The notes under the pieces are model-generated. The model worked only from the letters and a program-made list of their open reading frames with translations. It ran no database searches and had not been told where the DNA came from. A stretch of 64,000 nt of DNA from Sphingobacterium sp. UBA7855 (GTDB lineage: Bacteria > Bacteroidota > Bacteroidia > Sphingobacteriales > Sphingobacteriaceae), in the NCBI GenBank assembly GCA_002500745.1, contig DLST01000016.1, positions 142,638-206,637 on the forward strand, read 5' to 3'. Of this stretch, positions 1 to 64,000 are shown piece by piece; position 1 is the first letter of the stretch; every line of letters starts with the position of its first letter. Position numbers and translations under genes: made by a program.

Positions 1-1
1 T

Positions 2-2710
2 ATCTTGGTTAAAACTCGTGAAGGTCGTCCGATCAATGTTGAGCCTAACCCGAATGCAATTGGTTTGAACCAAGGTTTGGATTCAACGACTGCTGCTTCT
101 GTATTGGATTTATATGATGAGTCCAAATTGAAACAGGCACAATTGAAAGGTCAAGATGTGGAGTGGTCTAAATTGGATGGGGAAGTTGTTAAAGCGTTAA
201 ATGCTGCGGCGTCTTCTGGTAAACAAATTACGATCGTTTCTAATACGGTAAACAGTCCTTCAACTTTGGCAGCTATTGCTGCTTTCGGAACGAAATTCCC
301 TACGGTTAACCATGTACAATACGATGCTGTATCATACAGCGGTATTATTGAAGCAAATAAAGCTTCTTTTGGTAGAGCAGTGGTTCCTTCTTATAATTTT
401 GAAAATGCAAATGTGATTGTTTCCGTTGCGGCTGATTTCTTAGGAACTTGGTTGGCAGGTGAGGAGCATACACAACAATACGCTAAAAATCGTGACTATA
501 AATCGTTGAAAAACGGAAAAATGTCACGTCACGTGCAGTTTGAATCTGGTCTTTCCATGACGGGTACAAATGCTGACGCTCGTATCGCTATCAAACCTTC
601 GGAAGAGGGTGCTACGTTAATCGCTTTATATAATGCAATTACTGGTCAATCATTGGCTGGAGCAACTGCAAACAAAAAAGCTCAAAAAGGTGTCGCATTA
701 GCGGCTAAAGAATTGGTGAATAGCAAAGGCGCAGCTGTTGTTGTTGCAGGGTCTAATGATGTCAATGTACAGGTGTTGGTTAATGCAATTAACGTTGCAT
801 TAGGCGCTTATGGTACCATCATCGACCTGGATAACTATTCTAAACAATACCAAGGTTCGGATTCTTCGTTCCAGGCGTTCTTAGCTGCTGCGAAATCTGG
901 CCAAGTTGGTGTAGCGTTCTTCTTGAACAGCAACCCCGTTTACGATTACTTCAAAGCAGAGGATGTAAAAGCTGCATTGAAGCAGATTCCTTTCACGTTG
1001 TCATTCGCGCAGCGTGCGGATGAAACAGCTTCTGAATTGACTGCTATCGCTCCAGCGAGTACTTTCTTAGAGTCTTGGGGTGATTCTAATCCAAAAGAAG
1101 GGTTGTATTCAATTATCCAACCAACGATTAATCCTGTTTTCAAGACACGTCAAGTTGAGCAAAGCTTATTGACTTGGGCTGGAAATAATACCGATATGTA
1201 CAACTTTGTTAAGAACTTGTGGTCTACACAAATCTTAGCAGGTTCTACGAAAAACTGGGATGCTGTATTGCAGACTGGTTTTGAATATAAAGGTGCCAAA
1301 GCGGCAACAGCTCCTGCATTTACAGGAAATGCTGCAGCAGCGGCTTCGGCAATTGAAGCATCAGGCAAAGCGATTGCAGGTGAGTTTGAATTGAAACTTT
1401 ATGAGCCTTCTGCGCTTCGCGATGGTCGTTATGCCAACAATGCTTACTTACAAGAGTTGCCTGACCCGGTTTCTAAAGTAACTTGGGATAACTATGCTGC
1501 CCTTAACCCGAAAGATGCTGAGAAGTTAGGATTGGGTGAAGACGGTAAAGTGACTGTAAAAGCAAATGGTGTTGAATTGGAATTGCCGGTTGTACAACAA
1601 CCTGGACAAGCACAAGGAACGGTTTCCATTGCTGTAGGTTACGGTCGTACAAAAGTAGGTAAAGCAGGTAACGAAGTTGGTAAAAATGCTTTCCCTTTTG
1701 CTTCTATCATCAATGGTACTGTGCAAGGTGTTGCAAAAGCAACTGTAGCGAAAGCGTCTGGTACTTACCAATTGGCACAAACACAGACACACCACACGAT
1801 CGAAGGTCGTAACGTTATTCGTGAGACGACATTTGCGAAATATTTGAAAGATCCTAACTCGGAGGCAGGACGCTTTACAGATAATCACAAAACCTACGAT
1901 CTGTGGAACAAATACGAGCAACCAGGTCACAAATGGGTGATGGCGATCGACTTGAACGCATGTACAGGGTGTGGTGCTTGTATAGTAGCTTGTAACGTGG
2001 AAAATAATATTCCTGTTGTCGGTCGTGATGAGGTTCGCCGTCGTCGTGAGATGCACTGGTTACGTATTGACCGTTATTATACGATCGAAGGAAAAGATCA
2101 AGATCTTACGAAAGAGAAGGAAATTGCGAAAGCTTCGGCTGATTTAGATTTCGAAGATGTCACTGTTGTTCACCAACCGATGTTGTGTCAACACTGTGGT
2201 CACGCGCCTTGTGAGACGGTTTGTCCAGTATTGGCAACAGTACACTCTTCAGAAGGTTTGAACCATATGGCATATAACCGTTGTTTTGGTACACGTTACT
2301 GTGCGAACAACTGTCCTTTCAAAGTGCGTCGTTTCAACTGGTTTGCCTACTGGAATGATTCCCGTTTTGACAACTACTTGAACAATGAGTTCACACAATT
2401 GGTATTGAATCCTGATGTTGTTACTCGTTCACGTGGGGTAATGGAGAAATGTTCAATGTGTATCCAACGTATCCAAGCAGGTAAATTGCAAGCTAAGATT
2501 GAAAATCGCAAAGTTAAAGATGGCGATATCCAAATGGCTTGTCAACAAGCATGTTCGGCAAATGCAATCATCTTTGGAGATGCCAATGATCCAGCATCAG
2601 AAGTATCCAAAGCATTACGCAACGAGCGTGTTTATTACGTACTTGAGGAAATCAATGTTCAACCGGGTATCGGTTATATGACAAAAGTTAGAAACACTTT
2701 TGAGGCGTAA
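2..2710 (+). CDS. actB: Alternative complex III subunit ActB (molybdopterin-like plus Fe-S subunit), 5' truncated by window
   Basis: This is the large periplasmic subunit of alternative complex III, which oxidises menaquinol and reduces cytochrome c. The frame is open to the window edge, so the N-terminus (including any Tat signal) is missing; about 903 codons are visible. The first ~600 residues resemble the molybdopterin oxidoreductase fold. The C-terminal third is a ferredoxin-like Fe-S domain: CTGCGACIVACN near visible residue 652, CQHCGHAPCETVCP near 730, a CxxxxxCxxxCP motif near 760, and CSMC plus CQQAC near 817-846. That is the usual set of cysteine groups for several clusters. It is followed at 30 nt by the NrfD-like membrane subunit, the standard Act order. 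Confidence 0.95.
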   Translation: MLVKTREGRPINVEPNPNAIGLNQGLDSTTAASVLDLYDESKLKQAQLKGQDVEWSKLDGEVVKALNAAASSGKQITIVSNTVNSPSTLAAIAAFGTKFPTVNHVQYDAVSYSGIIEANKASFGRAVVPSYNFENANVIVSVAADFLGTWLAGEEHTQQYAKNRDYKSLKNGKMSRHVQFESGLSMTGTNADARIAIKPSEEGATLIALYNAITGQSLAGATANKKAQKGVALAAKELVNSKGAAVVVAGSNDVNVQVLVNAINVALGAYGTIIDLDNYSKQYQGSDSSFQAFLAAAKSGQVGVAFFLNSNPVYDYFKAEDVKAALKQIPFTLSFAQRADETASELTAIAPASTFLESWGDSNPKEGLYSIIQPTINPVFKTRQVEQSLLTWAGNNTDMYNFVKNLWSTQILAGSTKNWDAVLQTGFEYKGAKAATAPAFTGNAAAAASAIEASGKAIAGEFELKLYEPSALRDGRYANNAYLQELPDPVSKVTWDNYAALNPKDAEKLGLGEDGKVTVKANGVELELPVVQQPGQAQGTVSIAVGYGRTKVGKAGNEVGKNAFPFASIINGTVQGVAKATVAKASGTYQLAQTQTHHTIEGRNVIRETTFAKYLKDPNSEAGRFTDNHKTYDLWNKYEQPGHKWVMAIDLNACTGCGACIVACNVENNIPVVGRDEVRRRREMHWLRIDRYYTIEGKDQDLTKEKEIAKASADLDFEDVTVVHQPMLCQHCGHAPCETVCPVLATVHSSEGLNHMAYNRCFGTRYCANNCPFKVRRFNWFAYWNDSRFDNYLNNEFTQLVLNPDVVTRSRGVMEKCSMCIQRIQAGKLQAKIENRKVKDGDIQMACQQACSANAIIFGDANDPASEVSKALRNERVYYVLEEINVQPGIGYMTKVRNTFEA

Positions 2711-2739
2711 TCTTGTACAATATTTGAAATAAAAATACT

Positions 2740-4224
2740 ATGTCATCGCATAACGAATCAATATTAAGAGAACCATTAATGACCGGTAAGGACATTACGT
2801 ATGCAAAAATTACGGATGATATCTTACTACCGGTTGAAAATAAACCAAATAAAGCATGGTGGATTGGTTTTACCGTAGCTGTATTGGGTGCTTTATTATG
2901 GGTAGTTAGCGTTAGTTATACCTTTTGGACAGGTATCGGCGCTTGGGGTCTGAATAAAACTGTAGGCTGGGCTTGGGATATCACCGACTTCGTATGGTGG
3001 GTAGGTATCGGTCACGCGGGTACGTTGATTTCAGCTGTATTATTAATCTTCCGCCAGAACTGGCGTAATTCAATCAACCGTTCCGCTGAGGCGATGACGA
3101 TCTTCGCGGTAATCTGTGCGGCGACATACGTTGTTGCTCACATGGGTCGTCCTTGGTTGGCGTATTGGATTTTCCCACTTCCAAATCAATTTGGATCACT
3201 TTGGGTAAACTTTAACTCTCCTTTGGTATGGGATGCATTCGCGATCTCGACTTACTTCACCGTATCCTTGGTATTCTGGTACTGTGGTTTGTTGCCGGAT
3301 ATCGCGACAATTCGTGACCGTGCTACTGGATTAAAACAAAAAATCTATTCGGTATTATCATTCGGATGGAATGGTTCGGTTAAGACTTGGCAACGTTTTG
3401 AAATCGTGTCATTGATCTTGGCTGGTATTTCCACGCCGTTGGTACTTTCTGTACACACAATCGTATCCATGGACTTTGCCACTTCGGTTATCCCTGGATG
3501 GCACACGACGATCTTCCCTCCATATTTCGTGGCAGGTGCGATCTTCTCTGGTTTTGCGATGGTACAGACTTTATTGTTGATCTTACGTAAAGTAATGAAC
3601 TTTGAGAACTACATCACGATGTTCCACATTGAGTCGATGAATATCATTATCATGACAACAGGTTCTATCGTAGGTGTGGCTTATTTGACTGAGTTGTTTA
3701 TCGCCATGTACTCTCGTTCAGAATACGAAATGTATGCGTTCGAGAACCGTATGTTGGGTCCATACGCCTGGGCTTACTGGTCGATGATGACGTGTAACGT
3801 AATTTCTCCACAGTTATTCTGGTTCAAAAAAATCCGTACAAGTATTCCGATCTCTTGGATCTTATCGATTGTTGTAAACATCGGTATGTGGTTTGAACGT
3901 TTTGTAATTATCGTGACTTCATTGCACCGTGATTACTTACCTTCATCTTGGGCAATGTTCTACCCAACTTGGACAGACGTAGGGATCTTTGTAGGTTCGA
4001 TTGGACTTTTCTTTACATTGTTCTTGTTGTTCTTACGTTTCTTACCGGGTATTGCTATCGCCGAAGTGAAATTGTTGTTGAAATCATCTTCATTACAACA
4101 TAAAACTAAGTTGGCTCAAGAAGGTGCATTCCCTGACGAACAAGTGAAGTACTTCCAAGAATCATTGGAGAAATATGATTCAGTGACAGAAGAAGAGATT
4201 AAAGAATTATCAGTTAGAAAATAA
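2740..4224 (+). CDS. actC: Alternative complex III integral membrane subunit ActC (NrfD/PsrC family)
   Basis: This 494-residue protein is a polytopic NrfD/PsrC-family membrane subunit with about ten hydrophobic segments, starting near residue 42. In the Act complex it forms the quinol-oxidising membrane part beneath ActB. The N-terminus LREPLMTGKDITYAKITDDI is the hydrophilic extension usual for ActC. It sits between actB and actD in the conserved order, with 6 nt to actD, so the genes are almost certainly co-transcribed. ActC and ActF are paralogous halves of the membrane domain. The length is normal for the family. Confidence 0.95.
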   Translation: MSSHNESILREPLMTGKDITYAKITDDILLPVENKPNKAWWIGFTVAVLGALLWVVSVSYTFWTGIGAWGLNKTVGWAWDITDFVWWVGIGHAGTLISAVLLIFRQNWRNSINRSAEAMTIFAVICAATYVVAHMGRPWLAYWIFPLPNQFGSLWVNFNSPLVWDAFAISTYFTVSLVFWYCGLLPDIATIRDRATGLKQKIYSVLSFGWNGSVKTWQRFEIVSLILAGISTPLVLSVHTIVSMDFATSVIPGWHTTIFPPYFVAGAIFSGFAMVQTLLLILRKVMNFENYITMFHIESMNIIIMTTGSIVGVAYLTELFIAMYSRSEYEMYAFENRMLGPYAWAYWSMMTCNVISPQLFWFKKIRTSIPISWILSIVVNIGMWFERFVIIVTSLHRDYLPSSWAMFYPTWTDVGIFVGSIGLFFTLFLLFLRFLPGIAIAEVKLLLKSSSLQHKTKLAQEGAFPDEQVKYFQESLEKYDSVTEEEIKELSVRK

Positions 4225-4230
4225 TCAGCA

Positions 4231-4767
4231 ATGAGCAATACAAAATATATATTAGGTAGTTTTGCGGATCCCGATGATATGATGCATGGGATCGACAAAT
4301 TGCAAGCAAACAATATAAGTATTTACGACTGCTTTACTCCGATGCCTATTCACGGTATCGAGGCAAAGCTGGGTGTGAAACCTTCTCGCTTGCCTATCGC
4401 AGCATTTTGCTTTGGAGCATTAGGAACGACATTAGGTTTTAGTTTGTTGTATTATACAATGGCGTACGATTGGCCGATGAATATCGGTGGTAAGCCATCT
4501 TTTGGTATGCCGAACTTTGTTCCGGTTACGTTTGAGGTTACGATTTTATTGTGTGCTTTGGGTATGGTTGCTACATTCTTCTTCCGTAACCACTTATTCC
4601 CTGGACGTGCACCTCGTGTAATGGACTTGAGAGCAACAGATGACCGTTTCATCCTTGCAGTAGATGCCAATGAAAATACAGATCACGCTTTGATCGATAG
4701 CTTATTGAAAGAAGCTGGTGCTGTTGAAGTTAAGTACAATGATAGAAAATATGTTAGCTATGAATAA
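4231..4767 (+). CDS. actD: Alternative complex III subunit ActD (DUF3341)
   Basis: This 178-residue protein has a hydrophilic N-terminal domain (SFADPDDMMHGIDKL), two membrane helices at about residues 54-78 and 97-117, and a hydrophilic C-terminus. That is the DUF3341/ActD layout. It is a structural subunit of alternative complex III, with no cofactor motif visible. It follows actC after 6 nt, and its end overlaps the likely actE start by 8 nt, which suggests translational coupling. Confidence 0.93.
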   Translation: MSNTKYILGSFADPDDMMHGIDKLQANNISIYDCFTPMPIHGIEAKLGVKPSRLPIAAFCFGALGTTLGFSLLYYTMAYDWPMNIGGKPSFGMPNFVPVTFEVTILLCALGMVATFFFRNHLFPGRAPRVMDLRATDDRFILAVDANENTDHALIDSLLKEAGAVEVKYNDRKYVSYE

Positions 4768-5389
4768 GAAGAATTTACTTGGAACGCTTTGCGCCGCTGT
4801 GGCATTGACAGCACTTGTTTCTTCTTGTGGTGACAAAACAACTCGTAGTACAGGTTTAGAGTTTTCTCGTAACATGTACGATCCGCTTGCTTTCAATCCG
4901 GATCAACCTAATGCGAATTTTGCTGATGGTAAAACAGCACAAACACCTCCTAAAGGTACAGATCCTATCGGTTTTACTCGTTTTGAGTATGCCAATACAT
5001 TAGAGGATTATGAGCGTGCCGGAAGAGAAGTAAAAAGTCCTTTGGTCGTAAATGCCGAAAATCTTGAAAAAGGTAAAGCTTTGTTCACTACGTATTGCTC
5101 TGTATGCCATGGTGTAGAGGGTAAAGGTGATGGTCCTATCACCAAAGATCGTAGCGTGACAGATTCAAGAGGTACCCGTCAATTAGAGAACTTTCCGCCG
5201 CCACCATCTTATCAGCGCACAGATGCGGCGAACTCTTCACGAGGTGGTTTGATGGCTGACTTGACTGATGGTAAAATTTACCATACAATTTATTACGGAC
5301 ACAACTCCATGGGATCACATGCGTCTCAATTATCTCCAGAGGAGAGATGGAAAGTTGTTATGTATGTTCACGAATTACAAAAGAAATAA
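4760..5389 (+). CDS. actE: Alternative complex III monoheme cytochrome c subunit ActE (lipoprotein)
   Basis: This is a c-type cytochrome subunit of the Act complex. From the ATG at 4760 the protein begins MNKKNLLGTLCAAVALTA and has an LVSSC lipobox, so it is a lipid-anchored periplasmic protein. The heme-binding CSVCH motif lies at about residues 113-117, and a Met in GHNSMGSHASQL is a candidate distal ligand. In-frame ATGs at 4739 and 4751 are possible, but they would put extra residues before a clean lipoprotein signal, so I chose 4760. That start overlaps actD by 8 nt. The role is to pass electrons from ActB toward cytochrome c or the oxidase. Confidence 0.9.
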   Translation: MNKKNLLGTLCAAVALTALVSSCGDKTTRSTGLEFSRNMYDPLAFNPDQPNANFADGKTAQTPPKGTDPIGFTRFEYANTLEDYERAGREVKSPLVVNAENLEKGKALFTTYCSVCHGVEGKGDGPITKDRSVTDSRGTRQLENFPPPPSYQRTDAANSSRGGLMADLTDGKIYHTIYYGHNSMGSHASQLSPEERWKVVMYVHELQKK

Positions 5390-5408
5390 TCTAACATCAG
5401 ATATATAA

Positions 5409-6644
5409 ATGGGAACTCACAGTCATCATCACGATTATAATTTCAACGAGCGATACGAGTTTGCTGGCAAAGCTAAAATGTTCAGTATGATCGCTGTTGT
5501 ACTAGGTATAGCTGCTGTAGCTATTGGGTTGCTTTCGGGCGATCACGTTACTGTAGAGCGTACTTATGCCAACTTGTTATTGATGGGTTATTACTTTACA
5601 TGTGTATGCGCAGCTGGAACATTCTTTGTTGCCTTGCAATATGTGACCCAATCTGCATGGTCTGCAGGTTTGGTACGTATACCTCAGGCTATGGCGAGTG
5701 TTTTACCAATTGCTTCATTGATTTTATTGGTTATTGTAGGTTTAGGTTTAACTACACATAATTTATATCATCACTGGAATGCAGACGGTATCACTGATCC
5801 GCATAGTACAAATTATGACCCTATCATCGCAGGTAAGTCTGCTTATTTAAATGTTCCATTCTTCTTGATCCGTCAAGTAGTATTTATGGGTACATATAGC
5901 ATATTTGCAGTTATTTTTGCGAAGCTTTCTTATAAGGAAGATTTGGAAGGCGGATTGGCTTCTTATAAAAAGTCATTCAAATTGTCAGCAATCTTCTTGG
6001 TTATTTTCGGTTTTACCACGCCTATCTGGTCTTTCGATACCGTGATGTCTTTAGAAGCACACTGGTTTTCGACGATGTTCGGATGGTATAACTTTGCAGC
6101 AATGTGGGTAAGTGGTATTTCATGTATTACCATCATTGTTGTTGTATTGAAAAAAGCGGGTTATATGAACTGGGTAAACGAAAATCATTTGCACGATTTG
6201 GGTAAATTGATGTTCGGTTTCTCGATCTTCTGGACTTACGTCTGGTTTGCGCAATTCATGTTAATTTGGTATTCAAATATGCCAGAGGAAACAGTTTATT
6301 TCTACAAACGTTGGGAACCGGAATACAAACCTTGGTTTTGGTTAAGTATTATCATTAACTTTGTGGCACCTTTGTTATTGTTGGTAGACCGCGATGCGAA
6401 ACGTAAACAAAATGTCATGTTGTTCGTCGGTATTCTATTATTGGCTGGTCACTGGCTTGATTATTACATCATGATTATGCCAGGTACGGTAGCAGAGCAC
6501 AGAGGATTTGGTGTCATTGAAATCGGAACTGCGCTTGGTTTCTTAGGTTTGTTCACTTTCTTAGTGTTTAGCAAATTAAGCAAGCAGGCATTGGTGCCTA
6601 AAAATCATCCTTTGTTGGACGAGAGTTTGCATCACCAAATATAG
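5409..6644 (+). CDS. actF: Alternative complex III membrane subunit ActF (quinol:cytochrome c oxidoreductase)
   Basis: This 411-residue polytopic membrane protein has about ten hydrophobic segments and is the second NrfD-like membrane subunit of the Act complex. It starts with a histidine-rich, non-membrane leader (MGTHSHHHDYNFNE). The CoxA leader downstream has a similar His-rich stretch. The gene lies 19 nt after actE and 44 nt before coxB, so the complex III replacement and the terminal oxidase are in one transcription unit. Family and position together make the call secure. Confidence 0.93.
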   Translation: MGTHSHHHDYNFNERYEFAGKAKMFSMIAVVLGIAAVAIGLLSGDHVTVERTYANLLLMGYYFTCVCAAGTFFVALQYVTQSAWSAGLVRIPQAMASVLPIASLILLVIVGLGLTTHNLYHHWNADGITDPHSTNYDPIIAGKSAYLNVPFFLIRQVVFMGTYSIFAVIFAKLSYKEDLEGGLASYKKSFKLSAIFLVIFGFTTPIWSFDTVMSLEAHWFSTMFGWYNFAAMWVSGISCITIIVVVLKKAGYMNWVNENHLHDLGKLMFGFSIFWTYVWFAQFMLIWYSNMPEETVYFYKRWEPEYKPWFWLSIIINFVAPLLLLVDRDAKRKQNVMLFVGILLLAGHWLDYYIMIMPGTVAEHRGFGVIEIGTALGFLGLFTFLVFSKLSKQALVPKNHPLLDESLHHQI

Positions 6645-6688
6645 TTTCACTTTTAAAGGAAGGTTACGTAAAAAACGTTATAAAAGAA

Positions 6689-8026
6689 ATGAGCTTTAAA
6701 TTAAATAATAGATTCAAATCCATCTCGGGTTTTGTGCTTGCTCTAGGGTTGCTTTTTGCAAATCCTATCCTGGCGAGTCAACAAGATACAGTAGCATCTG
6801 ATTCTGCAAAAGTGGCAACTACAGCGTTAGCGGCCCCTGCAGCGACGGATTCGGTTGCAAAAGATACAACAGCGGCAGCAGGTACTGCTGCTGTTGCATC
6901 TACTAGTTCTGGTACAGAAGCTAGTGCAGCTGCTCCTGCTGTTGAAGAAGTGAAGCAGATAGACCCTCAGGTTTATAAAAACTTCACATATTATGTGTTG
7001 TTGTTCTTAGTTATCTGTACAGTGGTTGCCGTAATTGGCAAAGTACTTTCGATCTATGAACTGACAAGAAAAATGAACGGTAAATATAATCCGTTTGCGA
7101 ATAACACATTTCAATCGTCATTGTTATTCATTTTCTTGGTCGTATTTCTTTATGGTGTGTATTGGTCCTATGTACATTGGGGAGCAGCTTATTGGCGCTC
7201 AGCAGTGACGGAGCATGGCGAGCGTATTGATACCATGTTTATCATTACGACAGCGATCACAACATTTGTATTGGTTATTACACACATTCTGTTGCTGACG
7301 TTTACATTTTTGTACCGTATGCGGGCAAAACGTCAAGCTTACTATTACCCTCATAACAATGCAATCGAGAAATTGTGGACAATTGTCCCTGCTGTCGTAT
7401 TGACAGTATTGGTACTGTTTGGTTTCTTTACGTGGAGATCGATCACAAATATTCCTGAAGATCTTCAAAAGTCAGCATTACAGGTTGAGGTTCTTGGTGA
7501 GCAGTTTCAATGGAATGTTCGTTATGCTGGTTCAGATGGCATTATTGGTAAACGTAATTATAAAATGACGACGCCAACTAATCCATACGGTATTGATTTT
7601 AATGATAAAAATTCTTGGGATGATATTCAAGGATCTGAAATTTGGTTGCCTGTCAATAAACCTGTACGTTTCCATATCATTTCAAAAGATATTATTCACT
7701 CTTTCTACATTCCGGATTTCCGCGTTCAGATCAATGCGGTACCAGGGATGACCAACTATTTCCAATTCACACCTACTGTAACGACAGAAGAGATGCGCGA
7801 CCGTTTGGGTGATTATAACTATGACTTCGTCATGTTGTGTAATAAGATCTGTGGATCTGGTCACTACAATATGCAGAAGAAAGTTGTTGTCGTAACAGAG
7901 GAGAAATATAAAGAATGGTTAGCTAAACAAAATAAATATTTTACTGAGGATTTGCAAAAAGAGTTCAGTGGAAAAACAGCTAACGTGAAAAAGGATAGTG
8001 TACAAGTTACAGCATCTTTGAACTAA
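6689..8026 (+). CDS. coxB: Cytochrome c oxidase subunit II (CuA subunit)
   Basis: This is the CuA-bearing subunit of an aa3/caa3-type oxidase, which takes electrons from cytochrome c. The 445 residues start with a signal-like segment (about residues 12-30). An Ala/Ser/Thr/Val-rich linker to about residue 90 and three further hydrophobic segments follow. The cupredoxin domain carries the first CuA histidine in IIHSFYIPDFRVQINAVPGM and the CuA loop CNKICGSGHYNM near residues 390-400. The loop has Lys where the classical CxExC motif has Glu. No heme c motif is visible. The gene is 10-28 nt upstream of coxA, depending on the coxA start. Confidence 0.95.
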   Translation: MSFKLNNRFKSISGFVLALGLLFANPILASQQDTVASDSAKVATTALAAPAATDSVAKDTTAAAGTAAVASTSSGTEASAAAPAVEEVKQIDPQVYKNFTYYVLLFLVICTVVAVIGKVLSIYELTRKMNGKYNPFANNTFQSSLLFIFLVVFLYGVYWSYVHWGAAYWRSAVTEHGERIDTMFIITTAITTFVLVITHILLLTFTFLYRMRAKRQAYYYPHNNAIEKLWTIVPAVVLTVLVLFGFFTWRSITNIPEDLQKSALQVEVLGEQFQWNVRYAGSDGIIGKRNYKMTTPTNPYGIDFNDKNSWDDIQGSEIWLPVNKPVRFHIISKDIIHSFYIPDFRVQINAVPGMTNYFQFTPTVTTEEMRDRLGDYNYDFVMLCNKICGSGHYNMQKKVVVVTEEKYKEWLAKQNKYFTEDLQKEFSGKTANVKKDSVQVTASLN

Positions 8027-8054
8027 TTAAGAATTTTTGAATATAAAATCGAAT

Positions 8055-9926
8055 ATGTCAAGTACAGTAATATCGCATAGCGCTGAACATCACGATTCGC
8101 ACGGCCATCATCACGAGGAGTCGTTCATCAGAAAGTATATCTTCTCGGGTGACCACAAGATGATTGCTAAGCAATTCTTGATCACTGGTATCATCATGGC
8201 AGTTTTTGCGATGCTTTTATCAGTATTATTCCGTATCCAATTAGCATGGCCGGATAAAGAGTTCCCTATATTAGAAGTATTCTTAGGTAAGTGGGCTGAA
8301 GGTGGTCGTATAAAACCGGAGTTTTTCCTTTCCTTGGTAACCATTCACGGTACCGTAATGGTATTCTTCGTATTGACGGCTGGTCTATCAGGTACTTTTA
8401 GTAACTTATTGATTCCATATCAAATCGGAGCACGCGATATGGCATCTCCTTTTATGAACATGTTGTCCTACTGGTTGTTCTTTGTAGCATCGGTAATTAT
8501 GGTTGCATCGTTTTTCGTAGAAAGTGGACCTGCTTCTGCTGGTTGGACAATCTACCCGCCGCTATCGGCTGTTCCTACCGCTATCGCTGGATCTGCAACA
8601 GGTATGACCCTGTGGTTGGTGAGTATGGTTTTATTTGTAGCTTCACAGTTGATCGGTGGTATTAACTATGTAAGTACAATTTTGAACATGCGTACAAAGG
8701 GTATGGACTTATGGAAAATGCCTTTGACAATCTGGGCGTTCTTCTTAACTGCTATCGTGGGTATGTTGTCATTCCCGGTATTGGTTTCAGCAGTTGTTCT
8801 TCTGATTTTTGACCGTGCTGCTGGTACGTCATTCTATTTATCTGATCTTGTTGTTCAAGGACAGATTTTGCCAAACGAAGGTGGATCTCCAATTTTGTTC
8901 CAGCACTTGTTCTGGTTCTTAGGTCACCCTGAGGTATATATCGTTGTTATGCCAGCTTTGGGTTTAACATCTGAGGTTATTGCTACAAACTCTCGTAAAC
9001 CAATCTTCGGTTACCATGCCATGGTTTATTCGTTAATCGGTATCACTGTATTATCGTTTATCGTATGGGGGCACCACATGTTTGTAACGGGTATGAATCC
9101 TTTCTTGGGTGGTGTATTTATGATTACCACACTGATTATCGCAGTTCCTTCTGCTGTAAAAGCATTTAACTACCTTGCAACATTGTGGAAAGGTAATATC
9201 CGTTTCACTCCTGCAATGATGTTTGCTATCGGTTTGGTATCCTTCTTTATCTCTGGTGGTTTGACAGGATTGTTCCTAGGTAATGCAGCGTTAGATATCA
9301 ACTTACACGATACGTATTTTGTTGTTGCCCACTTCCACTTGGTAATGGGATCGGCGTCAATCTTCGGTATGCTTTGTGGTGTTTACCACTGGTATCCTAA
9401 GATGTTCGGTCGTATGATGAACACAAAATTAGGTTATTTACACTTTTGGTTGACTTTCATAGGTGCTTATCTGGTATTTTTCCCAATGCACTTTATGGGT
9501 ATTGATGGTGTTCCCCGCCGGTACTATGCATTTACAGAATTTGCTTTCATGGCGAAGTGGGTTTCTGTAAATAAATTGGTTACTTGGGCTGCGATTATCG
9601 CTGCCTTAGGTCAGGTAGCATTCTTATGGAATTTCTTCACATCGATTTTCTTCGGTAAAAAGGCGCCTCAAAACCCTTGGCACTCGAATACATTGGAATG
9701 GACTACTCCGGTAGAACATATTCATGGTAACTGGCCAGGTGAGATTCCAACTGTGCACCGTTGGCCTTACGATTACAGTAAGCCGGGTCATAGTGAGGAT
9801 TTTATTCCTCAAGATGTTCCTTTCTCTGAAACCATGAGTTCTAACTTGGCTCATGATTTTGAAGGAGATGAAGAAGCTGAGCGCATCCAATCAGAATGGA
9901 ATGCTCAAAATGGTAGAAAAGACTAA
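8055..9926 (+). CDS. coxA: Cytochrome c oxidase subunit I (heme a/a3-CuB)
   Basis: This is the catalytic subunit of the aa3-type oxidase, reducing O2 at the heme a3-CuB centre and pumping protons. I use the ATG at 8055 (MSSTVISHSAEHHDSHG); an upstream TTG at 8037 is in frame but unlikely. About twelve membrane segments are present. WFLGHPEVYIVVMPALG holds the CuB His/Tyr pair and the Glu of A1-type proton channels. HH occurs in IVWGHHMFVTG, and the heme ligands in HDTYFVVAHFHLVMG. The N-terminus is His-rich. The length (623) is slightly above the family norm because of a ~70-residue hydrophilic C-terminal tail. Confidence 0.96.
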   Translation: MSSTVISHSAEHHDSHGHHHEESFIRKYIFSGDHKMIAKQFLITGIIMAVFAMLLSVLFRIQLAWPDKEFPILEVFLGKWAEGGRIKPEFFLSLVTIHGTVMVFFVLTAGLSGTFSNLLIPYQIGARDMASPFMNMLSYWLFFVASVIMVASFFVESGPASAGWTIYPPLSAVPTAIAGSATGMTLWLVSMVLFVASQLIGGINYVSTILNMRTKGMDLWKMPLTIWAFFLTAIVGMLSFPVLVSAVVLLIFDRAAGTSFYLSDLVVQGQILPNEGGSPILFQHLFWFLGHPEVYIVVMPALGLTSEVIATNSRKPIFGYHAMVYSLIGITVLSFIVWGHHMFVTGMNPFLGGVFMITTLIIAVPSAVKAFNYLATLWKGNIRFTPAMMFAIGLVSFFISGGLTGLFLGNAALDINLHDTYFVVAHFHLVMGSASIFGMLCGVYHWYPKMFGRMMNTKLGYLHFWLTFIGAYLVFFPMHFMGIDGVPRRYYAFTEFAFMAKWVSVNKLVTWAAIIAALGQVAFLWNFFTSIFFGKKAPQNPWHSNTLEWTTPVEHIHGNWPGEIPTVHRWPYDYSKPGHSEDFIPQDVPFSETMSSNLAHDFEGDEEAERIQSEWNAQNGRKD

Positions 9927-9939
9927 TAGAATCTTATTA

Positions 9940-9970
9940 ATAGAGTAGGAGCGATCCTACTCTATTTTAT
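9940..9970 (+). terminator. Hairpin between coxA and ctaA
   Basis: A perfect 11-bp stem (9940-9950 with 9955-9965, sequence ATAGAGTAGGA) closes a GCGA loop and is followed by TTTAT. It lies 14 nt after the coxA stop. The T-run is weak, and ctaA starts only 37 nt downstream, so it may act as a partial terminator or as an mRNA-stabilising hairpin. Confidence 0.7.
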
Positions 9971-10006
9971 AGAAGTTTGTATTTTTTAAGAGGTAGGGGT
10001 AATATT

Positions 10007-11050
10007 ATGTTTCCAGCAGCGGAGAAGCGATTTATAAAGACCAATTTTATAACGATCATTGTGTTGTTTTTGGTCATTGTTGCTGGAGGAGTGGTTCGGA
10101 GTACAGGGTCAGGTATGGGATGCCCAGATTGGCCAAAATGTTTTAACCGTATTATTCCTCCCACAGATATTTCTCAATTACCTCAAGGATATGAACAGCA
10201 TTATATTGAAGGAAGAGCAAAGAAGAACGAACGTTTCGCGAAGATTGTAGAATTTTTCGGGGATAAGGAAATGGCTTACAAACTCCGTACCGATAAGAGT
10301 ATTTTGCAGCATGAAGAGTTTAATGTCGCAAAGACCTGGACGGAATATATTAATCGGTTGGTTGGTGTTGTTTCTGGATTTTGTTTGTTACTGACAGCGA
10401 TTTATTCTTTCACCTATTTAAAATTACGAAGTTCGATCGTTGTATGGTCAGTGATCAATCTTTTTGTTGTAGTCCTTCAGGCGTGGTTAGGATCAATTGT
10501 TGTATCGACTAATTTAATGCCTTGGATTATTACAGTGCATATGCTTTTGGCTATTGTAATTGTTTGCATTAGTATTTATACTTATTTCAAAGCGGTTACA
10601 TTACGAAACAAAAGCCTACTGGTCAATCGTTCTTTGGGTATATTAAAAGGACTTGCTATAGCTTCTATTTTACTGATGCTAACACAAGTGATTGTCGGTA
10701 CGGGTGTTCGGGAAGAGGTTGATATGTTAACTGGTTCCACAGTAGCCCGAACTGATTTTATAACGACTATCGGCCAACAGTTTGAATTACATCGCTGGTT
10801 GGCATATTGTTCTTTGATTTTAGTTATCGTATTATTCTTTTTGGTCCGCACAAGTTTTAATTCGGGATCTAAGCAATATAAGTTTGCTTTGATTGCACTA
10901 ATTCTAGTGGGTATCCAAATGCTATCAGGAATTATTTTAGCTCGATTTGCAATACCTGCCTTTGCACAGACAACACATTTGGTGGTGGCTACGCTCTTAT
11001 TTGGAGCGCAGTTTTACTTGTTGTTATTGTTAAATAAGCAACGGCACTAA
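10007..11050 (+). CDS. ctaA: Heme A synthase (COX15/CtaA family)
   Basis: This protein converts heme O to heme A for the oxidase. From the ATG at 10007, preceded by the purine-rich AAGAGGTAGGGG, it has 347 residues and about eight membrane helices in the CtaA two-bundle arrangement. Candidate heme-ligand histidines lie in VHMLLAIVIV, LHRWLAYCSLIL and TTHLVVATLLFG. The N-terminal RSTGSGMGCPDWPKCF motif is typical of COX15. A TTG at 9977 would add ten residues rich in basic and aromatic amino acids, so I reject it. It starts the second respiratory gene group and is followed by ctaB. Confidence 0.93.
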   Translation: MFPAAEKRFIKTNFITIIVLFLVIVAGGVVRSTGSGMGCPDWPKCFNRIIPPTDISQLPQGYEQHYIEGRAKKNERFAKIVEFFGDKEMAYKLRTDKSILQHEEFNVAKTWTEYINRLVGVVSGFCLLLTAIYSFTYLKLRSSIVVWSVINLFVVVLQAWLGSIVVSTNLMPWIITVHMLLAIVIVCISIYTYFKAVTLRNKSLLVNRSLGILKGLAIASILLMLTQVIVGTGVREEVDMLTGSTVARTDFITTIGQQFELHRWLAYCSLILVIVLFFLVRTSFNSGSKQYKFALIALILVGIQMLSGIILARFAIPAFAQTTHLVVATLLFGAQFYLLLLLNKQRH

Positions 11051-11123
11051 TTACTGCAATCGGGATGTTTATGTTTAAAATGACGTGTTTAATTACACTG
11101 ATAGTAGGAGGTCTCTTTTAGTT

Positions 11124-12029
11124 ATGAAAGAATTTATTTCAGATTTTAAAAAGCTTGTTAAGTTGCGACTTACGTTGACGGTGGTATTTTCTGCCTCAAT
11201 TGCTTTTTTGATCGGATCAAAACAACAGGGTGATATCGTCTGGATCAACTGGTTATTGTTGACGTTAGGTGGTTTTCTGGTAACAGGGTCTGCCAATGGT
11301 TTTAACGAGATTATTGAAAAAGATTTGGATAAACTGATGAAACGTACGGAAGACAGACCCTTGCCGTCTGGCCGGATGACAACTGGACAAGCTTTGGTAT
11401 TGAGTGTCTTTATGGGCATATTAGGGACCCTGGTACTTGTTCGATTGAATTTCGTAGCGGGTTTGCTATCTGTATTCTGTATTCTTCTTTACGCGTTTAT
11501 CTATACACCTCTAAAAAGAAAATCGCCAATAGCAGTGTTTGTCGGTGCGTTTCCGGGTGCATTTCCTCCGTTGATAGGATATTATGCAGCCTTTTCGCAA
11601 GATGATTTAGCCTACTATAGTGGACATAACGAAGAGGCCATTATTATTATTCCTTTTGTATTGTTTGCTATTCAGTTTTTATGGCAGTTTCCGCATTTTT
11701 GGGCAATAGCCTGGGTGGTGGATGACGACTATAAATTAGCGGGCTTTCGCTTATTACCGACGACAAAACGTGATAAGATATCTGCCTTTATGGTATTTTT
11801 AACAGGATTGTTTATGATACCAGCAGGTTTTATACCGTATCATTTTGGCTTTGGTGGGATTTGGTTTACGGTTGTATCGGTAATTGGTGGATTGATGTTT
11901 GGTTATTATGGTTATTTGCTGTTTAAGAATTGTGATATTCCTTCGGCGAAGAAAGTGATGTTTACCTCATTTATCTATCTACCTGTGACACAACTCGTAT
12001 TATTGCTTAACTTTATTCCGTTGAAATAA
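11124..12029 (+). CDS. ctaB: Protoheme IX farnesyltransferase (heme O synthase)
   Basis: This UbiA-superfamily membrane prenyltransferase adds a farnesyl group to heme B to give heme O, the substrate of CtaA. From the ATG at 11124 it has 301 residues and about nine hydrophobic segments. The first Asp-rich motif is NEIIEKDLDKLMKRTEDRPL, and VGAFPGAFPPLIGY matches the second conserved region. A good AGGAGG ribosome-binding site lies 10 nt before 11124, which settles the start against a GTG at 11085. Its TAA overlaps the next ATG by one base. Confidence 0.93.
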   Translation: MKEFISDFKKLVKLRLTLTVVFSASIAFLIGSKQQGDIVWINWLLLTLGGFLVTGSANGFNEIIEKDLDKLMKRTEDRPLPSGRMTTGQALVLSVFMGILGTLVLVRLNFVAGLLSVFCILLYAFIYTPLKRKSPIAVFVGAFPGAFPPLIGYYAAFSQDDLAYYSGHNEEAIIIIPFVLFAIQFLWQFPHFWAIAWVVDDDYKLAGFRLLPTTKRDKISAFMVFLTGLFMIPAGFIPYHFGFGGIWFTVVSVIGGLMFGYYGYLLFKNCDIPSAKKVMFTSFIYLPVTQLVLLLNFIPLK

Positions 12030-12610
12030 TGTTAGATATACAAGCACAAACTGACGAGAAGTTAGTACAGAGAAAAGCCCAAAAGTTCAACCTATGGTTG
12101 GGTATGTTGGGTATGTTCATGATGTTTGCCGCGTTATCCAGTGGTTTCATAGTATATACAGCGAGTGGTGTGGACAAAGGCATTAAGACCTTGTTGCCTA
12201 ACGCACTTTTGTATAGTACACTGGTGATTGTGGTGAGTAGTCTGACCATGTTTTTAGCGCATAGATCGGCTAAAAATGGTGAGCGTTCCAAACAGCGGTT
12301 GTTTTTGATAGCAACTTTTATTTTGGGAGTCGTATTTTTTGCCTTGCAAGTTCATGCTTGGAATGTATTGATCGATAGGGGTGTTTATTTTGTGAATAAC
12401 AATGCATCGCAATCGTTTGTATATGTTTTTATATGGATGCACTTGGCGCATATTATTGCGGGTTTGATCGTTTTGATTGGCGCGATTATAGGAATTAACA
12501 AACTTCCTAAAGACGGCAATCTTTTCCGCATGGATCTTGCCAGTATTTTTTGGCATTTTCTCGATCTTTTATGGATTTATATATATGTTTTCTTACTTTT
12601 GAATCAATAA
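12029..12610 (+). CDS. Cytochrome c oxidase subunit III-like protein, short paralog
   Basis: This 193-residue protein has five membrane helices and the subunit III end signature FWHFLDLLWIYIYVFL. It belongs to the COX3/CyoC superfamily, which surrounds subunit I and affects proton uptake. It starts on the last base of the ctaB stop (TAATG) and is followed after 9 nt by a second, longer COX3 gene with the equivalent ending YWHFVDLVWVFVF. The two appear to be an ancient tandem duplication. Whether both enter one oxidase is not visible from sequence. Confidence 0.88.
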   Translation: MLDIQAQTDEKLVQRKAQKFNLWLGMLGMFMMFAALSSGFIVYTASGVDKGIKTLLPNALLYSTLVIVVSSLTMFLAHRSAKNGERSKQRLFLIATFILGVVFFALQVHAWNVLIDRGVYFVNNNASQSFVYVFIWMHLAHIIAGLIVLIGAIIGINKLPKDGNLFRMDLASIFWHFLDLLWIYIYVFLLLNQ

Positions 12611-12619
12611 TAGTAAACA

Positions 12620-13354
12620 ATGAGTACAACAGTATCGCAATTGGATAAGGTAAAAACTGGTCCATGGAATGGTGGAAAATCACCTTGGAACTTAGAGTAT
12701 GGAAAAATCATGATGTGGTTTTTCTTGGTAGGGGATGCCTTCACATTTTCTGCATTTTTGGTTTATTATGGCGCGCAACGCTTTTCTCATCCAACCTGGC
12801 CTGATCCAGATAAGATCTTCCAATCTATCCCTGGAATTGCGGAGCATGGTCAGCCATTGGTATTCGTCGGTTTGATGACCTTCATTTTAATTATGTCTTC
12901 GGTGACGATGGTGTTGGCTGTTGAGGCAGGCCACCGTAACCAAAAGAATGAGGTAGTTAAATGGATGTTGTGGACTATTTTGGGTGGTATCTGTTTCGTT
13001 GGTTGTCAGGCTATTGAGTGGACTCACTTGCACCACATGGGTTTTTGGTTTGGTAAAAATCCAGCAACTGGATTGGAAGGTGATGCTATCAAAACAGCAT
13101 TATTACCTTATTTCACACACGATATTTCCTATACTTCCGCGTTACAATTTGCTAACTTGTTCTTTACAATTACTGGTTTCCACGGATTTCACGTTACAGT
13201 AGGTATTATTTTAAATATCATCGTGTTATGTATGACATTAAATAATACATTTGAAAACCGCGGTTCTTACCTAATGATCGAAAAAGTAGGTTTGTATTGG
13301 CACTTTGTGGATTTAGTATGGGTATTTGTTTTTACATTCTTCTACTTAATCTAA
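12620..13354 (+). CDS. coxC: Cytochrome c oxidase subunit III
   Basis: This 244-residue COX3-family membrane protein is the longer of two tandem subunit III genes. It has about five to seven hydrophobic segments, the GFHGFHVTVG motif in the second half and the C-terminal YWHFVDLVWVFVFTFFYLI. Compared with the upstream paralog it has an insertion around residues 125-165 (HHMGFWFGKNPATGLEG). It is the best candidate for the main subunit III of the CoxA/CoxB oxidase encoded just upstream. It sits in an operon with 9 nt before and 27 nt after it. Confidence 0.92.
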   Translation: MSTTVSQLDKVKTGPWNGGKSPWNLEYGKIMMWFFLVGDAFTFSAFLVYYGAQRFSHPTWPDPDKIFQSIPGIAEHGQPLVFVGLMTFILIMSSVTMVLAVEAGHRNQKNEVVKWMLWTILGGICFVGCQAIEWTHLHHMGFWFGKNPATGLEGDAIKTALLPYFTHDISYTSALQFANLFFTITGFHGFHVTVGIILNIIVLCMTLNNTFENRGSYLMIEKVGLYWHFVDLVWVFVFTFFYLI

Positions 13355-13381
13355 TTACGCAATAAATAATTTTAGATAGCT

Positions 13382-13759
13382 ATGTCACAATATCAAGATA
13401 ATATCGCTCATGGAGAGCATGCTCACGAAGGTGGGATGGATAAAAAAGCCATTTGGAGAGTATTTGGCGTGCTTTTAGCGCTTACTTGTCTAGAGTTCTT
13501 AATTGCATTGGGCTTTGTGCACCATTGGCAAATCTTAGCGAAGGGTGCATTGGTAAATACCATTTACATTGTACTTACTTTGGTTAAAGCTTATTATATC
13601 GTTGCATTCTTTATGCACTTAAAATTCGAAAAATCGAGCTTTATCGTTACCGTTGGAATTGTCTTTATTTTTATTATTTATTTTATTGTTTTGATGCTTG
13701 TGGAAGGGGGGCATTTGGCTTCCGTTTTTCAAGAACATCAATTATTTCCCAATAAATAG
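13382..13759 (+). CDS. Cytochrome c oxidase subunit IV (prokaryotic COX4)
   Basis: This 125-residue protein has three membrane helices starting near residue 27, after a charged His-rich leader (HGEHAHEGGMDKK). The motifs VYIVLTLVKAYYIVAFFMHL and KFEKSSF are typical of prokaryotic cytochrome c oxidase subunit IV (caa3 CtaF/COX4). It is a small structural subunit of the oxidase. Its place directly after the subunit III genes supports the call. Confidence 0.88.
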   Translation: MSQYQDNIAHGEHAHEGGMDKKAIWRVFGVLLALTCLEFLIALGFVHHWQILAKGALVNTIYIVLTLVKAYYIVAFFMHLKFEKSSFIVTVGIVFIFIIYFIVLMLVEGGHLASVFQEHQLFPNK

Positions 13760-13768
13760 ATAAAGTGA

Positions 13769-14497
13769 ATGAATAATAATACTGGACAAAAGAAAGGTAT
13801 TAAAACTATATTGATCCTGGCCGTAATTCTTTTACTGCCAGGATTTTTATATTTTGTACTGAATAAAAGCGGTTCGAACACCTATGCTTCTTTGCCAATT
13901 TTTGGAAAGAAGGAAGTGCCCGGCACTACGCATCGGAAATGGGGTAGGGACATTGTTGACACAATTTATCATACCGTACCCTCGGTTGATTTTGTTAATT
14001 ACGATGGTAAAAAGGTACATCTATTGGATAATGACACGACGCTTTCTGTGGTACATCTGATGTATTCTAGGGATGCTTCGTTATCGAGAACGATGATTAA
14101 GCGACTTGATCAGATTGCTAATCGATTTATTCAGAATAAGAAGGTTAAGTTGTATTCGATTTCCGTTGATACTACTTATGATACACCGGCGGTATTGGCA
14201 AAATATGCAAAAGTTTACAAGCCCTGGACCAAATCTTGGTTTTTTGTGACGAAGCCTTCTGTGGATATCTTTAAATTTGCGAAAGAAAGTCTTTTACAGG
14301 ATGCGATGGCCAACCCTGAGGGGAGCAAGCCATTTATTATCGGATCAAATTATCTGTTACTCGATACCAAAGGCAGAATAAGAGGAATATACGATATCAA
14401 TGTGAAGACTGATGTTGATCGTCTTGAGGATGAAATTAAATTATTATTGGTCGAGGAAATCCGAAACCATCCAGCTACAATAGAACAAAAGAGGTAA
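13769..14497 (+). CDS. SCO1/SenC-like protein lacking the copper-binding cysteines
   Basis: This 242-residue protein has one N-terminal membrane anchor (about residues 12-31) and a thioredoxin-like domain of the SCO1/SenC type, fitting its place after the cox genes. SCO proteins carry copper to CuA of subunit II using a CxxxC motif and a later His. Here the strand that should carry CxxxC reads LMYSRDASLSR (about residues 97-107), with no cysteine. The region that normally has the His ligand reads IGSNYLLLDTKGRI. The whole protein contains no Cys. It therefore probably cannot bind copper in the usual way. It could be a degenerate partner or a redox-inactive assembly factor. Confidence 0.75.
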   Translation: MNNNTGQKKGIKTILILAVILLLPGFLYFVLNKSGSNTYASLPIFGKKEVPGTTHRKWGRDIVDTIYHTVPSVDFVNYDGKKVHLLDNDTTLSVVHLMYSRDASLSRTMIKRLDQIANRFIQNKKVKLYSISVDTTYDTPAVLAKYAKVYKPWTKSWFFVTKPSVDIFKFAKESLLQDAMANPEGSKPFIIGSNYLLLDTKGRIRGIYDINVKTDVDRLEDEIKLLLVEEIRNHPATIEQKR

Positions 14498-14504
14498 TTA
14501 TATT

Positions 14505-15050
14505 ATGGAAGAAAGTCTCAACACAGAGAAAAAGTATAGTAAGTGGATTTGGCTACTATCTATTGTAATTCCAATAGTAGTCGCTATCCTTTTTACAGTG
14601 AATTTGCAGAAATTGGGTTATAATGTGAAGCCGCTTACATTTTTACCTCCGATCTATGCTACGATCAATGGCATTACTGCTGTATTGCTTTTTTGGGCTG
14701 TAGCTGCAATTAAAAGGGGTAATAAGTCGTTGCATGAACGTCTGATCAAATGTTGTATCGCTTGCTCTTTGGCGTTTTTGGCGATGTATGTTGCTTATCA
14801 CATGACTTCGATCGAAACAAAGTATGGGGGTGAGGGCATTTGGAGACCGATCTATTTTTTCATCCTGATCACGCATATCCTGCTTTCTATTATCATTATT
14901 CCTTTTGTACTTTTTACATTTGTACGCGGTATATCGGGATCTTATGAACGACATAAGAAATTAGCTCGTATTACTTATCCCATGTGGTTATATGTTGCTA
15001 TTACAGGAGTAATTGTTTATTGGATGATTTCTCCTTATTATATTGGTTAA
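14505..15050 (+). CDS. DUF420 family membrane protein (oxidase-associated)
   Basis: This 181-residue protein has five hydrophobic segments and conserved histidines (SLHERLIKCC, AYHMTSIE, THILLSI, YERHKKLARI), matching the DUF420/YozB family. Homologs occur next to cytochrome oxidase genes, and in some bacteria a DUF420 protein (CtaM) is needed for oxidase maturation. It follows the SCO-like gene after 7 nt. The role in oxidase assembly is inferred from context. Confidence 0.82.
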   Translation: MEESLNTEKKYSKWIWLLSIVIPIVVAILFTVNLQKLGYNVKPLTFLPPIYATINGITAVLLFWAVAAIKRGNKSLHERLIKCCIACSLAFLAMYVAYHMTSIETKYGGEGIWRPIYFFILITHILLSIIIIPFVLFTFVRGISGSYERHKKLARITYPMWLYVAITGVIVYWMISPYYIG

Positions 15051-15076
15051 TTTAAGCAAGGAAGGGAGTTTTATTT

Positions 15077-15532
15077 ATGAAACGTATTTGGATTTATCAG
15101 GCTGATCGCATCTTGTCGCAAGAGGAAAGCGCGCAGATTTCGGCTGAGTTGATGGCTTTTGCCGAACAGTGGAAAGTACATGGAAAGCCGCTTTCGGCTT
15201 CTGCGGAATTGCGTGATGGACTTTTTGTGATTCTTAAAGTAGACGAAGAATTTGCCGCTGCGTCTGGTTGCTCGATCGACAGTTCGGTGCGCTTTTTAAA
15301 AGGTATTGAATCCAACTATAATATTCAGTTATTCGACCGTATGCAGTTCGCCTACAAGTCGGAGCATGGGATCGCTGTAGTGAGCCGTGATGGATTTGAA
15401 AAGTTATTGAATGATGGTATCATCAATGATGATACATTAGTATTTGATAATACGATTACGCAGGAGCATCAAATGGAAAATGCCTGGGCCGTACCTTTCC
15501 ACAGGAGTTGGCACAAGCGACTTTTCAAATAA
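15077..15532 (+). CDS. Uncharacterised 151-residue Bacteroidota protein
   Basis: This soluble, acidic protein has no signal peptide or membrane segment. Close relatives in Bacteroidota are, as I recall, often labelled ABC transporter ATPase. I see no Walker A, Walker B or LSGGQ motif, and it is too short for that function, so the label is not supported. It is the last gene before a strong terminator and lies 26 nt after the DUF420 gene, so it may be co-transcribed with the oxidase assembly genes. Function unknown. Confidence 0.75.
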   Translation: MKRIWIYQADRILSQEESAQISAELMAFAEQWKVHGKPLSASAELRDGLFVILKVDEEFAAASGCSIDSSVRFLKGIESNYNIQLFDRMQFAYKSEHGIAVVSRDGFEKLLNDGIINDDTLVFDNTITQEHQMENAWAVPFHRSWHKRLFK

Positions 15533-15546
15533 TTCATATTATAATC

Positions 15547-15587
15547 ACAACTAAAGGCCATAGTACTGAACTATGGCCTTTAGTTGT
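15547..15587. terminator. Bidirectional terminator between the cox cluster and mtgA
   Basis: A perfect 17-bp stem (15547-15563 with 15571-15587) has a 7-nt TACTGAA loop. T-rich sequence follows on the plus strand and an A-rich flank precedes it. It separates two convergent genes and can serve both. Confidence 0.85.
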
Positions 15588-15647
15588 TTAAAAAACTGCC
15601 TATTTTTTGTGACATTCATGGCCTTCGCCAGAGTAATGTTTCTCCGC

Positions 15648-16412
15648 TTACTCAGGAATGGTATAATGGTGCATGTATTTTGCAATTGCGTTTGCACGTC
15701 TATTGACATAAGTGGAAGGGTTGCGTGCATCCCATTCTCTGGGATTTGGCAATATCGCTATGATTAGGGCAGCTTGCTTTTTGGAAAGATTGCTCCCGGT
15801 CTTGCTAAAGTAATATGCTGCCGCGGCGTCAGCACCATAAACCCCTTGTCCCATTTCAATTACATTAAGATAAACTTCAAGAATTCTTTTCTTACTCCAA
15901 AAGGTCTCAATAAGTACGGTGAAGTAGGTTTCGAATCCTTTTCTCAACCAAGATCTTCCTGGCCATAGAAATACATTTTTAGCTACCTGCTGGCTAATGG
16001 TACTTCCTCCACGCAGTTTTTTGCCTTGTGCATTTTTTTTAATGGCATTTTGAATTCCCTTTAAGTCAAAACCCCAGTGGGTCATAAAATGGGCATCTTC
16101 TCCTGCAATAGCGGCTAACTTGAGGTTATCGGACAGCTCATCGTAATCCAACCAATTTTTTTCCAATTTGAAGCCTTTTCCTTGTTCTTTCAGTTCGAAT
16201 CCGCGTTGAATCATCAGCCAAGTAATTGGAGGGTTGATAAAACGTAAGCTAATGACCCAAAACAGTGTAATACCGATAAAATAGAGAATTACTCGTGTGA
16301 GAATACGTAGTATGGGCGACTTTATTGACTTCAACGGGTTAAATGAATTCTTTTTGAAGGTGTTTTTTTGTGTGCTGGACGTATTTTGTTTACCAGTTCT
16401 TTTGATGGCCAT
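15648..16412 (-). CDS. mtgA: Monofunctional peptidoglycan glycosyltransferase (GT51)
   Basis: This enzyme polymerises lipid II into glycan strands at the outer face of the inner membrane. The 254 residues have a basic leader, one membrane anchor (about residues 33-58) and a GT51 domain. Conserved motifs are EDAHFMTHWGFD with the catalytic Glu, GGSTISQQVAKN, RKGFETYFTVLIE, and KKRILEVYLNVIEMGQGVYG with the second Glu. No transpeptidase domain is present, so it is the monofunctional type. A TAAGTTTG box lies 20 nt before the start. Confidence 0.95.
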   Translation of the reverse strand: MAIKRTGKQNTSSTQKNTFKKNSFNPLKSIKSPILRILTRVILYFIGITLFWVISLRFINPPITWLMIQRGFELKEQGKGFKLEKNWLDYDELSDNLKLAAIAGEDAHFMTHWGFDLKGIQNAIKKNAQGKKLRGGSTISQQVAKNVFLWPGRSWLRKGFETYFTVLIETFWSKKRILEVYLNVIEMGQGVYGADAAAAYYFSKTGSNLSKKQAALIIAILPNPREWDARNPSTYVNRRANAIAKYMHHYTIPE

Positions 16413-16431
16413 GACTAATTTTTTTCGCTTA

Positions 16432-16439
16432 CAAACTTA
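16432..16439 (-). promoter_or_regulatory. TAnnTTTG -7 box of mtgA
   Basis: TAAGTTTG on the minus strand matches the Bacteroidota -7 consensus and lies 19 nt before the mtgA start codon. Confidence 0.55.
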
Positions 16440-16549
16440 GCTTATATTCTTGTTTAATGGAAATGATTTTATTGAGAAGTTGAGTGTATCGTTTGCCAAA
16501 GCGATGTTATTATCCTATTTTTACGCTTCATAAAAATTGAGTTTAAAAG

Positions 16550-19156
16550 TTGGCAAAAGAAAAGAAAGTAACCCCATTGATGCAACAGTACAATGCGATC
16601 AAGATTAAGTATCCTGGAGCGTTGTTGTTGTTCCGTGTTGGCGATTTTTACGAGACATTTGGTGAGGATGCAATTAAGGCTGCTCAGATTTTGGGTATTG
16701 TTTTGACGAAGCGTGGAAATGGCTCGGAATCGGAAACGGCATTGGCTGGTTTTCCGCATCATTCGTTGGAAACTTATCTTCCGAAACTGGTGCGTGCTGG
16801 TCAAAGGGTGGCTATTTGCGATCAACTGGAGGATCCGAAAGCTACGAAAACAATAGTTAAGCGTGGCGTGACAGAGCTGGTCACCCCTGGTGTTTCTTAC
16901 AATGACAATATTGTTCAACAGAAGTCCAATAATTACTTGGCATCAATTTTTATCGAAAAAGAACGGATTGGAATTTCTTTTCTGGATATTTCAACAGGTG
17001 AATTCTTAGTTGCTCAGGGAAGCGTCGCTTATATCGATAAATTGCTTCAAGGGTTTAAACCGACAGAAATTATTCTCTCCAAAAAACAGAGCAAGGATTT
17101 TATCGAGCAATTTGGAACTCAGTATTACACCTATTTTCTAGATGAATGGCCTTACACGGGCGACTATGCCACTGAAACATTATTGAAACATTTTGAAGTT
17201 TCATCGATGAAAGGATTTGGAGTTGACCGTATGTCTACGGGTATTGTCGCCGCTGGTGTGGCTTTACATTACCTCAATGAAACCGAGCACCGTAACTTGC
17301 AGCATATCTCTACGCTTGCCCGCATCGAAGAAGACCGTTACATGTGGCTGGACCGTTTTACGATTCGCAATCTGGAATTAATCGGCTCGATGAATGAAAA
17401 TGCAGTCACGTTATCGGATGTATTGGATCATACATCTAGTCCAATGGGAGCGCGCTTGCTTAAGCGCTGGATTGTAATGCCCTTGAAAGATAAAAAGAGT
17501 ATTCAGGAGCGATTGAATGTTGTGGATTTCTTTTTCGCTAACCGCGATCTAAGGGATGAATTGATTGGCCAGATCAAACAAGTAGGCGATCTGGAACGCT
17601 TAATCTCAAAGATCGGGCTTCAGAAAGCGAATCCCAGGGAAATCGTGCAGTTGAAGCGTGCGTTATTTGCTATAGAGAAATTGAAAGAACTTACAGATCG
17701 CAAAGATGCAAATGCACTGCGTACGATTTCGGGACAATTGGATGCCTGTACTGCTATCCGTGAGCAAATTGAGCTGCAGATTCAGGCAGAACCACCTGTT
17801 GCCATCAATAAAGGAAGTGTAATTGCGGATGGGGTTGATGCGGAACTGGATCGATTGCGTAAAATTGCCTTTGGAGGAAAGGATTATTTGCTGGAAATCC
17901 AAAAAAGGGAAGCTGAAATCACGGGTATTCCTTCCTTAAAAATTGCGTTTAACAATGTGTTCGGCTATTACCTGGAGGTTACTAATACACATAAAGACAA
18001 AGTTCCAACTACTTGGATACGTAAGCAGACCTTGGTCAATGCTGAGCGTTATATTACGGAGGAACTTAAAGAATATGAAGAACAGATTCTTGGAGCCGAA
18101 GAAAAGATTCAGGCTTTAGAGAGTAGGTTGTATGCTGAGCTGTTGATTTCGATCGCCGAATACATTAAACCTATTCAGCTGGACGCACAGTTGATTGCTA
18201 AGCTGGATGTACTACTCAACTTTGCTGTTGTGGCGGAGAAGAATTATTATGTGAAACCAGAAGTTAGTGAGAGCAAGATTTTAGATATAAAAGGTGGAAG
18301 ACACCCTGTCATCGAAAAAAATCTACCGGTGGGCGAAGATTATATCACGAATGATACGTTTTTAGATCCGAAGACACAACAGATAATTATCATTACGGGG
18401 CCTAATATGGCGGGTAAATCAGCACTGCTTCGTCAGACCGGATTGATTGTACTCATGGCACAAATAGGCTGTTTTGTTCCTGCCAAAGAGGCTAAAATTG
18501 GATTGGTTGACAAAATTTTTACTCGTGTCGGAGCATCGGATAATCTTTCTTCTGGAGAATCTACTTTCATGGTCGAGATGAACGAAACTGCGAGTATCAT
18601 GAACAATCTATCGGACCGCAGTCTTATTCTTTTGGACGAAATTGGCCGTGGTACAAGTACATATGATGGAATTTCTATTGCTTGGGCCATTGCGGAATTT
18701 TTGCATAATCACCCGTCTGCCAAAGCAAAAACACTATTTGCGACTCACTACCATGAATTGAATGAACTGACAACTTCTTTGGATCGTATCAAGAACTATA
18801 ACGTCACCGTAAAGGAGGTCAATAATAAAGTTATTTTCTTGCGGAAACTTGTGCCGGGAGGTTCAGAACATAGTTTTGGTATACATGTAGCCAAGTTGGC
18901 AGGGATGCCGCAAAAATTGCTCAATCGCGCTAACCAGATTTTAAAGAGGTTGGAGCAGGAGCGTACTGGTGGAGAGCAGATTAAGGATAGTATGCGTAAG
19001 ATCCAGAAACAGGCTTATCAGTTACAGATGTTTTCGATTGATGATCCTGTCCTAAACAAGATTAGGGATATGTTGAATAATTTGGATGTTAACTCGCTGA
19101 CTCCGGTCGAAGCATTGATGAAACTGGATGAAATTCAGCGGTTGCTAAAGCATTAA
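16550..19156 (+). CDS. mutS: DNA mismatch repair protein MutS
   Basis: MutS recognises base mismatches and small loops and starts repair with MutL. The mismatch-reading GDFYETFG motif (the F-x-E pair at residues 33-35) is at the N-terminus. The connector, lever and clamp domains follow, then the ATPase with Walker A GPNMAGKS near residue 617, Walker [17 protein letters not shown] and the [11 protein letters not shown] switch. The 868-residue length is normal. The start is a TTG at 16550: an in-frame stop lies two codons upstream, and the first ATG (codon 10) would remove conserved N-terminal residues. Confidence 0.96.
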
Positions 19157-19284
19157 TCTTCCTTATCATACTCTGAGTAATGCTTAAAATAGGGCTTATT
19201 TTTCGATTGGAATAGCACAGTAGCGTGCTATCTTGGTTTTACAAGCATATACTGACTTATTCATTTTGGATTACCGACATTTTC

Positions 19285-20439
19285 TTAAAATCTAAAGCAT
19301 AATGCTAAGCTTCCGTAGTTGGCTTGGATGGGGCTCAGTACTTTGCTACTTGCGTCATACGGTGCGTAATGATAGCCTAGTTCGAAGCCGATGTATTTTT
19401 GGTTTTTCATGCGAAATAGTGAGGAAAGACCAAGTCCGAGGTGAATATTGTTGATGGTAACCATATTTTCTGTGTATCCACCATCATAATAATAACCATC
19501 CGGATCATAATAGCCTGAAGAATACGTATTCTCTGTAATGCCGGTATCTGTGATATCAATACCTAGTATGGCTTTTGGAATCAGGATGAATTTGTCGTTG
19601 TCAAAAACTTTATAGCCTACAGCACCTCCCATAAAAGCGGTCGCTGATGAATTGACTGCTACTTCTGATCCATCATAATTATAGTCGATATTGCGATCGT
19701 TTGCGTTGATGCGTACCTTTAAACCTCCTTCAAAGATCAATTTCCTTTCCAGCGAGCTCATCAGCATAAATCCGAGCGTTACGTTTGTACCGAACACTTT
19801 GTTGCCTCCTCCTAGCGGGCTCATCACGCCAATGGAAGGTACATAGCCTAGTTTGGCCTTATGCCGGTCTTTATATCCTTTAGGGGTTGGAAATCGTTGT
19901 TCATCACTTTGTGTATTGGCTTGTTTGTCTGGAATTTCTTCAATTTGTGTATCGGCAAAGAGATGAAGGATATTTGTTTCCTGGCCGCTTAATGTATAAT
20001 TATCAGATGCAAGTAGTGCTTTTGCTCTTAATTTGATAAGGTTATCTAGTGGATGGCGTAATGGATAGAAATGGAATTTTGCTTTATTTTGCTCATATTG
20101 GGTAGTAAAATCTTCTTGATCTGCTGCATCGAGCCTCTGGAGCAGGCTCTTATCAAATTGATTGTTCCAGTATAGGTCGATCGCTGTCGTGCTATTTTTC
20201 TTTTCAATAATGAGTATTAGGATGCGTAGTCTTTGTATATATTCGTTGATGCCGCAGCTTGCTTGTATAGTGTTCAGTAAGGGGACAATTTTTTCAAATT
20301 CATTGTTGTTTAAGGCTTTTGTCAACAAAGGAAGGGTTTCAACCGTATATCGTTCACAATTTTCCTGTGCATGCACGCGTGTGGTGGAAAGGATGCTACT
20401 GATGATCAACATGAAAAAAGCAAGCTGGCGGATACTCAT
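19285..20439 (-). CDS. Predicted outer-membrane protein with N-terminal periplasmic region
   Basis: This 384-residue protein begins with a signal peptide (about residues 1-24, cleaved after VHA). It has an alpha-helical region to about residue 165 and then a region of alternating short strands rich in Gly, Tyr and Asn. It ends in LALCFRF, an aromatic C-terminus as in outer-membrane beta-barrels. The second half resembles small Bacteroidota barrel proteins. I do not recognise a specific family. It stands alone between mutS and trmN6, convergent with mutS and divergent from trmN6. Confidence 0.8.
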   Translation of the reverse strand: MSIRQLAFFMLIISSILSTTRVHAQENCERYTVETLPLLTKALNNNEFEKIVPLLNTIQASCGINEYIQRLRILILIIEKKNSTTAIDLYWNNQFDKSLLQRLDAADQEDFTTQYEQNKAKFHFYPLRHPLDNLIKLRAKALLASDNYTLSGQETNILHLFADTQIEEIPDKQANTQSDEQRFPTPKGYKDRHKAKLGYVPSIGVMSPLGGGNKVFGTNVTLGFMLMSSLERKLIFEGGLKVRINANDRNIDYNYDGSEVAVNSSATAFMGGAVGYKVFDNDKFILIPKAILGIDITDTGITENTYSSGYYDPDGYYYDGGYTENMVTINNIHLGLGLSSLFRMKNQKYIGFELGYHYAPYDASSKVLSPIQANYGSLALCFRF

Positions 20440-20524
20440 GGTTTATCTAGATTTATTGCAGACTAAATTAGTAAATAAATCGCAGGATATATTCGTTTGT
20501 TTGCGCCAACGGCTTTAAAAGTTT

Positions 20525-20532
20525 TATCTTTG
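20525..20532 (+). promoter_or_regulatory. TAnnTTTG box 4 nt before trmN6 (leaderless type)
   Basis: TATCTTTG is followed by GTCT and then the ATG. A TTTG at 20500-20503, 21 nt upstream, fits the -33 element. The expected transcription start coincides with the start codon. Confidence 0.65.
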
Positions 20533-20536
20533 GTCT

Positions 20537-21244
20537 ATGGCGTCGATATTTCGATTTAAAGAATTTGAGGTTGATCAGTCTGATTGTGCAATGAAGATTA
20601 ACACAGACGGCGTATTATTGGCTTCATTGTTGGAAGCGGGGACTTTAGGTCGAATTCTGGATATCGGTACAGGAACGGGAGTCATTGCATTGATGTTGGC
20701 TCAACGGTTTGCGCACAGTTGGGTAGAGGCTGTCGAGATGGACTCTTTAGCTGCTGCGATGGCAGATAAAAATTTTCGTCATTCCGTTTTTTGTGAACGG
20801 CTTAAGCTTCACGCCTGTGCCTTTCAGCGTATGGAAATGGCAGAGCCTTATGATTTGATTGTTTCGAATCCACCATTTTATACCGATTCACTCCATAATC
20901 CTGACGATCGAAAGAAGCTCGCGCGGCATGCTGACCTGGATTTTTTTGCTGAATTATTGGATTTCGCTTCTTTACGCTTATCGAATCAGGGGAAATTAAT
21001 TCTGATCGTTCCTACTGCTTTGGCAGATATACTGATGAAGATTTCAGCAGAGCACGCTCTTTATTGTTGTGCTGAAGTTCAGATAAGTTCTTTTGAAGGT
21101 GGATCCGTCATCCGTAAGATCATTACATTTGAACGGAAGCCTGTCGAATCGGTTGCTGTACGTGAGTTTGTTATATACGCAGGGAAGGGTATTTATTCAG
21201 CAGCTTATCGCAGCGTATTGGCCCCTTATTTTTTAGCTTTTTAG
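20537..21244 (+). CDS. trmN6: tRNA1(Val) (adenine(37)-N6)-methyltransferase
   Basis: This SAM-dependent methyltransferase of the TrmN6/YfiC family methylates A37 of tRNA(Val). The SAM-binding loop ILDIGTGTGVIALMLAQ is near residue 37, and the N6-adenine methylase motif NPPF follows in YDLIVSNPPFYTDS near residue 115. The 235-residue length is normal for the family. The start is supported by a promoter box 4 nt upstream. It is followed after 3 nt by a phosphodiesterase gene, which is likely co-transcribed. Confidence 0.9.
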   Translation: MASIFRFKEFEVDQSDCAMKINTDGVLLASLLEAGTLGRILDIGTGTGVIALMLAQRFAHSWVEAVEMDSLAAAMADKNFRHSVFCERLKLHACAFQRMEMAEPYDLIVSNPPFYTDSLHNPDDRKKLARHADLDFFAELLDFASLRLSNQGKLILIVPTALADILMKISAEHALYCCAEVQISSFEGGSVIRKIITFERKPVESVAVREFVIYAGKGIYSAAYRSVLAPYFLAF

Positions 21245-21247
21245 GTT

Positions 21248-21742
21248 ATGACAAAAATCGGATTACTTTCGGATACACATTCTTTTCTAGACGAAGCGGT
21301 ATTTACTCATTTTGCAGCCTGCGACGAGATCTGGCATGTCGGAGATTTTGGTGAAGGTGTTATTGCAGACCGGCTGGCTTCTTTTAAACCATTACGCGGC
21401 GTGTATGGAAATATTGATGGCCAGGATATTCGTCTGCAATTTCCCGAAGATTTGAGATTTAGATGTGAGGAAGTAGACGTTTTTATGACGCATATTGGTG
21501 GCTATCCAGGGAAATATGCTGCGCGTGTTAAGGGGGAATTAATGAAAAATCCTCCAAAGTTATTTATCACAGGACACTCACACATTTTAAAGGTGATGTT
21601 CGATCCCAAAATACAATGCCTTCACCTCAATCCTGGGGCAGCAGGAAAGCACGGCTGGCATAAAGTGCGCACATTGATGCGATTTGACATTCATGCGGAT
21701 AAAATTGAAAATCTTGAGGTAATTGAGCTGAATGGGCGTTAG
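21248..21742 (+). CDS. Metallophosphoesterase, YfcE/MJ0936 family
   Basis: This 164-residue calcineurin-like phosphoesterase has metal-binding motifs LLSDTHS, WHVGDFGE, GNIDG, THIGGYPGKY and TGHSHI in the expected order. Family members hydrolyse phosphodiesters such as model substrates or cyclic nucleotides; the natural substrate is often unknown. It is cytoplasmic, with no signal peptide. It lies 3 nt after trmN6, in the same unit. Confidence 0.9.
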   Translation: MTKIGLLSDTHSFLDEAVFTHFAACDEIWHVGDFGEGVIADRLASFKPLRGVYGNIDGQDIRLQFPEDLRFRCEEVDVFMTHIGGYPGKYAARVKGELMKNPPKLFITGHSHILKVMFDPKIQCLHLNPGAAGKHGWHKVRTLMRFDIHADKIENLEVIELNGR

Positions 21743-21911
21743 ACAAAGCGGCTACCATTTGTTTCCAGCAGAAGATCCACCGTGGTCTATTTATCTTGGT
21801 ATGTCACGTTTTGAAAAATAGATGCATCGTCTTTGTTCTATAGACAGTGTTGCTACGTATGCTCTTGGGGACCTCTGTTCAACAAGAGGATTTCTGCAGT
21901 AAATAGGGTTG

Positions 21912-22247
21912 TTATAATGAATCACGAACTTCAACAAGAAAGCTCTTTAGACGTTCAAGTGAGTCGATAACGCGCTGGTTTTCTTTTGCTTCTGATTTGT
22001 TGTCTCGCAGATAATCGCGTGCTCCTTGAAGCGTATAACCTTTGTTTTTAACCAGATTGAAAATAATTTTTAAATTGGCAATATCTTCCTGCGTAAAAAG
22101 GCGATTACCTTTTTTATTCTTTTTAGGTTGTAAAATATCAAACTCACGCTCATAAAAACGTATTTGGGAGGCGTTTACTTCGAACATCTCTGTAACTTCT
22201 CCCATAGTATAATACAATTTATTTATTTCACGCTCTTTGTACGGCAT
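21912..22247 (-). CDS. MerR family transcriptional regulator
   Basis: This 111-residue protein is essentially a MerR winged helix-turn-helix domain. YYTMGEVTEMFEVNASQIRF is the DNA-binding helix pair, and FTQEDIANLKIIFNLVKNKG the second part, followed by a short coiled C-terminus. No cysteine-based effector site is present. Bacteroidota genomes usually carry one such single-domain MerR protein. I see no partner gene that would tell its target. Confidence 0.9.
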   Translation of the reverse strand: MPYKEREINKLYYTMGEVTEMFEVNASQIRFYEREFDILQPKKNKKGNRLFTQEDIANLKIIFNLVKNKGYTLQGARDYLRDNKSEAKENQRVIDSLERLKSFLVEVRDSL

Positions 22248-22268
22248 ATCTTCACAATTAATCTATAG

Positions 22269-22276
22269 CAAACTTA
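22269..22276 (-). promoter_or_regulatory. TAnnTTTG -7 box of the merR-like gene
   Basis: TAAGTTTG on the minus strand lies 21 nt before the start codon and matches the Bacteroidota -7 consensus. Confidence 0.55.
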
Positions 22277-22436
22277 ATAAAAATTCCTATTCAAAAAGAA
22301 ATTTTTGAGATCATCTTATGTAGTGACTCAATGAAAGCGAACAAAGTAATCTAATCTATATGTAATCGCTAATTATTGTGGGTAAGCGTAAATTTTTATA
22401 AGTTTGATTCGTGTGAAAAGGGTTAAAGTATTAGGT

Positions 22437-22772
22437 ATGGTTATCGTTAGCAAATTTTGGACAAATTTATTTTCTTTTGGGAGAGCGAATGCAATTACTA
22501 TTTATCCCTTTATCTTTTTAAAAAGCACTTCTTTCAAATGCAACGAGAATCTGATCCGTCATGAACGTATACATTTGCGTCAAGCGCTTGAATTGGGTAT
22601 TCTCTTCTTTTATGTATGGTATCTTATTGAATTTGTCTTTCGCTTTATTCAATTGAAAGATTTTCATGGCGCTTATCTGCATATTTCTTTTGAGCGGGAA
22701 GCGTATGATAAGGAAGGTGAACCGGACTATTTGACCGGGAGAAGGCTATGGGCATTTTGGCAATATCTTTAG
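22437..22772 (+). CDS. Small HExxH protein, possible mini-metallopeptidase
   Basis: From the ATG at 22437 this is a 111-residue protein; in-frame TTG and GTG starts exist upstream at 22404 and 22413. It contains RHERIHLRQALELG, a zinc-peptidase HExxH pattern. A hydrophobic stretch (ILFFYVWYLIEFVFRFI) comes next, then SFEREAYDKEGE, whose Glu could be the third metal ligand, as in small M48-like enzymes. No other domain is present. I do not know a named family for it. The peptidase idea rests on the motif alone. Confidence 0.6.
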   Translation: MVIVSKFWTNLFSFGRANAITIYPFIFLKSTSFKCNENLIRHERIHLRQALELGILFFYVWYLIEFVFRFIQLKDFHGAYLHISFEREAYDKEGEPDYLTGRRLWAFWQYL

Positions 22773-22803
22773 GTAGGCCTATTTGATCGTGTTTAAAAAG
22801 AGA

Positions 22804-22837
22804 AAAGCGGTATCAAAAATAGTTTTGGTACCGCTTT
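22804..22837. terminator. Bidirectional terminator between the HExxH gene and accD
   Basis: A 15-bp stem with one G-T pair (22804-22818 with 22823-22837) closes an ATAG loop. It lies 31 nt after the plus-strand stop and 25 nt after the minus-strand accD stop. Confidence 0.8.
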
Positions 22838-22861
22838 CTGTTTTATCTTTTGGAGGATTAA

Positions 22862-23704
22862 TTATCCGACTAATTTAAGATAAGTAGCTACTTTGTTTTT
22901 TAACTGTCTACGGTCGACAATAAAATCCAAAAATCCATGCTCAAGAACGAATTCTGAAGTCTGGAATCCTTTTGGAAGATCCTTTTTAATTGTTTCTTTA
23001 ATGACACGTGGTCCTGCAAATCCGATTAATGCTCCCGGTTCTGCGATATTCACATCACCTAACATTGCGTAAGATGCTGTAACTCCTCCTGTGGTAGGGT
23101 CTGTCAATAAACAAACGTAAGGAAGTCCTGCCTTTGCCAATAATGCTAATTTAGCCGAAGTTTTAGCCATTTGCATCAATGAAAATGCAGCTTCCATCAT
23201 GCGTGCACCACCTGATTTTGAGATTAGCATAAATGGAATTTTATGCTCAATACAGTAATCTATCGAACGCGCGATTTTTTCACCAACGACAGATCCCATT
23301 GATCCGCCGATGAAACTAAAGTCCATACAAGCAATAACGATGTCTTGACCATTCATTTTTCCATGGCCAGAACGTAAAGCATCTTTAAGGCCTGTTTTGG
23401 CTTGGCTTTCTTTTAAACGTTCAGGGTATGGCTTTGAATCGAAAAATTTTAATGGATCACCAGAACTGAGATTGGGAAATAGCTCGGTAAATTCGTTATT
23501 GTCAAATAAAATTGAAAAATATTCTTTGGAGCCGATTCTTAAATGGTGGCCACAATATTGACAAACATAGTCATTTTCTACTTGTTCAAGATGCAATAAT
23601 GGCTTTTTGCAAGTGGGACATTTGTTCCACATGCCATCAGGTGCTTCTTTTTTATTAGCGGTAGCTGTGCTAATACCAGCTTTTTCTCTTTTAAACCAAC
23701 TCAT
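22862..23704 (-). CDS. accD: Acetyl-CoA carboxylase carboxyltransferase subunit beta
   Basis: AccD, with AccA, transfers the carboxyl group from carboxybiotin to acetyl-CoA to give malonyl-CoA for fatty acid synthesis. The 280 residues have an N-terminal four-cysteine zinc ribbon (CPTC and CQYC, about residues 29-54). A crotonase-like carboxyltransferase domain follows, with [20 protein letters not shown] and [19 protein letters not shown]. accA is not in this window. A TAAGTTTG box lies 21 nt before the start codon. Confidence 0.95.
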
Positions 23705-23725
23705 ACGATAGTTCTTATTCGATTA

Positions 23726-23733
23726 CAAACTTA
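23726..23733 (-). promoter_or_regulatory. TAnnTTTG -7 box of accD
   Basis: TAAGTTTG on the minus strand lies 21 nt before the accD start and matches the Bacteroidota -7 consensus. Confidence 0.55.
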
Positions 23734-23927
23734 TATAAATTTGAGTTTATATACAATTATAATTATGTTGAATGTATAGGCCAAGCGATGAAAACGCCTT
23801 GTCTAACAGGCTTTCTATTACTACTTGGACAGGGGCCAGCATTGGGATCTATAAGACATTGAGCTGATTATTAGATTGAAATTAATTGTGAAGTGGAAAG
23901 TCAGCCAAAAATTAGGGCACAAAAAAA

Positions 23928-24022
23928 GGGTAAGCTACTCCTATCGCACCGCTCAACCAAATACCCTTGCTTTGTTCCCAACCTGGGGGAGTCAATGGGA
24001 GCTGGTCGTAGAAGACTTACCC
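23928..24022 (-). ncRNA. ffs: Signal recognition particle RNA, bacterial small (4.5S) type
   Basis: Read on the minus strand, this 95-nt segment begins GGGUAAG and ends CUUACCC, which pair as the closing helix, with CUAC/GUAG continuing it. The apex holds the SRP helix 8 core: CAGG and AGCA face each other in the Ffh-binding internal loop. A UUG/CAA stem capped by a GGAA tetraloop completes it. A TACTTTTG box lies 4 nt before the 5' end, and a run of seven T follows the 3' end as terminator. The RNA binds Ffh and targets nascent membrane proteins. It sits in an otherwise gene-free gap of about 420 nt between accD and the MFS partner gene. Confidence 0.92.
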
Positions 24023-24026
24023 GTCA

Positions 24027-24034
24027 CAAAAGTA
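24027..24034 (-). promoter_or_regulatory. TAnnTTTG -7 box of the SRP RNA
   Basis: TACTTTTG on the minus strand is followed by TGAC and then the GGG at the predicted RNA 5' end. This gives an internal measure of the box-to-start distance of about 4 nt. Confidence 0.75.
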
Positions 24035-24127
24035 GAAAAAAAAACAGTTTTACGAAAGAAAAAATGCTATTTTATCTTATGCGATTGATTATCATGGTGA
24101 TAATTTGTTTGAAGTGATGAAAAACAC

Positions 24128-24355
24128 TTACATTTTGTTTTGATCATATTCTCCCAATAGGGAATAATACCCAAATAGGCCAAGTCCAATGGAGATAATC
24201 GGTGTCAAGATACCTAGGATAATGATTCCAAATACGACATCTTCCTGGTGACCAGTGGAAATCTTTGGCAGTGCCAGTTCAAAAACGGAAAAATAAGCGG
24301 TAAATAGCGCTAAAGTAATCCAGAGTATGCCAAGTAATTTTTTGATACTATTCAT
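24128..24355 (-). CDS. Small two-helix membrane protein, MFS partner
   Basis: This 75-residue protein has two hydrophobic helices (about residues 7-29 and 42-66) and a short charged tail. It starts 8 nt inside the end of the upstream MFS transporter gene, so the two are translationally coupled. Small membrane proteins paired with this MFS type recur in Bacteroidota (I recall the DUF6814 family, not verified). It may stabilise or modify the transporter; that is inference from the overlap. Confidence 0.8.
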   Translation of the reverse strand: MNSIKKLLGILWITLALFTAYFSVFELALPKISTGHQEDVVFGIIILGILTPIISIGLGLFGYYSLLGEYDQNKM

Positions 24356-25853
24356 GATTAGTGGGAGTTGATTTGTTATTGATATAAATACTGCCGATGA
24401 TAAAACATACCATTGCGATAATAATCGGATACCATAGTCCCGCCAGATAAAATTGTGGTGTCTGAGCTACTTCGGCTTTGGTAGTTAAGTAGGTGGATAC
24501 GGCGGGTAGGAGTCCACCGAATATTCCGTTTCCAACATGGTAAGGCAAAGACATGGATGTGTAGCGGATCTTTACCGGGAACAGTTCGACGAGAAAGGCT
24601 GCAATGGGTCCATATACCATGGTAATATAAATCACCTGAATAAAGATGAGGAGAATGAGGTAGATATAGTTCCAGTTGGCAATATGAACAGTTGTTGTGA
24701 CTGTTTGCTGGCCTTTTAGTTTGCCTGATTGGTGTATTGTTTTAGCGCGGGTGATTTCGGTTCCGTCGTCATATTGTGTTTTGACAACTGATTTTATTTC
24801 TGTCTTTTCTGTAACCGTAGGACTTTCGACTGTTTCATTCAGTTTGACTTTGTGCGCTGCATTGGAAAGTTGGTACATCGATTCATAGATTGGGCGATAG
24901 GTCAATACAGCGAGTAACATACCGCCTAGCATAATCCACTTTCGTCCAATTTTGTCACTGAGCCATCCAAATACGACAAAAAATGGTGTCCCTAAAAGTA
25001 GGGCTATCCCAAGAATGGTATCTGCCTGATCCGATTGTAGGTGCATCACTGTTTTCATGAAACTCATGGAATAGAACTGTCCGGTGTACCAAACAACACC
25101 TTGACCCATGGCGGCACCAAATAGTGCGAGCAGCACAAATTTGAGATTATATCGGTTGCCGAAACTTTCTTTTAAAGGATTTGTACTTGTTTTACCTTCT
25201 GCTTTAGCTTTGCTAAATTCGGGTGATTCCTTCATTTTTTTACGAATCAGGTAGGAGACATACACCATAACTAAAGAGAGTAAGAAAGGAACCCGCCAAC
25301 CCCAGATGTCAAATTGTGATTCGGTGAGTAAGCTTTTGGTCAGTAGGATGACGACTAGTGATATAAATAGGCCAAATGTCGCCGTTGTCTGTATCCAGGA
25401 GGTCCAGTATCCTCGTTGCCCTATAGGCGCATGCTCGGCCACGTAGGTGGCTGCGCCGCCATATTCTCCACCGAGGGCAAGACCTTGTAACAGGCGAAGG
25501 ATCAAAACGAGCAGGGGTGCCCAAAATCCGATGCTTTCGTAGCTTGGAATACAGCCTATGAGAAATGTTGCTCCGCCCATGAGCATTAAGGTAACCATAA
25601 ACGTATATTTTCGACCGATAATATCACCCAGTCGGCCAAAAAATAGTGCCCCAAATGGGCGAACGACAAATCCAGCCGCAAATGTGGCTAATGTGGAAAG
25701 GAAAGCAGCTGTTGGATTTTCCGCGGGGAAGAATTTGGTAGAAATTACGATCGATAGGCTCCCAAAGATAAAAAAGTCATACCATTCGATGAGTGTGCCC
25801 ATGGAGGATGCGCCGATGACTTTCCAGATACTTTTTGTGTTGTTTTCGTTCAT
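24348..25853 (-). CDS. MFS transporter, metabolite:H+ symporter type
   Basis: This 501-residue major facilitator protein has about twelve membrane helices. SSMGTLIEWYDFFIFGSL at the N-terminus and FGRLGDIIGRKYTF in the first loop are typical of the MHS family, which takes up dicarboxylates, betaine or similar solutes with protons. The second half has the matching FGWLSDKIGRKW loop. A hydrophilic Thr/Lys-rich insertion of about 60 residues (roughly 330-390) lies between helices of the second half. The substrate cannot be read from sequence. It overlaps the small partner gene by 8 nt. Confidence 0.9.
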   Translation of the reverse strand: MNENNTKSIWKVIGASSMGTLIEWYDFFIFGSLSIVISTKFFPAENPTAAFLSTLATFAAGFVVRPFGALFFGRLGDIIGRKYTFMVTLMLMGGATFLIGCIPSYESIGFWAPLLVLILRLLQGLALGGEYGGAATYVAEHAPIGQRGYWTSWIQTTATFGLFISLVVILLTKSLLTESQFDIWGWRVPFLLSLVMVYVSYLIRKKMKESPEFSKAKAEGKTSTNPLKESFGNRYNLKFVLLALFGAAMGQGVVWYTGQFYSMSFMKTVMHLQSDQADTILGIALLLGTPFFVVFGWLSDKIGRKWIMLGGMLLAVLTYRPIYESMYQLSNAAHKVKLNETVESPTVTEKTEIKSVVKTQYDDGTEITRAKTIHQSGKLKGQQTVTTTVHIANWNYIYLILLIFIQVIYITMVYGPIAAFLVELFPVKIRYTSMSLPYHVGNGIFGGLLPAVSTYLTTKAEVAQTPQFYLAGLWYPIIIAMVCFIIGSIYINNKSTPTNHE

Positions 25854-25962
25854 TAATTGTTTGTTTTTGGTTTAGTTTATACTATTGAAAGTAGCATGTC
25901 CTTCTTTTTACTTCACATGTGCGTTGAATTGCACCGGCCTTTGGCTTTTTTGGGAATGTGTA

Positions 25963-27081
25963 TCAGTTTTTCTGCGCTTCTACCATTCCAACGGTTTTAT
26001 ATCTTTTGCCAGGCAGGGCATGAATGAATGATTGCATTTCGAGTTCCAGTAGGATTAGTGCCAATTTGCTTTGCGGCCATTTTGTAAGTTCAATCAAGTG
26101 ATCTAATTCGAGTTGTCCCTTTTGTTGAATGAGCGTAAACAGGAGTTGCTGATCTTTCGTCAGTGTTAAAGGGAGGCTAAGCTGTGGTGCAGCAGTTTTT
26201 TTGGTGATTTCCCAATTCATGAGGTATTCAAGATCCTGAAGTCCTCGAATCATATGAGCACGGTTGGTTTTGATGAGGTAGTTGGTGCCTTCGGAGCTTT
26301 TTTCATAAATGGAACCTGGAAAAGCACATACATCACGGTTGTAGCTGTTGGCCAGTTCTGCAGTGATCAGAGCCCCCCCTTTACTGGCTGCCTCCACGAC
26401 AATGGTGACATCGGCGATTCCAGCTATAATTCGATTGCGCATAGGGAAGTTACCGCGTTCGGGTAAGGTATTGGATGTAAATTCTGTCAGTAAGCCGCCA
26501 TGGTCTAACATTTTCGCGGCAAGCTCACGATGAGATGCTGGATAAATTCGATCGAGGCCATGTCCTAATACGGCAATGGTAGGTAGATTGTTCTTTAATG
26601 CATTGCGATGTGCCAATGCATCTATACCATAGGCAAGACCGCTAACAATCAAGGTGTCTTTGGATCCATTCATGGCGTCCAGCAGATCTTCGCATATTTT
26701 CTGGCCATAGTGGGTTGCATGCCTAGTACCAACAATACTAATGATCTTCGAACTGTTTAGCGGCTGGTTGCCCTTATAGTAGACAACAAGCGGAGCATCT
26801 TCACATTGGCGAAGTCTGTTTGGGTAATTTTCGTCTTCCAGCCACAAGGCTTGTATCTGGTGTTTGTCGATAAAAGCAAGTTCTTTTTCGCAGGCGGGCA
26901 TATAACTTTTGTTGTATATTGCTTCAGCGATTGACTCCCGTATTCCAGGAAGCTGCATCAATTCTCGTTTTGAATAGGTGAACACATCGGCTAGACTATG
27001 TCCTTGTTCAATGATATTACGTGCCGTTCGAGGGCCAATGCCCTTGATTTGCGTCAAAGCTATGGGATAAATTAGTTTCAT
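25963..27081 (-). CDS. dprA: DNA-processing protein DprA
   Basis: DprA loads RecA on incoming single-stranded DNA during transformation. The 372 residues contain an N-terminal helix-hairpin-helix region (LTQIKGIGPRTARNIIEQG). The Rossmann-like core has SIVGTRHATHYG, VSGLAYGIDALAH, VLGHGLDRIYPASH and FPMRNRIIAGI, and a C-terminal winged-helix-like segment follows. The motifs and length are normal. No other competence gene is in the window. Confidence 0.94.
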   Translation of the reverse strand: MKLIYPIALTQIKGIGPRTARNIIEQGHSLADVFTYSKRELMQLPGIRESIAEAIYNKSYMPACEKELAFIDKHQIQALWLEDENYPNRLRQCEDAPLVVYYKGNQPLNSSKIISIVGTRHATHYGQKICEDLLDAMNGSKDTLIVSGLAYGIDALAHRNALKNNLPTIAVLGHGLDRIYPASHRELAAKMLDHGGLLTEFTSNTLPERGNFPMRNRIIAGIADVTIVVEAASKGGALITAELANSYNRDVCAFPGSIYEKSSEGTNYLIKTNRAHMIRGLQDLEYLMNWEITKKTAAPQLSLPLTLTKDQQLLFTLIQQKGQLELDHLIELTKWPQSKLALILLELEMQSFIHALPGKRYKTVGMVEAQKN

Positions 27082-27256
27082 AATTGGGTTTGTTTAAAGA
27101 TAAGAAAAATATAAGTAGCTGCTGTACTTTTTGTTAGAATTGCTCGGAGCACTGTATTTTTTGTTCCAATTAAGCAATATCGATAAGAGGGGTAGGGACC
27201 AGGTTTAATATGGTAGGAAATATCGGTCTATTTTGGGAAGAGCGAAGAGGAATTGG

Positions 27257-27264
27257 TAACTTTG
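27257..27264 (+). promoter_or_regulatory. TAnnTTTG -7 box of the 27288 gene
   Basis: TAACTTTG lies 23 nt before the ATG at 27288, with a TTTTG 21 nt upstream. It argues against the upstream ATG at 27210, which would lie before the promoter. Confidence 0.6.
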
Positions 27265-27287
27265 TTCGAATAATAAATATTTTAACG

Positions 27288-27521
27288 ATGGAAATGAAAG
27301 AACCTTTTGATATTGAATTGGGAGATATAGTTTATTCTGTCTTCCCTGAGGAAGAGGATACATATGTTATTTTTAAAGATGGCACGGAATACGTCAAGAT
27401 TATTAAAGATAATGATACCAACTGGTTAAAATTGCATCCAGAGACAGAACTACCTATGTTCGGAATGGATGAGGAAGTCAATCTCATTGGCCTTGAAATC
27501 AAAAGAGAGTTAGGGTATTAA
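27288..27521 (+). CDS. Small acidic hypothetical protein
   Basis: From the ATG at 27288 (MEMKEPFDIELGDIVYSV) this 77-residue acidic protein is predicted cytoplasmic and mostly beta-strand, with no recognisable motif. An in-frame ATG at 27210 would add 26 residues but lies upstream of the TAACTTTG promoter box, so I prefer the shorter form. Small proteins of this kind are common in Sphingobacteriaceae. Function unknown. An unusual repeat region follows before the next gene. Confidence 0.7.
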   Translation: MEMKEPFDIELGDIVYSVFPEEEDTYVIFKDGTEYVKIIKDNDTNWLKLHPETELPMFGMDEEVNLIGLEIKRELGY

Positions 27522-27528
27522 CTTTTTT

Positions 27529-27558
27529 AGTTAAAGATAGTTAAAGGCGGTTAAAGAC
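27529..27558 (+). repeat. Three 10-bp tandem repeats RGTTAAAGnn
   Basis: AGTTAAAGAT, AGTTAAAGGC and GGTTAAAGAC follow each other with an exact 10-bp period, so the same face of the helix carries each copy. They lie 50-79 nt upstream of the gene at 27608 and could be regulator half-sites or an unusual promoter. Confidence 0.7.
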
Positions 27559-27569
27559 TTTTCAATTTT

Positions 27570-27607
27570 ATTTACAATTGATTAGTTTTAGTTAATCAAT
27601 TGTAAAT
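27570..27607. repeat. Perfect 15-bp inverted repeat touching the 27608 start codon
   Basis: ATTTACAATTGATTA (27570-27584) and its exact complement (27593-27607) flank an 8-nt spacer, and the right arm ends on the base before ATG. There is no T-run, so a terminator is unlikely. It may be an operator, or a hairpin that controls translation start. Confidence 0.75.
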
Positions 27608-28198
27608 ATGGTACGGATCGCATTTCTATCTTTATTGTTTTTTTGTTTCTATTTTTCATTTTGTCGGCAGGGTATTTTTGCCTATCCAATAGTTTCTTAT
27701 GATCAGGATACTATTGAGGAAAGAGGAAGTAAACGGGATACGCTTCGTTTGGATACTGTTTCGATCAAACGCAAATCAGCAGGGGATAAATGGGGTGAAA
27801 AAAAGGAGGAATATAAATCCATCTTTTTTTGGGGCGATACGAAAAATATGGTTACCCTTCCCCATCGAGGTGGGATTGCTGTCAATCTAAACAAGCTTTA
27901 TAATAAATTTAGCCGGAAGGGACGAAATTCAAGGAAGCTCCAGCGTCAGTTTGAAAAGGAATACCATCAGGATCTGATCCGGGAAGAATGGTATCCGCTA
28001 ACGCAGGAGTATAGTAAGTTGTCGGGAGATTCGTTGCGCAAATTTAGGATATACTATGAGCCTTCCTTAAAATGGCTTCGAGAGAATGATCGTTATGAGA
28101 AGATCGCTTATATCCATCAGTGTTTAAGAAACTACCTCGATTCTGTAGACATAATCCATAAGCGGCTTCAGTTTCCGATGGGTAATGCCAAGCTTTAA
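27608..28198 (+). CDS. Secreted hypothetical protein
   Basis: This 196-residue protein starts with a hydrophobic signal-like segment (about residues 4-26, MVRIAFLSLLFFCFYFSF). The rest is highly charged, Lys/Arg-rich and predicted alpha-helical. It contains NMVTLPHRGGIAVNLNKLYN and a RKGRNSRKLQRQFEKEYH stretch. It ends one base before the convergent rsmG stop. I do not recognise a named domain. The repeat structures just upstream suggest special regulation. Confidence 0.75.
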   Translation: MVRIAFLSLLFFCFYFSFCRQGIFAYPIVSYDQDTIEERGSKRDTLRLDTVSIKRKSAGDKWGEKKEEYKSIFFWGDTKNMVTLPHRGGIAVNLNKLYNKFSRKGRNSRKLQRQFEKEYHQDLIREEWYPLTQEYSKLSGDSLRKFRIYYEPSLKWLRENDRYEKIAYIHQCLRNYLDSVDIIHKRLQFPMGNAKL

Positions 28199-28834
28199 CT
28201 ACATCGGTACATAGACCAAATATTTTGTATCGAAGAACTCTTCTTTAAAGTAATCTGACAGTGGATGTAATTCTGCTTTAAGTTTGGATTCTTTGATTTC
28301 TTCAGTGAGATCGCCTCCTTTTAAATAAAGAATGCCATTGGGAATTCCGTTTTTATCTTTTTTTGAAAACTTGTTTCTTATCCAAGGTGTAAATTCAGCG
28401 AGTCTTGTTACCGCTCTTGATAGCACAAAGTCATATTTGTCGTCCAGCTGTTCGGCACGGATATGGTCCGCTTCGACATTATTAAGCCCTAATCCGGCTG
28501 CAACTTCCCGTACGACTTTTATTTTTTTGCCAATCGAATCGACCAAGTGGAATTTGACTTCTGGAAACATAATGGCCATTGGGATGCCCGGAAAGCCCCC
28601 TCCTGTCCCCACGTCCAAAATTTGTGTTCCAGGTGTAAACTCTTGGACAAATTTGGCGATACCCAGCGAGTGTAATACATGATGTAGGTAGAGGCTATCA
28701 ATATCTTTACGCGAGATGACATTGATTTGGCTATTCCAAAACGTATATAAATCGGCTAGCTTTGCAAACTGCTCTTTCTGACTTTCAGTCAGTTTTGGAA
28801 AATAATTATAGATGATATCGACTGTTGGATTCAA
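28199..28834 (-). CDS. rsmG: 16S rRNA (guanine(527)-N7)-methyltransferase RsmG
   Basis: RsmG (GidB) methylates G527 of 16S rRNA. The 211 residues show NVISRKDIDSLYLHHVLHS and the SAM site ILDVGTGGGFPGIPMAI near residue 70. VLSRAVTRLAEFTPWI lies in the catalytic half. The start is a TTG at 28834: no ATG lies between the stop of the upstream glycosyltransferase and the conserved N-terminus. It is likely co-transcribed with the glycosyltransferase 22 nt upstream. Family length is normal. Confidence 0.94.
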   Translation of the reverse strand: MNPTVDIIYNYFPKLTESQKEQFAKLADLYTFWNSQINVISRKDIDSLYLHHVLHSLGIAKFVQEFTPGTQILDVGTGGGFPGIPMAIMFPEVKFHLVDSIGKKIKVVREVAAGLGLNNVEADHIRAEQLDDKYDFVLSRAVTRLAEFTPWIRNKFSKKDKNGIPNGILYLKGGDLTEEIKESKLKAELHPLSDYFKEEFFDTKYLVYVPM

Positions 28835-28856
28835 AGTGTGATGTTTTAAATGTGAA

Positions 28857-29999
28857 CTATTTCCAGCTTATTTTTTTCTTTTTTCTGCTGAACATACCAT
28901 TGATGCAAATATAGAAATAGTAGATGAAGTCTACCAAAGGCAACCACCAAATCAGTTCCTTTACTGCTAGTTTTTTATAGATGTTGTTAAATATTATCCA
29001 TTGTGCAATAAGCCGAAGGAGGTAGGCACTCAAAGGCACATACCAGTACATTGGGAAAGCAACTGTGGTCGCAATGACTGCTATGTAAAACAGGAATGCG
29101 GATAGCAGCTGGGTTCCCAGCATGCGTTGATGACGTTTTTTATAAATAGTAGATGCACCTGAATGCCTTGCTTTTTGTTTGTAGTAGCTTTTCCAAGTCG
29201 TTTTGGGTTCGGAATAGACAATGGATCCTGCCGACAGTACGATGTTGACATTGACCGGATTTGCATTTTGGTTGACAAATAGATCATCATCGCCCGATTT
29301 AATATGCATGTGGGCTGCAAACCCTTTGTTTCGAAAGAAGAGATCTTTTTTGTAAGCCATATTCCGACCGACCCCCATATAAGCATTCCCCTTCAGGGCA
29401 TAGGAGAAATAGCTCATGGCCGTATGACTGGTTTCAAATCGAATCAATAGATTTAATACCCCTTTTTTCTTAAAATATGGGGAATAGCCGAGTACAATTT
29501 CTGTTTCAGGTCTGAAAGCAGCTGCGACTTCTTTAAGCCATTGATTGGATTGTGGTGCACAGTCTGCATCGGTAAACACCAGTATCTCGTGTTTTGAAGC
29601 CTTGATACCCATACTTACGGCGAACTTCTTGCCATGTTTTAGGCGGATATGTTCTTTGATATCGACAATTTTTAAATTGGGATATTTTGCTTCGAATTCA
29701 TGCAATATCCAAGGTGTATTGTCTGTCGAAAAATCATTGACAACGATTACTTCAAAATTAGGATAATCTTGATGCATTATCTCCGGGAGGAATTGGGCGA
29801 TATTATCCTGTTCATTGTGTGCACAAATAATTACAGATAGCGGTGGGAATTCCGTTCCTTCCTGTATCGGTTCAATTTGATAACGGCTCAATTTACTATA
29901 TACAAATAAGATGTAGTATAATTGTATACATAGAAAAAGGCCCAATACTCCGAAAGCAATATAGGGGAGATTGGCCAAAAATACGTGAAGGTCAAGCAT
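28857..29999 (-). CDS. Family 2 glycosyltransferase, membrane-bound
   Basis: This 380-residue protein has an N-terminal membrane helix (about residues 13-33) and a GT-A domain with LSVIICAHNEQDNIAQFLP, VVNDFSTDNT and the metal-binding FTDADCAP. RHSGASTIYKKRHQ matches the QxxRH-like acceptor region, and two or three membrane helices lie at the C-terminus. This resembles membrane glycosyltransferases of cell-envelope polysaccharide synthesis. No polysaccharide cluster surrounds it. A TATCTTTG box sits 6 nt before the start codon. Confidence 0.9.
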   Translation of the reverse strand: MLDLHVFLANLPYIAFGVLGLFLCIQLYYILFVYSKLSRYQIEPIQEGTEFPPLSVIICAHNEQDNIAQFLPEIMHQDYPNFEVIVVNDFSTDNTPWILHEFEAKYPNLKIVDIKEHIRLKHGKKFAVSMGIKASKHEILVFTDADCAPQSNQWLKEVAAAFRPETEIVLGYSPYFKKKGVLNLLIRFETSHTAMSYFSYALKGNAYMGVGRNMAYKKDLFFRNKGFAAHMHIKSGDDDLFVNQNANPVNVNIVLSAGSIVYSEPKTTWKSYYKQKARHSGASTIYKKRHQRMLGTQLLSAFLFYIAVIATTVAFPMYWYVPLSAYLLRLIAQWIIFNNIYKKLAVKELIWWLPLVDFIYYFYICINGMFSRKKKKISWK

Positions 30000-30005
30000 A
30001 GCTCA

Positions 30006-30013
30006 CAAAGATA
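30006..30013 (-). promoter_or_regulatory. TAnnTTTG box 6 nt before the glycosyltransferase gene
   Basis: TATCTTTG on the minus strand is followed by TGAGCT and the ATG. The transcript would begin within about two bases of the start codon. Confidence 0.6.
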
Positions 30014-30091
30014 AGTGCTTTCCACAACTTTTTTACAGCTGAAAAATGATAATTTATTTTTGAAACATCCTGTTTGCAAATCTTTTTATAG

Positions 30092-30099
30092 TATTTTTG
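30092..30099 (+). promoter_or_regulatory. Candidate TAnnTTTG box upstream of tgt
   Basis: TATTTTTG lies 176 nt before the tgt ATG, implying a leader of about 170 nt. I found no known riboswitch fold in that leader. The upstream -33 spacing is not ideal. Confidence 0.4.
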
Positions 30100-30275
30100 C
30101 AACGTATTCTAGGGATGAATCCGGGCTTGGGCAGCAATACAGAAAGTTACGAAGCTTTTTTAATCTGCAAGTTGTTGGAAATAAGGGTTTATGGTTTTTA
30201 GTCCAACAGTCAATAATGCCATGTTCATGGTCGATCATCCTTTAAAATAGAAATAGTCTCAGAGGAAAAATATTA

Positions 30276-31406
30276 ATGAAATTTACGCTACAAGCACAAG
30301 ATAAGCTGTCTAAAGCACGTGCAGGTGTTGTCGAAACTGCACACGGTCCCATTCAAACACCTATTTTTATGCCTGTTGGTACGGCAGGTACAGTGAAAGC
30401 AATTCATCAACATGAATTGAAGAATGATATTGAAGCGCAGATTATTTTGGGTAATACCTATCATTTGTATTTAAGACCAGGATTGAATGTATTGAATAAA
30501 GCGGGTGGATTGCACAAGTTTAACGGTTGGGATGGTCCTATTTTGACCGATTCGGGTGGTTATCAGGTATATTCATTGACGGAAGTACGTAAGATTAAAG
30601 AAGAGGGGGTTACCTTTCGTTCTCATATTGATGGATCAAAGCATCTCTTTACACCAGAAAATGTCATGGATACGCAACGTATTATCGGTGCCGATATTAT
30701 TATGGCATTTGATGAGTGTACACCTTATCCATGTGATTATAATTATGCACGTCGTTCTTTGGATATGACACATCGCTGGCTAAAACGTTGTGTAGATCGT
30801 TTTGATAGTACGGATCCGCTTTATGGCTATGATCAAACTTTATTTCCAATTGTTCAAGGTTCTGTTTATAAAGATTTAAGAGTAAAATCTGCGGAGACTA
30901 TTGCCTCATTTAATCGTGATGGGAATGCGATTGGCGGATTGTCGGTAGGGGAGCCTGCGGAAGAAATGTACGCGATGACCGAGGTTGTCTGCGATATCTT
31001 GCCGCATGACAAGCCACGTTATCTTATGGGGGTGGGTACGCCCGTGAATATTCTTGAAAATATTGCCTTAGGGGTGGATATGTTCGATTGTGTCATGCCA
31101 ACCCGCAACGCTAGAAATGGTATGCTATTCACACAAAATGGGATTATCAATATCAAAAATGAGAAGTGGAAAGATGATTTTTCGCCAATAGAAGTGGAAA
31201 GCGATTTGCATGCAGATCAATTTTATTCAAAAGCTTATCTTCGACATTTGATTAAATCGCAAGAAATTCTTGGAGCACAAATTGCATCTTTGCATAATTT
31301 ACATTTTTACCTTTGGTTGGTTAATCAGGCTAGGGAGCGAATCATTGATGGAACTTTCTACGATTGGAAAAACAAAATGGTGAAAATATTGGATCAACGT
31401 TTATAA
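30276..31406 (+). CDS. tgt: tRNA-guanine transglycosylase (Tgt), zinc-site cysteines absent
   Basis: Tgt exchanges guanine-34 for the queuosine precursor preQ1 in tRNAs with GUN anticodons. The 376 residues show PVGTAGTVKAIHQHEL and TDSGGYQVYSL with the active-site Asp, AFDECTPYP, GGLSVGEP, and FDCVMPTRNARNG with the nucleophilic Asp. The part that usually reads CxCxxC before YSRAYLRH reads EVESDLHADQFYSKAYLRH here (about residues 305-323), with no cysteine, so the structural zinc site seems lost. Everything else is normal. lptF/G and a DMT transporter gene follow. Confidence 0.92.
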   Translation: MKFTLQAQDKLSKARAGVVETAHGPIQTPIFMPVGTAGTVKAIHQHELKNDIEAQIILGNTYHLYLRPGLNVLNKAGGLHKFNGWDGPILTDSGGYQVYSLTEVRKIKEEGVTFRSHIDGSKHLFTPENVMDTQRIIGADIIMAFDECTPYPCDYNYARRSLDMTHRWLKRCVDRFDSTDPLYGYDQTLFPIVQGSVYKDLRVKSAETIASFNRDGNAIGGLSVGEPAEEMYAMTEVVCDILPHDKPRYLMGVGTPVNILENIALGVDMFDCVMPTRNARNGMLFTQNGIINIKNEKWKDDFSPIEVESDLHADQFYSKAYLRHLIKSQEILGAQIASLHNLHFYLWLVNQARERIIDGTFYDWKNKMVKILDQRL

Positions 31407-31431
31407 GAGTAACTCGTTCAAGTTAAAGGAA

Positions 31432-32511
31432 ATGCTGTCGTTAATCGATCGTTACATTATTAAAAAGTATCTAAGTACTTTTTTATTCACTATGGCCATA
31501 TTTACTGTTGTCATGGTGGTTTTCGACGTGTCCGAACGATTGGATGATTTTTTAAAGTATCATGCTCCTCTAGATAAGATTATTTTTGAATATTATGCTG
31601 GGTTCATTCCTTTTTATCTGAACTTCCTTTGCCCATTGATCAATTTTATTGCGGTAATTTTCTTTACGTCCAAGATGGCGGACCAAACTGAGATTGTCCC
31701 AATTCTAAGCGCCGGGTATAGCTTTAACCGTTTGCTTCGTCCTTACATGATCGCTGCAACCCTGATATTTGCCATATCTTTGGTATTCAACATTTTTATT
31801 ATTCCGAATACGAATAAAATGAAGGTTGATTTTGAAAATATCTATGTAAAGCCACCCAAGGATAATTCGAGGGTTTCTACTCACATGCAATTGGACAAAA
31901 ACAGCTATGTGTATATAGACAATTTTGATAATACAACCAAAACAGGATACGGCTTTGTACTTGAAATTTTTAAAGGGGATACCCTCAAGGAGAAAATGAT
32001 GGCTGACCGTATTACCTGGGACTCGGTGGCAACAAAATGGAAGATCGAAGGGTATACCAATCGTATTATCAATGGACTACATGAACGCATGGATAAAGGT
32101 ACTGTTAAAGACACAACCTTGGATATGAAACCTTCGGATTTTGAGGTACGTGACAATATGTTTACCGCCATGGATACACACGAATTAAATATTCGGATCC
32201 GTAAAGAGGAAATCCGTGGTACCGGGGTGATGAACGATTTATTGCTTGAGAAATACAAGCGTTATGTGTATCCATTTTCCGCTTTTGTACTGACTTTGAT
32301 GGGTGTGGCACTGTCCTCCAAGAAAGTGCGTGGGGGTATAGGATTGAGTCTGGGTATCGGTATCGCGTTAAGTTTTACTTATATCGTCTTTATACAGTTT
32401 GCAACTATGTTTTCTTTGAAAGGGGGACTGCCACCGTTGATAGCCGTATTGATTCCAAATGTTACTTTCTTTTTGGTAGCAATATATTTGGCGATTAAAG
32501 CGCCGAAATAA
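31432..32511 (+). CDS. LptF/LptG family permease
   Basis: This 359-residue protein of the YjgP/YjgQ family is a membrane component of the ABC machine that extracts lipopolysaccharide from the inner membrane. Three helices lie near the N-terminus (about residues 14-120), a periplasmic beta-rich domain covers about 125-265, and three helices close the C-terminus. The N-terminal IDRYIIKKYLSTFLFTMAIF is typical. It follows tgt after 25 nt, a pairing seen widely in Bacteroidota. Whether it is LptF or LptG cannot be told here. Confidence 0.92.
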   Translation: MLSLIDRYIIKKYLSTFLFTMAIFTVVMVVFDVSERLDDFLKYHAPLDKIIFEYYAGFIPFYLNFLCPLINFIAVIFFTSKMADQTEIVPILSAGYSFNRLLRPYMIAATLIFAISLVFNIFIIPNTNKMKVDFENIYVKPPKDNSRVSTHMQLDKNSYVYIDNFDNTTKTGYGFVLEIFKGDTLKEKMMADRITWDSVATKWKIEGYTNRIINGLHERMDKGTVKDTTLDMKPSDFEVRDNMFTAMDTHELNIRIRKEEIRGTGVMNDLLLEKYKRYVYPFSAFVLTLMGVALSSKKVRGGIGLSLGIGIALSFTYIVFIQFATMFSLKGGLPPLIAVLIPNVTFFLVAIYLAIKAPK

Positions 32512-32607
32512 TTTTTGTTCAGTTTTCAATAACTTCAATGAGCTTGCCTTTTAAAGGGGAATAGTAGGTATTGCTCATCATTTCTATACACATGTATTCT
32601 AGAGAAT

Positions 32608-33519
32608 ATGACTAAATTTCAATTAAATCGGAATATTCTAATTCTGCATTTAACCATACTTATTTGGGGATTTACCGGGATTTTGGGGAGTCTGATCTCC
32701 GTATCTGCCCTTCATTTAGTGTGGTATCGTGTTGCAATCGCGTCTATCGCGCTGTTGATCTATTTTTTGGTAACCAAGCAGTCGATAGTAGTTTCGCGGA
32801 AACAGTTTCTCCAATTTTTTATGGTTGGAGCGGTTGTCGGGTTGCATTGGGTACTATTTTTCTATTCGATTAAAGTTTCTACAGTTTCAGTGACGTTAGT
32901 AACACTTTCCTCGGTGACATTGTTTACGGCAATATTGGAACCTATTATAAATAAAAAGCGCATTGCGCTGTTGGACATTGTTGTTGGTTTGGTCATCATT
33001 ATCGGTATTTATACCATCTTCTCTTTTGAGACACATTACCTTATTGGTCTTTTGGCCGGGCTTGGCTGTGCATTTTGTGCGAGTATATTTTCTATTGCCA
33101 ATGCACGGATGGTTAAGAAATCTAGTCCTACACTGATTACGTTTTATGAGATGATGGGGGCATGCTTTTGGATCAGCATATTGATGCTATTTACAGGAGA
33201 TTTTAATGCCGAAATGCGATTGGGACAGCAAGATCTAATCTATCTTTTATTGTTAGGGGTGGTTTGTACTGCTGTTGCTTATGTGATGGGTGTTGCCGTC
33301 ATGAAAGAGCTGTCAGCCTTTACTGTTGCGCTGACAACAAACCTGGAGCCCGTTTATGGTATTCTCTTGGCGATGTTGATCTTTGGACAGAAGGAGACCA
33401 TGAGCGGTGGCTTTTATCTTGGAGCCTGTATTGTCTTGGGGGCGGTATTCACTTACCCTTATGTAAAGACTAAATTGGAAAATAGACAAAAAGATTTGGT
33501 TATCCGTAAATTGCATTAG
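32608..33519 (+). CDS. EamA/DMT family transporter
   Basis: This 303-residue protein has ten hydrophobic helices in two EamA repeats (first about residues 8-140, second about 150-285), the drug/metabolite transporter fold. Conserved pieces are LTILIWGFTGILGSLI and, in the second repeat, ALTTNLEPVYGILLAMLIFG. Family members export amino acids or other metabolites; the substrate here is unknown. It follows the Lpt gene after 96 nt. Confidence 0.9.
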   Translation: MTKFQLNRNILILHLTILIWGFTGILGSLISVSALHLVWYRVAIASIALLIYFLVTKQSIVVSRKQFLQFFMVGAVVGLHWVLFFYSIKVSTVSVTLVTLSSVTLFTAILEPIINKKRIALLDIVVGLVIIIGIYTIFSFETHYLIGLLAGLGCAFCASIFSIANARMVKKSSPTLITFYEMMGACFWISILMLFTGDFNAEMRLGQQDLIYLLLLGVVCTAVAYVMGVAVMKELSAFTVALTTNLEPVYGILLAMLIFGQKETMSGGFYLGACIVLGAVFTYPYVKTKLENRQKDLVIRKLH

Positions 33520-33657
33520 TTGAATCAGGTGCTATCCAATCTTTTTTAGACAGCACCCGACTTATTTGATTTATACGTGTTACTCTACAGCATCGTTTCG
33601 GAGATTCAATTTTCAACAGGTTTATTTGACTTTTGATCATCTGCTGTCGCTGTTGAT

Positions 33658-36600
33658 CTATTGAAATGAAAACTCGCCAATCCCTACACTGCGTTCTTTA
33701 TTGCGGTCCAGATAGATCGTAACAATTTTTCGTTCCTGCTTTCCACTGCTATAGTAAGTATAGATTTCAGCCATGACGGCTGCTGGACCTGCTAGGGTCA
33801 GGGAACCATCGTTAAAGAAATCAACTTCAATTTTGTATTTTCCCTTCAATGCTTTTTTCAATAAAAATTGTTCAGGACCGTAGCCGCCAGTAAAGTCATT
33901 GCTGAGCCTTCCTCCAATGGCTGTGGCAGGATTACTATAAAAGCATTTTTCTTGATTTGGATCCGTTACCCAAAGGTCGATATCCGTGTTTTGTGAATTC
34001 CAGTTGATGACAACTCGAATGTCAACCGGTAGGTCTGCAATCAATTTTTTGTCCAATCTTAGGGTAGGGCCTGCCGATTTGTTTGCCTTAATGAGATTAT
34101 TGATTTCCATAACCAATGTTTCTTCAATACCGTCATCGCGGTCGGCAGCTTCCGGGGAGTAGCTCTGGGTTAAAATCCCATATAATTGTTCTAATGCTTC
34201 CTTGAACATACCTTTGTCCTGTAAGACAAGGGCATAATCGCGGTGACTTTGTGGATCCATAGGACGCCATTTTAATACCTTAGCTGTAATGAATAGTGCA
34301 TTGTCGTAATCTCCCCATTCACGTAACTTATAGGAGATGGTTTTGTACAGATCTACATTTTCAATTTGTAAGTCTGCGAGTGCACTTAAGATGAGTAAGG
34401 CTTTGTCTCGATCTCCTCTTTTGAAAAAGAAGTTTGCAACATCAAAATAGAAAGTTGGTGTTCCCATGTACTGATTCCGAAGTTGAAGATAGCTTTTGTA
34501 GGGATCTTTGGATTGAATAAGGTCCTGCAAATAGGCTTGGTCTTCTTTGATTTCGGGGATGCTGATTTTTCCGCGTATGTTAGCGATGGTGTTGGCAGTT
34601 TGTATGCCAGCTACACGTCCTTCTAAGGATTGAACAACAACTGTTTCCTGAAGAGCGTCATCAGATAAGGTCGCCATTGCCAGTTCGCTGGTTGCTGCAT
34701 GGGCAGTGCTTGAATTGCCGCCAACCGACAATCTTTTTTCACTGGCGGCATCTGATGATCTGAATTCTTCGGCTCGTGCTGTCGCGACGGGGCTGGCTGA
34801 AGGGCGCGACGGAATAGGTGTAATAGGATCCGCTGCGTTGGCGATTTCTTCAGCAACGGCAAGTTCGGGAATTGGAATCAATCTATTACGCTGTGGGTAT
34901 TTCTTTTTTTGCTGAAAATCGGTTTTCCACCAGGAGCGCAGTTGTTCTGCACTATTTTCGGCCTTATCTAAGAGATTCGCTACACGCTCTTCACGTTCGA
35001 TTGCATGTTCTTTTTGGAGTGCATTAAATTGCGGGAGTAATTCTTCTGGAGGTGTTATTGCGTAACGTATGTAATCTTCTACGGTTTCCAGTACAATTAG
35101 GCTCGTATTTCGCGTCACGATTCCGAATTGTTTACCCAAGGTTTCTATGTCCTCACGATTGTTGTCGTATTGAAGATCCAATGCTTCGATTTTCTTTTGC
35201 GCCCAGATCTGTTGTAGGTCAATTTCGCCATGATCTGGTTGCAGTGCTATGCTAATCTCTTGTGGTGCTTGTTGCCCATCTCCTACAAGTACTGTGAGCT
35301 GCTTCATTCCTGGGTGTTTCCCTAAGCCTGCGATAGAAAAATTGTCTTGTATTGGGGTACCTTTTTGAGGATAAACTTCCTCAAAATCATTTTTTTCTTT
35401 TATCCCCAGATAGATGAGGTTTATCGTATTTAGATTATTGTACGCTTGATTTACTGAAGTATTGGTTAAATTGATCATCTTTCCAATATGTTTCTGGGCG
35501 ATTTGTTTTAGGACACCATAGTCTGATCCATTGGATGAAGTGATGCAATAGACTGGATTTTCAAGGCTAATTTCACTTTGACCAAATGTGGAAAGGCCAT
35601 CGCTAAATAGCAGGTAATCGCTGGCCTGTATTACACCTGCCTTTATTTGGCTATAATCTGTACCGCCATCGTAATCAATTCCTTTGAGGTAGTTTTTGAG
35701 ATCATTCCAATTACCTTGACTTACCTGAAAGGTATGCCCTTTTACAAATTGAATATCCAATAAGCCAAGATCAACAGTCATATTGGGGTTTTCTTTAAAG
35801 AAGAGATCTAATAGCGCGAGTTCCTTTTCGATATCTCTGTTTTTACTACTGAGCGAACGGTCCCATATAATTCCAATGCTGTGCCCCCATTTTTTCTGAG
35901 CAGGTTTTACGGAGTTGACGCTTGCATTGGCAAGAAAATAAAAGGTATTGTCATTATTTGCCTGAAATAGACCTGATGTTTCCCTGTTGTCTGTTGGCAG
36001 TTGAATGACTAAATTTCGCTGGGATCTAAACTGTTGTTGATGTAAAGAAGCTGTGTAATTGTTATTGTGTTGAGAGAATGCTAGAGAACCATCTGGTTTC
36101 TCTGTGAAATCTGGCTTATGTGTATGCTGATAGACATGAATATCCAAGACGAAATTTTCAATGGGGGACGTATAGTTTAAGGGTAAATGATAGTAACGAG
36201 CCTGATCGGATGCCGTTGTCAGATTTTCCGAATAGCTGATCTGAACGGTTCGTTTCCCATTCGCTGGTAATGGGTAAATCCGAGTTCGGAAATTATTTCC
36301 TTCGACTTTTTCCAATAGTCCTGGATCGACCCTACGTGTTTCTATACTTTCAAATACTTCGGTACCTTTATTTTTATCGACTGGAACTGCCTGGCGTAAT
36401 TTCCCATTAATATCTAAGGCATAACCGCTTACGGAGACGCCTTCCGGCATGGGGAATGTCAGTTCGCCCTCGAGATCGCGATTGGTCTTATTTTCGAAGA
36501 TCATTGTCATTGTCGTTTTGGCGATATTTCCAAAGATGACGACATCTACTTTGAGGTCTGCCAACATCACCTTGTTTTGCTGGCCATTGTCGTTTATAAT

Positions 36601-36699
36601 TTTTAAACGGGGTATTTCGCGTGTAGTTCTGATCTGAGATTTCGTATTCACATTGGAAAATACCAAAATTATGAAAAGGGCAATTATGATCTTTTTCAT
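33658..36699 (-). CDS. VIT/VWA-domain protein with embedded TonB-plug-like motif and DUF2135 C-terminus
   Basis: From the ATG at 36699 (MKKIIIALFIILVFSNVNT, a signal peptide) the protein has 1013 residues. A VIT domain covers about residues 30-160. It is followed by a von Willebrand A-like domain with the MIDAS-like DRSLS near 277 and GGTD. A linker from about 620 holds QSLEGRVAGIQ and IRG (about 690-715), which resemble the plug signature of SusC/TonB-dependent receptors. TPR-like repeats and a C-terminal DUF2135 (about 893-1005) complete it. An upstream start at 36753 would spoil the signal peptide. It is predicted to be periplasmic or surface-located. Function unknown. Confidence 0.9.
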   Translation of the reverse strand: MKKIIIALFIILVFSNVNTKSQIRTTREIPRLKIINDNGQQNKVMLADLKVDVVIFGNIAKTTMTMIFENKTNRDLEGELTFPMPEGVSVSGYALDINGKLRQAVPVDKNKGTEVFESIETRRVDPGLLEKVEGNNFRTRIYPLPANGKRTVQISYSENLTTASDQARYYHLPLNYTSPIENFVLDIHVYQHTHKPDFTEKPDGSLAFSQHNNNYTASLHQQQFRSQRNLVIQLPTDNRETSGLFQANNDNTFYFLANASVNSVKPAQKKWGHSIGIIWDRSLSSKNRDIEKELALLDLFFKENPNMTVDLGLLDIQFVKGHTFQVSQGNWNDLKNYLKGIDYDGGTDYSQIKAGVIQASDYLLFSDGLSTFGQSEISLENPVYCITSSNGSDYGVLKQIAQKHIGKMINLTNTSVNQAYNNLNTINLIYLGIKEKNDFEEVYPQKGTPIQDNFSIAGLGKHPGMKQLTVLVGDGQQAPQEISIALQPDHGEIDLQQIWAQKKIEALDLQYDNNREDIETLGKQFGIVTRNTSLIVLETVEDYIRYAITPPEELLPQFNALQKEHAIEREERVANLLDKAENSAEQLRSWWKTDFQQKKKYPQRNRLIPIPELAVAEEIANAADPITPIPSRPSASPVATARAEEFRSSDAASEKRLSVGGNSSTAHAATSELAMATLSDDALQETVVVQSLEGRVAGIQTANTIANIRGKISIPEIKEDQAYLQDLIQSKDPYKSYLQLRNQYMGTPTFYFDVANFFFKRGDRDKALLILSALADLQIENVDLYKTISYKLREWGDYDNALFITAKVLKWRPMDPQSHRDYALVLQDKGMFKEALEQLYGILTQSYSPEAADRDDGIEETLVMEINNLIKANKSAGPTLRLDKKLIADLPVDIRVVINWNSQNTDIDLWVTDPNQEKCFYSNPATAIGGRLSNDFTGGYGPEQFLLKKALKGKYKIEVDFFNDGSLTLAGPAAVMAEIYTYYSSGKQERKIVTIYLDRNKERSVGIGEFSFQ

Positions 36700-37038
36700 C
36701 TTTCTATGTTTAGTAGGTGAGGTCCGTGAATACATCGATGGTTCGCGGCTCAATTAGCTTTTATTTTTCTAGTGATGCAGGAAAATTCAAAATTCCATAA
36801 CCGCGGGTATTTAATTTTTATAGGGTGATTTTTGCGATAGATGTAGTTTATTTAAACTTATGTTAATGATTGGCTAATATCTGGCCATTATGTTTGCAGC
36901 AGTATTCGGACAGCCGGCCAAGCATAGATCGTTTAGATTAACCGTACTGTTTTATCAGGGATGCAAGGTGAGAGGAATAAAATTTGGTTATTCGAATAAA
37001 CCTGAACAGCAGTAAGCATTATTTAAAAATTTGAACAG

Positions 37039-38331
37039 ATGAAAAAAATATACAGTGTACTGGGGATGGCCCTATTGTGTGCTTCATGTAGTAAAGATGA
37101 TGTGTCGCAGATTATTGACCCGATTGTGGAATTGACCTATCCCCAAAAGGCAATAGCAACAGATCCAAAAGTATTAAGTGATATTAATGGTATAAAAGTG
37201 TATAATGGAGGCTATGGGTCATCGATGGTTCAAGATCCTACTGATAAATCCATATTTTATCTTTTAACTGATCGGGGACCGAATATTGATGGAACTGAAA
37301 GTGATAGCAAAGTATTTGCTACTCCAGCATTTGCACCACAGATCGGTAAATTTAGGTTAAAGGATAATACGCTAACATTGGAGTCTGTTATCGAATTAAA
37401 AAATAAAGATGGCTTGAAATTGAATGGTCTGCCAAATCCTGAAGGAAAGGGTGGTTCTGGGGAAAAAGCATTGGGGGTTGATGGTAAAGATCTAGGGAAA
37501 AGTGAGAATGGAATCGATTCCGAGGGACTAGCAAGGGCTGCGGATGGTTCTTGGTGGGTCAGTGACGAATATGGACCACATATTGTTCACTTTGACGTTT
37601 CGGGAAAAGAAATCGAACGGATTAATCCGTGGTCTACGGGTAAAAAGTTGCCTTTGGTATTTGCCAAACGTCGTCCTAATCGCGGAATGGAAGGTTTGAC
37701 AATTACCCCAGATGGAAAGACTCTAGTCGGTATCATGCAATTTCCACTGTATAATCCATCGAAAGATGCGATTAAAAACTCGTTGGCAATCCGTATTGTT
37801 ACGCTGGATATTGCGAGCGGCGCCACGAAACAATATGTCTATATGATGGAGCGTAGCGATTTGCAAGCTGTGAGTGAAATCGCTGCCGTGAGCAATTCAA
37901 CATTTATTGTCTTGGAACGCGATGGGGAATACGCGACAGAAGCAACTCGTTCTACTGTATTTAAGCGAATTTATAAAATAGATCTTTCTGGCGCAACAGA
38001 TATCTCGGATGCGAATAATACCGTAAATGGGAAATTATTTGACGGTAAAACTGTCGAGGAACTCAAAGACGCGGCTACATTGGCTAAATATAATATTAAA
38101 CCAGTCAATAAAACGTTGGTTGCCGATTTAATGACTGACATCAAGGAATTGTATCCGCATGATAAAGCAGAAGGCTTGGCTGTTATTCATCCATCTCTGA
38201 TTGCGGTATGTAATGATGATGATTTTGGGGTAACTGGAAAAGGTTTCTATGAGTCGAAAATATTGCCTTACATAAAGACTGTAGATAAAAACAGCATTTA
38301 TTTTGTTAAACTTAAGGACCCACTGAAATAG
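37039..38331 (+). CDS. Phytase-like esterase lipoprotein (PF13449 type)
   Basis: This 430-residue protein begins MKKIYSVLGMALLCASCSKDD, a lipoprotein signal with a CASC lipobox. The rest fits the esterase-like activity of phytase family, a beta-propeller: FYLLTDRGPNIDG, NGIDSEGLARAADGSWWVSDEYGPH, NRGMEGLTITPDGKTLVG and KAEGLAVIHPSLIAVCNDDD. It is predicted to sit on the periplasmic or outer-membrane surface. The family name does not prove phytase activity. It is a single gene with a strong terminator. The 339-bp gap upstream shows no clear TAnnTTTG box and no other gene. Confidence 0.88.
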   Translation: MKKIYSVLGMALLCASCSKDDVSQIIDPIVELTYPQKAIATDPKVLSDINGIKVYNGGYGSSMVQDPTDKSIFYLLTDRGPNIDGTESDSKVFATPAFAPQIGKFRLKDNTLTLESVIELKNKDGLKLNGLPNPEGKGGSGEKALGVDGKDLGKSENGIDSEGLARAADGSWWVSDEYGPHIVHFDVSGKEIERINPWSTGKKLPLVFAKRRPNRGMEGLTITPDGKTLVGIMQFPLYNPSKDAIKNSLAIRIVTLDIASGATKQYVYMMERSDLQAVSEIAAVSNSTFIVLERDGEYATEATRSTVFKRIYKIDLSGATDISDANNTVNGKLFDGKTVEELKDAATLAKYNIKPVNKTLVADLMTDIKELYPHDKAEGLAVIHPSLIAVCNDDDFGVTGKGFYESKILPYIKTVDKNSIYFVKLKDPLK

Positions 38332-38346
38332 GGACTAATGCCTGAT

Positions 38347-38386
38347 TATAAAAAGGTCCGTTAAATTCTCAACGGACCTTTTTATA
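38347..38386. terminator. Bidirectional terminator between the phytase-like gene and gltD
   Basis: A perfect 16-bp stem (38347-38362 with 38371-38386) has an 8-nt loop and A5/T5 tracts within the stem. It lies 16 nt after the plus-strand stop. Confidence 0.88.
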
Positions 38387-38482
38387 ATTTTATACTTTCC
38401 ACGCTTTTGCTCTTATCGCTAATGATTATACGATGGCTTAGTATACCACTTGTATGAACTTTTTGGCGAGCGCGGCCTACTT

Positions 38483-39943
38483 TTAAGCATTTATTGTGGT
38501 CAGGAAGTCTTTGCTTTCAAGCTCTGAATAACCCATTAGGTATTCATCGACTTTTCGAGCACATTCGCGTCCTTCGGATATGGCCCAAACAACCAAGGAT
38601 TGTCCCTTACGGCAGTCTCCGGCAGTAAAGATATTATCAATTGTCGTTTGGTAGTCTTTGTCATTTGCAAGGATATTTCCTTTTTCATCGACACGTACAC
38701 CTAACTGCTCTAAGAGCGTATGTTCAGTATGTTGATAACCTATAGCCAGTAATACGAGATCTGCCGGGATTTCACGGATTTCGGATTCGCCTAAGCGGGT
38801 TCTTCGTCCGAATTCATCCACTTCGTATTGAACCTCTTTGATTTTTACTGCTTTGATATGTCCATTTTCATCTTGAACGAATTCTTGGGTTTCTGTAGCC
38901 CAAAGTCTTTCACAGCCTTCTTCCTGCGAAGAGGATGTACCAAATGTAAGCTTATCCATTGGCCACGGATTACTCTTTAGCCTTTCTTTAGATGGCGTTG
39001 GTTTACGGGCAATCTGTGTGATACTTTTTGCACGGTGCCGGTTGGATGTACCTATACAGTCTGATCCAGTATCACCGTCGCCGATGACAATAACATGTTT
39101 GTCTGTTGCCAGGATGCGGTCTTGTTCGATCGTTATTCCGCTCACTTCTTTATTTTGTTGGGTCAAAAAGTCCATTGCAAAATGGATACCTTTGGCATCA
39201 TGTCCCGGTAATTGCATATGCCAGGGTACAGTTGATCCTGTTGCCAATACAATAGCGTCATAAGCTTTTAGTTCGTAAATACTTGTATCTTTGCCAACTT
39301 CTGTATTCACCTTGAATTCGATTCCAGATTCTTTCATGAGGTGGATACGACGATCAATCACTGATTTTTCTAATTTAAAATCCGGAATACCGTAGCGTAG
39401 TAATCCTCCGACCTGATCATCACGTTCGAAGACGACAACATCGTGTCCTGCTTTGTTAAGCTGTGCTGCAGCGGCAAGTCCTGCAGGACCAGAGCCGATC
39501 ACAGCAACGCGTTTGCCTGTTTTTAAATAACTTTTGTGCGCTTTGACATAGCCTTTTTTGAAAGCGATCTCAATAATATGTTTCTCAATCTCTTCAATAG
39601 TGATCGGAGTACTATGTATACCCAGTACACAAGCCGACTCACACGGTGCCGGACATATTCTGCCTGTAAATTCGGGGAAGTTATTGGTGGAGGATAAAAT
39701 CTGATAGGCCTCTTCCCATTTTCCATCGTATACAGCATCATTAAATTCAGGGATAACATTGCCCAATGGACAGCCTGAATGGCAGAATGGAATACCGCAA
39801 TCCATACAGCGCGCGGCCTGCTTATTAAGTTCATTCTCAGAATAACCTTTGTTAAATTCCTTGAAGTGCTGTACGCGTGCTTCGACAGCTTCTTTTGGTG
39901 GAAGCACGCGCTCAAATTCTTTAAAACCTGTAATTTTTCCCAT
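38483..39943 (-). CDS. gltD: Glutamate synthase small subunit
   Basis: GltD oxidises NADPH and feeds electrons to GltB. The 486 residues carry two N-terminal 4Fe-4S cysteine groups: RCMDCGIPFCHSGCPLGN near residues 41-55 and RICPAPCESACVL near 95. The FAD-binding site is VIGSGPAGLAAAAQL and the NADP site is VIGDGDTGSDC. A second FAD contact, NIFTAGDCRKGQSL, lies near the end. The length is normal. gltB lies 17 nt upstream, and the two form an operon. Confidence 0.96.
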   Translation of the reverse strand: MGKITGFKEFERVLPPKEAVEARVQHFKEFNKGYSENELNKQAARCMDCGIPFCHSGCPLGNVIPEFNDAVYDGKWEEAYQILSSTNNFPEFTGRICPAPCESACVLGIHSTPITIEEIEKHIIEIAFKKGYVKAHKSYLKTGKRVAVIGSGPAGLAAAAQLNKAGHDVVVFERDDQVGGLLRYGIPDFKLEKSVIDRRIHLMKESGIEFKVNTEVGKDTSIYELKAYDAIVLATGSTVPWHMQLPGHDAKGIHFAMDFLTQQNKEVSGITIEQDRILATDKHVIVIGDGDTGSDCIGTSNRHRAKSITQIARKPTPSKERLKSNPWPMDKLTFGTSSSQEEGCERLWATETQEFVQDENGHIKAVKIKEVQYEVDEFGRRTRLGESEIREIPADLVLLAIGYQHTEHTLLEQLGVRVDEKGNILANDKDYQTTIDNIFTAGDCRKGQSLVVWAISEGRECARKVDEYLMGYSELESKDFLTTINA

Positions 39944-39960
39944 GATTTGTGCTTCCTATA

Positions 39961-42900
39961 TTATGCTTCAACCAATTTTTGACGAATGACATTTTTGTAT
40001 TCTCTTGGGAATACCTTAATGAATTTATTTTTTTCTCTCGACCAGTTTTGTAGAATGAAATCTGCTCTGCGACTATTGGTCAGCAAGATATGACGTTTTA
40101 ACAAGGCAATGATTGCGGTTTCGTCTTCACTTTCCAATGGATCTAAGTCAACCATTTCCTGATTACAATTATCGCGGAAATCTTCGTTAATGTCGTAGAT
40201 CCATGCGATACCGCCGCTCATTCCGGCAGCAAAGTTACGACCTGTTGCGCCCAAGATCAGTGCACGGCCCCCAGTCATGTATTCACAGCCATGGTCACCA
40301 ACACCCTCAACTACCGCTGTTGCACCTGAGTTACGTACAGCAAAGCGTTCGCCGGCCTGTCCGTTGACGAATAGATGACCTGATGTTGCACCAAATAGTG
40401 CTACGTTACCGATAATGATATTATCTTCCGGTACAAGAGCACTTTCTGCAACGGGATAGATGGCTAGCTGAGCTCCTGATAGCCCTTTTCCAACATAATC
40501 ATTGGCTTCACCTTGTAACTCAAATGAAAGTCCTTTGGTCGAAAATGCGCCGAAGCTCTGTCCGGCCGAACCTTCAAATTTGAAATTGATGGTATTATCA
40601 GGTAGGCCTTCAGAACCATAGAGTTTTGATATTTCATTAGACAGCATTGTTCCGATGGTACGGTCTGTATTTTTTACTTTAAAGGTGCCAAATACAGGTG
40701 TTTTGGTATCAAGAGCCAATTTAGACTGCTTCAATAAGCCCCAATCCAAGATCATGGCCATACCGTGATCCTGCTCCTCGGTATTGTATAATGATTGCCC
40801 AGGCTCGTTTCGCTCTACGTGCAATATATCGGTAAAGTCAATTTTCTTTGCTTTCCAATGATCTATATTTTCACGTTTTTTTAGGAATTGAGCTCGTCCA
40901 ACCATTTCGTTGATGGTGCGAAAGCCTAGATACGCCATTGTTTCGCGCACTTCTTCTGCCAAGAAAGTGAATAAGTTGACAATATCTTCTGGTTTTCCGG
41001 AGAATAATTTACGCAGTTCTGGATCTTGAGTTGCAACACCTACAGGGCAGGTATTCAGGTGGCATTTACGCATCATGATACAGCCGCCGGCAACTAGGGC
41101 AGCAGTGGACACACCCCACTCTTCGGCTCCTAATAGTGTAGCAATGATGATGTCACGACCTGTTTTTACCTGACCATCAGCTTGAAGCACGACGCGACTG
41201 CGCAATTTGTTTTTAACAAGTGTCTGATGCGCTTCTGCAAGGCCTAATTCCCAAGGAAGACCGGCATGTTTGATTGAACTGATTGGGGATGCGCCTGTAC
41301 CGCCGTCAAAACCTGCAATGAGGATGACATCGGCGTGCGCTTTTGCAACTCCGGCAGCAATGGTACCAACACCTGCTTTAGAGACCAATTTTACGTTGAT
41401 TCTTGCTTGACGATTGGCATTTTTTAGGTCAAAGATCAGCTGGGCTAAATCTTCGATGGAGTAAATATCGTGATGGGGTGGTGGTGAAATCAGGCCGACA
41501 CCCGGTGTAGAGTGTCTGGTCTTTGCAATCCAGGCATCCACTTTGGGACCAGGTAATTGACCACCTTCTCCCGGTTTGGCACCTTGGGCCATCTTGATTT
41601 GTAGTTCGTCCGCTTGTGTCAGGTAATTGGACGTGACACCAAAACGAGCCGAGGCAACTTGTTTAATTGCTGAACGCATGGAATCTCCATTTGGGAGTGG
41701 TTTATAACGCAGTTCATCCTCTCCACCTTCACCGGTATTGGATTTTGCTCCGATGCGGTTCATGGCGATGGCAAGGGTACTATGCGCTTCGTGGGAAATT
41801 GACCCAAAGGACATCGCTCCGGTTGCGAAACGTTTTAGAATTTCACTAGCAGGTTCTACTTGCTCCAATGGAATAGAATTGCGATGTTTTGCAAAGTCCA
41901 ACAATCCACGAAGGGTAAACATATGTTCTTTTTGCTCGTTGATTTTCTGCGCGTATTTTTTATAGGTTGCGTAGTCTCCAGTGCGACAGGCCTGTTGCAA
42001 GAGGTGAATCGTGTCAGGATTCCAAAGGTGGCCCTCACCGCGGCGTTTCCATTGGTAAATACCGCCTTCTGGCAATAGATTTTGCGGGGTACGGCTTTTT
42101 TCAAATCCACGCCAGTGTTTTGAGAGCGCTTCTTTGGCAAGATCATCTAATGTCATGCCGCCGATACGTGAGACTGCTCCGCAGAAAAATTTATCAACAA
42201 CGGATTTGTCGATGCCGAGTACCTCGAAGATCTGTGCTCCGTGGTAGGATTGCAATGTGGAGATCCCCATTTTGGAGAAAATTTTCAACAAACCATTGTT
42301 GACGGCCTTGACGTAGTTTTTGGATAATTCTGGCCAAGTGAGCTCTGTATCTAAGGTGTTTTGTTCCTTCATGGTACGGATGCTTGCCAGTGCCATATAA
42401 GGGTTGATCGCAGTGGCACCAAATGCCAATAAGCAGGCAAAATGGTGCACTTCCCAAGCATCACCGGCTTCGACCACTAGACCTACTGCGCCGCGATTTC
42501 CGGTTTTGATCAAATGGTGGTGCACAGCTGATACAGCAAGTAAGGAAGGGATCGCAGCATGTTTGGAGTCGATTGCGCGATCCGAAAGGATTAAGACTTC
42601 AAAACCATCACGTACAGCATCATCAGCATAGCGACACAGGCGCTCTAAACCTGCTTCTAATGCCCCGGGTTTGCCATCCGAGCGGAAGTAAGATTGAATG
42701 GTTTTTGCCTGGAATAAACCTGTATCGATGGAACGCAATTTCTCCAGTTCTTTGGAGGTCAAAATCGGATGCGGTAAGGTTACGCAGTGACAGAATTTCT
42801 TGTCCTCGATCAGGATATTACCTGCATTACCAATGAAAGTCGCTAAACTCATGACCAGACGTTCGCGAATCGGATCTATTGGTGGGTTGGTTACCTGGGC

Positions 42901-44475
42901 AAAGAATTGCTTAAAGTAACTTGAGATATGCTGTGGTTGATCGGAAAGAATGGCTAGCGGAACATCGGAACCCATTGAGCCCGTCGGCTCATATCCTGTT
43001 AGCGCCATTGGGGTCAGGATAGTTTCCAGGTCCTCACGAGAGAAACCAAATGTTTTTTGATATTTGAAAACAGATTCTTTGGAAAGATAGGTATAGGTTA
43101 CACGAGGTTCTTCCAATTCTTCCAGCTTGATTTTGTAATTATCCAACCAATCGCTGTAGGGTTGTTGATTGATCAATTGATCTTTTACTTCTTTATCGGT
43201 AAGGATACGGCCCTGTTCCATGTCGACAAGAAAAATCTTGCCTGCTTGTTGTCTGCCTTTTTTGATGATGGTAGATTCTTCGATTGGAAGTGCACCTGCT
43301 TCAGAAGCAACCACGACACGGTCGTCTGAGGTTACGGCATAACGAAGTGGACGTAAGCCGTTGCGGTCTAATGTAGCGCCAATGTGTTTACCATCGGTAA
43401 AACAAAGTGCTGCAGGACCATCCCAAGGTTCCATTAATGTGGCGTGATATTCGTAGAAAGCACGTTTTAACGGATCCATTTGTGTGTTGCCATCCCAAGC
43501 TTCAGGAACTAACATTAACATGACATGGGTTAAACTACGGCCGCTATGTAAAAGCAATTCGGCAACATTATCGAGACATGCAGAGTCTGATTGACCACGG
43601 TCTACAACAGGAAGCAGGATTTCCATTTCCTCTTCTGTAAAGTAAGGCGATGATAATGCACGCATGCCTGCATAAAACCAATTGAGGTTACCTGTCAGGG
43701 TGTTGATCTCGCCATTGTGTGCCAACATACGGAAAGGCTGTGCGAGTGACCATGAAGGGAATGTATTGGTTGAAAAACGCGAGTGAACTAAGCCAAAAGC
43801 AGATACTACACGAGGATCGCGTAAATCGAGATAATAGGTTCCGACTTGGTATGTTGTTAATTGACCTTTGTAAATAATTGTTTTGCAAGAAAGGGATGCA
43901 AAGTAAAGTGGGAGAGGGTATTCTTGTTGTTGTTTAACTTTTTGGATGATCAGGCGACGTAATACAAAAAGCTTGCGTTCAAATTCTTCAGTGTTTGAAA
44001 CGCCGTCCGGTCTGCTGACAAAAAATTGGACAATCTCGGGTTCCGCACTGAGCGCTGTTGGTCCAATACCTTCACGATTGACAGGTACTGGACGGTAACC
44101 AAGGAATTTCATACCCCTCTCTACTGCCGCCTCTTCAATTAAATCCCGACATATTTTGTTCATGTCTTCTTCTTTAGGAAGAAAAACCATACCTGTGCCA
44201 TAATAACCTGGCTCCTCCAATTGTATACCCAAGCTGATACATTCTTCCCATAAAAATTCATGCGGAAGTTGGATCATGATACCTGCTCCGTCACCACTTT
44301 CTGGGTCACAGCCACAAGCACCGCGGTGTTCCATGTTTTCCAACATGGTCAATGCATCCTTTACTTGTGCGTGTGATTTATTCCCTTTGATATGGGCGAC
44401 AAAGCCTACCCCACAGGCGTCATGCTCAAAATTAGGGTCGTAGAGGCCCTCCGTTTTCGGTCTTTGTTGAATCAT
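39961..44475 (-). CDS. gltB: Glutamate synthase large subunit
   Basis: GltB makes two glutamates from glutamine and 2-oxoglutarate. The 1504 residues begin with a short propeptide and then the class II amidotransferase with nucleophile Cys21 (HDACGVGF). The central domain and the FMN-binding synthase domain (GEGGEDELRY, ISPPPHHDIYSIEDLAQL, GFDGGTGASPISSIKHAG) follow. The 3Fe-4S cluster cysteines lie in CIMMRKCHLNTCPVG near residue 1130. A C-terminal GXGXG beta-helix closes the protein. It pairs with gltD. The 306-bp gap upstream is AT-rich and must hold the divergent promoters for gltB and the epimerase, but no perfect TAnnTTTG box is seen for either. Confidence 0.97.
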   Translation of the reverse strand: MIQQRPKTEGLYDPNFEHDACGVGFVAHIKGNKSHAQVKDALTMLENMEHRGACGCDPESGDGAGIMIQLPHEFLWEECISLGIQLEEPGYYGTGMVFLPKEEDMNKICRDLIEEAAVERGMKFLGYRPVPVNREGIGPTALSAEPEIVQFFVSRPDGVSNTEEFERKLFVLRRLIIQKVKQQQEYPLPLYFASLSCKTIIYKGQLTTYQVGTYYLDLRDPRVVSAFGLVHSRFSTNTFPSWSLAQPFRMLAHNGEINTLTGNLNWFYAGMRALSSPYFTEEEMEILLPVVDRGQSDSACLDNVAELLLHSGRSLTHVMLMLVPEAWDGNTQMDPLKRAFYEYHATLMEPWDGPAALCFTDGKHIGATLDRNGLRPLRYAVTSDDRVVVASEAGALPIEESTIIKKGRQQAGKIFLVDMEQGRILTDKEVKDQLINQQPYSDWLDNYKIKLEELEEPRVTYTYLSKESVFKYQKTFGFSREDLETILTPMALTGYEPTGSMGSDVPLAILSDQPQHISSYFKQFFAQVTNPPIDPIRERLVMSLATFIGNAGNILIEDKKFCHCVTLPHPILTSKELEKLRSIDTGLFQAKTIQSYFRSDGKPGALEAGLERLCRYADDAVRDGFEVLILSDRAIDSKHAAIPSLLAVSAVHHHLIKTGNRGAVGLVVEAGDAWEVHHFACLLAFGATAINPYMALASIRTMKEQNTLDTELTWPELSKNYVKAVNNGLLKIFSKMGISTLQSYHGAQIFEVLGIDKSVVDKFFCGAVSRIGGMTLDDLAKEALSKHWRGFEKSRTPQNLLPEGGIYQWKRRGEGHLWNPDTIHLLQQACRTGDYATYKKYAQKINEQKEHMFTLRGLLDFAKHRNSIPLEQVEPASEILKRFATGAMSFGSISHEAHSTLAIAMNRIGAKSNTGEGGEDELRYKPLPNGDSMRSAIKQVASARFGVTSNYLTQADELQIKMAQGAKPGEGGQLPGPKVDAWIAKTRHSTPGVGLISPPPHHDIYSIEDLAQLIFDLKNANRQARINVKLVSKAGVGTIAAGVAKAHADVILIAGFDGGTGASPISSIKHAGLPWELGLAEAHQTLVKNKLRSRVVLQADGQVKTGRDIIIATLLGAEEWGVSTAALVAGGCIMMRKCHLNTCPVGVATQDPELRKLFSGKPEDIVNLFTFLAEEVRETMAYLGFRTINEMVGRAQFLKKRENIDHWKAKKIDFTDILHVERNEPGQSLYNTEEQDHGMAMILDWGLLKQSKLALDTKTPVFGTFKVKNTDRTIGTMLSNEISKLYGSEGLPDNTINFKFEGSAGQSFGAFSTKGLSFELQGEANDYVGKGLSGAQLAIYPVAESALVPEDNIIIGNVALFGATSGHLFVNGQAGERFAVRNSGATAVVEGVGDHGCEYMTGGRALILGATGRNFAAGMSGGIAWIYDINEDFRDNCNQEMVDLDPLESEDETAIIALLKRHILLTNSRRADFILQNWSREKNKFIKVFPREYKNVIRQKLVEA

Positions 44476-44678
44476 CTTTCCTTTTCAAATATTATACATT
44501 GCTAATATAGGAATAAAAAACGTAAATATTGTAAATATTCTAATGAAAATCTGTTTAATTTGATTTTATCATTTCTTTTGAAGTGTTTTGTTGCTGATAT
44601 TGTATTTAATATCTACGGCTGTTGATAACTGTTTACGCAGACTTTAAATATGCGTGATTTGGCAATATTTTTTTGCGG

Positions 44679-44699
44679 GATATGGGAAACACATCCCAA
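44679..44699. repeat. Imperfect palindrome upstream of the epimerase gene
   Basis: GGGATATG and CACATCCC flank GGAAA, with one mismatched pair. It lies about 83 nt before the epimerase start, in the gltB/epimerase divergent gap, and might be a regulator site. Confidence 0.35.
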
Positions 44700-44781
44700 G
44701 ATTGCGATAATATATATAAATTAGGCAAAATATTGCATATCCTTTATACGGTATCACTATGGCTTAAGTAAAGAGAAAAAG

Positions 44782-45879
44782 ATGAAAATAACTGAAATTG
44801 AAATTTATCGATTGAGTATTCCAATGGAACCTTTTGTGATTGCGACTGGTACGATGGATTATGCTCAGAATACGTTTATACGCATTCATACTGACGCCAA
44901 CTTATATGGTGTGGGCGAATGTTCTGCCTTTCCGATGATCGTTGGAGAAACACAAGATACTTGCTTAGTTCTGGCAAGAGATTTTGCAAAGATCTGGAAG
45001 GGGCGCGATCCTTTGGCCATAGAAGAGCGTTTGGCTGAATTGGATTTGTATATTGCCGGTAACAAAACGATCAAATCGGCTTTTGATATGGCCTTGTATG
45101 ATTTGGCCGCCAAACGTGCTGGTCTACCGCTTTATCAGTTTCTAAAGGGAACGAAACGAGAAATTACGACAGATATCACTTTAGGAATTGCGTCTCCGGA
45201 AGAGATGGCGCTGAAGGCAAAGCGTTTAAAAGACGAAGGTGCGGTCATGTTGAAAGTTAAACTGGGGAAGGAGCCAAAAACGGATATTGCACGCATTCGT
45301 GAAATACGTAAGGCTGTTGGATTCGAAATGCCTATTCGCGTGGATGCAAATCAAGGCTGGTCTTATGCGGGGGCAATAGAAGCTTTGCAGGGGCTGGAAC
45401 CTTTTAAGATACAATTTTGTGAACAACCAATGCGTACCTGGGATGACGAATATTTACCGCAATTGCGCACAGAAACTATTGTTCCCGTGATGGCGGATGA
45501 ATCTGTTTATTCTCACCATGACGCAGAGCGTCTCTGTAAAGCTGATGCTTGCGATTATATCAATATTAAATTTTCGAAATCAGGAGGTATTCAAGAGGCC
45601 TTAAAAATTAATCATATTGCCGCGGAATACGGCATTACTTGTATGATCGGAGGAATGCTGGAATCTCGATTGGCTTTGGCTGCTAAGGTACATTTCGCGT
45701 ATGCTGCACCAAATGTCAAGTTTTTTGATCTGGACACGTGTATGGTTGGCCATCTGGAGGATCCTGTTATCGGTGGTATTCAGTATGACGGATACAAAAT
45801 ACATATTTCAGACGAAATTGGTATCGGGGCCGATATAGACCAAGGGTTCTTAGACCGTTGTGAGAAATGGATCATTTAA
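44782..45879 (+). CDS. Enolase-superfamily dipeptide epimerase (L-Ala-D/L-Glu epimerase-like)
   Basis: This 365-residue protein is a muconate-lactonising-type enolase-superfamily member. The catalytic Lys pair is in MLKVKLGK (about residues 157-164). The metal ligands lie in RVDANQGW, CEQPM and ADESVYS, and a further Lys in IKFSKSGG. TLGIASPEEM and CMIGGMLESRL match the L-Ala-D/L-Glu epimerase group, which reworks murein peptides. No murein-peptide transporter or peptidase gene is beside it, so the substrate is inferred from motifs only. It is divergent from gltB. Confidence 0.85.
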   Translation: MKITEIEIYRLSIPMEPFVIATGTMDYAQNTFIRIHTDANLYGVGECSAFPMIVGETQDTCLVLARDFAKIWKGRDPLAIEERLAELDLYIAGNKTIKSAFDMALYDLAAKRAGLPLYQFLKGTKREITTDITLGIASPEEMALKAKRLKDEGAVMLKVKLGKEPKTDIARIREIRKAVGFEMPIRVDANQGWSYAGAIEALQGLEPFKIQFCEQPMRTWDDEYLPQLRTETIVPVMADESVYSHHDAERLCKADACDYINIKFSKSGGIQEALKINHIAAEYGITCMIGGMLESRLALAAKVHFAYAAPNVKFFDLDTCMVGHLEDPVIGGIQYDGYKIHISDEIGIGADIDQGFLDRCEKWII

Positions 45880-45889
45880 ATTGTGGTAA

Positions 45890-46003
45890 ATGATGAATAG
45901 TATGAACTGGGGAATAGGGATACAAGAGATTGTTGTGCTGATTATTATTGTTATCTTTTTGGTAGCGGCCTATTTGTTTTTCTCTAAGTTGTTGAGAAAG
46001 TAG
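45890..46003 (+). CDS. Candidate 37-residue single-helix membrane protein
   Basis: This short frame starts with ATG ATG 10 nt after the epimerase stop; a third ATG is at 45902. The product has a short polar start (MNWGIGIQE), one strongly hydrophobic helix of about 20 residues, and a basic end (SKLLRK). The composition and the charge pattern look like a real small membrane protein and recall the first helix of TatA-like proteins, but the amphipathic second helix is missing. It is likely co-transcribed with the epimerase. Confidence 0.5.
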   Translation: MMNSMNWGIGIQEIVVLIIIVIFLVAAYLFFSKLLRK

Positions 46004-46078
46004 GTTTAGTTGGCTTTAAAAAAAATGTGTTCTATACGCGTTTTGAATCTCTATTGGGACGAAATAGATTATATTCAG

Positions 46079-46086
46079 TACCTTTG
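46079..46086 (+). promoter_or_regulatory. TAnnTTTG -7 box of the deoxyhypusine-synthase-like gene
   Basis: TACCTTTG lies 35 nt before the ATG, with TTG at 46054-46056 as the -33 element (22-nt spacing). It is embedded in the small palindrome GTACC-TTTGC-GGTAC. Confidence 0.6.
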
Positions 46087-46121
46087 CGGTACTTATTATT
46101 TTATAAAAGTTAGAAAATATC

Positions 46122-47102
46122 ATGAGTACTCAAAAAGGACCTATTTCTCAATTTATTGAGCATAATTACCGTCACTTTAACGCAGCTGCATTAGTAGATG
46201 CTGCAAAAGGTTACGAGGAACATCTATTGGATGGTGGAAAAATGTTGATCTCTTTGGGAGGTGCAATGTCTACCGCCGAATTGGGTGTTTCTTTGGCAGA
46301 AATGATCCGTCAAGATAAAGTACACTTTATTTCTTGTACTGGTGCTAATTTGGAAGAGGATGTGATGAACCTTGTGGCACACTCACACTACAAAAGAATC
46401 CCGAATTATAGAGATTTGACAGCTGAGCAAGAAAGAGAGTTATTGGATAACCACTATAACCGTGTGACAGATACTTGTATTCCGGAAGAGGAAGCTTTCC
46501 GTCGTTTGCAGAAACATCTTGAAGATGTTTGGCATGCTGCTGAGGCTAAAGGTGAGCGTTACTTACCACATGAGTTTCTTTATCAGGTTGTTAACTCTGG
46601 TGTGTTGGAGCAATATTATGAAATCGACCCAAAAGATTCTTGGATTGTTGCTGCTGCTGAGAAAAATTTACCAATTGTATGTCCAGGATGGGAAGATTCA
46701 ACGACAGGTAATATCTTCGCTTCCAATGTGATCAAAGGTAAATTGAAGGCGAGTACGGTTAAATCTGGTATTGAGTACATGATTTACTTGACAGAGTGGT
46801 ACCGTAACAACTCAGCAGGTAAAGGTGTTGGATTTTTCCAAATCGCAGGTGGTATTTCTGGTGACTTCCCAATCTGTGTAGTTCCGATGATGTATCAAGA
46901 TCTTGAATGGGAAGAAGTACCTTTCTGGGCTTATTTCTGTCAAATTTCGGATTCAACAACTTCGTATGGTTCTTACTCTGGTGCTGTTCCAAACGAGAAA
47001 ATCACTTGGGGCAAATTAGATATTGATACTCCTAAATTTATCGTAGAATCTGATGCGACAATCGTTGCGCCATTAATCTTCTCGTATATCTTAGGTCATT
47101 AA
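46122..47102 (+). CDS. Deoxyhypusine synthase family protein
   Basis: This 326-residue protein matches the deoxyhypusine synthase fold. MLISLGGAMSTAELGVSLAEMI corresponds to the NAD/spermidine-binding start, and FISCTGANLEEDVMNL follows. SGAVPNEKITWGKLDIDTPK near the C-terminus has the Lys that aligns with the catalytic Lys of the eukaryotic enzyme. Bacteria lack eIF5A, so the true reaction is probably another spermidine-dependent transfer, such as homospermidine synthesis; some bacterial members do this. No polyamine gene is adjacent. A good terminator follows. Confidence 0.87.
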   Translation: MSTQKGPISQFIEHNYRHFNAAALVDAAKGYEEHLLDGGKMLISLGGAMSTAELGVSLAEMIRQDKVHFISCTGANLEEDVMNLVAHSHYKRIPNYRDLTAEQERELLDNHYNRVTDTCIPEEEAFRRLQKHLEDVWHAAEAKGERYLPHEFLYQVVNSGVLEQYYEIDPKDSWIVAAAEKNLPIVCPGWEDSTTGNIFASNVIKGKLKASTVKSGIEYMIYLTEWYRNNSAGKGVGFFQIAGGISGDFPICVVPMMYQDLEWEEVPFWAYFCQISDSTTSYGSYSGAVPNEKITWGKLDIDTPKFIVESDATIVAPLIFSYILGH

Positions 47103-47118
47103 TCTTTTTGACATACAG

Positions 47119-47150
47119 AAAGGAGCGATTCTTCGCTCCTTTTTCTTTTC
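47119..47150 (+). terminator. Rho-independent terminator after the DHS-like gene
   Basis: A 10-bp stem (AAAGGAGCGA at 47119-47128 with 47133-47142) closes a TTCT loop, followed by TTCTTTTC. It lies 16 nt after the stop. Confidence 0.85.
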
Positions 47151-47192
47151 CCTTTTCTTCTTTATCTTTACTCTCTAATATTTCTTTTCCCG

Positions 47193-47855
47193 ATGAGCAA
47201 TCTTACAACAGATAATCCCGTTGCACTTCAGGCCTTAATGGATGAAACAATCTTTGGAAATGGTTTTGATTTTCAGGCAGATCTGTATACGCATCCTATG
47301 CAGGAGGAGAACGGTGCTCATGCGCAAGTAGCTGTTGTACAAGCATCATCGGAAATGAAGGATACCTCGTATGTGGCCGTGGGCTTAGGTGCAGAGAAAG
47401 CCGCTGTAGCTATTGAGTCCGGCAGGGGCGGCGATACTGTTAACCATCTGGAGGTATTGGGTGGTGAGTTTATCTATCAGGGAAGTAAAGAACAAGGTAT
47501 ACTCTTTATTTTACGTTATGAGCAGTATCCTTATTTCTCGCCAGCAGCCCTTGATGCTTTTGAGAAGACAATTGGTGCTTTGAAATTGACCAAAGAGACC
47601 GTTGCGGTACTCAATTTGGCAAATCCCCATAACCCGAATGATTTTAAGCGCATTATGCAGTTTTTCCAACCAAATAAGATTATATTGTTAGGTGTTGACC
47701 CCGCATCTTTGAAACTTCCATTTATTGAACATAATTCCTACATGAAAGGCCGTATTGCGACGGTTTTTAATACGTTCAGTTTTGAAGAGATGTTTGTTGA
47801 TGTGAACAAAAAGAAGCTGTTTTGGAACGAATTTAAGACCTTTATTGTTTCTTGA
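47193..47855 (+). CDS. Hypothetical 220-residue cytoplasmic protein
   Basis: This soluble protein shows an alternating alpha/beta pattern and an NKIILLGVDPASLKLP segment that looks like a Rossmann-type strand-loop. It has no signal peptide, membrane helix or motif I can name. A second frame-consistent feature is the ending KKKLFWNEFKTFI. I considered a DNA polymerase accessory-like fold but cannot support it. It follows the DHS-like gene and its terminator, so it needs its own promoter; none is clear. Confidence 0.7.
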   Translation: MSNLTTDNPVALQALMDETIFGNGFDFQADLYTHPMQEENGAHAQVAVVQASSEMKDTSYVAVGLGAEKAAVAIESGRGGDTVNHLEVLGGEFIYQGSKEQGILFILRYEQYPYFSPAALDAFEKTIGALKLTKETVAVLNLANPHNPNDFKRIMQFFQPNKIILLGVDPASLKLPFIEHNSYMKGRIATVFNTFSFEEMFVDVNKKKLFWNEFKTFIVS

Positions 47856-47927
47856 TTTTTTTATCAGAAACTTGTTATGAATAAAATTGGGATTTAAGAG
47901 GGAATGTGAGCTCCTAAACCCCATCTA

Positions 47928-48128
47928 TTATTTAATCTTCTTTGTTATTAATTTGGCAAGGGACTTTGCAGTTTTAGCGTAACCCTCGGCTATTCTGTCA
48001 TTAGTATTGGGTATCCCGACGAAATCAAAATCTCCAGAAAGAACTTTCATTTTTTGTGCAAATGTACTGCATGGAGACACCATCACTAAGGTCAGCAGTA
48101 GATAAACTGCTAAAGAAAACTTTTTCAT
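47928..48128 (-). CDS. Short secreted protein, possible internally deleted family member
   Basis: This 66-residue protein has a clear signal peptide (MKKFSLAVYLLLTLVMVSPC, cleavage after FAQ), a KMKVLSGDFDF segment and the ending NDRIAEGYAKTAKSLAKLI. Both parts resemble the two ends of a longer (~200-residue) secreted Bacteroidota family, as I recall it. The middle is missing. The frame has an ATG and stop and is intact as it stands, so it may be either a remnant or a working mini-protein. Confidence 0.55.
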   Translation of the reverse strand: MKKFSLAVYLLLTLVMVSPCSTFAQKMKVLSGDFDFVGIPNTNDRIAEGYAKTAKSLAKLITKKIK

Positions 48129-48294
48129 TATTTTTATTGGGTTAATAGTGCCAATTATAAGTTTTATTACAGAATATATATATGGTAATGCTTATTTTTG
48201 GAGGTGTAACTTCATGGAAAAATTGTAGCCCACTGCAAAGTGAGGAGCACGGTAGATAAAGCGAAATAACAAACAAAAACTAAATTTGAAGAAG

Positions 48295-48870
48295 ATGCTA
48301 GAATTAGTGTTTGCAACCAATAATGCCCATAAATTGGAAGAGGTCCAAGCGATCGTGGGGGATGCTTTTGTCATTAAGAGTTTAAACGATATTGACTGTC
48401 AGGATGATATTCCAGAAACAGGTATAACATTTGAGGAAAATGCCCAGCAGAAAACGGACTATTTGGTGAACAAATATGGTCTTTACTGTTTTGGAGATGA
48501 CTCAGGCTTAGAAATTGATGCATTAAATGGTGAGCCTGGAGTTTATTCAGCACGTTATTCAGGATCGAGGGATATGGAAAAGAATATTGATCTTGTCCTG
48601 AAAAATTTAGGCGATAACCCCAATCGTACAGCGAGATTCAAAACAGTTATTTCACTATATTTGAATGAGCAGCAGCACTTCTTTGAGGGAAGTATTGAAG
48701 GTAAAATTATTGCGGAACGTAGAGGTGTTGATGGTTTTGGTTATGATCCCATCTTTATCCCTAATGGCTATGACAAGACTTTTGCGGAGATGACTGCCCT
48801 TGAAAAAAACAGCATAAGCCATCGTGCGATTGCTGTGGGCAAACTTGCTGCATATTTAAGAACGAAGTAA
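48295..48870 (+). CDS. rdgB: Non-canonical purine NTP pyrophosphatase (RdgB/HAM1)
   Basis: This enzyme hydrolyses dITP, XTP and related nucleotides and keeps them out of DNA. From the ATG at 48295 the 191 residues begin LELVFATNNAHKLEEVQAIV, the nucleotide-binding start of the family. GDDSGLEIDALNGEPGVYSARY with the catalytic Asp, GVDGFGYDPIFIP and SHRAIAVGKL follow. An in-frame TTG at 48286 would add three residues and is unlikely. The length is normal. A strong terminator lies 98 nt downstream. Confidence 0.94.
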   Translation: MLELVFATNNAHKLEEVQAIVGDAFVIKSLNDIDCQDDIPETGITFEENAQQKTDYLVNKYGLYCFGDDSGLEIDALNGEPGVYSARYSGSRDMEKNIDLVLKNLGDNPNRTARFKTVISLYLNEQQHFFEGSIEGKIIAERRGVDGFGYDPIFIPNGYDKTFAEMTALEKNSISHRAIAVGKLAAYLRTK

Positions 48871-48968
48871 GTTAGTTACGATCTGATTTGAGTTATAAAT
48901 AGAAGTTTTTATTTATTTAATGATAAGGAATGAGCGCTTCTGAGAGGATCAGCAGATAGGCTTAAATC

Positions 48969-49009
48969 AAAAAAGCAGCGCAAAACAATTTGTTTTGCGC
49001 TGCTTTTTT
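48969..49009. terminator. Bidirectional terminator between rdgB and the OstA-like gene
   Basis: A perfect 18-bp stem (48969-48986 with 48992-49009) has a 5-nt loop and A6/T6 ends. It lies between two convergent genes. Confidence 0.9.
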
Positions 49010-49029
49010 ATGCGACTTGGTATTGGCGG

Positions 49030-51558
49030 TTATTTAGTTTTTACTTTTGTCTGTGTACTATCTTGCGCCGATATTATCGCCGATTTATTTGTTGTTGAGT
49101 CGGACTTTGCAGTTGCTTTGTCGGCTGCAGTCTTTACATTTGTTTTCGTACTGTTAGCTTTACCTGTTGTTTCCGATGGCTTAGCTGTTTTGGTGGCAGC
49201 GCTTGTTTTATTGTTTGAAGCGTCCACCGCTTTTTCTTTCTCGAGCGTTTCGTTCCCATCAGCTTTCTTGGCGGCACCCTTTTGAGGGGTCGTTGATTTA
49301 TCGCCTTTTTTAATAGACTTCATTGTCCCTGATTCCTCACCTTCTGGCGCAGTAGGAACCGTAAACGAAGCTTTTGAAAGGTCTCTTTTTCGATTTAATA
49401 AATCGTCTTTTGACTTAGGCCGGTCTTCAGGTCGCCAAGTGAAATTCGGAAGAAATTCCTTATCGGCCGTGACTTCAGCAATAGGATAGACCTTGCCGTC
49501 TACTTTCCGGATGGATACATATTCCTTCAGCTTATTATCTTCCATCAAGATCTTGAAGCGGCTACTTCGATCGTGGACAAGCTCTGTGGTTACATTGGTC
49601 TTTTCATCAATATTGTAGAATATATTTTCAGCGTTGCCATCAACAAACAGACGTTCCATACGGTTATTGGTGAAAAAGCTGGTAATCTTCCGACCTTTAA
49701 TCTGATTGAATTTTAATGAGTCGCTTGTTGCGTTTACCATGAAAGCGTTACCGACAAGTAGTGAATTGTCCAATTTTTGATTCTTTACTTGTAGGAATAT
49801 GGTATCTCCAGAGATTTGTGAGTTTTCGGCCCACATCATTGGTTTTCCCATTAGTCTGAACATGGAATCTTGCATACCATAATACATAGAATCTGCTACG
49901 GCTTGGAGGTCAGATTTAAATAGTCGCGCATTATAGTAGGCTTTTATAATCCGTGTTTTGGCCGTATCCTGTGTTAGAGAATCTCGTTTACCCTGTTGAG
50001 CATTTTTTAAAGCTGCTCCCATCAGTTTATCGGATTCACCGCCTTTCGGGATGATCGCTTTTTTACGCAATAAACTATCAGCCTTAAGATTTTTTTCAAT
50101 TTCTATCTTGTTTTGATCACCGACAATAGCTGGTGTTTTTTTTGCTGCAATCGGTTTCTTATTTGTCAGGGTATCTTGTACTTTTTTAATGTTCTTTTCA
50201 AGAACCGGTTTGCTGTTGTCTTTTTTAGGCAAACTGTCGATTCCCTTGTGAATGCCATCTTTTATGTTTTCTAATGTACCTGTGGAATCAACTGTTGTTG
50301 AGCTGGAATCTTGGTCACCATAATCGACCTCATTGTCGTCCTCAATCGCCCCACCTTCACGATTCAATTTAAAATCTCTTGCAATATAATCTCGGCGAAA
50401 TATCATCTGTGAGAAGAGCGTGTCGGCTGTCATAAAAACAGAATCTACCTGTGAATCAGTCTTAAGTGGTTTATTATTGCCGCTTTTGATATTTTTACCT
50501 GGACGTTCCTTTTCTTCTAGAGCAACTTGCGATGTAGTTTTATTTGATTTGAGCTTATCTTTCTGTCTATCTTTATCAATTTCCTTTAACTCTTTAGTTT
50601 CTTTTTTGAGCTCTTGCCCTGTTTTTTGTGGAGCAGGAGACAAAGAAGATACAGAATCTTTTTGTGTTGAATCTTTTTTGACAACCGAAATGATCAACGG
50701 CTTATCAGTCATTGTGATGGATTCGTTCCTTCCATTGTACAAGCCAAATCCTCCGTAGGCATAAAATTTGTCTAAGGTGTCAACAAAGACCACATTTTTT
50801 ACGGCTTTACCGATTCCCACTTGTCTATCGTAGAATAGGCTGTCTCCCTTAAGAAACTTTGTCCCTTCTGTGTAGAGGTTGTTTTTAGAGAAATAAGCCT
50901 GGCCCGTTGCCATATGGTATCGGCCTTTTTCAGTATATAAGTTTTCCCCTTTATTTCCCTTGATATTGGTAGGCCCATAGAAATCAGTAATGCGTGTATT
51001 ACCATTATATTTCATGGAATCCGTGTAGACTTTTACATTGGTTGATCGGACCACAACTTTTTGATTGAAATAAGATTCCCCTGTATTTTCGAAATAAGTA
51101 GCTCGCTGGCTTGTAATTGTATCGCTTCCTGACAGAATACGCCCACCACTGTAATAATTACCGATTTTACTTCGCATATTATAGACAAGGTGGTCGGTCG
51201 TCAGTATGGAGCCGTTGGTGCTGACCATGCGAACTGCTCCTGTAAGTGTAGCGAGTTGCATTGCTGCTTCATAATGTAATTTATTGGAGAATATCTGTGT
51301 ACCGTCGGGTTGAGTAATGATTACGTTTCCAAAGGCTTCAAAAAATTGTCTGCCAATGTTGTCTTTATGTAAATAGCCACTATCTGAGGATAGCGTTGAA
51401 CCCACATGTTCATAGACTGGACGGTAAAACAAAATATTGCCGTCTTTTCCAGTAATAATATGGGATGATGAAAGAAGCTTTAGTTCATCCTGTTTCTGAG
51501 CTTGGACCGACAAGCCAGTTAAAATAAATACAATAAGTGTATAAATGTATTGTTTCAC
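49030..51558 (-). CDS. OstA-like (LptA/LptD N-domain) protein with long low-complexity tail
   Basis: This protein of about 842 residues has a signal peptide (KQYIYTLIVFILTGLSVQAQ). Residues ~25-290 form repeated beta-strand segments of the OstA/LptA type (FSNKLHYEAAMQLATLTGAV, TTDHLVYNMRSKIGNYYSGG), which shuttle lipopolysaccharide across the periplasm. A Lys/Ser/Asp-rich linker comes next. A second OstA-like block covers about 510-690, and a Thr/Lys/Ala-rich tail ends the protein. I chose the GTG at 51558 because a TATTTTTG box lies 5 nt before it. A GTG at 51603 lies upstream of that promoter. Confidence 0.88.
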   Translation of the reverse strand: MKQYIYTLIVFILTGLSVQAQKQDELKLLSSSHIITGKDGNILFYRPVYEHVGSTLSSDSGYLHKDNIGRQFFEAFGNVIITQPDGTQIFSNKLHYEAAMQLATLTGAVRMVSTNGSILTTDHLVYNMRSKIGNYYSGGRILSGSDTITSQRATYFENTGESYFNQKVVVRSTNVKVYTDSMKYNGNTRITDFYGPTNIKGNKGENLYTEKGRYHMATGQAYFSKNNLYTEGTKFLKGDSLFYDRQVGIGKAVKNVVFVDTLDKFYAYGGFGLYNGRNESITMTDKPLIISVVKKDSTQKDSVSSLSPAPQKTGQELKKETKELKEIDKDRQKDKLKSNKTTSQVALEEKERPGKNIKSGNNKPLKTDSQVDSVFMTADTLFSQMIFRRDYIARDFKLNREGGAIEDDNEVDYGDQDSSSTTVDSTGTLENIKDGIHKGIDSLPKKDNSKPVLEKNIKKVQDTLTNKKPIAAKKTPAIVGDQNKIEIEKNLKADSLLRKKAIIPKGGESDKLMGAALKNAQQGKRDSLTQDTAKTRIIKAYYNARLFKSDLQAVADSMYYGMQDSMFRLMGKPMMWAENSQISGDTIFLQVKNQKLDNSLLVGNAFMVNATSDSLKFNQIKGRKITSFFTNNRMERLFVDGNAENIFYNIDEKTNVTTELVHDRSSRFKILMEDNKLKEYVSIRKVDGKVYPIAEVTADKEFLPNFTWRPEDRPKSKDDLLNRKRDLSKASFTVPTAPEGEESGTMKSIKKGDKSTTPQKGAAKKADGNETLEKEKAVDASNNKTSAATKTAKPSETTGKANSTKTNVKTAADKATAKSDSTTNKSAIISAQDSTQTKVKTK

Positions 51559-51563
51559 ATGGG

Positions 51564-51571
51564 CAAAAATA
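51564..51571 (-). promoter_or_regulatory. TAnnTTTG box 5 nt before the OstA-like gene
   Basis: TATTTTTG on the minus strand is followed by CCCAT and the GTG start at 51558. It decides between two possible GTG starts. Confidence 0.55.
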
Positions 51572-51645
51572 TGGATTTTAATTGCTACTTTACTGGATTT
51601 CACAAATTTTAAGACTTGAATTTATCTTTGACATAAAATATACCT

Positions 51646-51653
51646 TAACTTTG
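51646..51653 (+). promoter_or_regulatory. TAnnTTTG box 4 nt before tilS (leaderless type)
   Basis: TAACTTTG is followed by TTCT and the tilS ATG. It lies about 75 nt from the divergent OstA-like promoter. Confidence 0.65.
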
Positions 51654-51657
51654 TTCT

Positions 51658-52989
51658 ATGAATGTGCTGGAAAGACTAAAGGGCTATATTGAAAAGGAGC
51701 ATTTGTTGATGCCCCATCATAAGGTATTGCTTACAGTGAGTGGAGGAAAGGATTCGATGCTTATGGCACATCTGTTTGTAAAAGCGGGGTATACCCTTGC
51801 TATTGCACATTGTAATTTTAAATTGAGGGGTACGGATTCTGATGCGGACGAAGCATTGGTTAGAACGTTCGCCACGGAAAATAATGTCCCGATATTTGTG
51901 CGGCATTTTGATACAAAAACCTATGCGAAAGAGCGACAGATTTCGATTCAAATGGCTGCCCGTGAACTTCGTTACGCCTGGTTTGAGAAATTGCGACATG
52001 AAATGGACTTCGATCGAATTGCAGTTGCTCATCATCTGAATGATCATATCGAAACGGTTCTATTAAACCTTTGTCGCGGAACTGGTCTTCAGGGACTTCA
52101 GGGTATTCTCCCTGTCCGGGAGCGCATCATTCGACCCTTACTTTTCCTAAAGGCCAGCGAAATTGAACATTTTGTTAATATGTACGGTATTTCCTATCGA
52201 GATGATCAATCCAATTTTTCAACAAAATATGCCCGAAATAAAATACGGATTGATATTATTCCGCATTTTCAAAAGCTTCAGCCAGATTTCGAAATGGTCT
52301 TCGAGCAGAATATCCAACATTTTAAAGAGTCTTATCAACTGCTGCAGCAATTTGTAGAGCCTATTCGCAAACTGCTTTTTTTTCCTACTGGCGCTGGGTG
52401 GGAGGTTCGGAAAGAAGATTTAGAACCTTATCTTGATAATCTACCACTGCTCTATGAGCTATTCTCGCCCTTTAATTTCTCAAAGGCGATATTAAGTGAT
52501 CTCCAACAAGCATGGGTAAGAGAATCGGGGCGTATTTTTCAATCTGATTGCTACCATATGCTCTTGGACAGAAATGAACTTTTTATTCGAGAGAAGGAAT
52601 TTGTTTCTGCTGATGAGGGGTTGATTACCTCCGAAACTTCAACCGTGGAGTGGAAGCAGTATTGCTTTCATGCTGAGGTTTCTACAGATGTAACTATTGT
52701 CCAAGCGACAGAGGTTGCGAAGCTGGAGTATGATTTATTGGTTTTTCCTCTCACGATTCGATCGTGGAAAGTTGGCGATAGCTTTTATCCTTTAGGTATG
52801 GAAGGCCGTAAGAAGCTGAGCGATTTTTTTATCAATAAGAAGATCAGCTTATTTGAAAAAGATAATATTCCGATCGTGGTGAATGGAAACGGAGATATTC
52901 TTTGGGTAGCAAATTATCGGATAGACAATCGTTATAAAATTACCTCCAATACAAAAAAAGTCCTTACTTTAGTTTGCAGAACTGATTAG
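51658..52989 (+). CDS. tilS: tRNA(Ile)-lysidine synthetase
   Basis: TilS attaches lysine to C34 of tRNA(Ile)-CAU so that it reads AUA codons; it is essential. The 443 residues have the ATP pyrophosphatase loop SGGKDS near residue 29. The N-type PP-loop domain includes IAHCNFKLRGTDSDAD, VAHHLNDHIETVLLNL and RPLLFLKASEI, and a C-terminal TilS domain contains SWKVGDSFYPLGMEGRKKLS. The length and motifs are normal. The start is fixed by a promoter box 4 nt upstream. Confidence 0.95.
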   Translation: MNVLERLKGYIEKEHLLMPHHKVLLTVSGGKDSMLMAHLFVKAGYTLAIAHCNFKLRGTDSDADEALVRTFATENNVPIFVRHFDTKTYAKERQISIQMAARELRYAWFEKLRHEMDFDRIAVAHHLNDHIETVLLNLCRGTGLQGLQGILPVRERIIRPLLFLKASEIEHFVNMYGISYRDDQSNFSTKYARNKIRIDIIPHFQKLQPDFEMVFEQNIQHFKESYQLLQQFVEPIRKLLFFPTGAGWEVRKEDLEPYLDNLPLLYELFSPFNFSKAILSDLQQAWVRESGRIFQSDCYHMLLDRNELFIREKEFVSADEGLITSETSTVEWKQYCFHAEVSTDVTIVQATEVAKLEYDLLVFPLTIRSWKVGDSFYPLGMEGRKKLSDFFINKKISLFEKDNIPIVVNGNGDILWVANYRIDNRYKITSNTKKVLTLVCRTD

Positions 52990-53177
52990 CGACAAATGCT
53001 GCCGCTGAATTAGAAAAAAAACTCTGTTTTTGGAGAACGTACAAGGTGTTTCTATGAAGCTAATCCAGTATAGTGTGGATTGTGAAAACCATAGAAGCGA
53101 AGCGATGCTATTGATAGGTTGAAATATAACCAAGCAATGGTATTGAGTCTCCCAATTGACAGCTAAATCTTAAATAA

Positions 53178-53672
53178 ATGAAAGAAGGTGTACTCTATTC
53201 GGAAAATCAATATTTAGGTCGTGACCGTGTTTGGATAAGTGTGCGTTTGGTGCTTGTACTTTTTTGCTTTACTGCATTTTATCTGAATTTGGATCATTTG
53301 ATATCCAGTCAATTGTTTTTTATTGTCGGGGTAGGTATTATCATCACATCTATCGTAATGATGTATATGGTATTGTTCCGTACGGAGGTCTTTGAAGATC
53401 ACATTCTTATTAGCGGGCTTTGGTCTACCCGGGTGGTCAAAATAGATCTTGCTTCTATCACAAAGATTGAAAAGGCACCATATAGCACTTTCTTTTTCAA
53501 TAACCCAGTTTACAATCTGCATACAAAAGGTAAAATTAAATTCTTTGCTGGTGGTAAAAATGCTGTCTTTCTGACAGATAAAAATGGCCTTACTTATGTC
53601 TTGGGCACACAACGCCAAGAAGAGCTCTACCGGATTATTAGGGAAACGAAAGAGAAATTAGGAAAATCTTAA
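53178..53672 (+). CDS. PH-like membrane protein, hypothetical
   Basis: This 164-residue protein has two membrane helices (about residues 17-35 and 40-60) and a C-terminal beta-rich domain of about 95 residues. The arrangement RTEVFEDHILISGLWSTRVVKIDLASITKIEKAP resembles bacterial PH (YdbT/YdbS-like) domains. Function unknown. The 188-bp gap upstream contains no clear gene, and I see no operon partner. Confidence 0.75.
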   Translation: MKEGVLYSENQYLGRDRVWISVRLVLVLFCFTAFYLNLDHLISSQLFFIVGVGIIITSIVMMYMVLFRTEVFEDHILISGLWSTRVVKIDLASITKIEKAPYSTFFFNNPVYNLHTKGKIKFFAGGKNAVFLTDKNGLTYVLGTQRQEELYRIIRETKEKLGKS

Positions 53673-53757
53673 AATGTGTTAATAAATTCTTATCTGACAT
53701 TTTAAAGACATCAATTTTCCGAGTTATTGGTTAAATTTGATAAAATAACAACGAACT

Positions 53758-54078
53758 ATGGCATTTTTAAAATTTATACTTATTGCATTCGCTGTTTACT
53801 TTGTAGTAAGATTCTTATTTAAATTATTTTTACCTTTCGCGATGCGCAAAGCAGCTGAGAAGTTAATGAAAAAAGCGCAGCAACAGGGTGGAGCATATAA
53901 TAGCCAAGGGCAAGGCGGAACATTTTATTATGAATTTAACGGTCAACGCCAAGAGCAAGCCAAAAGGTCGCAGCCCGAAGGTAAGGTGCATGTAGATTAC
54001 ATTCCGCCAAAAGAAGGTGTCGAACGTAAAGGTACAGAAACGGCTGGTGAGTTTGTCGATTTTGAGGAAATTAAATAA
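53758..54078 (+). CDS. DUF4834 family protein
   Basis: This 106-residue protein has an N-terminal membrane helix (MAFLKFILIAFAVYFVVRFL). A basic amphipathic segment (RKAAEKLMKKAQQQ) and a flexible Gln/Gly-rich hydrophilic tail ending in VDFEEIK follow. This matches the DUF4834 family, which I know only from Bacteroidota. It precedes recF by 33 nt. Function unknown. Confidence 0.85.
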   Translation: MAFLKFILIAFAVYFVVRFLFKLFLPFAMRKAAEKLMKKAQQQGGAYNSQGQGGTFYYEFNGQRQEQAKRSQPEGKVHVDYIPPKEGVERKGTETAGEFVDFEEIK

Positions 54079-54099
54079 TTTTTAGCAATTCAAATAGCG

Positions 54100-54107
54100 T
54101 ATCTTTG
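54100..54107 (+). promoter_or_regulatory. TAnnTTTG box 4 nt before recF (leaderless type)
   Basis: TATCTTTG is followed by TGCC and the recF ATG. No clear -33 TTG is seen at the expected distance. Confidence 0.6.
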
Positions 54108-54111
54108 TGCC

Positions 54112-55215
54112 ATGTGGCTCAAGCAACTTTCTGTTCTAAATTTCAAAAATTACGCGGAATCATCTTTGGAATTCCTTCCTGAGGTAAATGCATTTACAGG
54201 TGATAATGGGGTTGGAAAAACCAATCTTTTGGATGCGATTCATTATTTATCCCTTTGTAAAAGTTATTTCAATCCGATCGATTCACAGCACATCAAGTCA
54301 GGTAACGACTGGTTTATGGTACAGGGAGAGTTTAATAAAGAATCAACCAGTGATTTTATATCTTGTAGCCTAAAAAAAAATCAAAAGAAGCAGTTTAAAA
54401 AAAACAAGAAGGATTATCCTAGATTGGCTGATCATATCGGTTTGTTTCCTTTGGTGATGATTTCCCCAAACGATAGTATCATCGTCACAGATGGGAGTGA
54501 AGAACGTAGAAAGTTTGTGGATAATGTAATTTCCCAAACAGACAATAAATATTTAGATACGCTGATTATTTATAATAAGTTTTTAGCTCAACGTAACAGC
54601 CTTCTTAAACAAGCGCGTCAAACTAGTGTACTTGATCTTGGACTAATTGAAATTCTTAATTTTCAACTTGAAGAAGTTGGAAATATTATTTTTCAAAAAA
54701 GAAGATCCTTTATGGAGGAGTTTCAGCCTGAGTTTGACCGACATTATCAGTTCCTCACTGAAGACGCGGAGTCCGTACAATTGCACTATGAATCGCCTTT
54801 AATGACTGATTCTTTTTTACGTATTTTGGAAAAGAACTTGGAGCGTGACCGTATGTTAGAACGTACCACGCAGGGTATACATAAGGATGATCTAATATTT
54901 ACAATTCACGGTGGAATGCCTTTGAAAAAATTTGGTTCTCAAGGGCAACAAAAATCTTTTTTAATTGCGCTAAAACTTGCTCAATATTCTTATTTGCAAC
55001 ATAAAAAGGGTTTTAAGCCTCTGCTTCTTTTGGATGATATATTCGATAAACTAGATGATCGTAGAACACACAAATTGATGCAAATGGTTTCCGAAGATGA
55101 TTTTGGACAGATTTTCCTAACCGATACAGATTCAAAAAGAATTGAGCGAATATTTGAGGAAATCAACCGTCCTGTTCGTATATTTGATATTGTAGGAGGA
55201 CAAGTCAATGTATAA
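54112..55215 (+). CDS. recF: DNA replication and repair protein RecF
   Basis: RecF loads RecA onto gapped DNA with RecO and RecR. The 367 residues show the SMC-like ATPase parts: Walker A TGDNGVGKTNLLDAIHYLS near residue 29, signature FGSQGQQKSFLIALKLAQ near 280 and Walker B PLLLLDDIFDKLDD near 305. The start is supported by a promoter box 4 nt upstream. The next gene (DUF721) overlaps its end by 8 nt, a pairing also found near replication origins in other phyla. No dnaA, dnaN or gyrB is in the window. Confidence 0.95.
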   Translation: MWLKQLSVLNFKNYAESSLEFLPEVNAFTGDNGVGKTNLLDAIHYLSLCKSYFNPIDSQHIKSGNDWFMVQGEFNKESTSDFISCSLKKNQKKQFKKNKKDYPRLADHIGLFPLVMISPNDSIIVTDGSEERRKFVDNVISQTDNKYLDTLIIYNKFLAQRNSLLKQARQTSVLDLGLIEILNFQLEEVGNIIFQKRRSFMEEFQPEFDRHYQFLTEDAESVQLHYESPLMTDSFLRILEKNLERDRMLERTTQGIHKDDLIFTIHGGMPLKKFGSQGQQKSFLIALKLAQYSYLQHKKGFKPLLLLDDIFDKLDDRRTHKLMQMVSEDDFGQIFLTDTDSKRIERIFEEINRPVRIFDIVGGQVNV

Positions 55216-55534
55216 GAAGCACGCTAAGAAAAGCCTGGAATTTATTCGGTCAAGCGATGATATCACGATTAAGGAGGGAGTTGAACGTCTTCTTGAGGCT
55301 TATAAACTGCGAAGGAAATTTGACGAAACATCGATCGCTTCCGTTTGGCCTCAATTGATCGGTAGAGCTATTGCTAATCGCACTCAGCAGCTATATGTTC
55401 GTGATAAAAAACTGTTTGTACGTGTCGAGTCTGCTGTTATTAAAAATGAATTGGCGCTTATGCGACGACAAATTTTAGGGAGGGTAAATGAATATGTAGG
55501 TCACGTCATTATTGAAGAAGTCGTGATTTTATAA
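55208..55534 (+). CDS. DUF721 domain protein (DciA-like)
   Basis: This 108-residue protein matches the DUF721 family: LRRKFDETSIASVWPQLIGR, RTQQLYVRDKKLFVRVESA and a C-terminal helix. In other bacteria a DUF721 protein, DciA, helps load the replicative helicase. Here the domain alone is present, so a DciA role is plausible but inferred. It overlaps recF by 8 nt, which implies translational coupling. Confidence 0.85.
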   Translation: MYKKHAKKSLEFIRSSDDITIKEGVERLLEAYKLRRKFDETSIASVWPQLIGRAIANRTQQLYVRDKKLFVRVESAVIKNELALMRRQILGRVNEYVGHVIIEEVVIL

Positions 55535-55545
55535 AATCTCTTTTC

Positions 55546-56109
55546 ATGTTTGATCAACTCTTCCAAGATTTTTTCCCTATTTCTGAGGCTAGTGCCTTAA
55601 AACTTTTCTCAAACTTCGCGCGTATTGAATTAAAACGTGGTGATTATTTGATCAAGGCGGGCGATTATTCTTCCAACCTGTTTGTGATAGAATCCGGATT
55701 AATCCGTCAATATGCTTGGTCAAAAAAAGGAGAGTTTACGCAATGGATAGGTACAACGAATCATTTTGTGACAGATCTAACTTCTTTCATCTTTGGCAGG
55801 GCTTCCAGATGGAATTTCCAATGCATTAGCGATTGTACGGTATACCGTTTGTCAAAGTCCGATTACCAGCGGATGGAATCCGAAATTGAGGAATGGAATA
55901 AATTTGAGAAGGCTTTTTTAGCCAAATGCTTTTGTACTATGGAGCAGCGCATTTCGGATTTCATTTGTCTAACGGCGGATGAGAGATATGTCCAATACTT
56001 TGAACAACATAAATTATTATTCCAACAAGTTCCTCTTCAATATATCGCCTCCGTTTTGGGTATGAGCCCAGAAACCTTGAGTCGTATTCGAACAAAAATA
56101 AGTTCTTGA
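55546..56109 (+). CDS. Crp/Fnr family transcriptional regulator
   Basis: This 187-residue protein has a cyclic-nucleotide-binding-type beta roll at about residues 20-110 (LIKAGDYSSNLFVIESGLIRQY). A dimer helix and a C-terminal helix-turn-helix (QVPLQYIASVLGMSPETLSRIRTKI) follow. The typical cAMP phosphate-binding loop is not obvious, so the ligand is unknown. It lies 12 nt after the DUF721 gene on the same strand. Confidence 0.85.
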   Translation: MFDQLFQDFFPISEASALKLFSNFARIELKRGDYLIKAGDYSSNLFVIESGLIRQYAWSKKGEFTQWIGTTNHFVTDLTSFIFGRASRWNFQCISDCTVYRLSKSDYQRMESEIEEWNKFEKAFLAKCFCTMEQRISDFICLTADERYVQYFEQHKLLFQQVPLQYIASVLGMSPETLSRIRTKISS

Positions 56110-56360
56110 TAAAAGTCAAGAGCGACCTGCCTGTCTCTTTCTAGTTTTGTCGTGTAGCTGTTAACGAACAGCTTAATTAATCGAACACGTAAGCAAAATT
56201 TTGTGTATACGGTTCGTAATAAGCTTGGAATAGTTTGTATGCAACTGTAATAATTGAAATTAAGACGAAACTAGGATAGCATCACATACGCTTTATCGTT
56301 ATATGAAGACGGATGAAGAAGATGGAGCTATTTTGTCGTTTCAGCGATAAAAAGAACACA

Positions 56361-56795
56361 ATGAAAAAGATTGAAACGAGTATTCTCATTGATGCATCAG
56401 CAGAAGAGGTTTGGCAGGTATTAAGTGAATTTAAGGCTTATTCCCAATGGAGCCCAACAATCAAACAGTTTGAAACGGAACCGGTAGTCGGAAAACGCTG
56501 TAAAGTGCTTTTAGAACAACCAAACGGATTCAAGATCAAAATGAATCCAATATTCCTTTCTATTGAACAGCATAGCGAGCTGCGTTGGAAAGGAGATTTA
56601 TTCTTTCCAGGTATTTTTGGTGGCGAGCATTATTTTAGGTTAGAACAAGTGGGAGCTTCACAAGTTAGATTTGTCCAAGGTGAATTTTTTTCTGGATTGT
56701 TGGTTCCTCTTCTGGGAAAACTACTGGTAGAGACAAAACGTGGATTTGAACTTTTCAACATAGCGATTAAAAGAAGGGTAGAGGGTGGTTCTTAA
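56361..56795 (+). CDS. SRPBCC (START-like) domain protein
   Basis: From the ATG at 56361 (MKKIETSILIDASAEEVWQVL) this 144-residue protein is a single SRPBCC domain. It shows the usual start IDASAEEVWQVLSEFKAYSQWSP and the closing segment LLETKRGFELFNIAIKRR-like. An upstream ATG at 56313 would add 16 residues that break the conserved start. SRPBCC domains bind hydrophobic ligands; the substrate is unknown. It converges on the Sua5 gene across the candidate origin. Confidence 0.8.
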   Translation: MKKIETSILIDASAEEVWQVLSEFKAYSQWSPTIKQFETEPVVGKRCKVLLEQPNGFKIKMNPIFLSIEQHSELRWKGDLFFPGIFGGEHYFRLEQVGASQVRFVQGEFFSGLLVPLLGKLLVETKRGFELFNIAIKRRVEGGS

Positions 56796-57009
56796 CTTTC
56801 CACAGGAATTTGTTAGTATCGTTTTTTTATAAACACGATAGTTAGGAAATTTGTCGATGATCGCTAACTTATTCACATTTTACTGTGTATAACCTTCTAG
56901 TTTTGAACATTTCGTCAGTTTTTCATTCCTATTGGTTTTAGTTGTTAACAATTGGGTGTTAATAAACGTGTGCTTATGCACAATTTCTGTTAATACCTGT
57001 ATGCTGATA

Positions 57010-57046
57010 AGCTACTTATTAACATTTATAGTGTTAATAAGTAGCT
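57010..57046. repeat. 15-bp perfect inverted repeat in the candidate origin
   Basis: AGCTACTTATTAACA (57010-57024) and its complement (57032-57046) flank TTTATAG. GTTTTTG follows, so it could also end the SRPBCC transcript. Confidence 0.8.
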
Positions 57047-57087
57047 GTTTTTGTTGGTAAGTATGTTTATGGGTGTAGTTTATGCAC

Positions 57088-57118
57088 AAATTACCAACAA
57101 TGCTGCTGTTGGTAATTT
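57088..57118. repeat. 12-bp perfect inverted repeat in the candidate origin
   Basis: AAATTACCAACA (57088-57099) and its complement (57107-57118) flank ATGCTGC, directly after a DnaA box. Confidence 0.8.
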
Positions 57119-57160
57119 TGCAAATAGTTGATCAGGGGAATTTCTATTGCAAGTTGGCTT

Positions 57161-57781
57161 TTATAGGAATTGTTCCAAATCACCTTTTCCTTCACGAATG
57201 ACATCAAAAGTTCCTTCGGTAACATCGACCACGGTAGATGCTATATTATCGCCATAACCGCCATCTATAACAGCATCTACTAAATCTTCGTATTTTTCGT
57301 GAATTAATTCGGGATCAGTAGAATATTCAATAATTTCATCTTCATCGTGAATGGAGGCTGTCACAATAGGGTTGCCTAATTGTTTGACTATTTCACGAAC
57401 AATGTTATTGTCTGGAACACGGATACCCACTGTCTTCTTTTTGGAACTTAGGAGCTTAGGGACTTTAGTTGTTGCATTAAAAATAAAAGTAAAAGGTCCA
57501 GGTAAGGCTTTTTTCAGTACACGGAAAACGGAGGTATCGAAGGATTTTGTGTATTGCGAAATATCTGTTAAATCATAGCATATAAATGATAGATTTGCTT
57601 TTTCAGGCTTTAGTCCTCTAATTTCACATACGCGTTCTATGGCTTTTTGTTGCGTGATATCACAGCCAATACCATATACGGTGTCGGTCGGATAGATGAT
57701 TACACCACCACGGCGAAGAATATCAACCGCCTGTTCTACTGCCTTGGGGTTGGGGTTGTCGTTATATATCTTAATAAGCAT
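57161..57781 (-). CDS. L-threonylcarbamoyladenylate synthase (Sua5/YrdC family)
   Basis: This 206-residue protein belongs to the Sua5/YrdC/YciO family that makes threonylcarbamoyl-AMP for t6A37 of tRNAs. It has DILRRGGVIIYPTDTVYGIG at the N-terminus, RGLKPEKANLSFICYDL as the substrate loop, GPFTFIFNAT and VGIRVPDN. No C-terminal Sua5 domain is present, so it is the short form. The YciO branch is not excluded. It may be read from its own promoter; the other t6A genes are not here. Confidence 0.88.
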   Translation of the reverse strand: MLIKIYNDNPNPKAVEQAVDILRRGGVIIYPTDTVYGIGCDITQQKAIERVCEIRGLKPEKANLSFICYDLTDISQYTKSFDTSVFRVLKKALPGPFTFIFNATTKVPKLLSSKKKTVGIRVPDNNIVREIVKQLGNPIVTASIHDEDEIIEYSTDPELIHEKYEDLVDAVIDGGYGDNIASTVVDVTEGTFDVIREGKGDLEQFL

Positions 57782-57884
57782 TTTCTATTTTTGTTAAGTA
57801 CCTGAATTAGGTTTAATCTCAAGCCCTATTAAAGAATGCCAATGGGGCAATGGTTACTATCTGTATTCAGATACGCTATATCTA

Positions 57885-57927
57885 AAAGAACAACAGCCAA
57901 AATATTTTGTTTTGGCTGTTGTTCTTT
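57885..57927 (-). terminator. Terminator after asnS
   Basis: An 18-bp perfect stem (57885-57902 with 57910-57927) has a TATTTTG loop. It lies 4 nt after the minus-strand asnS stop. Confidence 0.85.
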
Positions 57928-57930
57928 AGA

Positions 57931-59376
57931 TTAAAATTCTGCGTTTTTCGGTGTGCGTGGGAACGGAATGACATCGCGGATATTGGTCATTCCCGTCGTG
58001 AATAAAACAAGGCGTTCGAACCCTACGCCGAATCCGGAATGTGGTACCGATCCAAAACGGCGCGTATCCAAGAACCACTCCATTTCTTCTGCAAGAATAC
58101 CAACTTCAGCCATGCGATCGAGTAAGCGATCAAGATTCTCTTCACGCTGCGAGCCACCGACCATTTCACCAATGCCTGGGAAAAGAATATCCATGGCGCG
58201 GACTGTATTTCTTCCTTGTGCGTCCGGCTCATTTTGCTTCATATAGAAGGACTTGATTTCGCGCGGATAGTCGGTTAAGATAACAGGTTTCTTGAAGTGT
58301 TTTTCAACCAAATAACGCTCGTGTTCCGATTGTAAATCAGCTCCCCAATCATCAATTAAATACTTGAATTGTTTCTTTTGGTTTGGTTTGCTACGCTTTA
58401 AGATTTCAACAGCATCGGTATAGGTAACGCGTTCAAAATCGTTTGTTAATACGAAGTTTAATTTCTCAACAAGGTTTAATTCTGAGCGTTCTGCAGCAGG
58501 TTTGGATTTTTCCTCTTCCAGCAAACGATTTTTGAGGAACTCGATTTCTTCTGGACAAGTTTCCAAAGCGTATTTGATGACATATTTCAGCAAAGCCTCG
58601 GCCAGATCCATATTATCTTCTAATTCATAGAAAGCCATTTCGGGTTCGATCATCCAAAATTCGGCTAAGTGACGTGTTGTATTTGAGTTTTCCGCTCTAA
58701 ATGTTGGCCCGAACGTATAGATGTTTCCAAATGCCATGGCGCCAAGCTCACCTTCTAATTGGCCCGATACCGTAAGGTTGGTTGATTTTCCAAAGAAGTC
58801 TTCTTTGAATTCAATATCTCCATTTTCGTTGCGTGGCGGATTTTTTAAATCCAAGGTTGTAACCTGAAACATTTCTCCAGCACCTTCGGCATCCGAACCT
58901 GTGATGATCGGTGTGTGCATGTAAACAAAGTCGTTTTCCTGAAAAAACTTGTGTACCGCAAATGCTAATGCATTACGCACTTTGAATACGGCATTGAATG
59001 TCCCGGTACGGAAACGTAAATGTGCAATTTCACGTAAAAATTCTAAGCTATGCTTTTTGGGTTGTAACGGATATTTTTCGGGGTCAGAGTCGCCGATAAT
59101 GCTTACCTCAGTAGCTTTAACCTCAACTTTTTGACCTTTACCTAATGATGCTACCAATTGACCTTTTACGCGGACTGCTGCTCCAGTGGTGATACGCTTT
59201 AAGATATCCTCAGGTGTATTTTCAAAATCGACAACTGCTTGAATATTATTGATTGACGAACCGTCATTGATTGCTATAAACTGATTGTTACGGAAAGTTC
59301 TGACCCAACCTTTAACAACGACCTCTTTGCCAAATTCTGTGGCATTCAATAGTTCCTTTATTCTTGTGTGTTCCAT
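57931..59376 (-). CDS. asnS: Asparaginyl-tRNA synthetase
   Basis: AsnRS charges tRNA(Asn). From the ATG at 59376 ([20 protein letters not shown]) it has 481 residues: an N-terminal OB-fold anticodon domain ([19 protein letters not shown]), and class II motif 2 in [20 protein letters not shown]. Motif 3 is [20 protein letters not shown], and DIIPFPRTP-like [10 protein letters not shown] ends it. An in-frame upstream start would add 18 residues that do not fit the family. A TATTTTTG box lies about 51 nt upstream. Confidence 0.95.
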
Positions 59377-59427
59377 CTTAATTTTTGGAGATTGACTTGT
59401 AAAAGATGCTTTGTTAAAAAAGCAATA

Positions 59428-59435
59428 CAAAAATA
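59428..59435 (-). promoter_or_regulatory. TAnnTTTG box of asnS
   Basis: TATTTTTG on the minus strand lies 51 nt before the asnS ATG. It supports the start at 59376. The rest of the 305-bp gap to sucC holds only the sucC terminator. Confidence 0.45.
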
Positions 59436-59623
59436 CGCTATTCTGTTGGTTTATTGGCTATAAATGTTGATTTAATTCAATTCACGATGGGGTATTACAG
59501 CTCATAGGGCAAATATATTATTGAAATCACAACAGGTGGAGTTAGACGGTTAGGAAGTGAAATATATTTCATTTCTAAATGAAACATAACTTTGATAACG
59601 GGGGCTTCATGAGATGCGGTGTA

Positions 59624-59667
59624 ATAACAAAAAGCGCGAATTAAAAATAATTCGCGCTTTTTGTTAT
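59624..59667 (-). terminator. Terminator after sucC
   Basis: A perfect 20-bp stem (59624-59643 with 59648-59667) closes an AAAA loop, 14 nt after the minus-strand sucC stop. It is the longest perfect hairpin in the window. Confidence 0.9.
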
Positions 59668-59681
59668 GATGATTCAAGGAA

Positions 59682-60875
59682 TTATCCTTTCAATACTTTC
59701 GTTACTAGTTCAGCAGCTTCTTTCAATAAAATTGCAGAATAGACTTGTAAACCGGATTCATCAATTAATTTTTTCGCTTCTTCAGCATTCGTACCTTGAA
59801 GGCGAACAATAATAGGAACTGGAATGTTTCCAATTTCGCTATACGCATCAATTACACCTTGAGCAACACGGTCGCAACGAACAATACCACCGAAGATATT
59901 AATTAAGATTGCTTTTACGTTAGGGTCTTTCAAAATGATATTGAAACCAGCTTTTACAGTTTCAGCATTAGCCGTACCACCTACATCTAAGAAGTTGGCA
60001 GGTTCACCGCCGGCTATTTTGATGATATCCATGGTAGCCATTGCCAAACCAGCGCCATTTACCATACAACCTACGTTACCATCTAATTTAACGTAGTTTA
60101 GGTTTGATTCACCAGCTTCAACTTCTGTTGGATCCTCCTCAGTTACATCGCGCATAGCTGCGTAATCTGCGTGACGGTATAAAGCGTTTTCATCAAGATT
60201 TACTTTCGCATCAACGGCTAAGATCTTGTCGTCAGAAGTTTTCAAGACAGGATTGATCTCAAACATAGAAGAGTCTGTAGAATCGTATGCTTTGTAAAGG
60301 GCAGCAACAAATTTTACCATTTCTTTGTGCGCAGCACCAGAAAGACCAAGATTGAAGGCAATTTTACGTGCTTGGAATCCTTGTAAGCCTACTTTTGGAT
60401 CGATTTCTTCTTTGAAAATCAAGTGCGGTGTTTTTTCTGCAACTTCTTCGATATCCATACCACCTTCCGTAGAGTACATAACGATGTTACGTCCTTTAGC
60501 ACGGTCCAATAATACAGACATGTAGAATTCTTTTGTTTCGCTCTCGCCTGGATAGTAAACGTCTTGAGCGATCAAAACTTTGTTTACTTTTTTACCTTCA
60601 GGTCCAGTTTGAGGCGTTACTAATTGCATACCAATGATGTCAGTTGCTCTTTGTTTGACTTCATCTAAGTTCTTAGCTAACTTGACACCACCACCTTTAC
60701 CACGGCCACCAGCGTGAATTTGAGCTTTGACAACAACCCAATCAGAGTTGTAGTCTTCTTTCATTTTTTTGGCCGCTTCCACAGCTTGCTCTGGAGTATC
60801 TGCTACGATACCTTCCTGTACGCGCACACCAAAGCTCTTTAGTATTTGTTTTCCTTGATATTCGTGAATGTTCAT
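59682..60875 (-). CDS. sucC: Succinyl-CoA ligase (ADP-forming) subunit beta
   Basis: SucC, with SucD, makes succinate and ATP from succinyl-CoA in the TCA cycle. From the ATG at 60875 ([17 protein letters not shown]) the 397 residues show the ATP-grasp domain ([39 protein letters not shown]). The CoA-ligase domain has [16 protein letters not shown] and [17 protein letters not shown]. sucD is not adjacent. A TATTTTTG box lies only 3 nt before the start. Confidence 0.95.
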
Positions 60876-60878
60876 TTG

Positions 60879-60886
60879 CAAAAATA
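60879..60886 (-). promoter_or_regulatory. TAnnTTTG box 3 nt before sucC
   Basis: TATTTTTG on the minus strand is followed by CAA and ATG, so the transcript would start at or just inside the start codon. Chance is possible because the region is T-rich. Confidence 0.45.
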
Positions 60887-61032
60887 TTTGGCGTAAAAAT
60901 ATAATTTTTTGGGGGATAAGACAAGTGATAAATCGCTCTTTTATCTATTTTTTGACATTTAGACAAAATAAAATGGCTGGAATTGAGAAATAACAGCTTA
61001 TTTATTCAAACTCGTTGTATCGTAAATTTAGT

Positions 61033-61040
61033 TATCTTTG
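61033..61040 (+). promoter_or_regulatory. TAnnTTTG box 4 nt before the lolD-like gene (leaderless type)
   Basis: TATCTTTG is followed by CCCT and ATGATG. The transcription start should fall on the first ATG at 61045. It rules out an in-frame start at 61015, upstream of the promoter. Confidence 0.6.
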
Positions 61041-61044
61041 CCCT

Positions 61045-61698
61045 ATGATGTTACATGCCAAAGGAATTCACAAAGCTTATGGGTCATTACCGATTTTGAA
61101 AGGTGTTGATATCGCTGTTGAAAAGGGCGAAATCGTTAGTATTGTAGGTGCATCGGGGGCTGGAAAAAGTACCTTGCTGCACATTATCGGTACCTTAGAT
61201 AAACCCGATCAGGGATCGGTTTTGATCAATGGTGTAGATGTCCAAAAATTGAGTGCTAAAAAGTTAAGTGCTTTTCGCAACGAACATATCGGTTTTGTAT
61301 TTCAATTTCACCATTTGTTGCCTGAATTCACTGCTTTAGAAAATGTATGTATTCCTGCTTTTATTCATGGAAAGGGAAGACTTGAGGCAGAGGAAAAGGC
61401 GAAAAAATTGTTGGAGTTATTGGGAGTTTCCCATCGTATTGGCCATAAGCCTGCTGAAATGTCTGGTGGTGAACAGCAACGTGTCTCTGTGGCTCGTGCG
61501 CTGATTAATGATCCTTCCATTATTTTGGCAGATGAACCTTCCGGCAATCTCGACTCTGAAAATGCAGCCGCTTTACATCAATTGTTTTTTGATCTTAGAG
61601 ATAAATTTCAGCAAACATTTATTATCGTTACGCACAATGAGGAACTTGCTCGCATTTCGGATCGAACGATTCATATGCGTGATGGTGTAGTCGTATAA
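61045..61698 (+). CDS. LolD/MacB-type ABC transporter ATP-binding protein
   Basis: From the ATG at 61045 this 217-residue protein is an ABC ATPase of the LolD/FtsE/MacB group. Walker A is [11 protein letters not shown], the Q-loop is [17 protein letters not shown], the signature is [15 protein letters not shown] (Met in place of Leu) and Walker B is [12 protein letters not shown]. The best guess is the ATPase that powers lipoprotein release from the inner membrane. The membrane subunits are not adjacent, so a different MacB-like partner is possible. Confidence 0.88.
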
Positions 61699-61744
61699 TA
61701 GATCCACAACATCCTGAAATAACGGGATTAATAAGTATGTTTTA

Positions 61745-62224
61745 ATGAAAAAAATACTCATAACTTTCGGGACTAGGCCTTTGGCGATGCGTATAGCAAA
61801 AAAACTAGGCGCTGATTTCGAAGTATTATATGCCAGTTCAGAAGATATTCCCGAATTGCTTTTAGCCTCAGGGAAATATGCTAAAATTCCAAAAGGTCTT
61901 CTTCCTACTTTTGCTCATGAGATACTTAAATTAAGTTTAGACCAAGAGGTTAACTATGTGTTGCCTTTGGGTGGTTTTGAGCTCGAACCATTGTCCACTG
62001 CCAAAGTTTTATTTGAGGAATATCACATCTCCGTTCTTGTTCCGGATAAGGATTTGCTTGAAACAATACCTGTTATGGAAAACCCTCCAACAGACCTGCC
62101 TTATAGACTTCTTTCCAGGGGTAAAGATTTATTGGACTCAACAACTTTTGAAAGATCATTGGATGGCTTGTTTGCTGCCTCTGATTCTGGAGAGGATTTG
62201 GCACTAATTTGTGTATCCAAGTAG
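61745..62224 (+). CDS. Hypothetical protein with pre-ATP-grasp-like fold
   Basis: This 159-residue protein begins MKKILITFGTRPLAMRIAKK, a strand-loop-helix pattern like the N-terminal (pre-ATP-grasp) domain of carbamoyl-phosphate-synthase-type ligases. The predicted beta-alpha pattern continues through VNYVLPLGGFELEPLSTAK. No ATP-grasp domain follows, so it would be a free-standing domain. It lies 46 nt after the lolD-like gene. Function unknown. Confidence 0.7.
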   Translation: MKKILITFGTRPLAMRIAKKLGADFEVLYASSEDIPELLLASGKYAKIPKGLLPTFAHEILKLSLDQEVNYVLPLGGFELEPLSTAKVLFEEYHISVLVPDKDLLETIPVMENPPTDLPYRLLSRGKDLLDSTTFERSLDGLFAASDSGEDLALICVSK

Positions 62225-62301
62225 CCTCTTATTTTGCGTTGCCAATGTTATTGTTTTGTTTAATCGGTGTAGGCGCTGTTCATGTTTTTAAGTTTTAATA
62301 G

Positions 62302-62832
62302 ATGATGTTTCCAGAAGAAAAAAAGGTTTATGTTTTTGAATTAGATGATGTTATTTTCGCTAAAAAAGATTACCTACTACAAGTCTATTACCTTTTTGCT
62401 AATTTTATAGAATTTACTGAGACGGTTCCCGCTCAAGCAGAATTGATTCAATTTATGAAAGATCATCTCGAGCGTCAAGGAGAAGATTTATTGTTTGAAC
62501 GTGCACAACAAACCTTTGGATTTGACAAAAAATATAAAGAGAATTTTGAGCGTCTTCATGTGAATGCTATTTTGCCACTGCGATTACAGTTGTTTGATCA
62601 CATTAATATGCTATTTAAAGCGCTAAAAGCTGAAGGTAAGCAGATATGTATTTTAACAAAGGGAAATCCGCTAGAACAGCTCAATAAAGTAAAATTTGTG
62701 GACTGGGGCGAATATGAGAATGATATAAAAGTGTATTTTTTGGATGAACTTATTTTTAGGGGGATTGCGCCTTTGGACTTCCTTGCGAATGAGTTTACTG
62801 TTGAACCAAGCGCAATTCAATTTGTAGAATAA
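62302..62832 (+). CDS. HAD-like protein with altered catalytic motif
   Basis: This 176-residue protein looks like a haloacid dehalogenase-type phosphatase: a FELDDVIF motif near residues 13-20, a helical cap, ICILTKGNPLEQL as motif II, and Lys in KVKFVDWG as a possible motif III. The first Asp of the usual FDLDDT is Glu, and the protein ends soon after motif III without the acidic motif IV. It may be inactive or binding-only. It lies downstream of the pre-ATP-grasp-like gene. Confidence 0.7.
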   Translation: MMFPEEKKVYVFELDDVIFAKKDYLLQVYYLFANFIEFTETVPAQAELIQFMKDHLERQGEDLLFERAQQTFGFDKKYKENFERLHVNAILPLRLQLFDHINMLFKALKAEGKQICILTKGNPLEQLNKVKFVDWGEYENDIKVYFLDELIFRGIAPLDFLANEFTVEPSAIQFVE

Positions 62833-62959
62833 GTTCACAGTAAGTATATTTGTTTAATCTACCGAGACGATATTGCCATTATAATCGCAGTCAATATTGT
62901 TGAAAAAAATTATGATTAGGGATATAAAAGCCCTATTTTTATATAAAGCCCTTGGATTT

Positions 62960-63964
62960 ATGAATAAAGTGAACAAGCCTGCCACGATAAAAGAAATTGC
63001 CAAGAAGCTGAAAATCAGTCCTTCAACAGTTTCTAGAGCATTGAATGATCATCCAAGTATTGGATTGGTAACCACAATGCGGGTAAAAAAGATGGCCGAA
63101 GAATTGAATTATGAACCCAATCAAACAGCGATATTCTTCAAACAGCGCAAAACATTTACTATCGCTGTCATCTTGCCGAGTTTGTCTGAACCTTTTTTTT
63201 CCTTTGCTATCAGTGAAATTGAAAATGTTGCATCTGAGCACCGATATACTGTTCTAATGGGACAATCATTGGACGATCCCGATCGTGAAGAGCAGATCTT
63301 AAAGACATTTAAAAACCATCGTGTCGATGGAATTTTAATGTCAATTGGTAAAAAGACGACTAATTTGGAATTTATCGAAAAATTGGGTGCTTCGGATATT
63401 CCTGTTGTCTTCTTTGACTGTGTACCGAGTTTGCCCCATATTAGTAAAGTACAAAGTGACCTTTCTACTGGTATGAACGAAGCTGTCGATGCATTCGTAG
63501 CTTGTGGTCATAAAATTATTGCCCTTGTAAACGGACCGAAAACATTGCCCGCGAGTGAAGATCGAAAAGTTGCCTATCTATCTGCTATGAAAAGAAACGG
63601 TATGGATATTCTTGATAAGAATATTATCGAAACTGATTTGAGTACGGAAGGAAATGAAAGCGCTATGGATAGTATATTTGCGATGCCTGAGCGACCATCA
63701 GCGATCATTTCTTTTAATGATTTTGTAACACTTGACTTGATGAAAGCGGCGCGGCAGAAAGGTCTTGTATTGAACCAAGATATCTTTTTTATCAGCTATG
63801 CAAATTATCCGTTATGGCAATATATGGAAAATCCACCAATGGGACGTATTGAACAATTTCCAGGAATGCAAGCGCGGAAAGCAGCAGAAATCCTATTCGA
63901 TCGAATAGATAATCCTGAAGCCCCAGACCAACAGATCGTCTTTAAGTCGAGGCTAGTTATGTAA
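62960..63964 (+). CDS. LacI family transcriptional regulator
   Basis: From the ATG at 62960 (MNKVNKPATIKEIAKKLKIS) this 334-residue protein has the N-terminal LacI helix-turn-helix (about residues 8-28, ending SPSTVSRALNDHPSIG). A periplasmic-binding-protein-like effector domain follows, with TIAVILPSLSEPFF, DGILMSIGKK and PSAIISFNDFVTL. An upstream start at 62897 would add 21 unconserved residues. Such regulators usually answer to sugars; the likely target lies beyond the window edge. Confidence 0.9.
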   Translation: MNKVNKPATIKEIAKKLKISPSTVSRALNDHPSIGLVTTMRVKKMAEELNYEPNQTAIFFKQRKTFTIAVILPSLSEPFFSFAISEIENVASEHRYTVLMGQSLDDPDREEQILKTFKNHRVDGILMSIGKKTTNLEFIEKLGASDIPVVFFDCVPSLPHISKVQSDLSTGMNEAVDAFVACGHKIIALVNGPKTLPASEDRKVAYLSAMKRNGMDILDKNIIETDLSTEGNESAMDSIFAMPERPSAIISFNDFVTLDLMKAARQKGLVLNQDIFFISYANYPLWQYMENPPMGRIEQFPGMQARKAAEILFDRIDNPEAPDQQIVFKSRLVM

Positions 63965-64000
63965 TCCGATTTATCTGTTCTTCATAAAACTAAAAAGGGG

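Follow-up and report, generated by a model that had tools for sequence, protein, structure and literature searches.

The 64-kb stretch of Sphingobacterium sp. UBA7855 DNA analysed here (the window) carries a TAnnTTTG box directly in front of several start codons, and it raises the question whether these boxes are promoters that place the start of the transcript on the start codon itself. A preliminary description listed seven genes with such a box 3-6 nt before the start. Exact TAnnTTTG was found at every position and spacing given, and also at the SRP RNA gene. The box had been identified as the Bacteroidota -7 element, and indeed it matches the consensus of Flavobacterium johnsoniae and F. 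psychrophilum. On the plus strand the box lies 4 nt before an ATG. TATCTTTG at 20525..20532 precedes a trmN6-like methyltransferase gene (ATG at 20537; 20537..21244; NCBIfam NF047853, 154 bits, below the 350-bit cut-off), TAACTTTG at 51646..51653 precedes tilS (ATG at 51658; 51658..52989; TIGR02432, over cut-off), TATCTTTG at 54100..54107 precedes recF (ATG at 54112; 54112..55215; TIGR00611, over cut-off) and TATCTTTG at 61033..61040 precedes a gene for a LolD-like ABC transporter ATPase (ATG at 61045; 61045..61698; TIGR02211, 275.5 bits, under the 307.75 cut-off). All of these are predicted to be leaderless. On the minus strand, TATCTTTG at 30006..30013 lies 6 nt before the ATG (29999) of a GT2 glycosyltransferase gene (28857..29999; Pfam PF00535), predicted to be leaderless or to have a 1-2 nt leader, and TATTTTTG at 51564..51571 lies 5 nt before the GTG (51558) of the OstA-like protein gene (49030..51558; Pfam PF13100), predicted to be leaderless from this GTG. 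A further minus-strand TATTTTTG, at 60879..60886, lies 3 nt before the ATG (60875) of sucC (59682..60875; NF001913, over cut-off), but is probably not its main promoter. The gene names agree with NCBIfam and Pfam, with LolD and TrmN scoring below the equivalog cut-offs.

The window holds 97 boxes in total, compared to 74.8 +/- 8.4 in shuffled sequences, of which 2 out of 100 reached 97. This excess is weak; it is the placement of the boxes that is special. Among 48 called genes in the window, 7 have the box at 3-6 nt (sucC, lolD, recF, rdgB, trmN6, tilS and the glycosyltransferase gene), ostA being absent from this count because the caller took a start other than the GTG. The chance expectation for 48 genes, derived from 40 of 16,251 internal ATGs in the sample of the nearest genome, is 0.118 (Poisson P = 6e-11). 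Without sucC and rdgB, 5 genes are left and P is still 2e-7, so that chance placement was rejected for the set. The rdgB gene, with its box at 6 nt, was rejected as an eighth member, since only 5 of 20 orthologue rows retain this box.

Where a transcript would begin relative to the box can be read from the small SRP RNA gene (23924..24022, minus strand). Its box, TACTTTTG at 24027..24034 on the same strand, is separated by 4 nt from the start of the helix at 24022, and the order at the 5' end is box, TGAC and then GGGTAAG, which opens the terminal helix. The covariance model Bacteroidales_small_SRP (RF04183) scored 100.2 bits against a gathering threshold of 55.2, with the match drawn from 23924 to 24029, overlapping the box. 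The box was present in all 20 relatives; the first GGG follows at 4 nt in 15 of these, at 3 or 5 nt in 3 and at 9 nt in 1, while the remaining one has AGG in the 4-nt register (one locus). Because box and register recur in this way, the edge of the Rfam match inside the box is read as a model-boundary effect. The SRP RNA, proposed earlier as an internal ruler, thus serves as one, and it is this ruler only that gives ~4-5 nt as the distance from the box to the start of transcription; in the window and most of the relatives the value is 4 nt. Published maps place the start similarly. In F. johnsoniae the box lies 4-5 nt from the start site, the -33 TTTG being much less evident (PMC6847099), and in F. 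psychrophilum TAnnTTTG was mapped at -12 to -5 (PMC9723704), which puts the 5' end on the A of an ATG that follows the box by 4 nt. The expectation that transcripts with this spacing would start at the ATG is therefore in agreement with the ruler as well as with the published box positions.

The same RNA bears on another reading, in which the TTTG-containing box before an ATG is a translation signal, contacted by the ribosome or by S1 within a longer leader, and no promoter. Bacteroidota are described as having no Shine-Dalgarno signals and as using A-rich or Kozak-like upstream signals instead (PMC7366714; PMC6847099), and in the leaderless-rich genome G089 the box is found at some operon-inner genes too (24 of 131). 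However, the box is shared by non-coding genes, namely the SRP RNA gene (20 of 20 relatives) and, in G089, 5 out of 6 tRNAs inspected, where it lies 7-12 nt upstream of the mature 5' end; the sixth tRNA is the second in a tandem. Furthermore, in three of the four genomes tested the close boxes are biased towards operon-leading genes. In the nearest genome (G001) they precede 21 of 550 operon-leading compared to 0 of 186 inner genes (p = 0.004), and the preference was also seen in G119 (p = 0.004) and G089 (p = 0.029) but not in G116 (p = 0.47). The spacing peak also equals the measured distance between box and transcription start (PMC9723704; PMC6847099). A translation signal is considered extremely unlikely, and the boxes are taken as promoters below.

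Comparison with orthologues indicated how far the geometry is retained. For tilS the box lies 4-5 nt before the start in all 24 orthologue rows, down to 49% protein identity, and the start codon is ATG throughout. For ostA it lies 5 nt before the start in each of the 19 rows whose N-terminus could be aligned (5 others were skipped), down to 48% identity, with GTG as start codon in 18 and ATG in 1. For lolD, 15 of 18 rows have the box at 4 nt. The same-genus orthologues of trmN6 all start with ATG (12 of 12), and 10 of them have the box at 3-6 nt. The glycosyltransferase spacing of 6 nt was found at the four loci fetched, the start at the most distant one (71% identity) being extrapolated over 11 residues. 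For recF, 22 of 23 rows of at least 80% identity have the box at 3-6 nt and 4 of 39 rows below 80% do, the others having it at 7-14 nt, at a longer distance or not at all; judged from these alignments, the recF geometry is kept in close kin only. Constraint on the spacing between box and start codon is indicated by tilS and ostA and by the nearest genome, where box spacings peak at 4 nt; recF outside close kin is the exception.

This peak is part of a spacing histogram that had been set beforehand as a refuting test; with the peak present, the leaderless reading is not refuted. In the nearest genome 160 boxes lie exactly 4 nt before an ATG, compared to 87 at 10 nt. Among 736 called genes in the sample of this genome (starts from our own simple caller, covering 71% of the sampled genome), 21 (2.9%) have a box at 3-8 nt, 9 of them at exactly 4 nt, while only 1 has it at 9-14 nt and 70 at 15-40 nt, a leadered hump that begins at 15 nt. 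Close-box genes of G001 (9 genes) could not be told apart from leadered ones by the Y(-1)/A(-3) base signature. The earlier view that leaderless mRNAs are common applies better to the window, where 7 of 48 genes have the box at 3-6 nt, than to the genome; in the sample of the nearest genome 14 of 736 do, and such genes are a minority.

These data also weigh on the possibility of real promoters with short leaders, either because translation starts further downstream or because the transcripts begin a few bases earlier. The lolD-like gene starts with ATGATG, having a second in-frame ATG at 61048, the glycosyltransferase spacing of 6 nt implies a leader of 1-2 nt and, with the sucC spacing of 3 nt, a start site 4 nt from the box would fall within the ATG. 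On the other hand, the start codon is conserved together with the box in tilS, trmN6 (same genus) and ostA (GTG or ATG), and RecF and SucC align to their family models from residue 1 (model position 1 of NF010680 and NF001913, respectively). In the sample of the nearest genome hardly any box lies at 9-14 nt (1 in 736 genes), so that short leaders seem to be avoided as a class. Short leaders are regarded as very unlikely, and transcripts beginning at or next to the start codon as the preferred reading.

The sucC gene, presented as leaderless in the preliminary description, is probably leadered, because a competing TAnnTTTA 17-19 nt upstream is better conserved (18 of 18 rows) than the close TAnnTTTG (13 of 18). 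For sucC alone, it is reasonably probable that the close box is no more than incidental AT-rich sequence and that transcription starts from the variant element ~18 nt upstream, with a leader of ~14 nt as the result. Taken as a class, TAnnTTTA elements have only a weak preference for position in the nearest genome, which may mean that they are poor promoters; sucC could also use both elements.

Six of the seven genes (trmN6, tilS, recF, and the lolD-like, OstA-like and glycosyltransferase genes) are thus very probably leaderless by means of a -7 element at the start codon, as a minority mode in the genome. Going by the box, its spacing and conservation, and the peak and valley in the nearest genome, the 5' ends and the route of initiation would be as follows. 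The primary sigma factor would transcribe these genes from a -7 element set such that transcription begins on the first base of the start codon or 1-2 nt before it, and the ribosome would have to recognise a 5'-terminal start codon directly. In Sphingobacterium this mode would exist beside ordinary leaders of ~11 nt or more, with leaders of ~5-10 nt nearly absent. That leaderless genes are often informational was not established. RNA-modification or tRNA-ligase genes made up 5 of 20 in the leaderless set compared to 1 of 20 leadered controls (p = 0.18), with unequal E-value cut-offs between the sets (1e-20 and 1e-10 versus 1e-30). Of the 21 leaderless genes 20 were submitted, the rsmI-like and queD-like genes among the five have scores below their curated cut-offs, and a control gene for an RNA helicase was left out of the RNA-modification count.

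An excess of boxes at 4 nt was found in 116 of 119 Bacteroidia genomes. In two sampled genomes of an uncultured family (f41), 65-76% of start-linked boxes lie at 3-8 nt, and leaderless mRNA appears to be the default mode in this family. A box at 3-8 nt precedes 19-25% of called genes in four genomes sampled from two other families. It is clearly probable that leaderless mRNA is the default or nearly so in f41, and probably in f38, f46, f17 and f19, with the phylum -7 element kept, bS21 kept in nearly every genome searched and the anti-Shine-Dalgarno core intact in one leaderless-rich genome, next to a bimodal leader length in Sphingobacterium (none, or ~11 nt and more). In those lineages, the position of the promoter would then determine which start codon most transcription units use. 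Actinobacteria and Thermus are not known to have bS21. Loss of this protein was rejected as the cause of the leaderless-rich families, since it is present in 58 of 60 genomes, and in 11 of 12 f41 genomes. As to loss of the anti-Shine-Dalgarno core, CCTCC is present in G089, the sole leaderless-rich genome whose 16S end was seen; the 16S search gave hits in 5 of 18 genomes and in 0 of nine leaderless-rich ones, and a further search gave fragments only. As to a single origin of the leaderless-rich state, the RecF tree (36 rows, 8 leaderless-rich; long branches, mostly weak support) needs 4 changes, at least 2 of which are forced by starred branches. Orthologue pairs share a close box in 5 of 29 cases between G089 and G119 (p = 0.016), in 3 of 22 between G089 and G116 (p = 0.62; all three match one G116 start), in 0 of 9 between G049 and G116 and in 0 of 38 between G089 and G001. 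With samples this small, conservation of close boxes inside f41 is only suggestive. Among the matches listed in a literature search, with most subscription journals outside its range, no title dealt with leaderless-dominant Bacteroidia.

The distance between box and start codon is a ruler that uses sequence only, calibrated on SRP RNA and tRNAs. It suggests that leaderless mRNA is a conserved option used at a low level in Sphingobacterium and apparently dominant in some uncultured relatives, and the box can be used for start-codon calls in leaderless-rich genomes. A phylum-wide question thereby becomes testable: what permits a switch from leadered to leaderless mRNA with the promoter element unchanged.

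Three published maps rate leaderless mRNA as rare in the phylum (PMC9723704; PMC7366714; PMC6847099). Leaderless mRNAs were put at 5.5% in F. psychrophilum (PMC9723704), ~3.7% have a 5' UTR under 10 nt in Bacteroides thetaiotaomicron (PMC7366714) and 13% of leaders are not above 10 nt in F. johnsoniae (PMC6847099). The genes described here share the minority arrangement of F. psychrophilum and B. thetaiotaomicron, within the same phylum; it was mapped in those species, whereas here it is predicted, with deep conservation for tilS and ostA. Compared to Bacteroidota primary-sigma promoters (-7 TAnnTTTG, -33 TTTG), the -7 consensus is exactly the same, with 4-5 nt to the start site, but here the -7 element abuts the start codon. 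An AT-rich bias at ~-20 to -10 in four Bacteroidetes species has been read as possible leaderless promoters, in a paper that also states that many leaderless mRNAs had been reported for the phylum (PMC5397173), so that the general idea is already in print. That bias, as presented there, is not separable from ribosomal protein S1 sites and comes without -7 box spacing or lineage contrast. Outside the phylum, the predicted share of leaderless genes averages 39% in Deinococcus-Thermus and 19% in Actinobacteria, in a survey that detects Pribnow-like boxes only; of the 37 Bacteroidetes/Chlorobi genomes in that survey, 1 was reported to have leaderless genes (PMC3160421). As in those groups, most recognisable start-linked promoters of f41 lie at the start codon, but the -7 motif is a different one.

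The seven boxes (exact TAnnTTTG, the Bacteroidota -7 promoter element) that the preliminary description placed 3-6 nt before the start codons of trmN6, tilS, recF, a lolD-like gene, an OstA-like gene (ostA), a glycosyltransferase gene and sucC were all found to be exact and correctly spaced. Family models bore out the gene names, LolD and TrmN scoring under equivalog cut-offs. Boxes are only mildly more numerous in the window overall (97 vs 74.8 ± 8.4 expected); it is their placement that matters. Of 48 genes called in the window, 7 carry a box at 3-6 nt, where 0.118 are expected by chance at the rate for internal ATGs in a sample of G001, the nearest genome compared (P = 6e-11); leaving out sucC and rdgB, an eighth candidate, the count is 5/48 (P = 2e-7). 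This density exceeds that of the G001 sample (7/48 vs 14/736, p = 1e-4; with 5/48, p = 0.004), in a window picked because boxes had been noticed. G001 has 78% of sampled 31-mers in common with the window, and the RecF of the window is 93-96% identical to those of S. multivorum, S. siyangense and their close relatives, which places the stretch in Sphingobacterium.

Box geometry is conserved among orthologues, the rows of which are partly non-independent, some genomes being present twice. The tilS box is kept in 24/24 rows (4 nt in 21, 5 nt in 3) down to 49% protein identity in S. litopenaei and Parapedobacter, while much other upstream sequence differs. The ostA box lies at exactly 5 nt in all 19 rows with an aligning N-terminus, down to 48% identity, a count that leaves out 5 further rows that could not be placed. 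The predicted leaderless start of ostA (51558, minus strand) is GTG, not ATG; GTG is found in 18 of these 19 rows and ATG in one, and may be of interest as a leaderless start. The lolD box is at 4 nt in 15/18 rows, the other three reading TAACTTCG (two) and TACCTTCG (one), and the 6 nt spacing of the glycosyltransferase gene is found in 4/4 loci fetched. A 3-6 nt box precedes trmN6 in 10/12 Sphingobacterium rows and in none of the 4 rows examined from other genera, in which the start is placed with less certainty. For recF the proportion is 22/23 rows at ≥80% identity, 3/25 at 60-80% and 1/14 below 60%, so that in this gene the geometry is readily lost or gained.

Two genes fit less well. Upstream of sucC (60876-60935, minus strand) the 3-nt box is kept in 13/18 orthologue rows, and a TAnnTTTA, possibly a variant -7 element, is present at 17-19 nt in 18/18. 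Because the latter is better kept, and because a start site 4 nt past the close box would land inside the ATG, sucC is probably leadered. In rdgB (Ham1), TAAATTTG (48281-48295) lies 6 nt before the ATG; it was rejected as a member, the 6-nt box being kept in only 5/20 orthologue rows, with a box at 15-52 nt in 8 others. The leaderless set is better supported than it was from sequence alone, with the loss of sucC and of the proposed tendency towards informational genes.

The use of the SRP RNA gene as a ruler for box-to-start distance held up. In the window, 4 nt separate its box from the GGG opening the terminal helix, and a box was found in 20/20 related genomes. The distance to the first GGG is 4 nt in 15 of them, 3 or 5 nt in three and 9 nt in one; the remaining locus has AGG in the same 4-nt register. 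This agrees with two published maps, which, in the portions available, have the box spanning -12 to -5 in F. psychrophilum (PMC9723704) and leave 4-5 nt between box and start site in F. johnsoniae (PMC6847099). The Rfam RF04183 match (region 23924-24034, minus strand) starts 7 nt before the helix; because it starts inside the conserved -7 box, the 5' boundary of the model seems to take in promoter sequence.

The proposed genome-wide histogram of box-to-start distance was obtained for G001 from 1.2 Mb (60 stretches, L065-L124; 22% of the genome), with 736 genes predicted by a codon-usage caller of our own (71% coverage). Boxes numbered 3 at 0-2 nt, 21 at 3-8 nt (close boxes, 9 of them at exactly 4 nt), 1 at 9-14 nt, 70 at 15-40 nt and 35 at 41-71 nt. 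Whole-genome pattern counts match the 4 nt peak (160 boxes 4 nt before ATG, 87 at 10 nt). Against the 15-40 nt density, 16 boxes are expected at 9-14 nt (P = 2e-6; P = 0.009 against the 41-71 nt density), and this near absence points to avoidance of leaders about 5-10 nt long. All close boxes precede operon-leading genes under our own operon classing (21/550 vs 0/186 inner genes, p = 0.004).

The preference extends beyond Sphingobacterium. Counting before any ATG, not gene starts alone, 4 nt outnumbers 10 nt in 116/119 Bacteroidia genomes (11,918 vs 6,070 boxes), G001 ranking 48th in excess per Mb. The top family, f41, has 223 vs 23 (G089), 178 vs 20 (G052) and 161 vs 26 (G119); three genomes of family f38 have 356 vs 119, 269 vs 84 and 288 vs 118, followed by G057, G030 and G028. 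In the order to which G089 belongs, a large excess over a reversed-pattern control is seen in every one of the 12 f41 genomes but not in the one genome (77% complete) of the sister family f57 (50 vs 39). Of the exact boxes lying 3-71 nt from a start, those at 3-8 nt make up 65-76% in f41 samples (G089 71/93, G119 26/40; L125, L136-L155, L244-L253), 44-47% in f38 samples of 34-37% GC (G049 19/43, G116 34/72; L126-L135, L254-L263) and 21/127 in the G001 sample. The box is a promoter in G089 as well, since 5 of 6 tRNAs inspected (8 found) carry it 7-12 nt upstream, the sixth being second in a tandem. All 8 named RecF relatives of G089 at ≥48% identity read 'Bacteroidia bacterium', which marks the lineage as uncultured. 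Judged from these box positions, f41 is apparently a leaderless-dominant uncultured family.

The box, its spacing and conservation, the peak at 4 nt and the dip at 9-14 nt are observed, while we infer the 5' ends and how the ribosome engages them. Most likely, transcription by the primary sigma factor would begin at the first base of the start codon, with the ribosome then taking the 5'-terminal AUG (GUG in ostA) directly. Of two possible drivers of a leaderless shift, loss of bS21 was rejected, as the protein was found in 58/60 genomes; the other, loss of the anti-Shine-Dalgarno core, does not hold for G089, in which that core is intact.

Families f41 and f38 apparently made a lineage-wide switch to leaderless mode; no such switch was found among the paper titles searched, in a collection of partial coverage. 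Leaderless geometry of the kind in the window is already known as a minority arrangement; for this genus, a search of titles in a partial collection found no leaderless study. Close boxes make up 17% of the exact boxes 3-71 nt from called starts in the G001 sample and precede 2.9% of its genes; published leaderless shares, as given in the accessible parts of the sources and by differing measures, come to 5.5%, about 3.7% (under 10 nt) and 13% (10 nt or less). Wide leaderless use in Bacteroidetes has already been suggested from base-composition bias, according to the part of that study available (PMC5397173).
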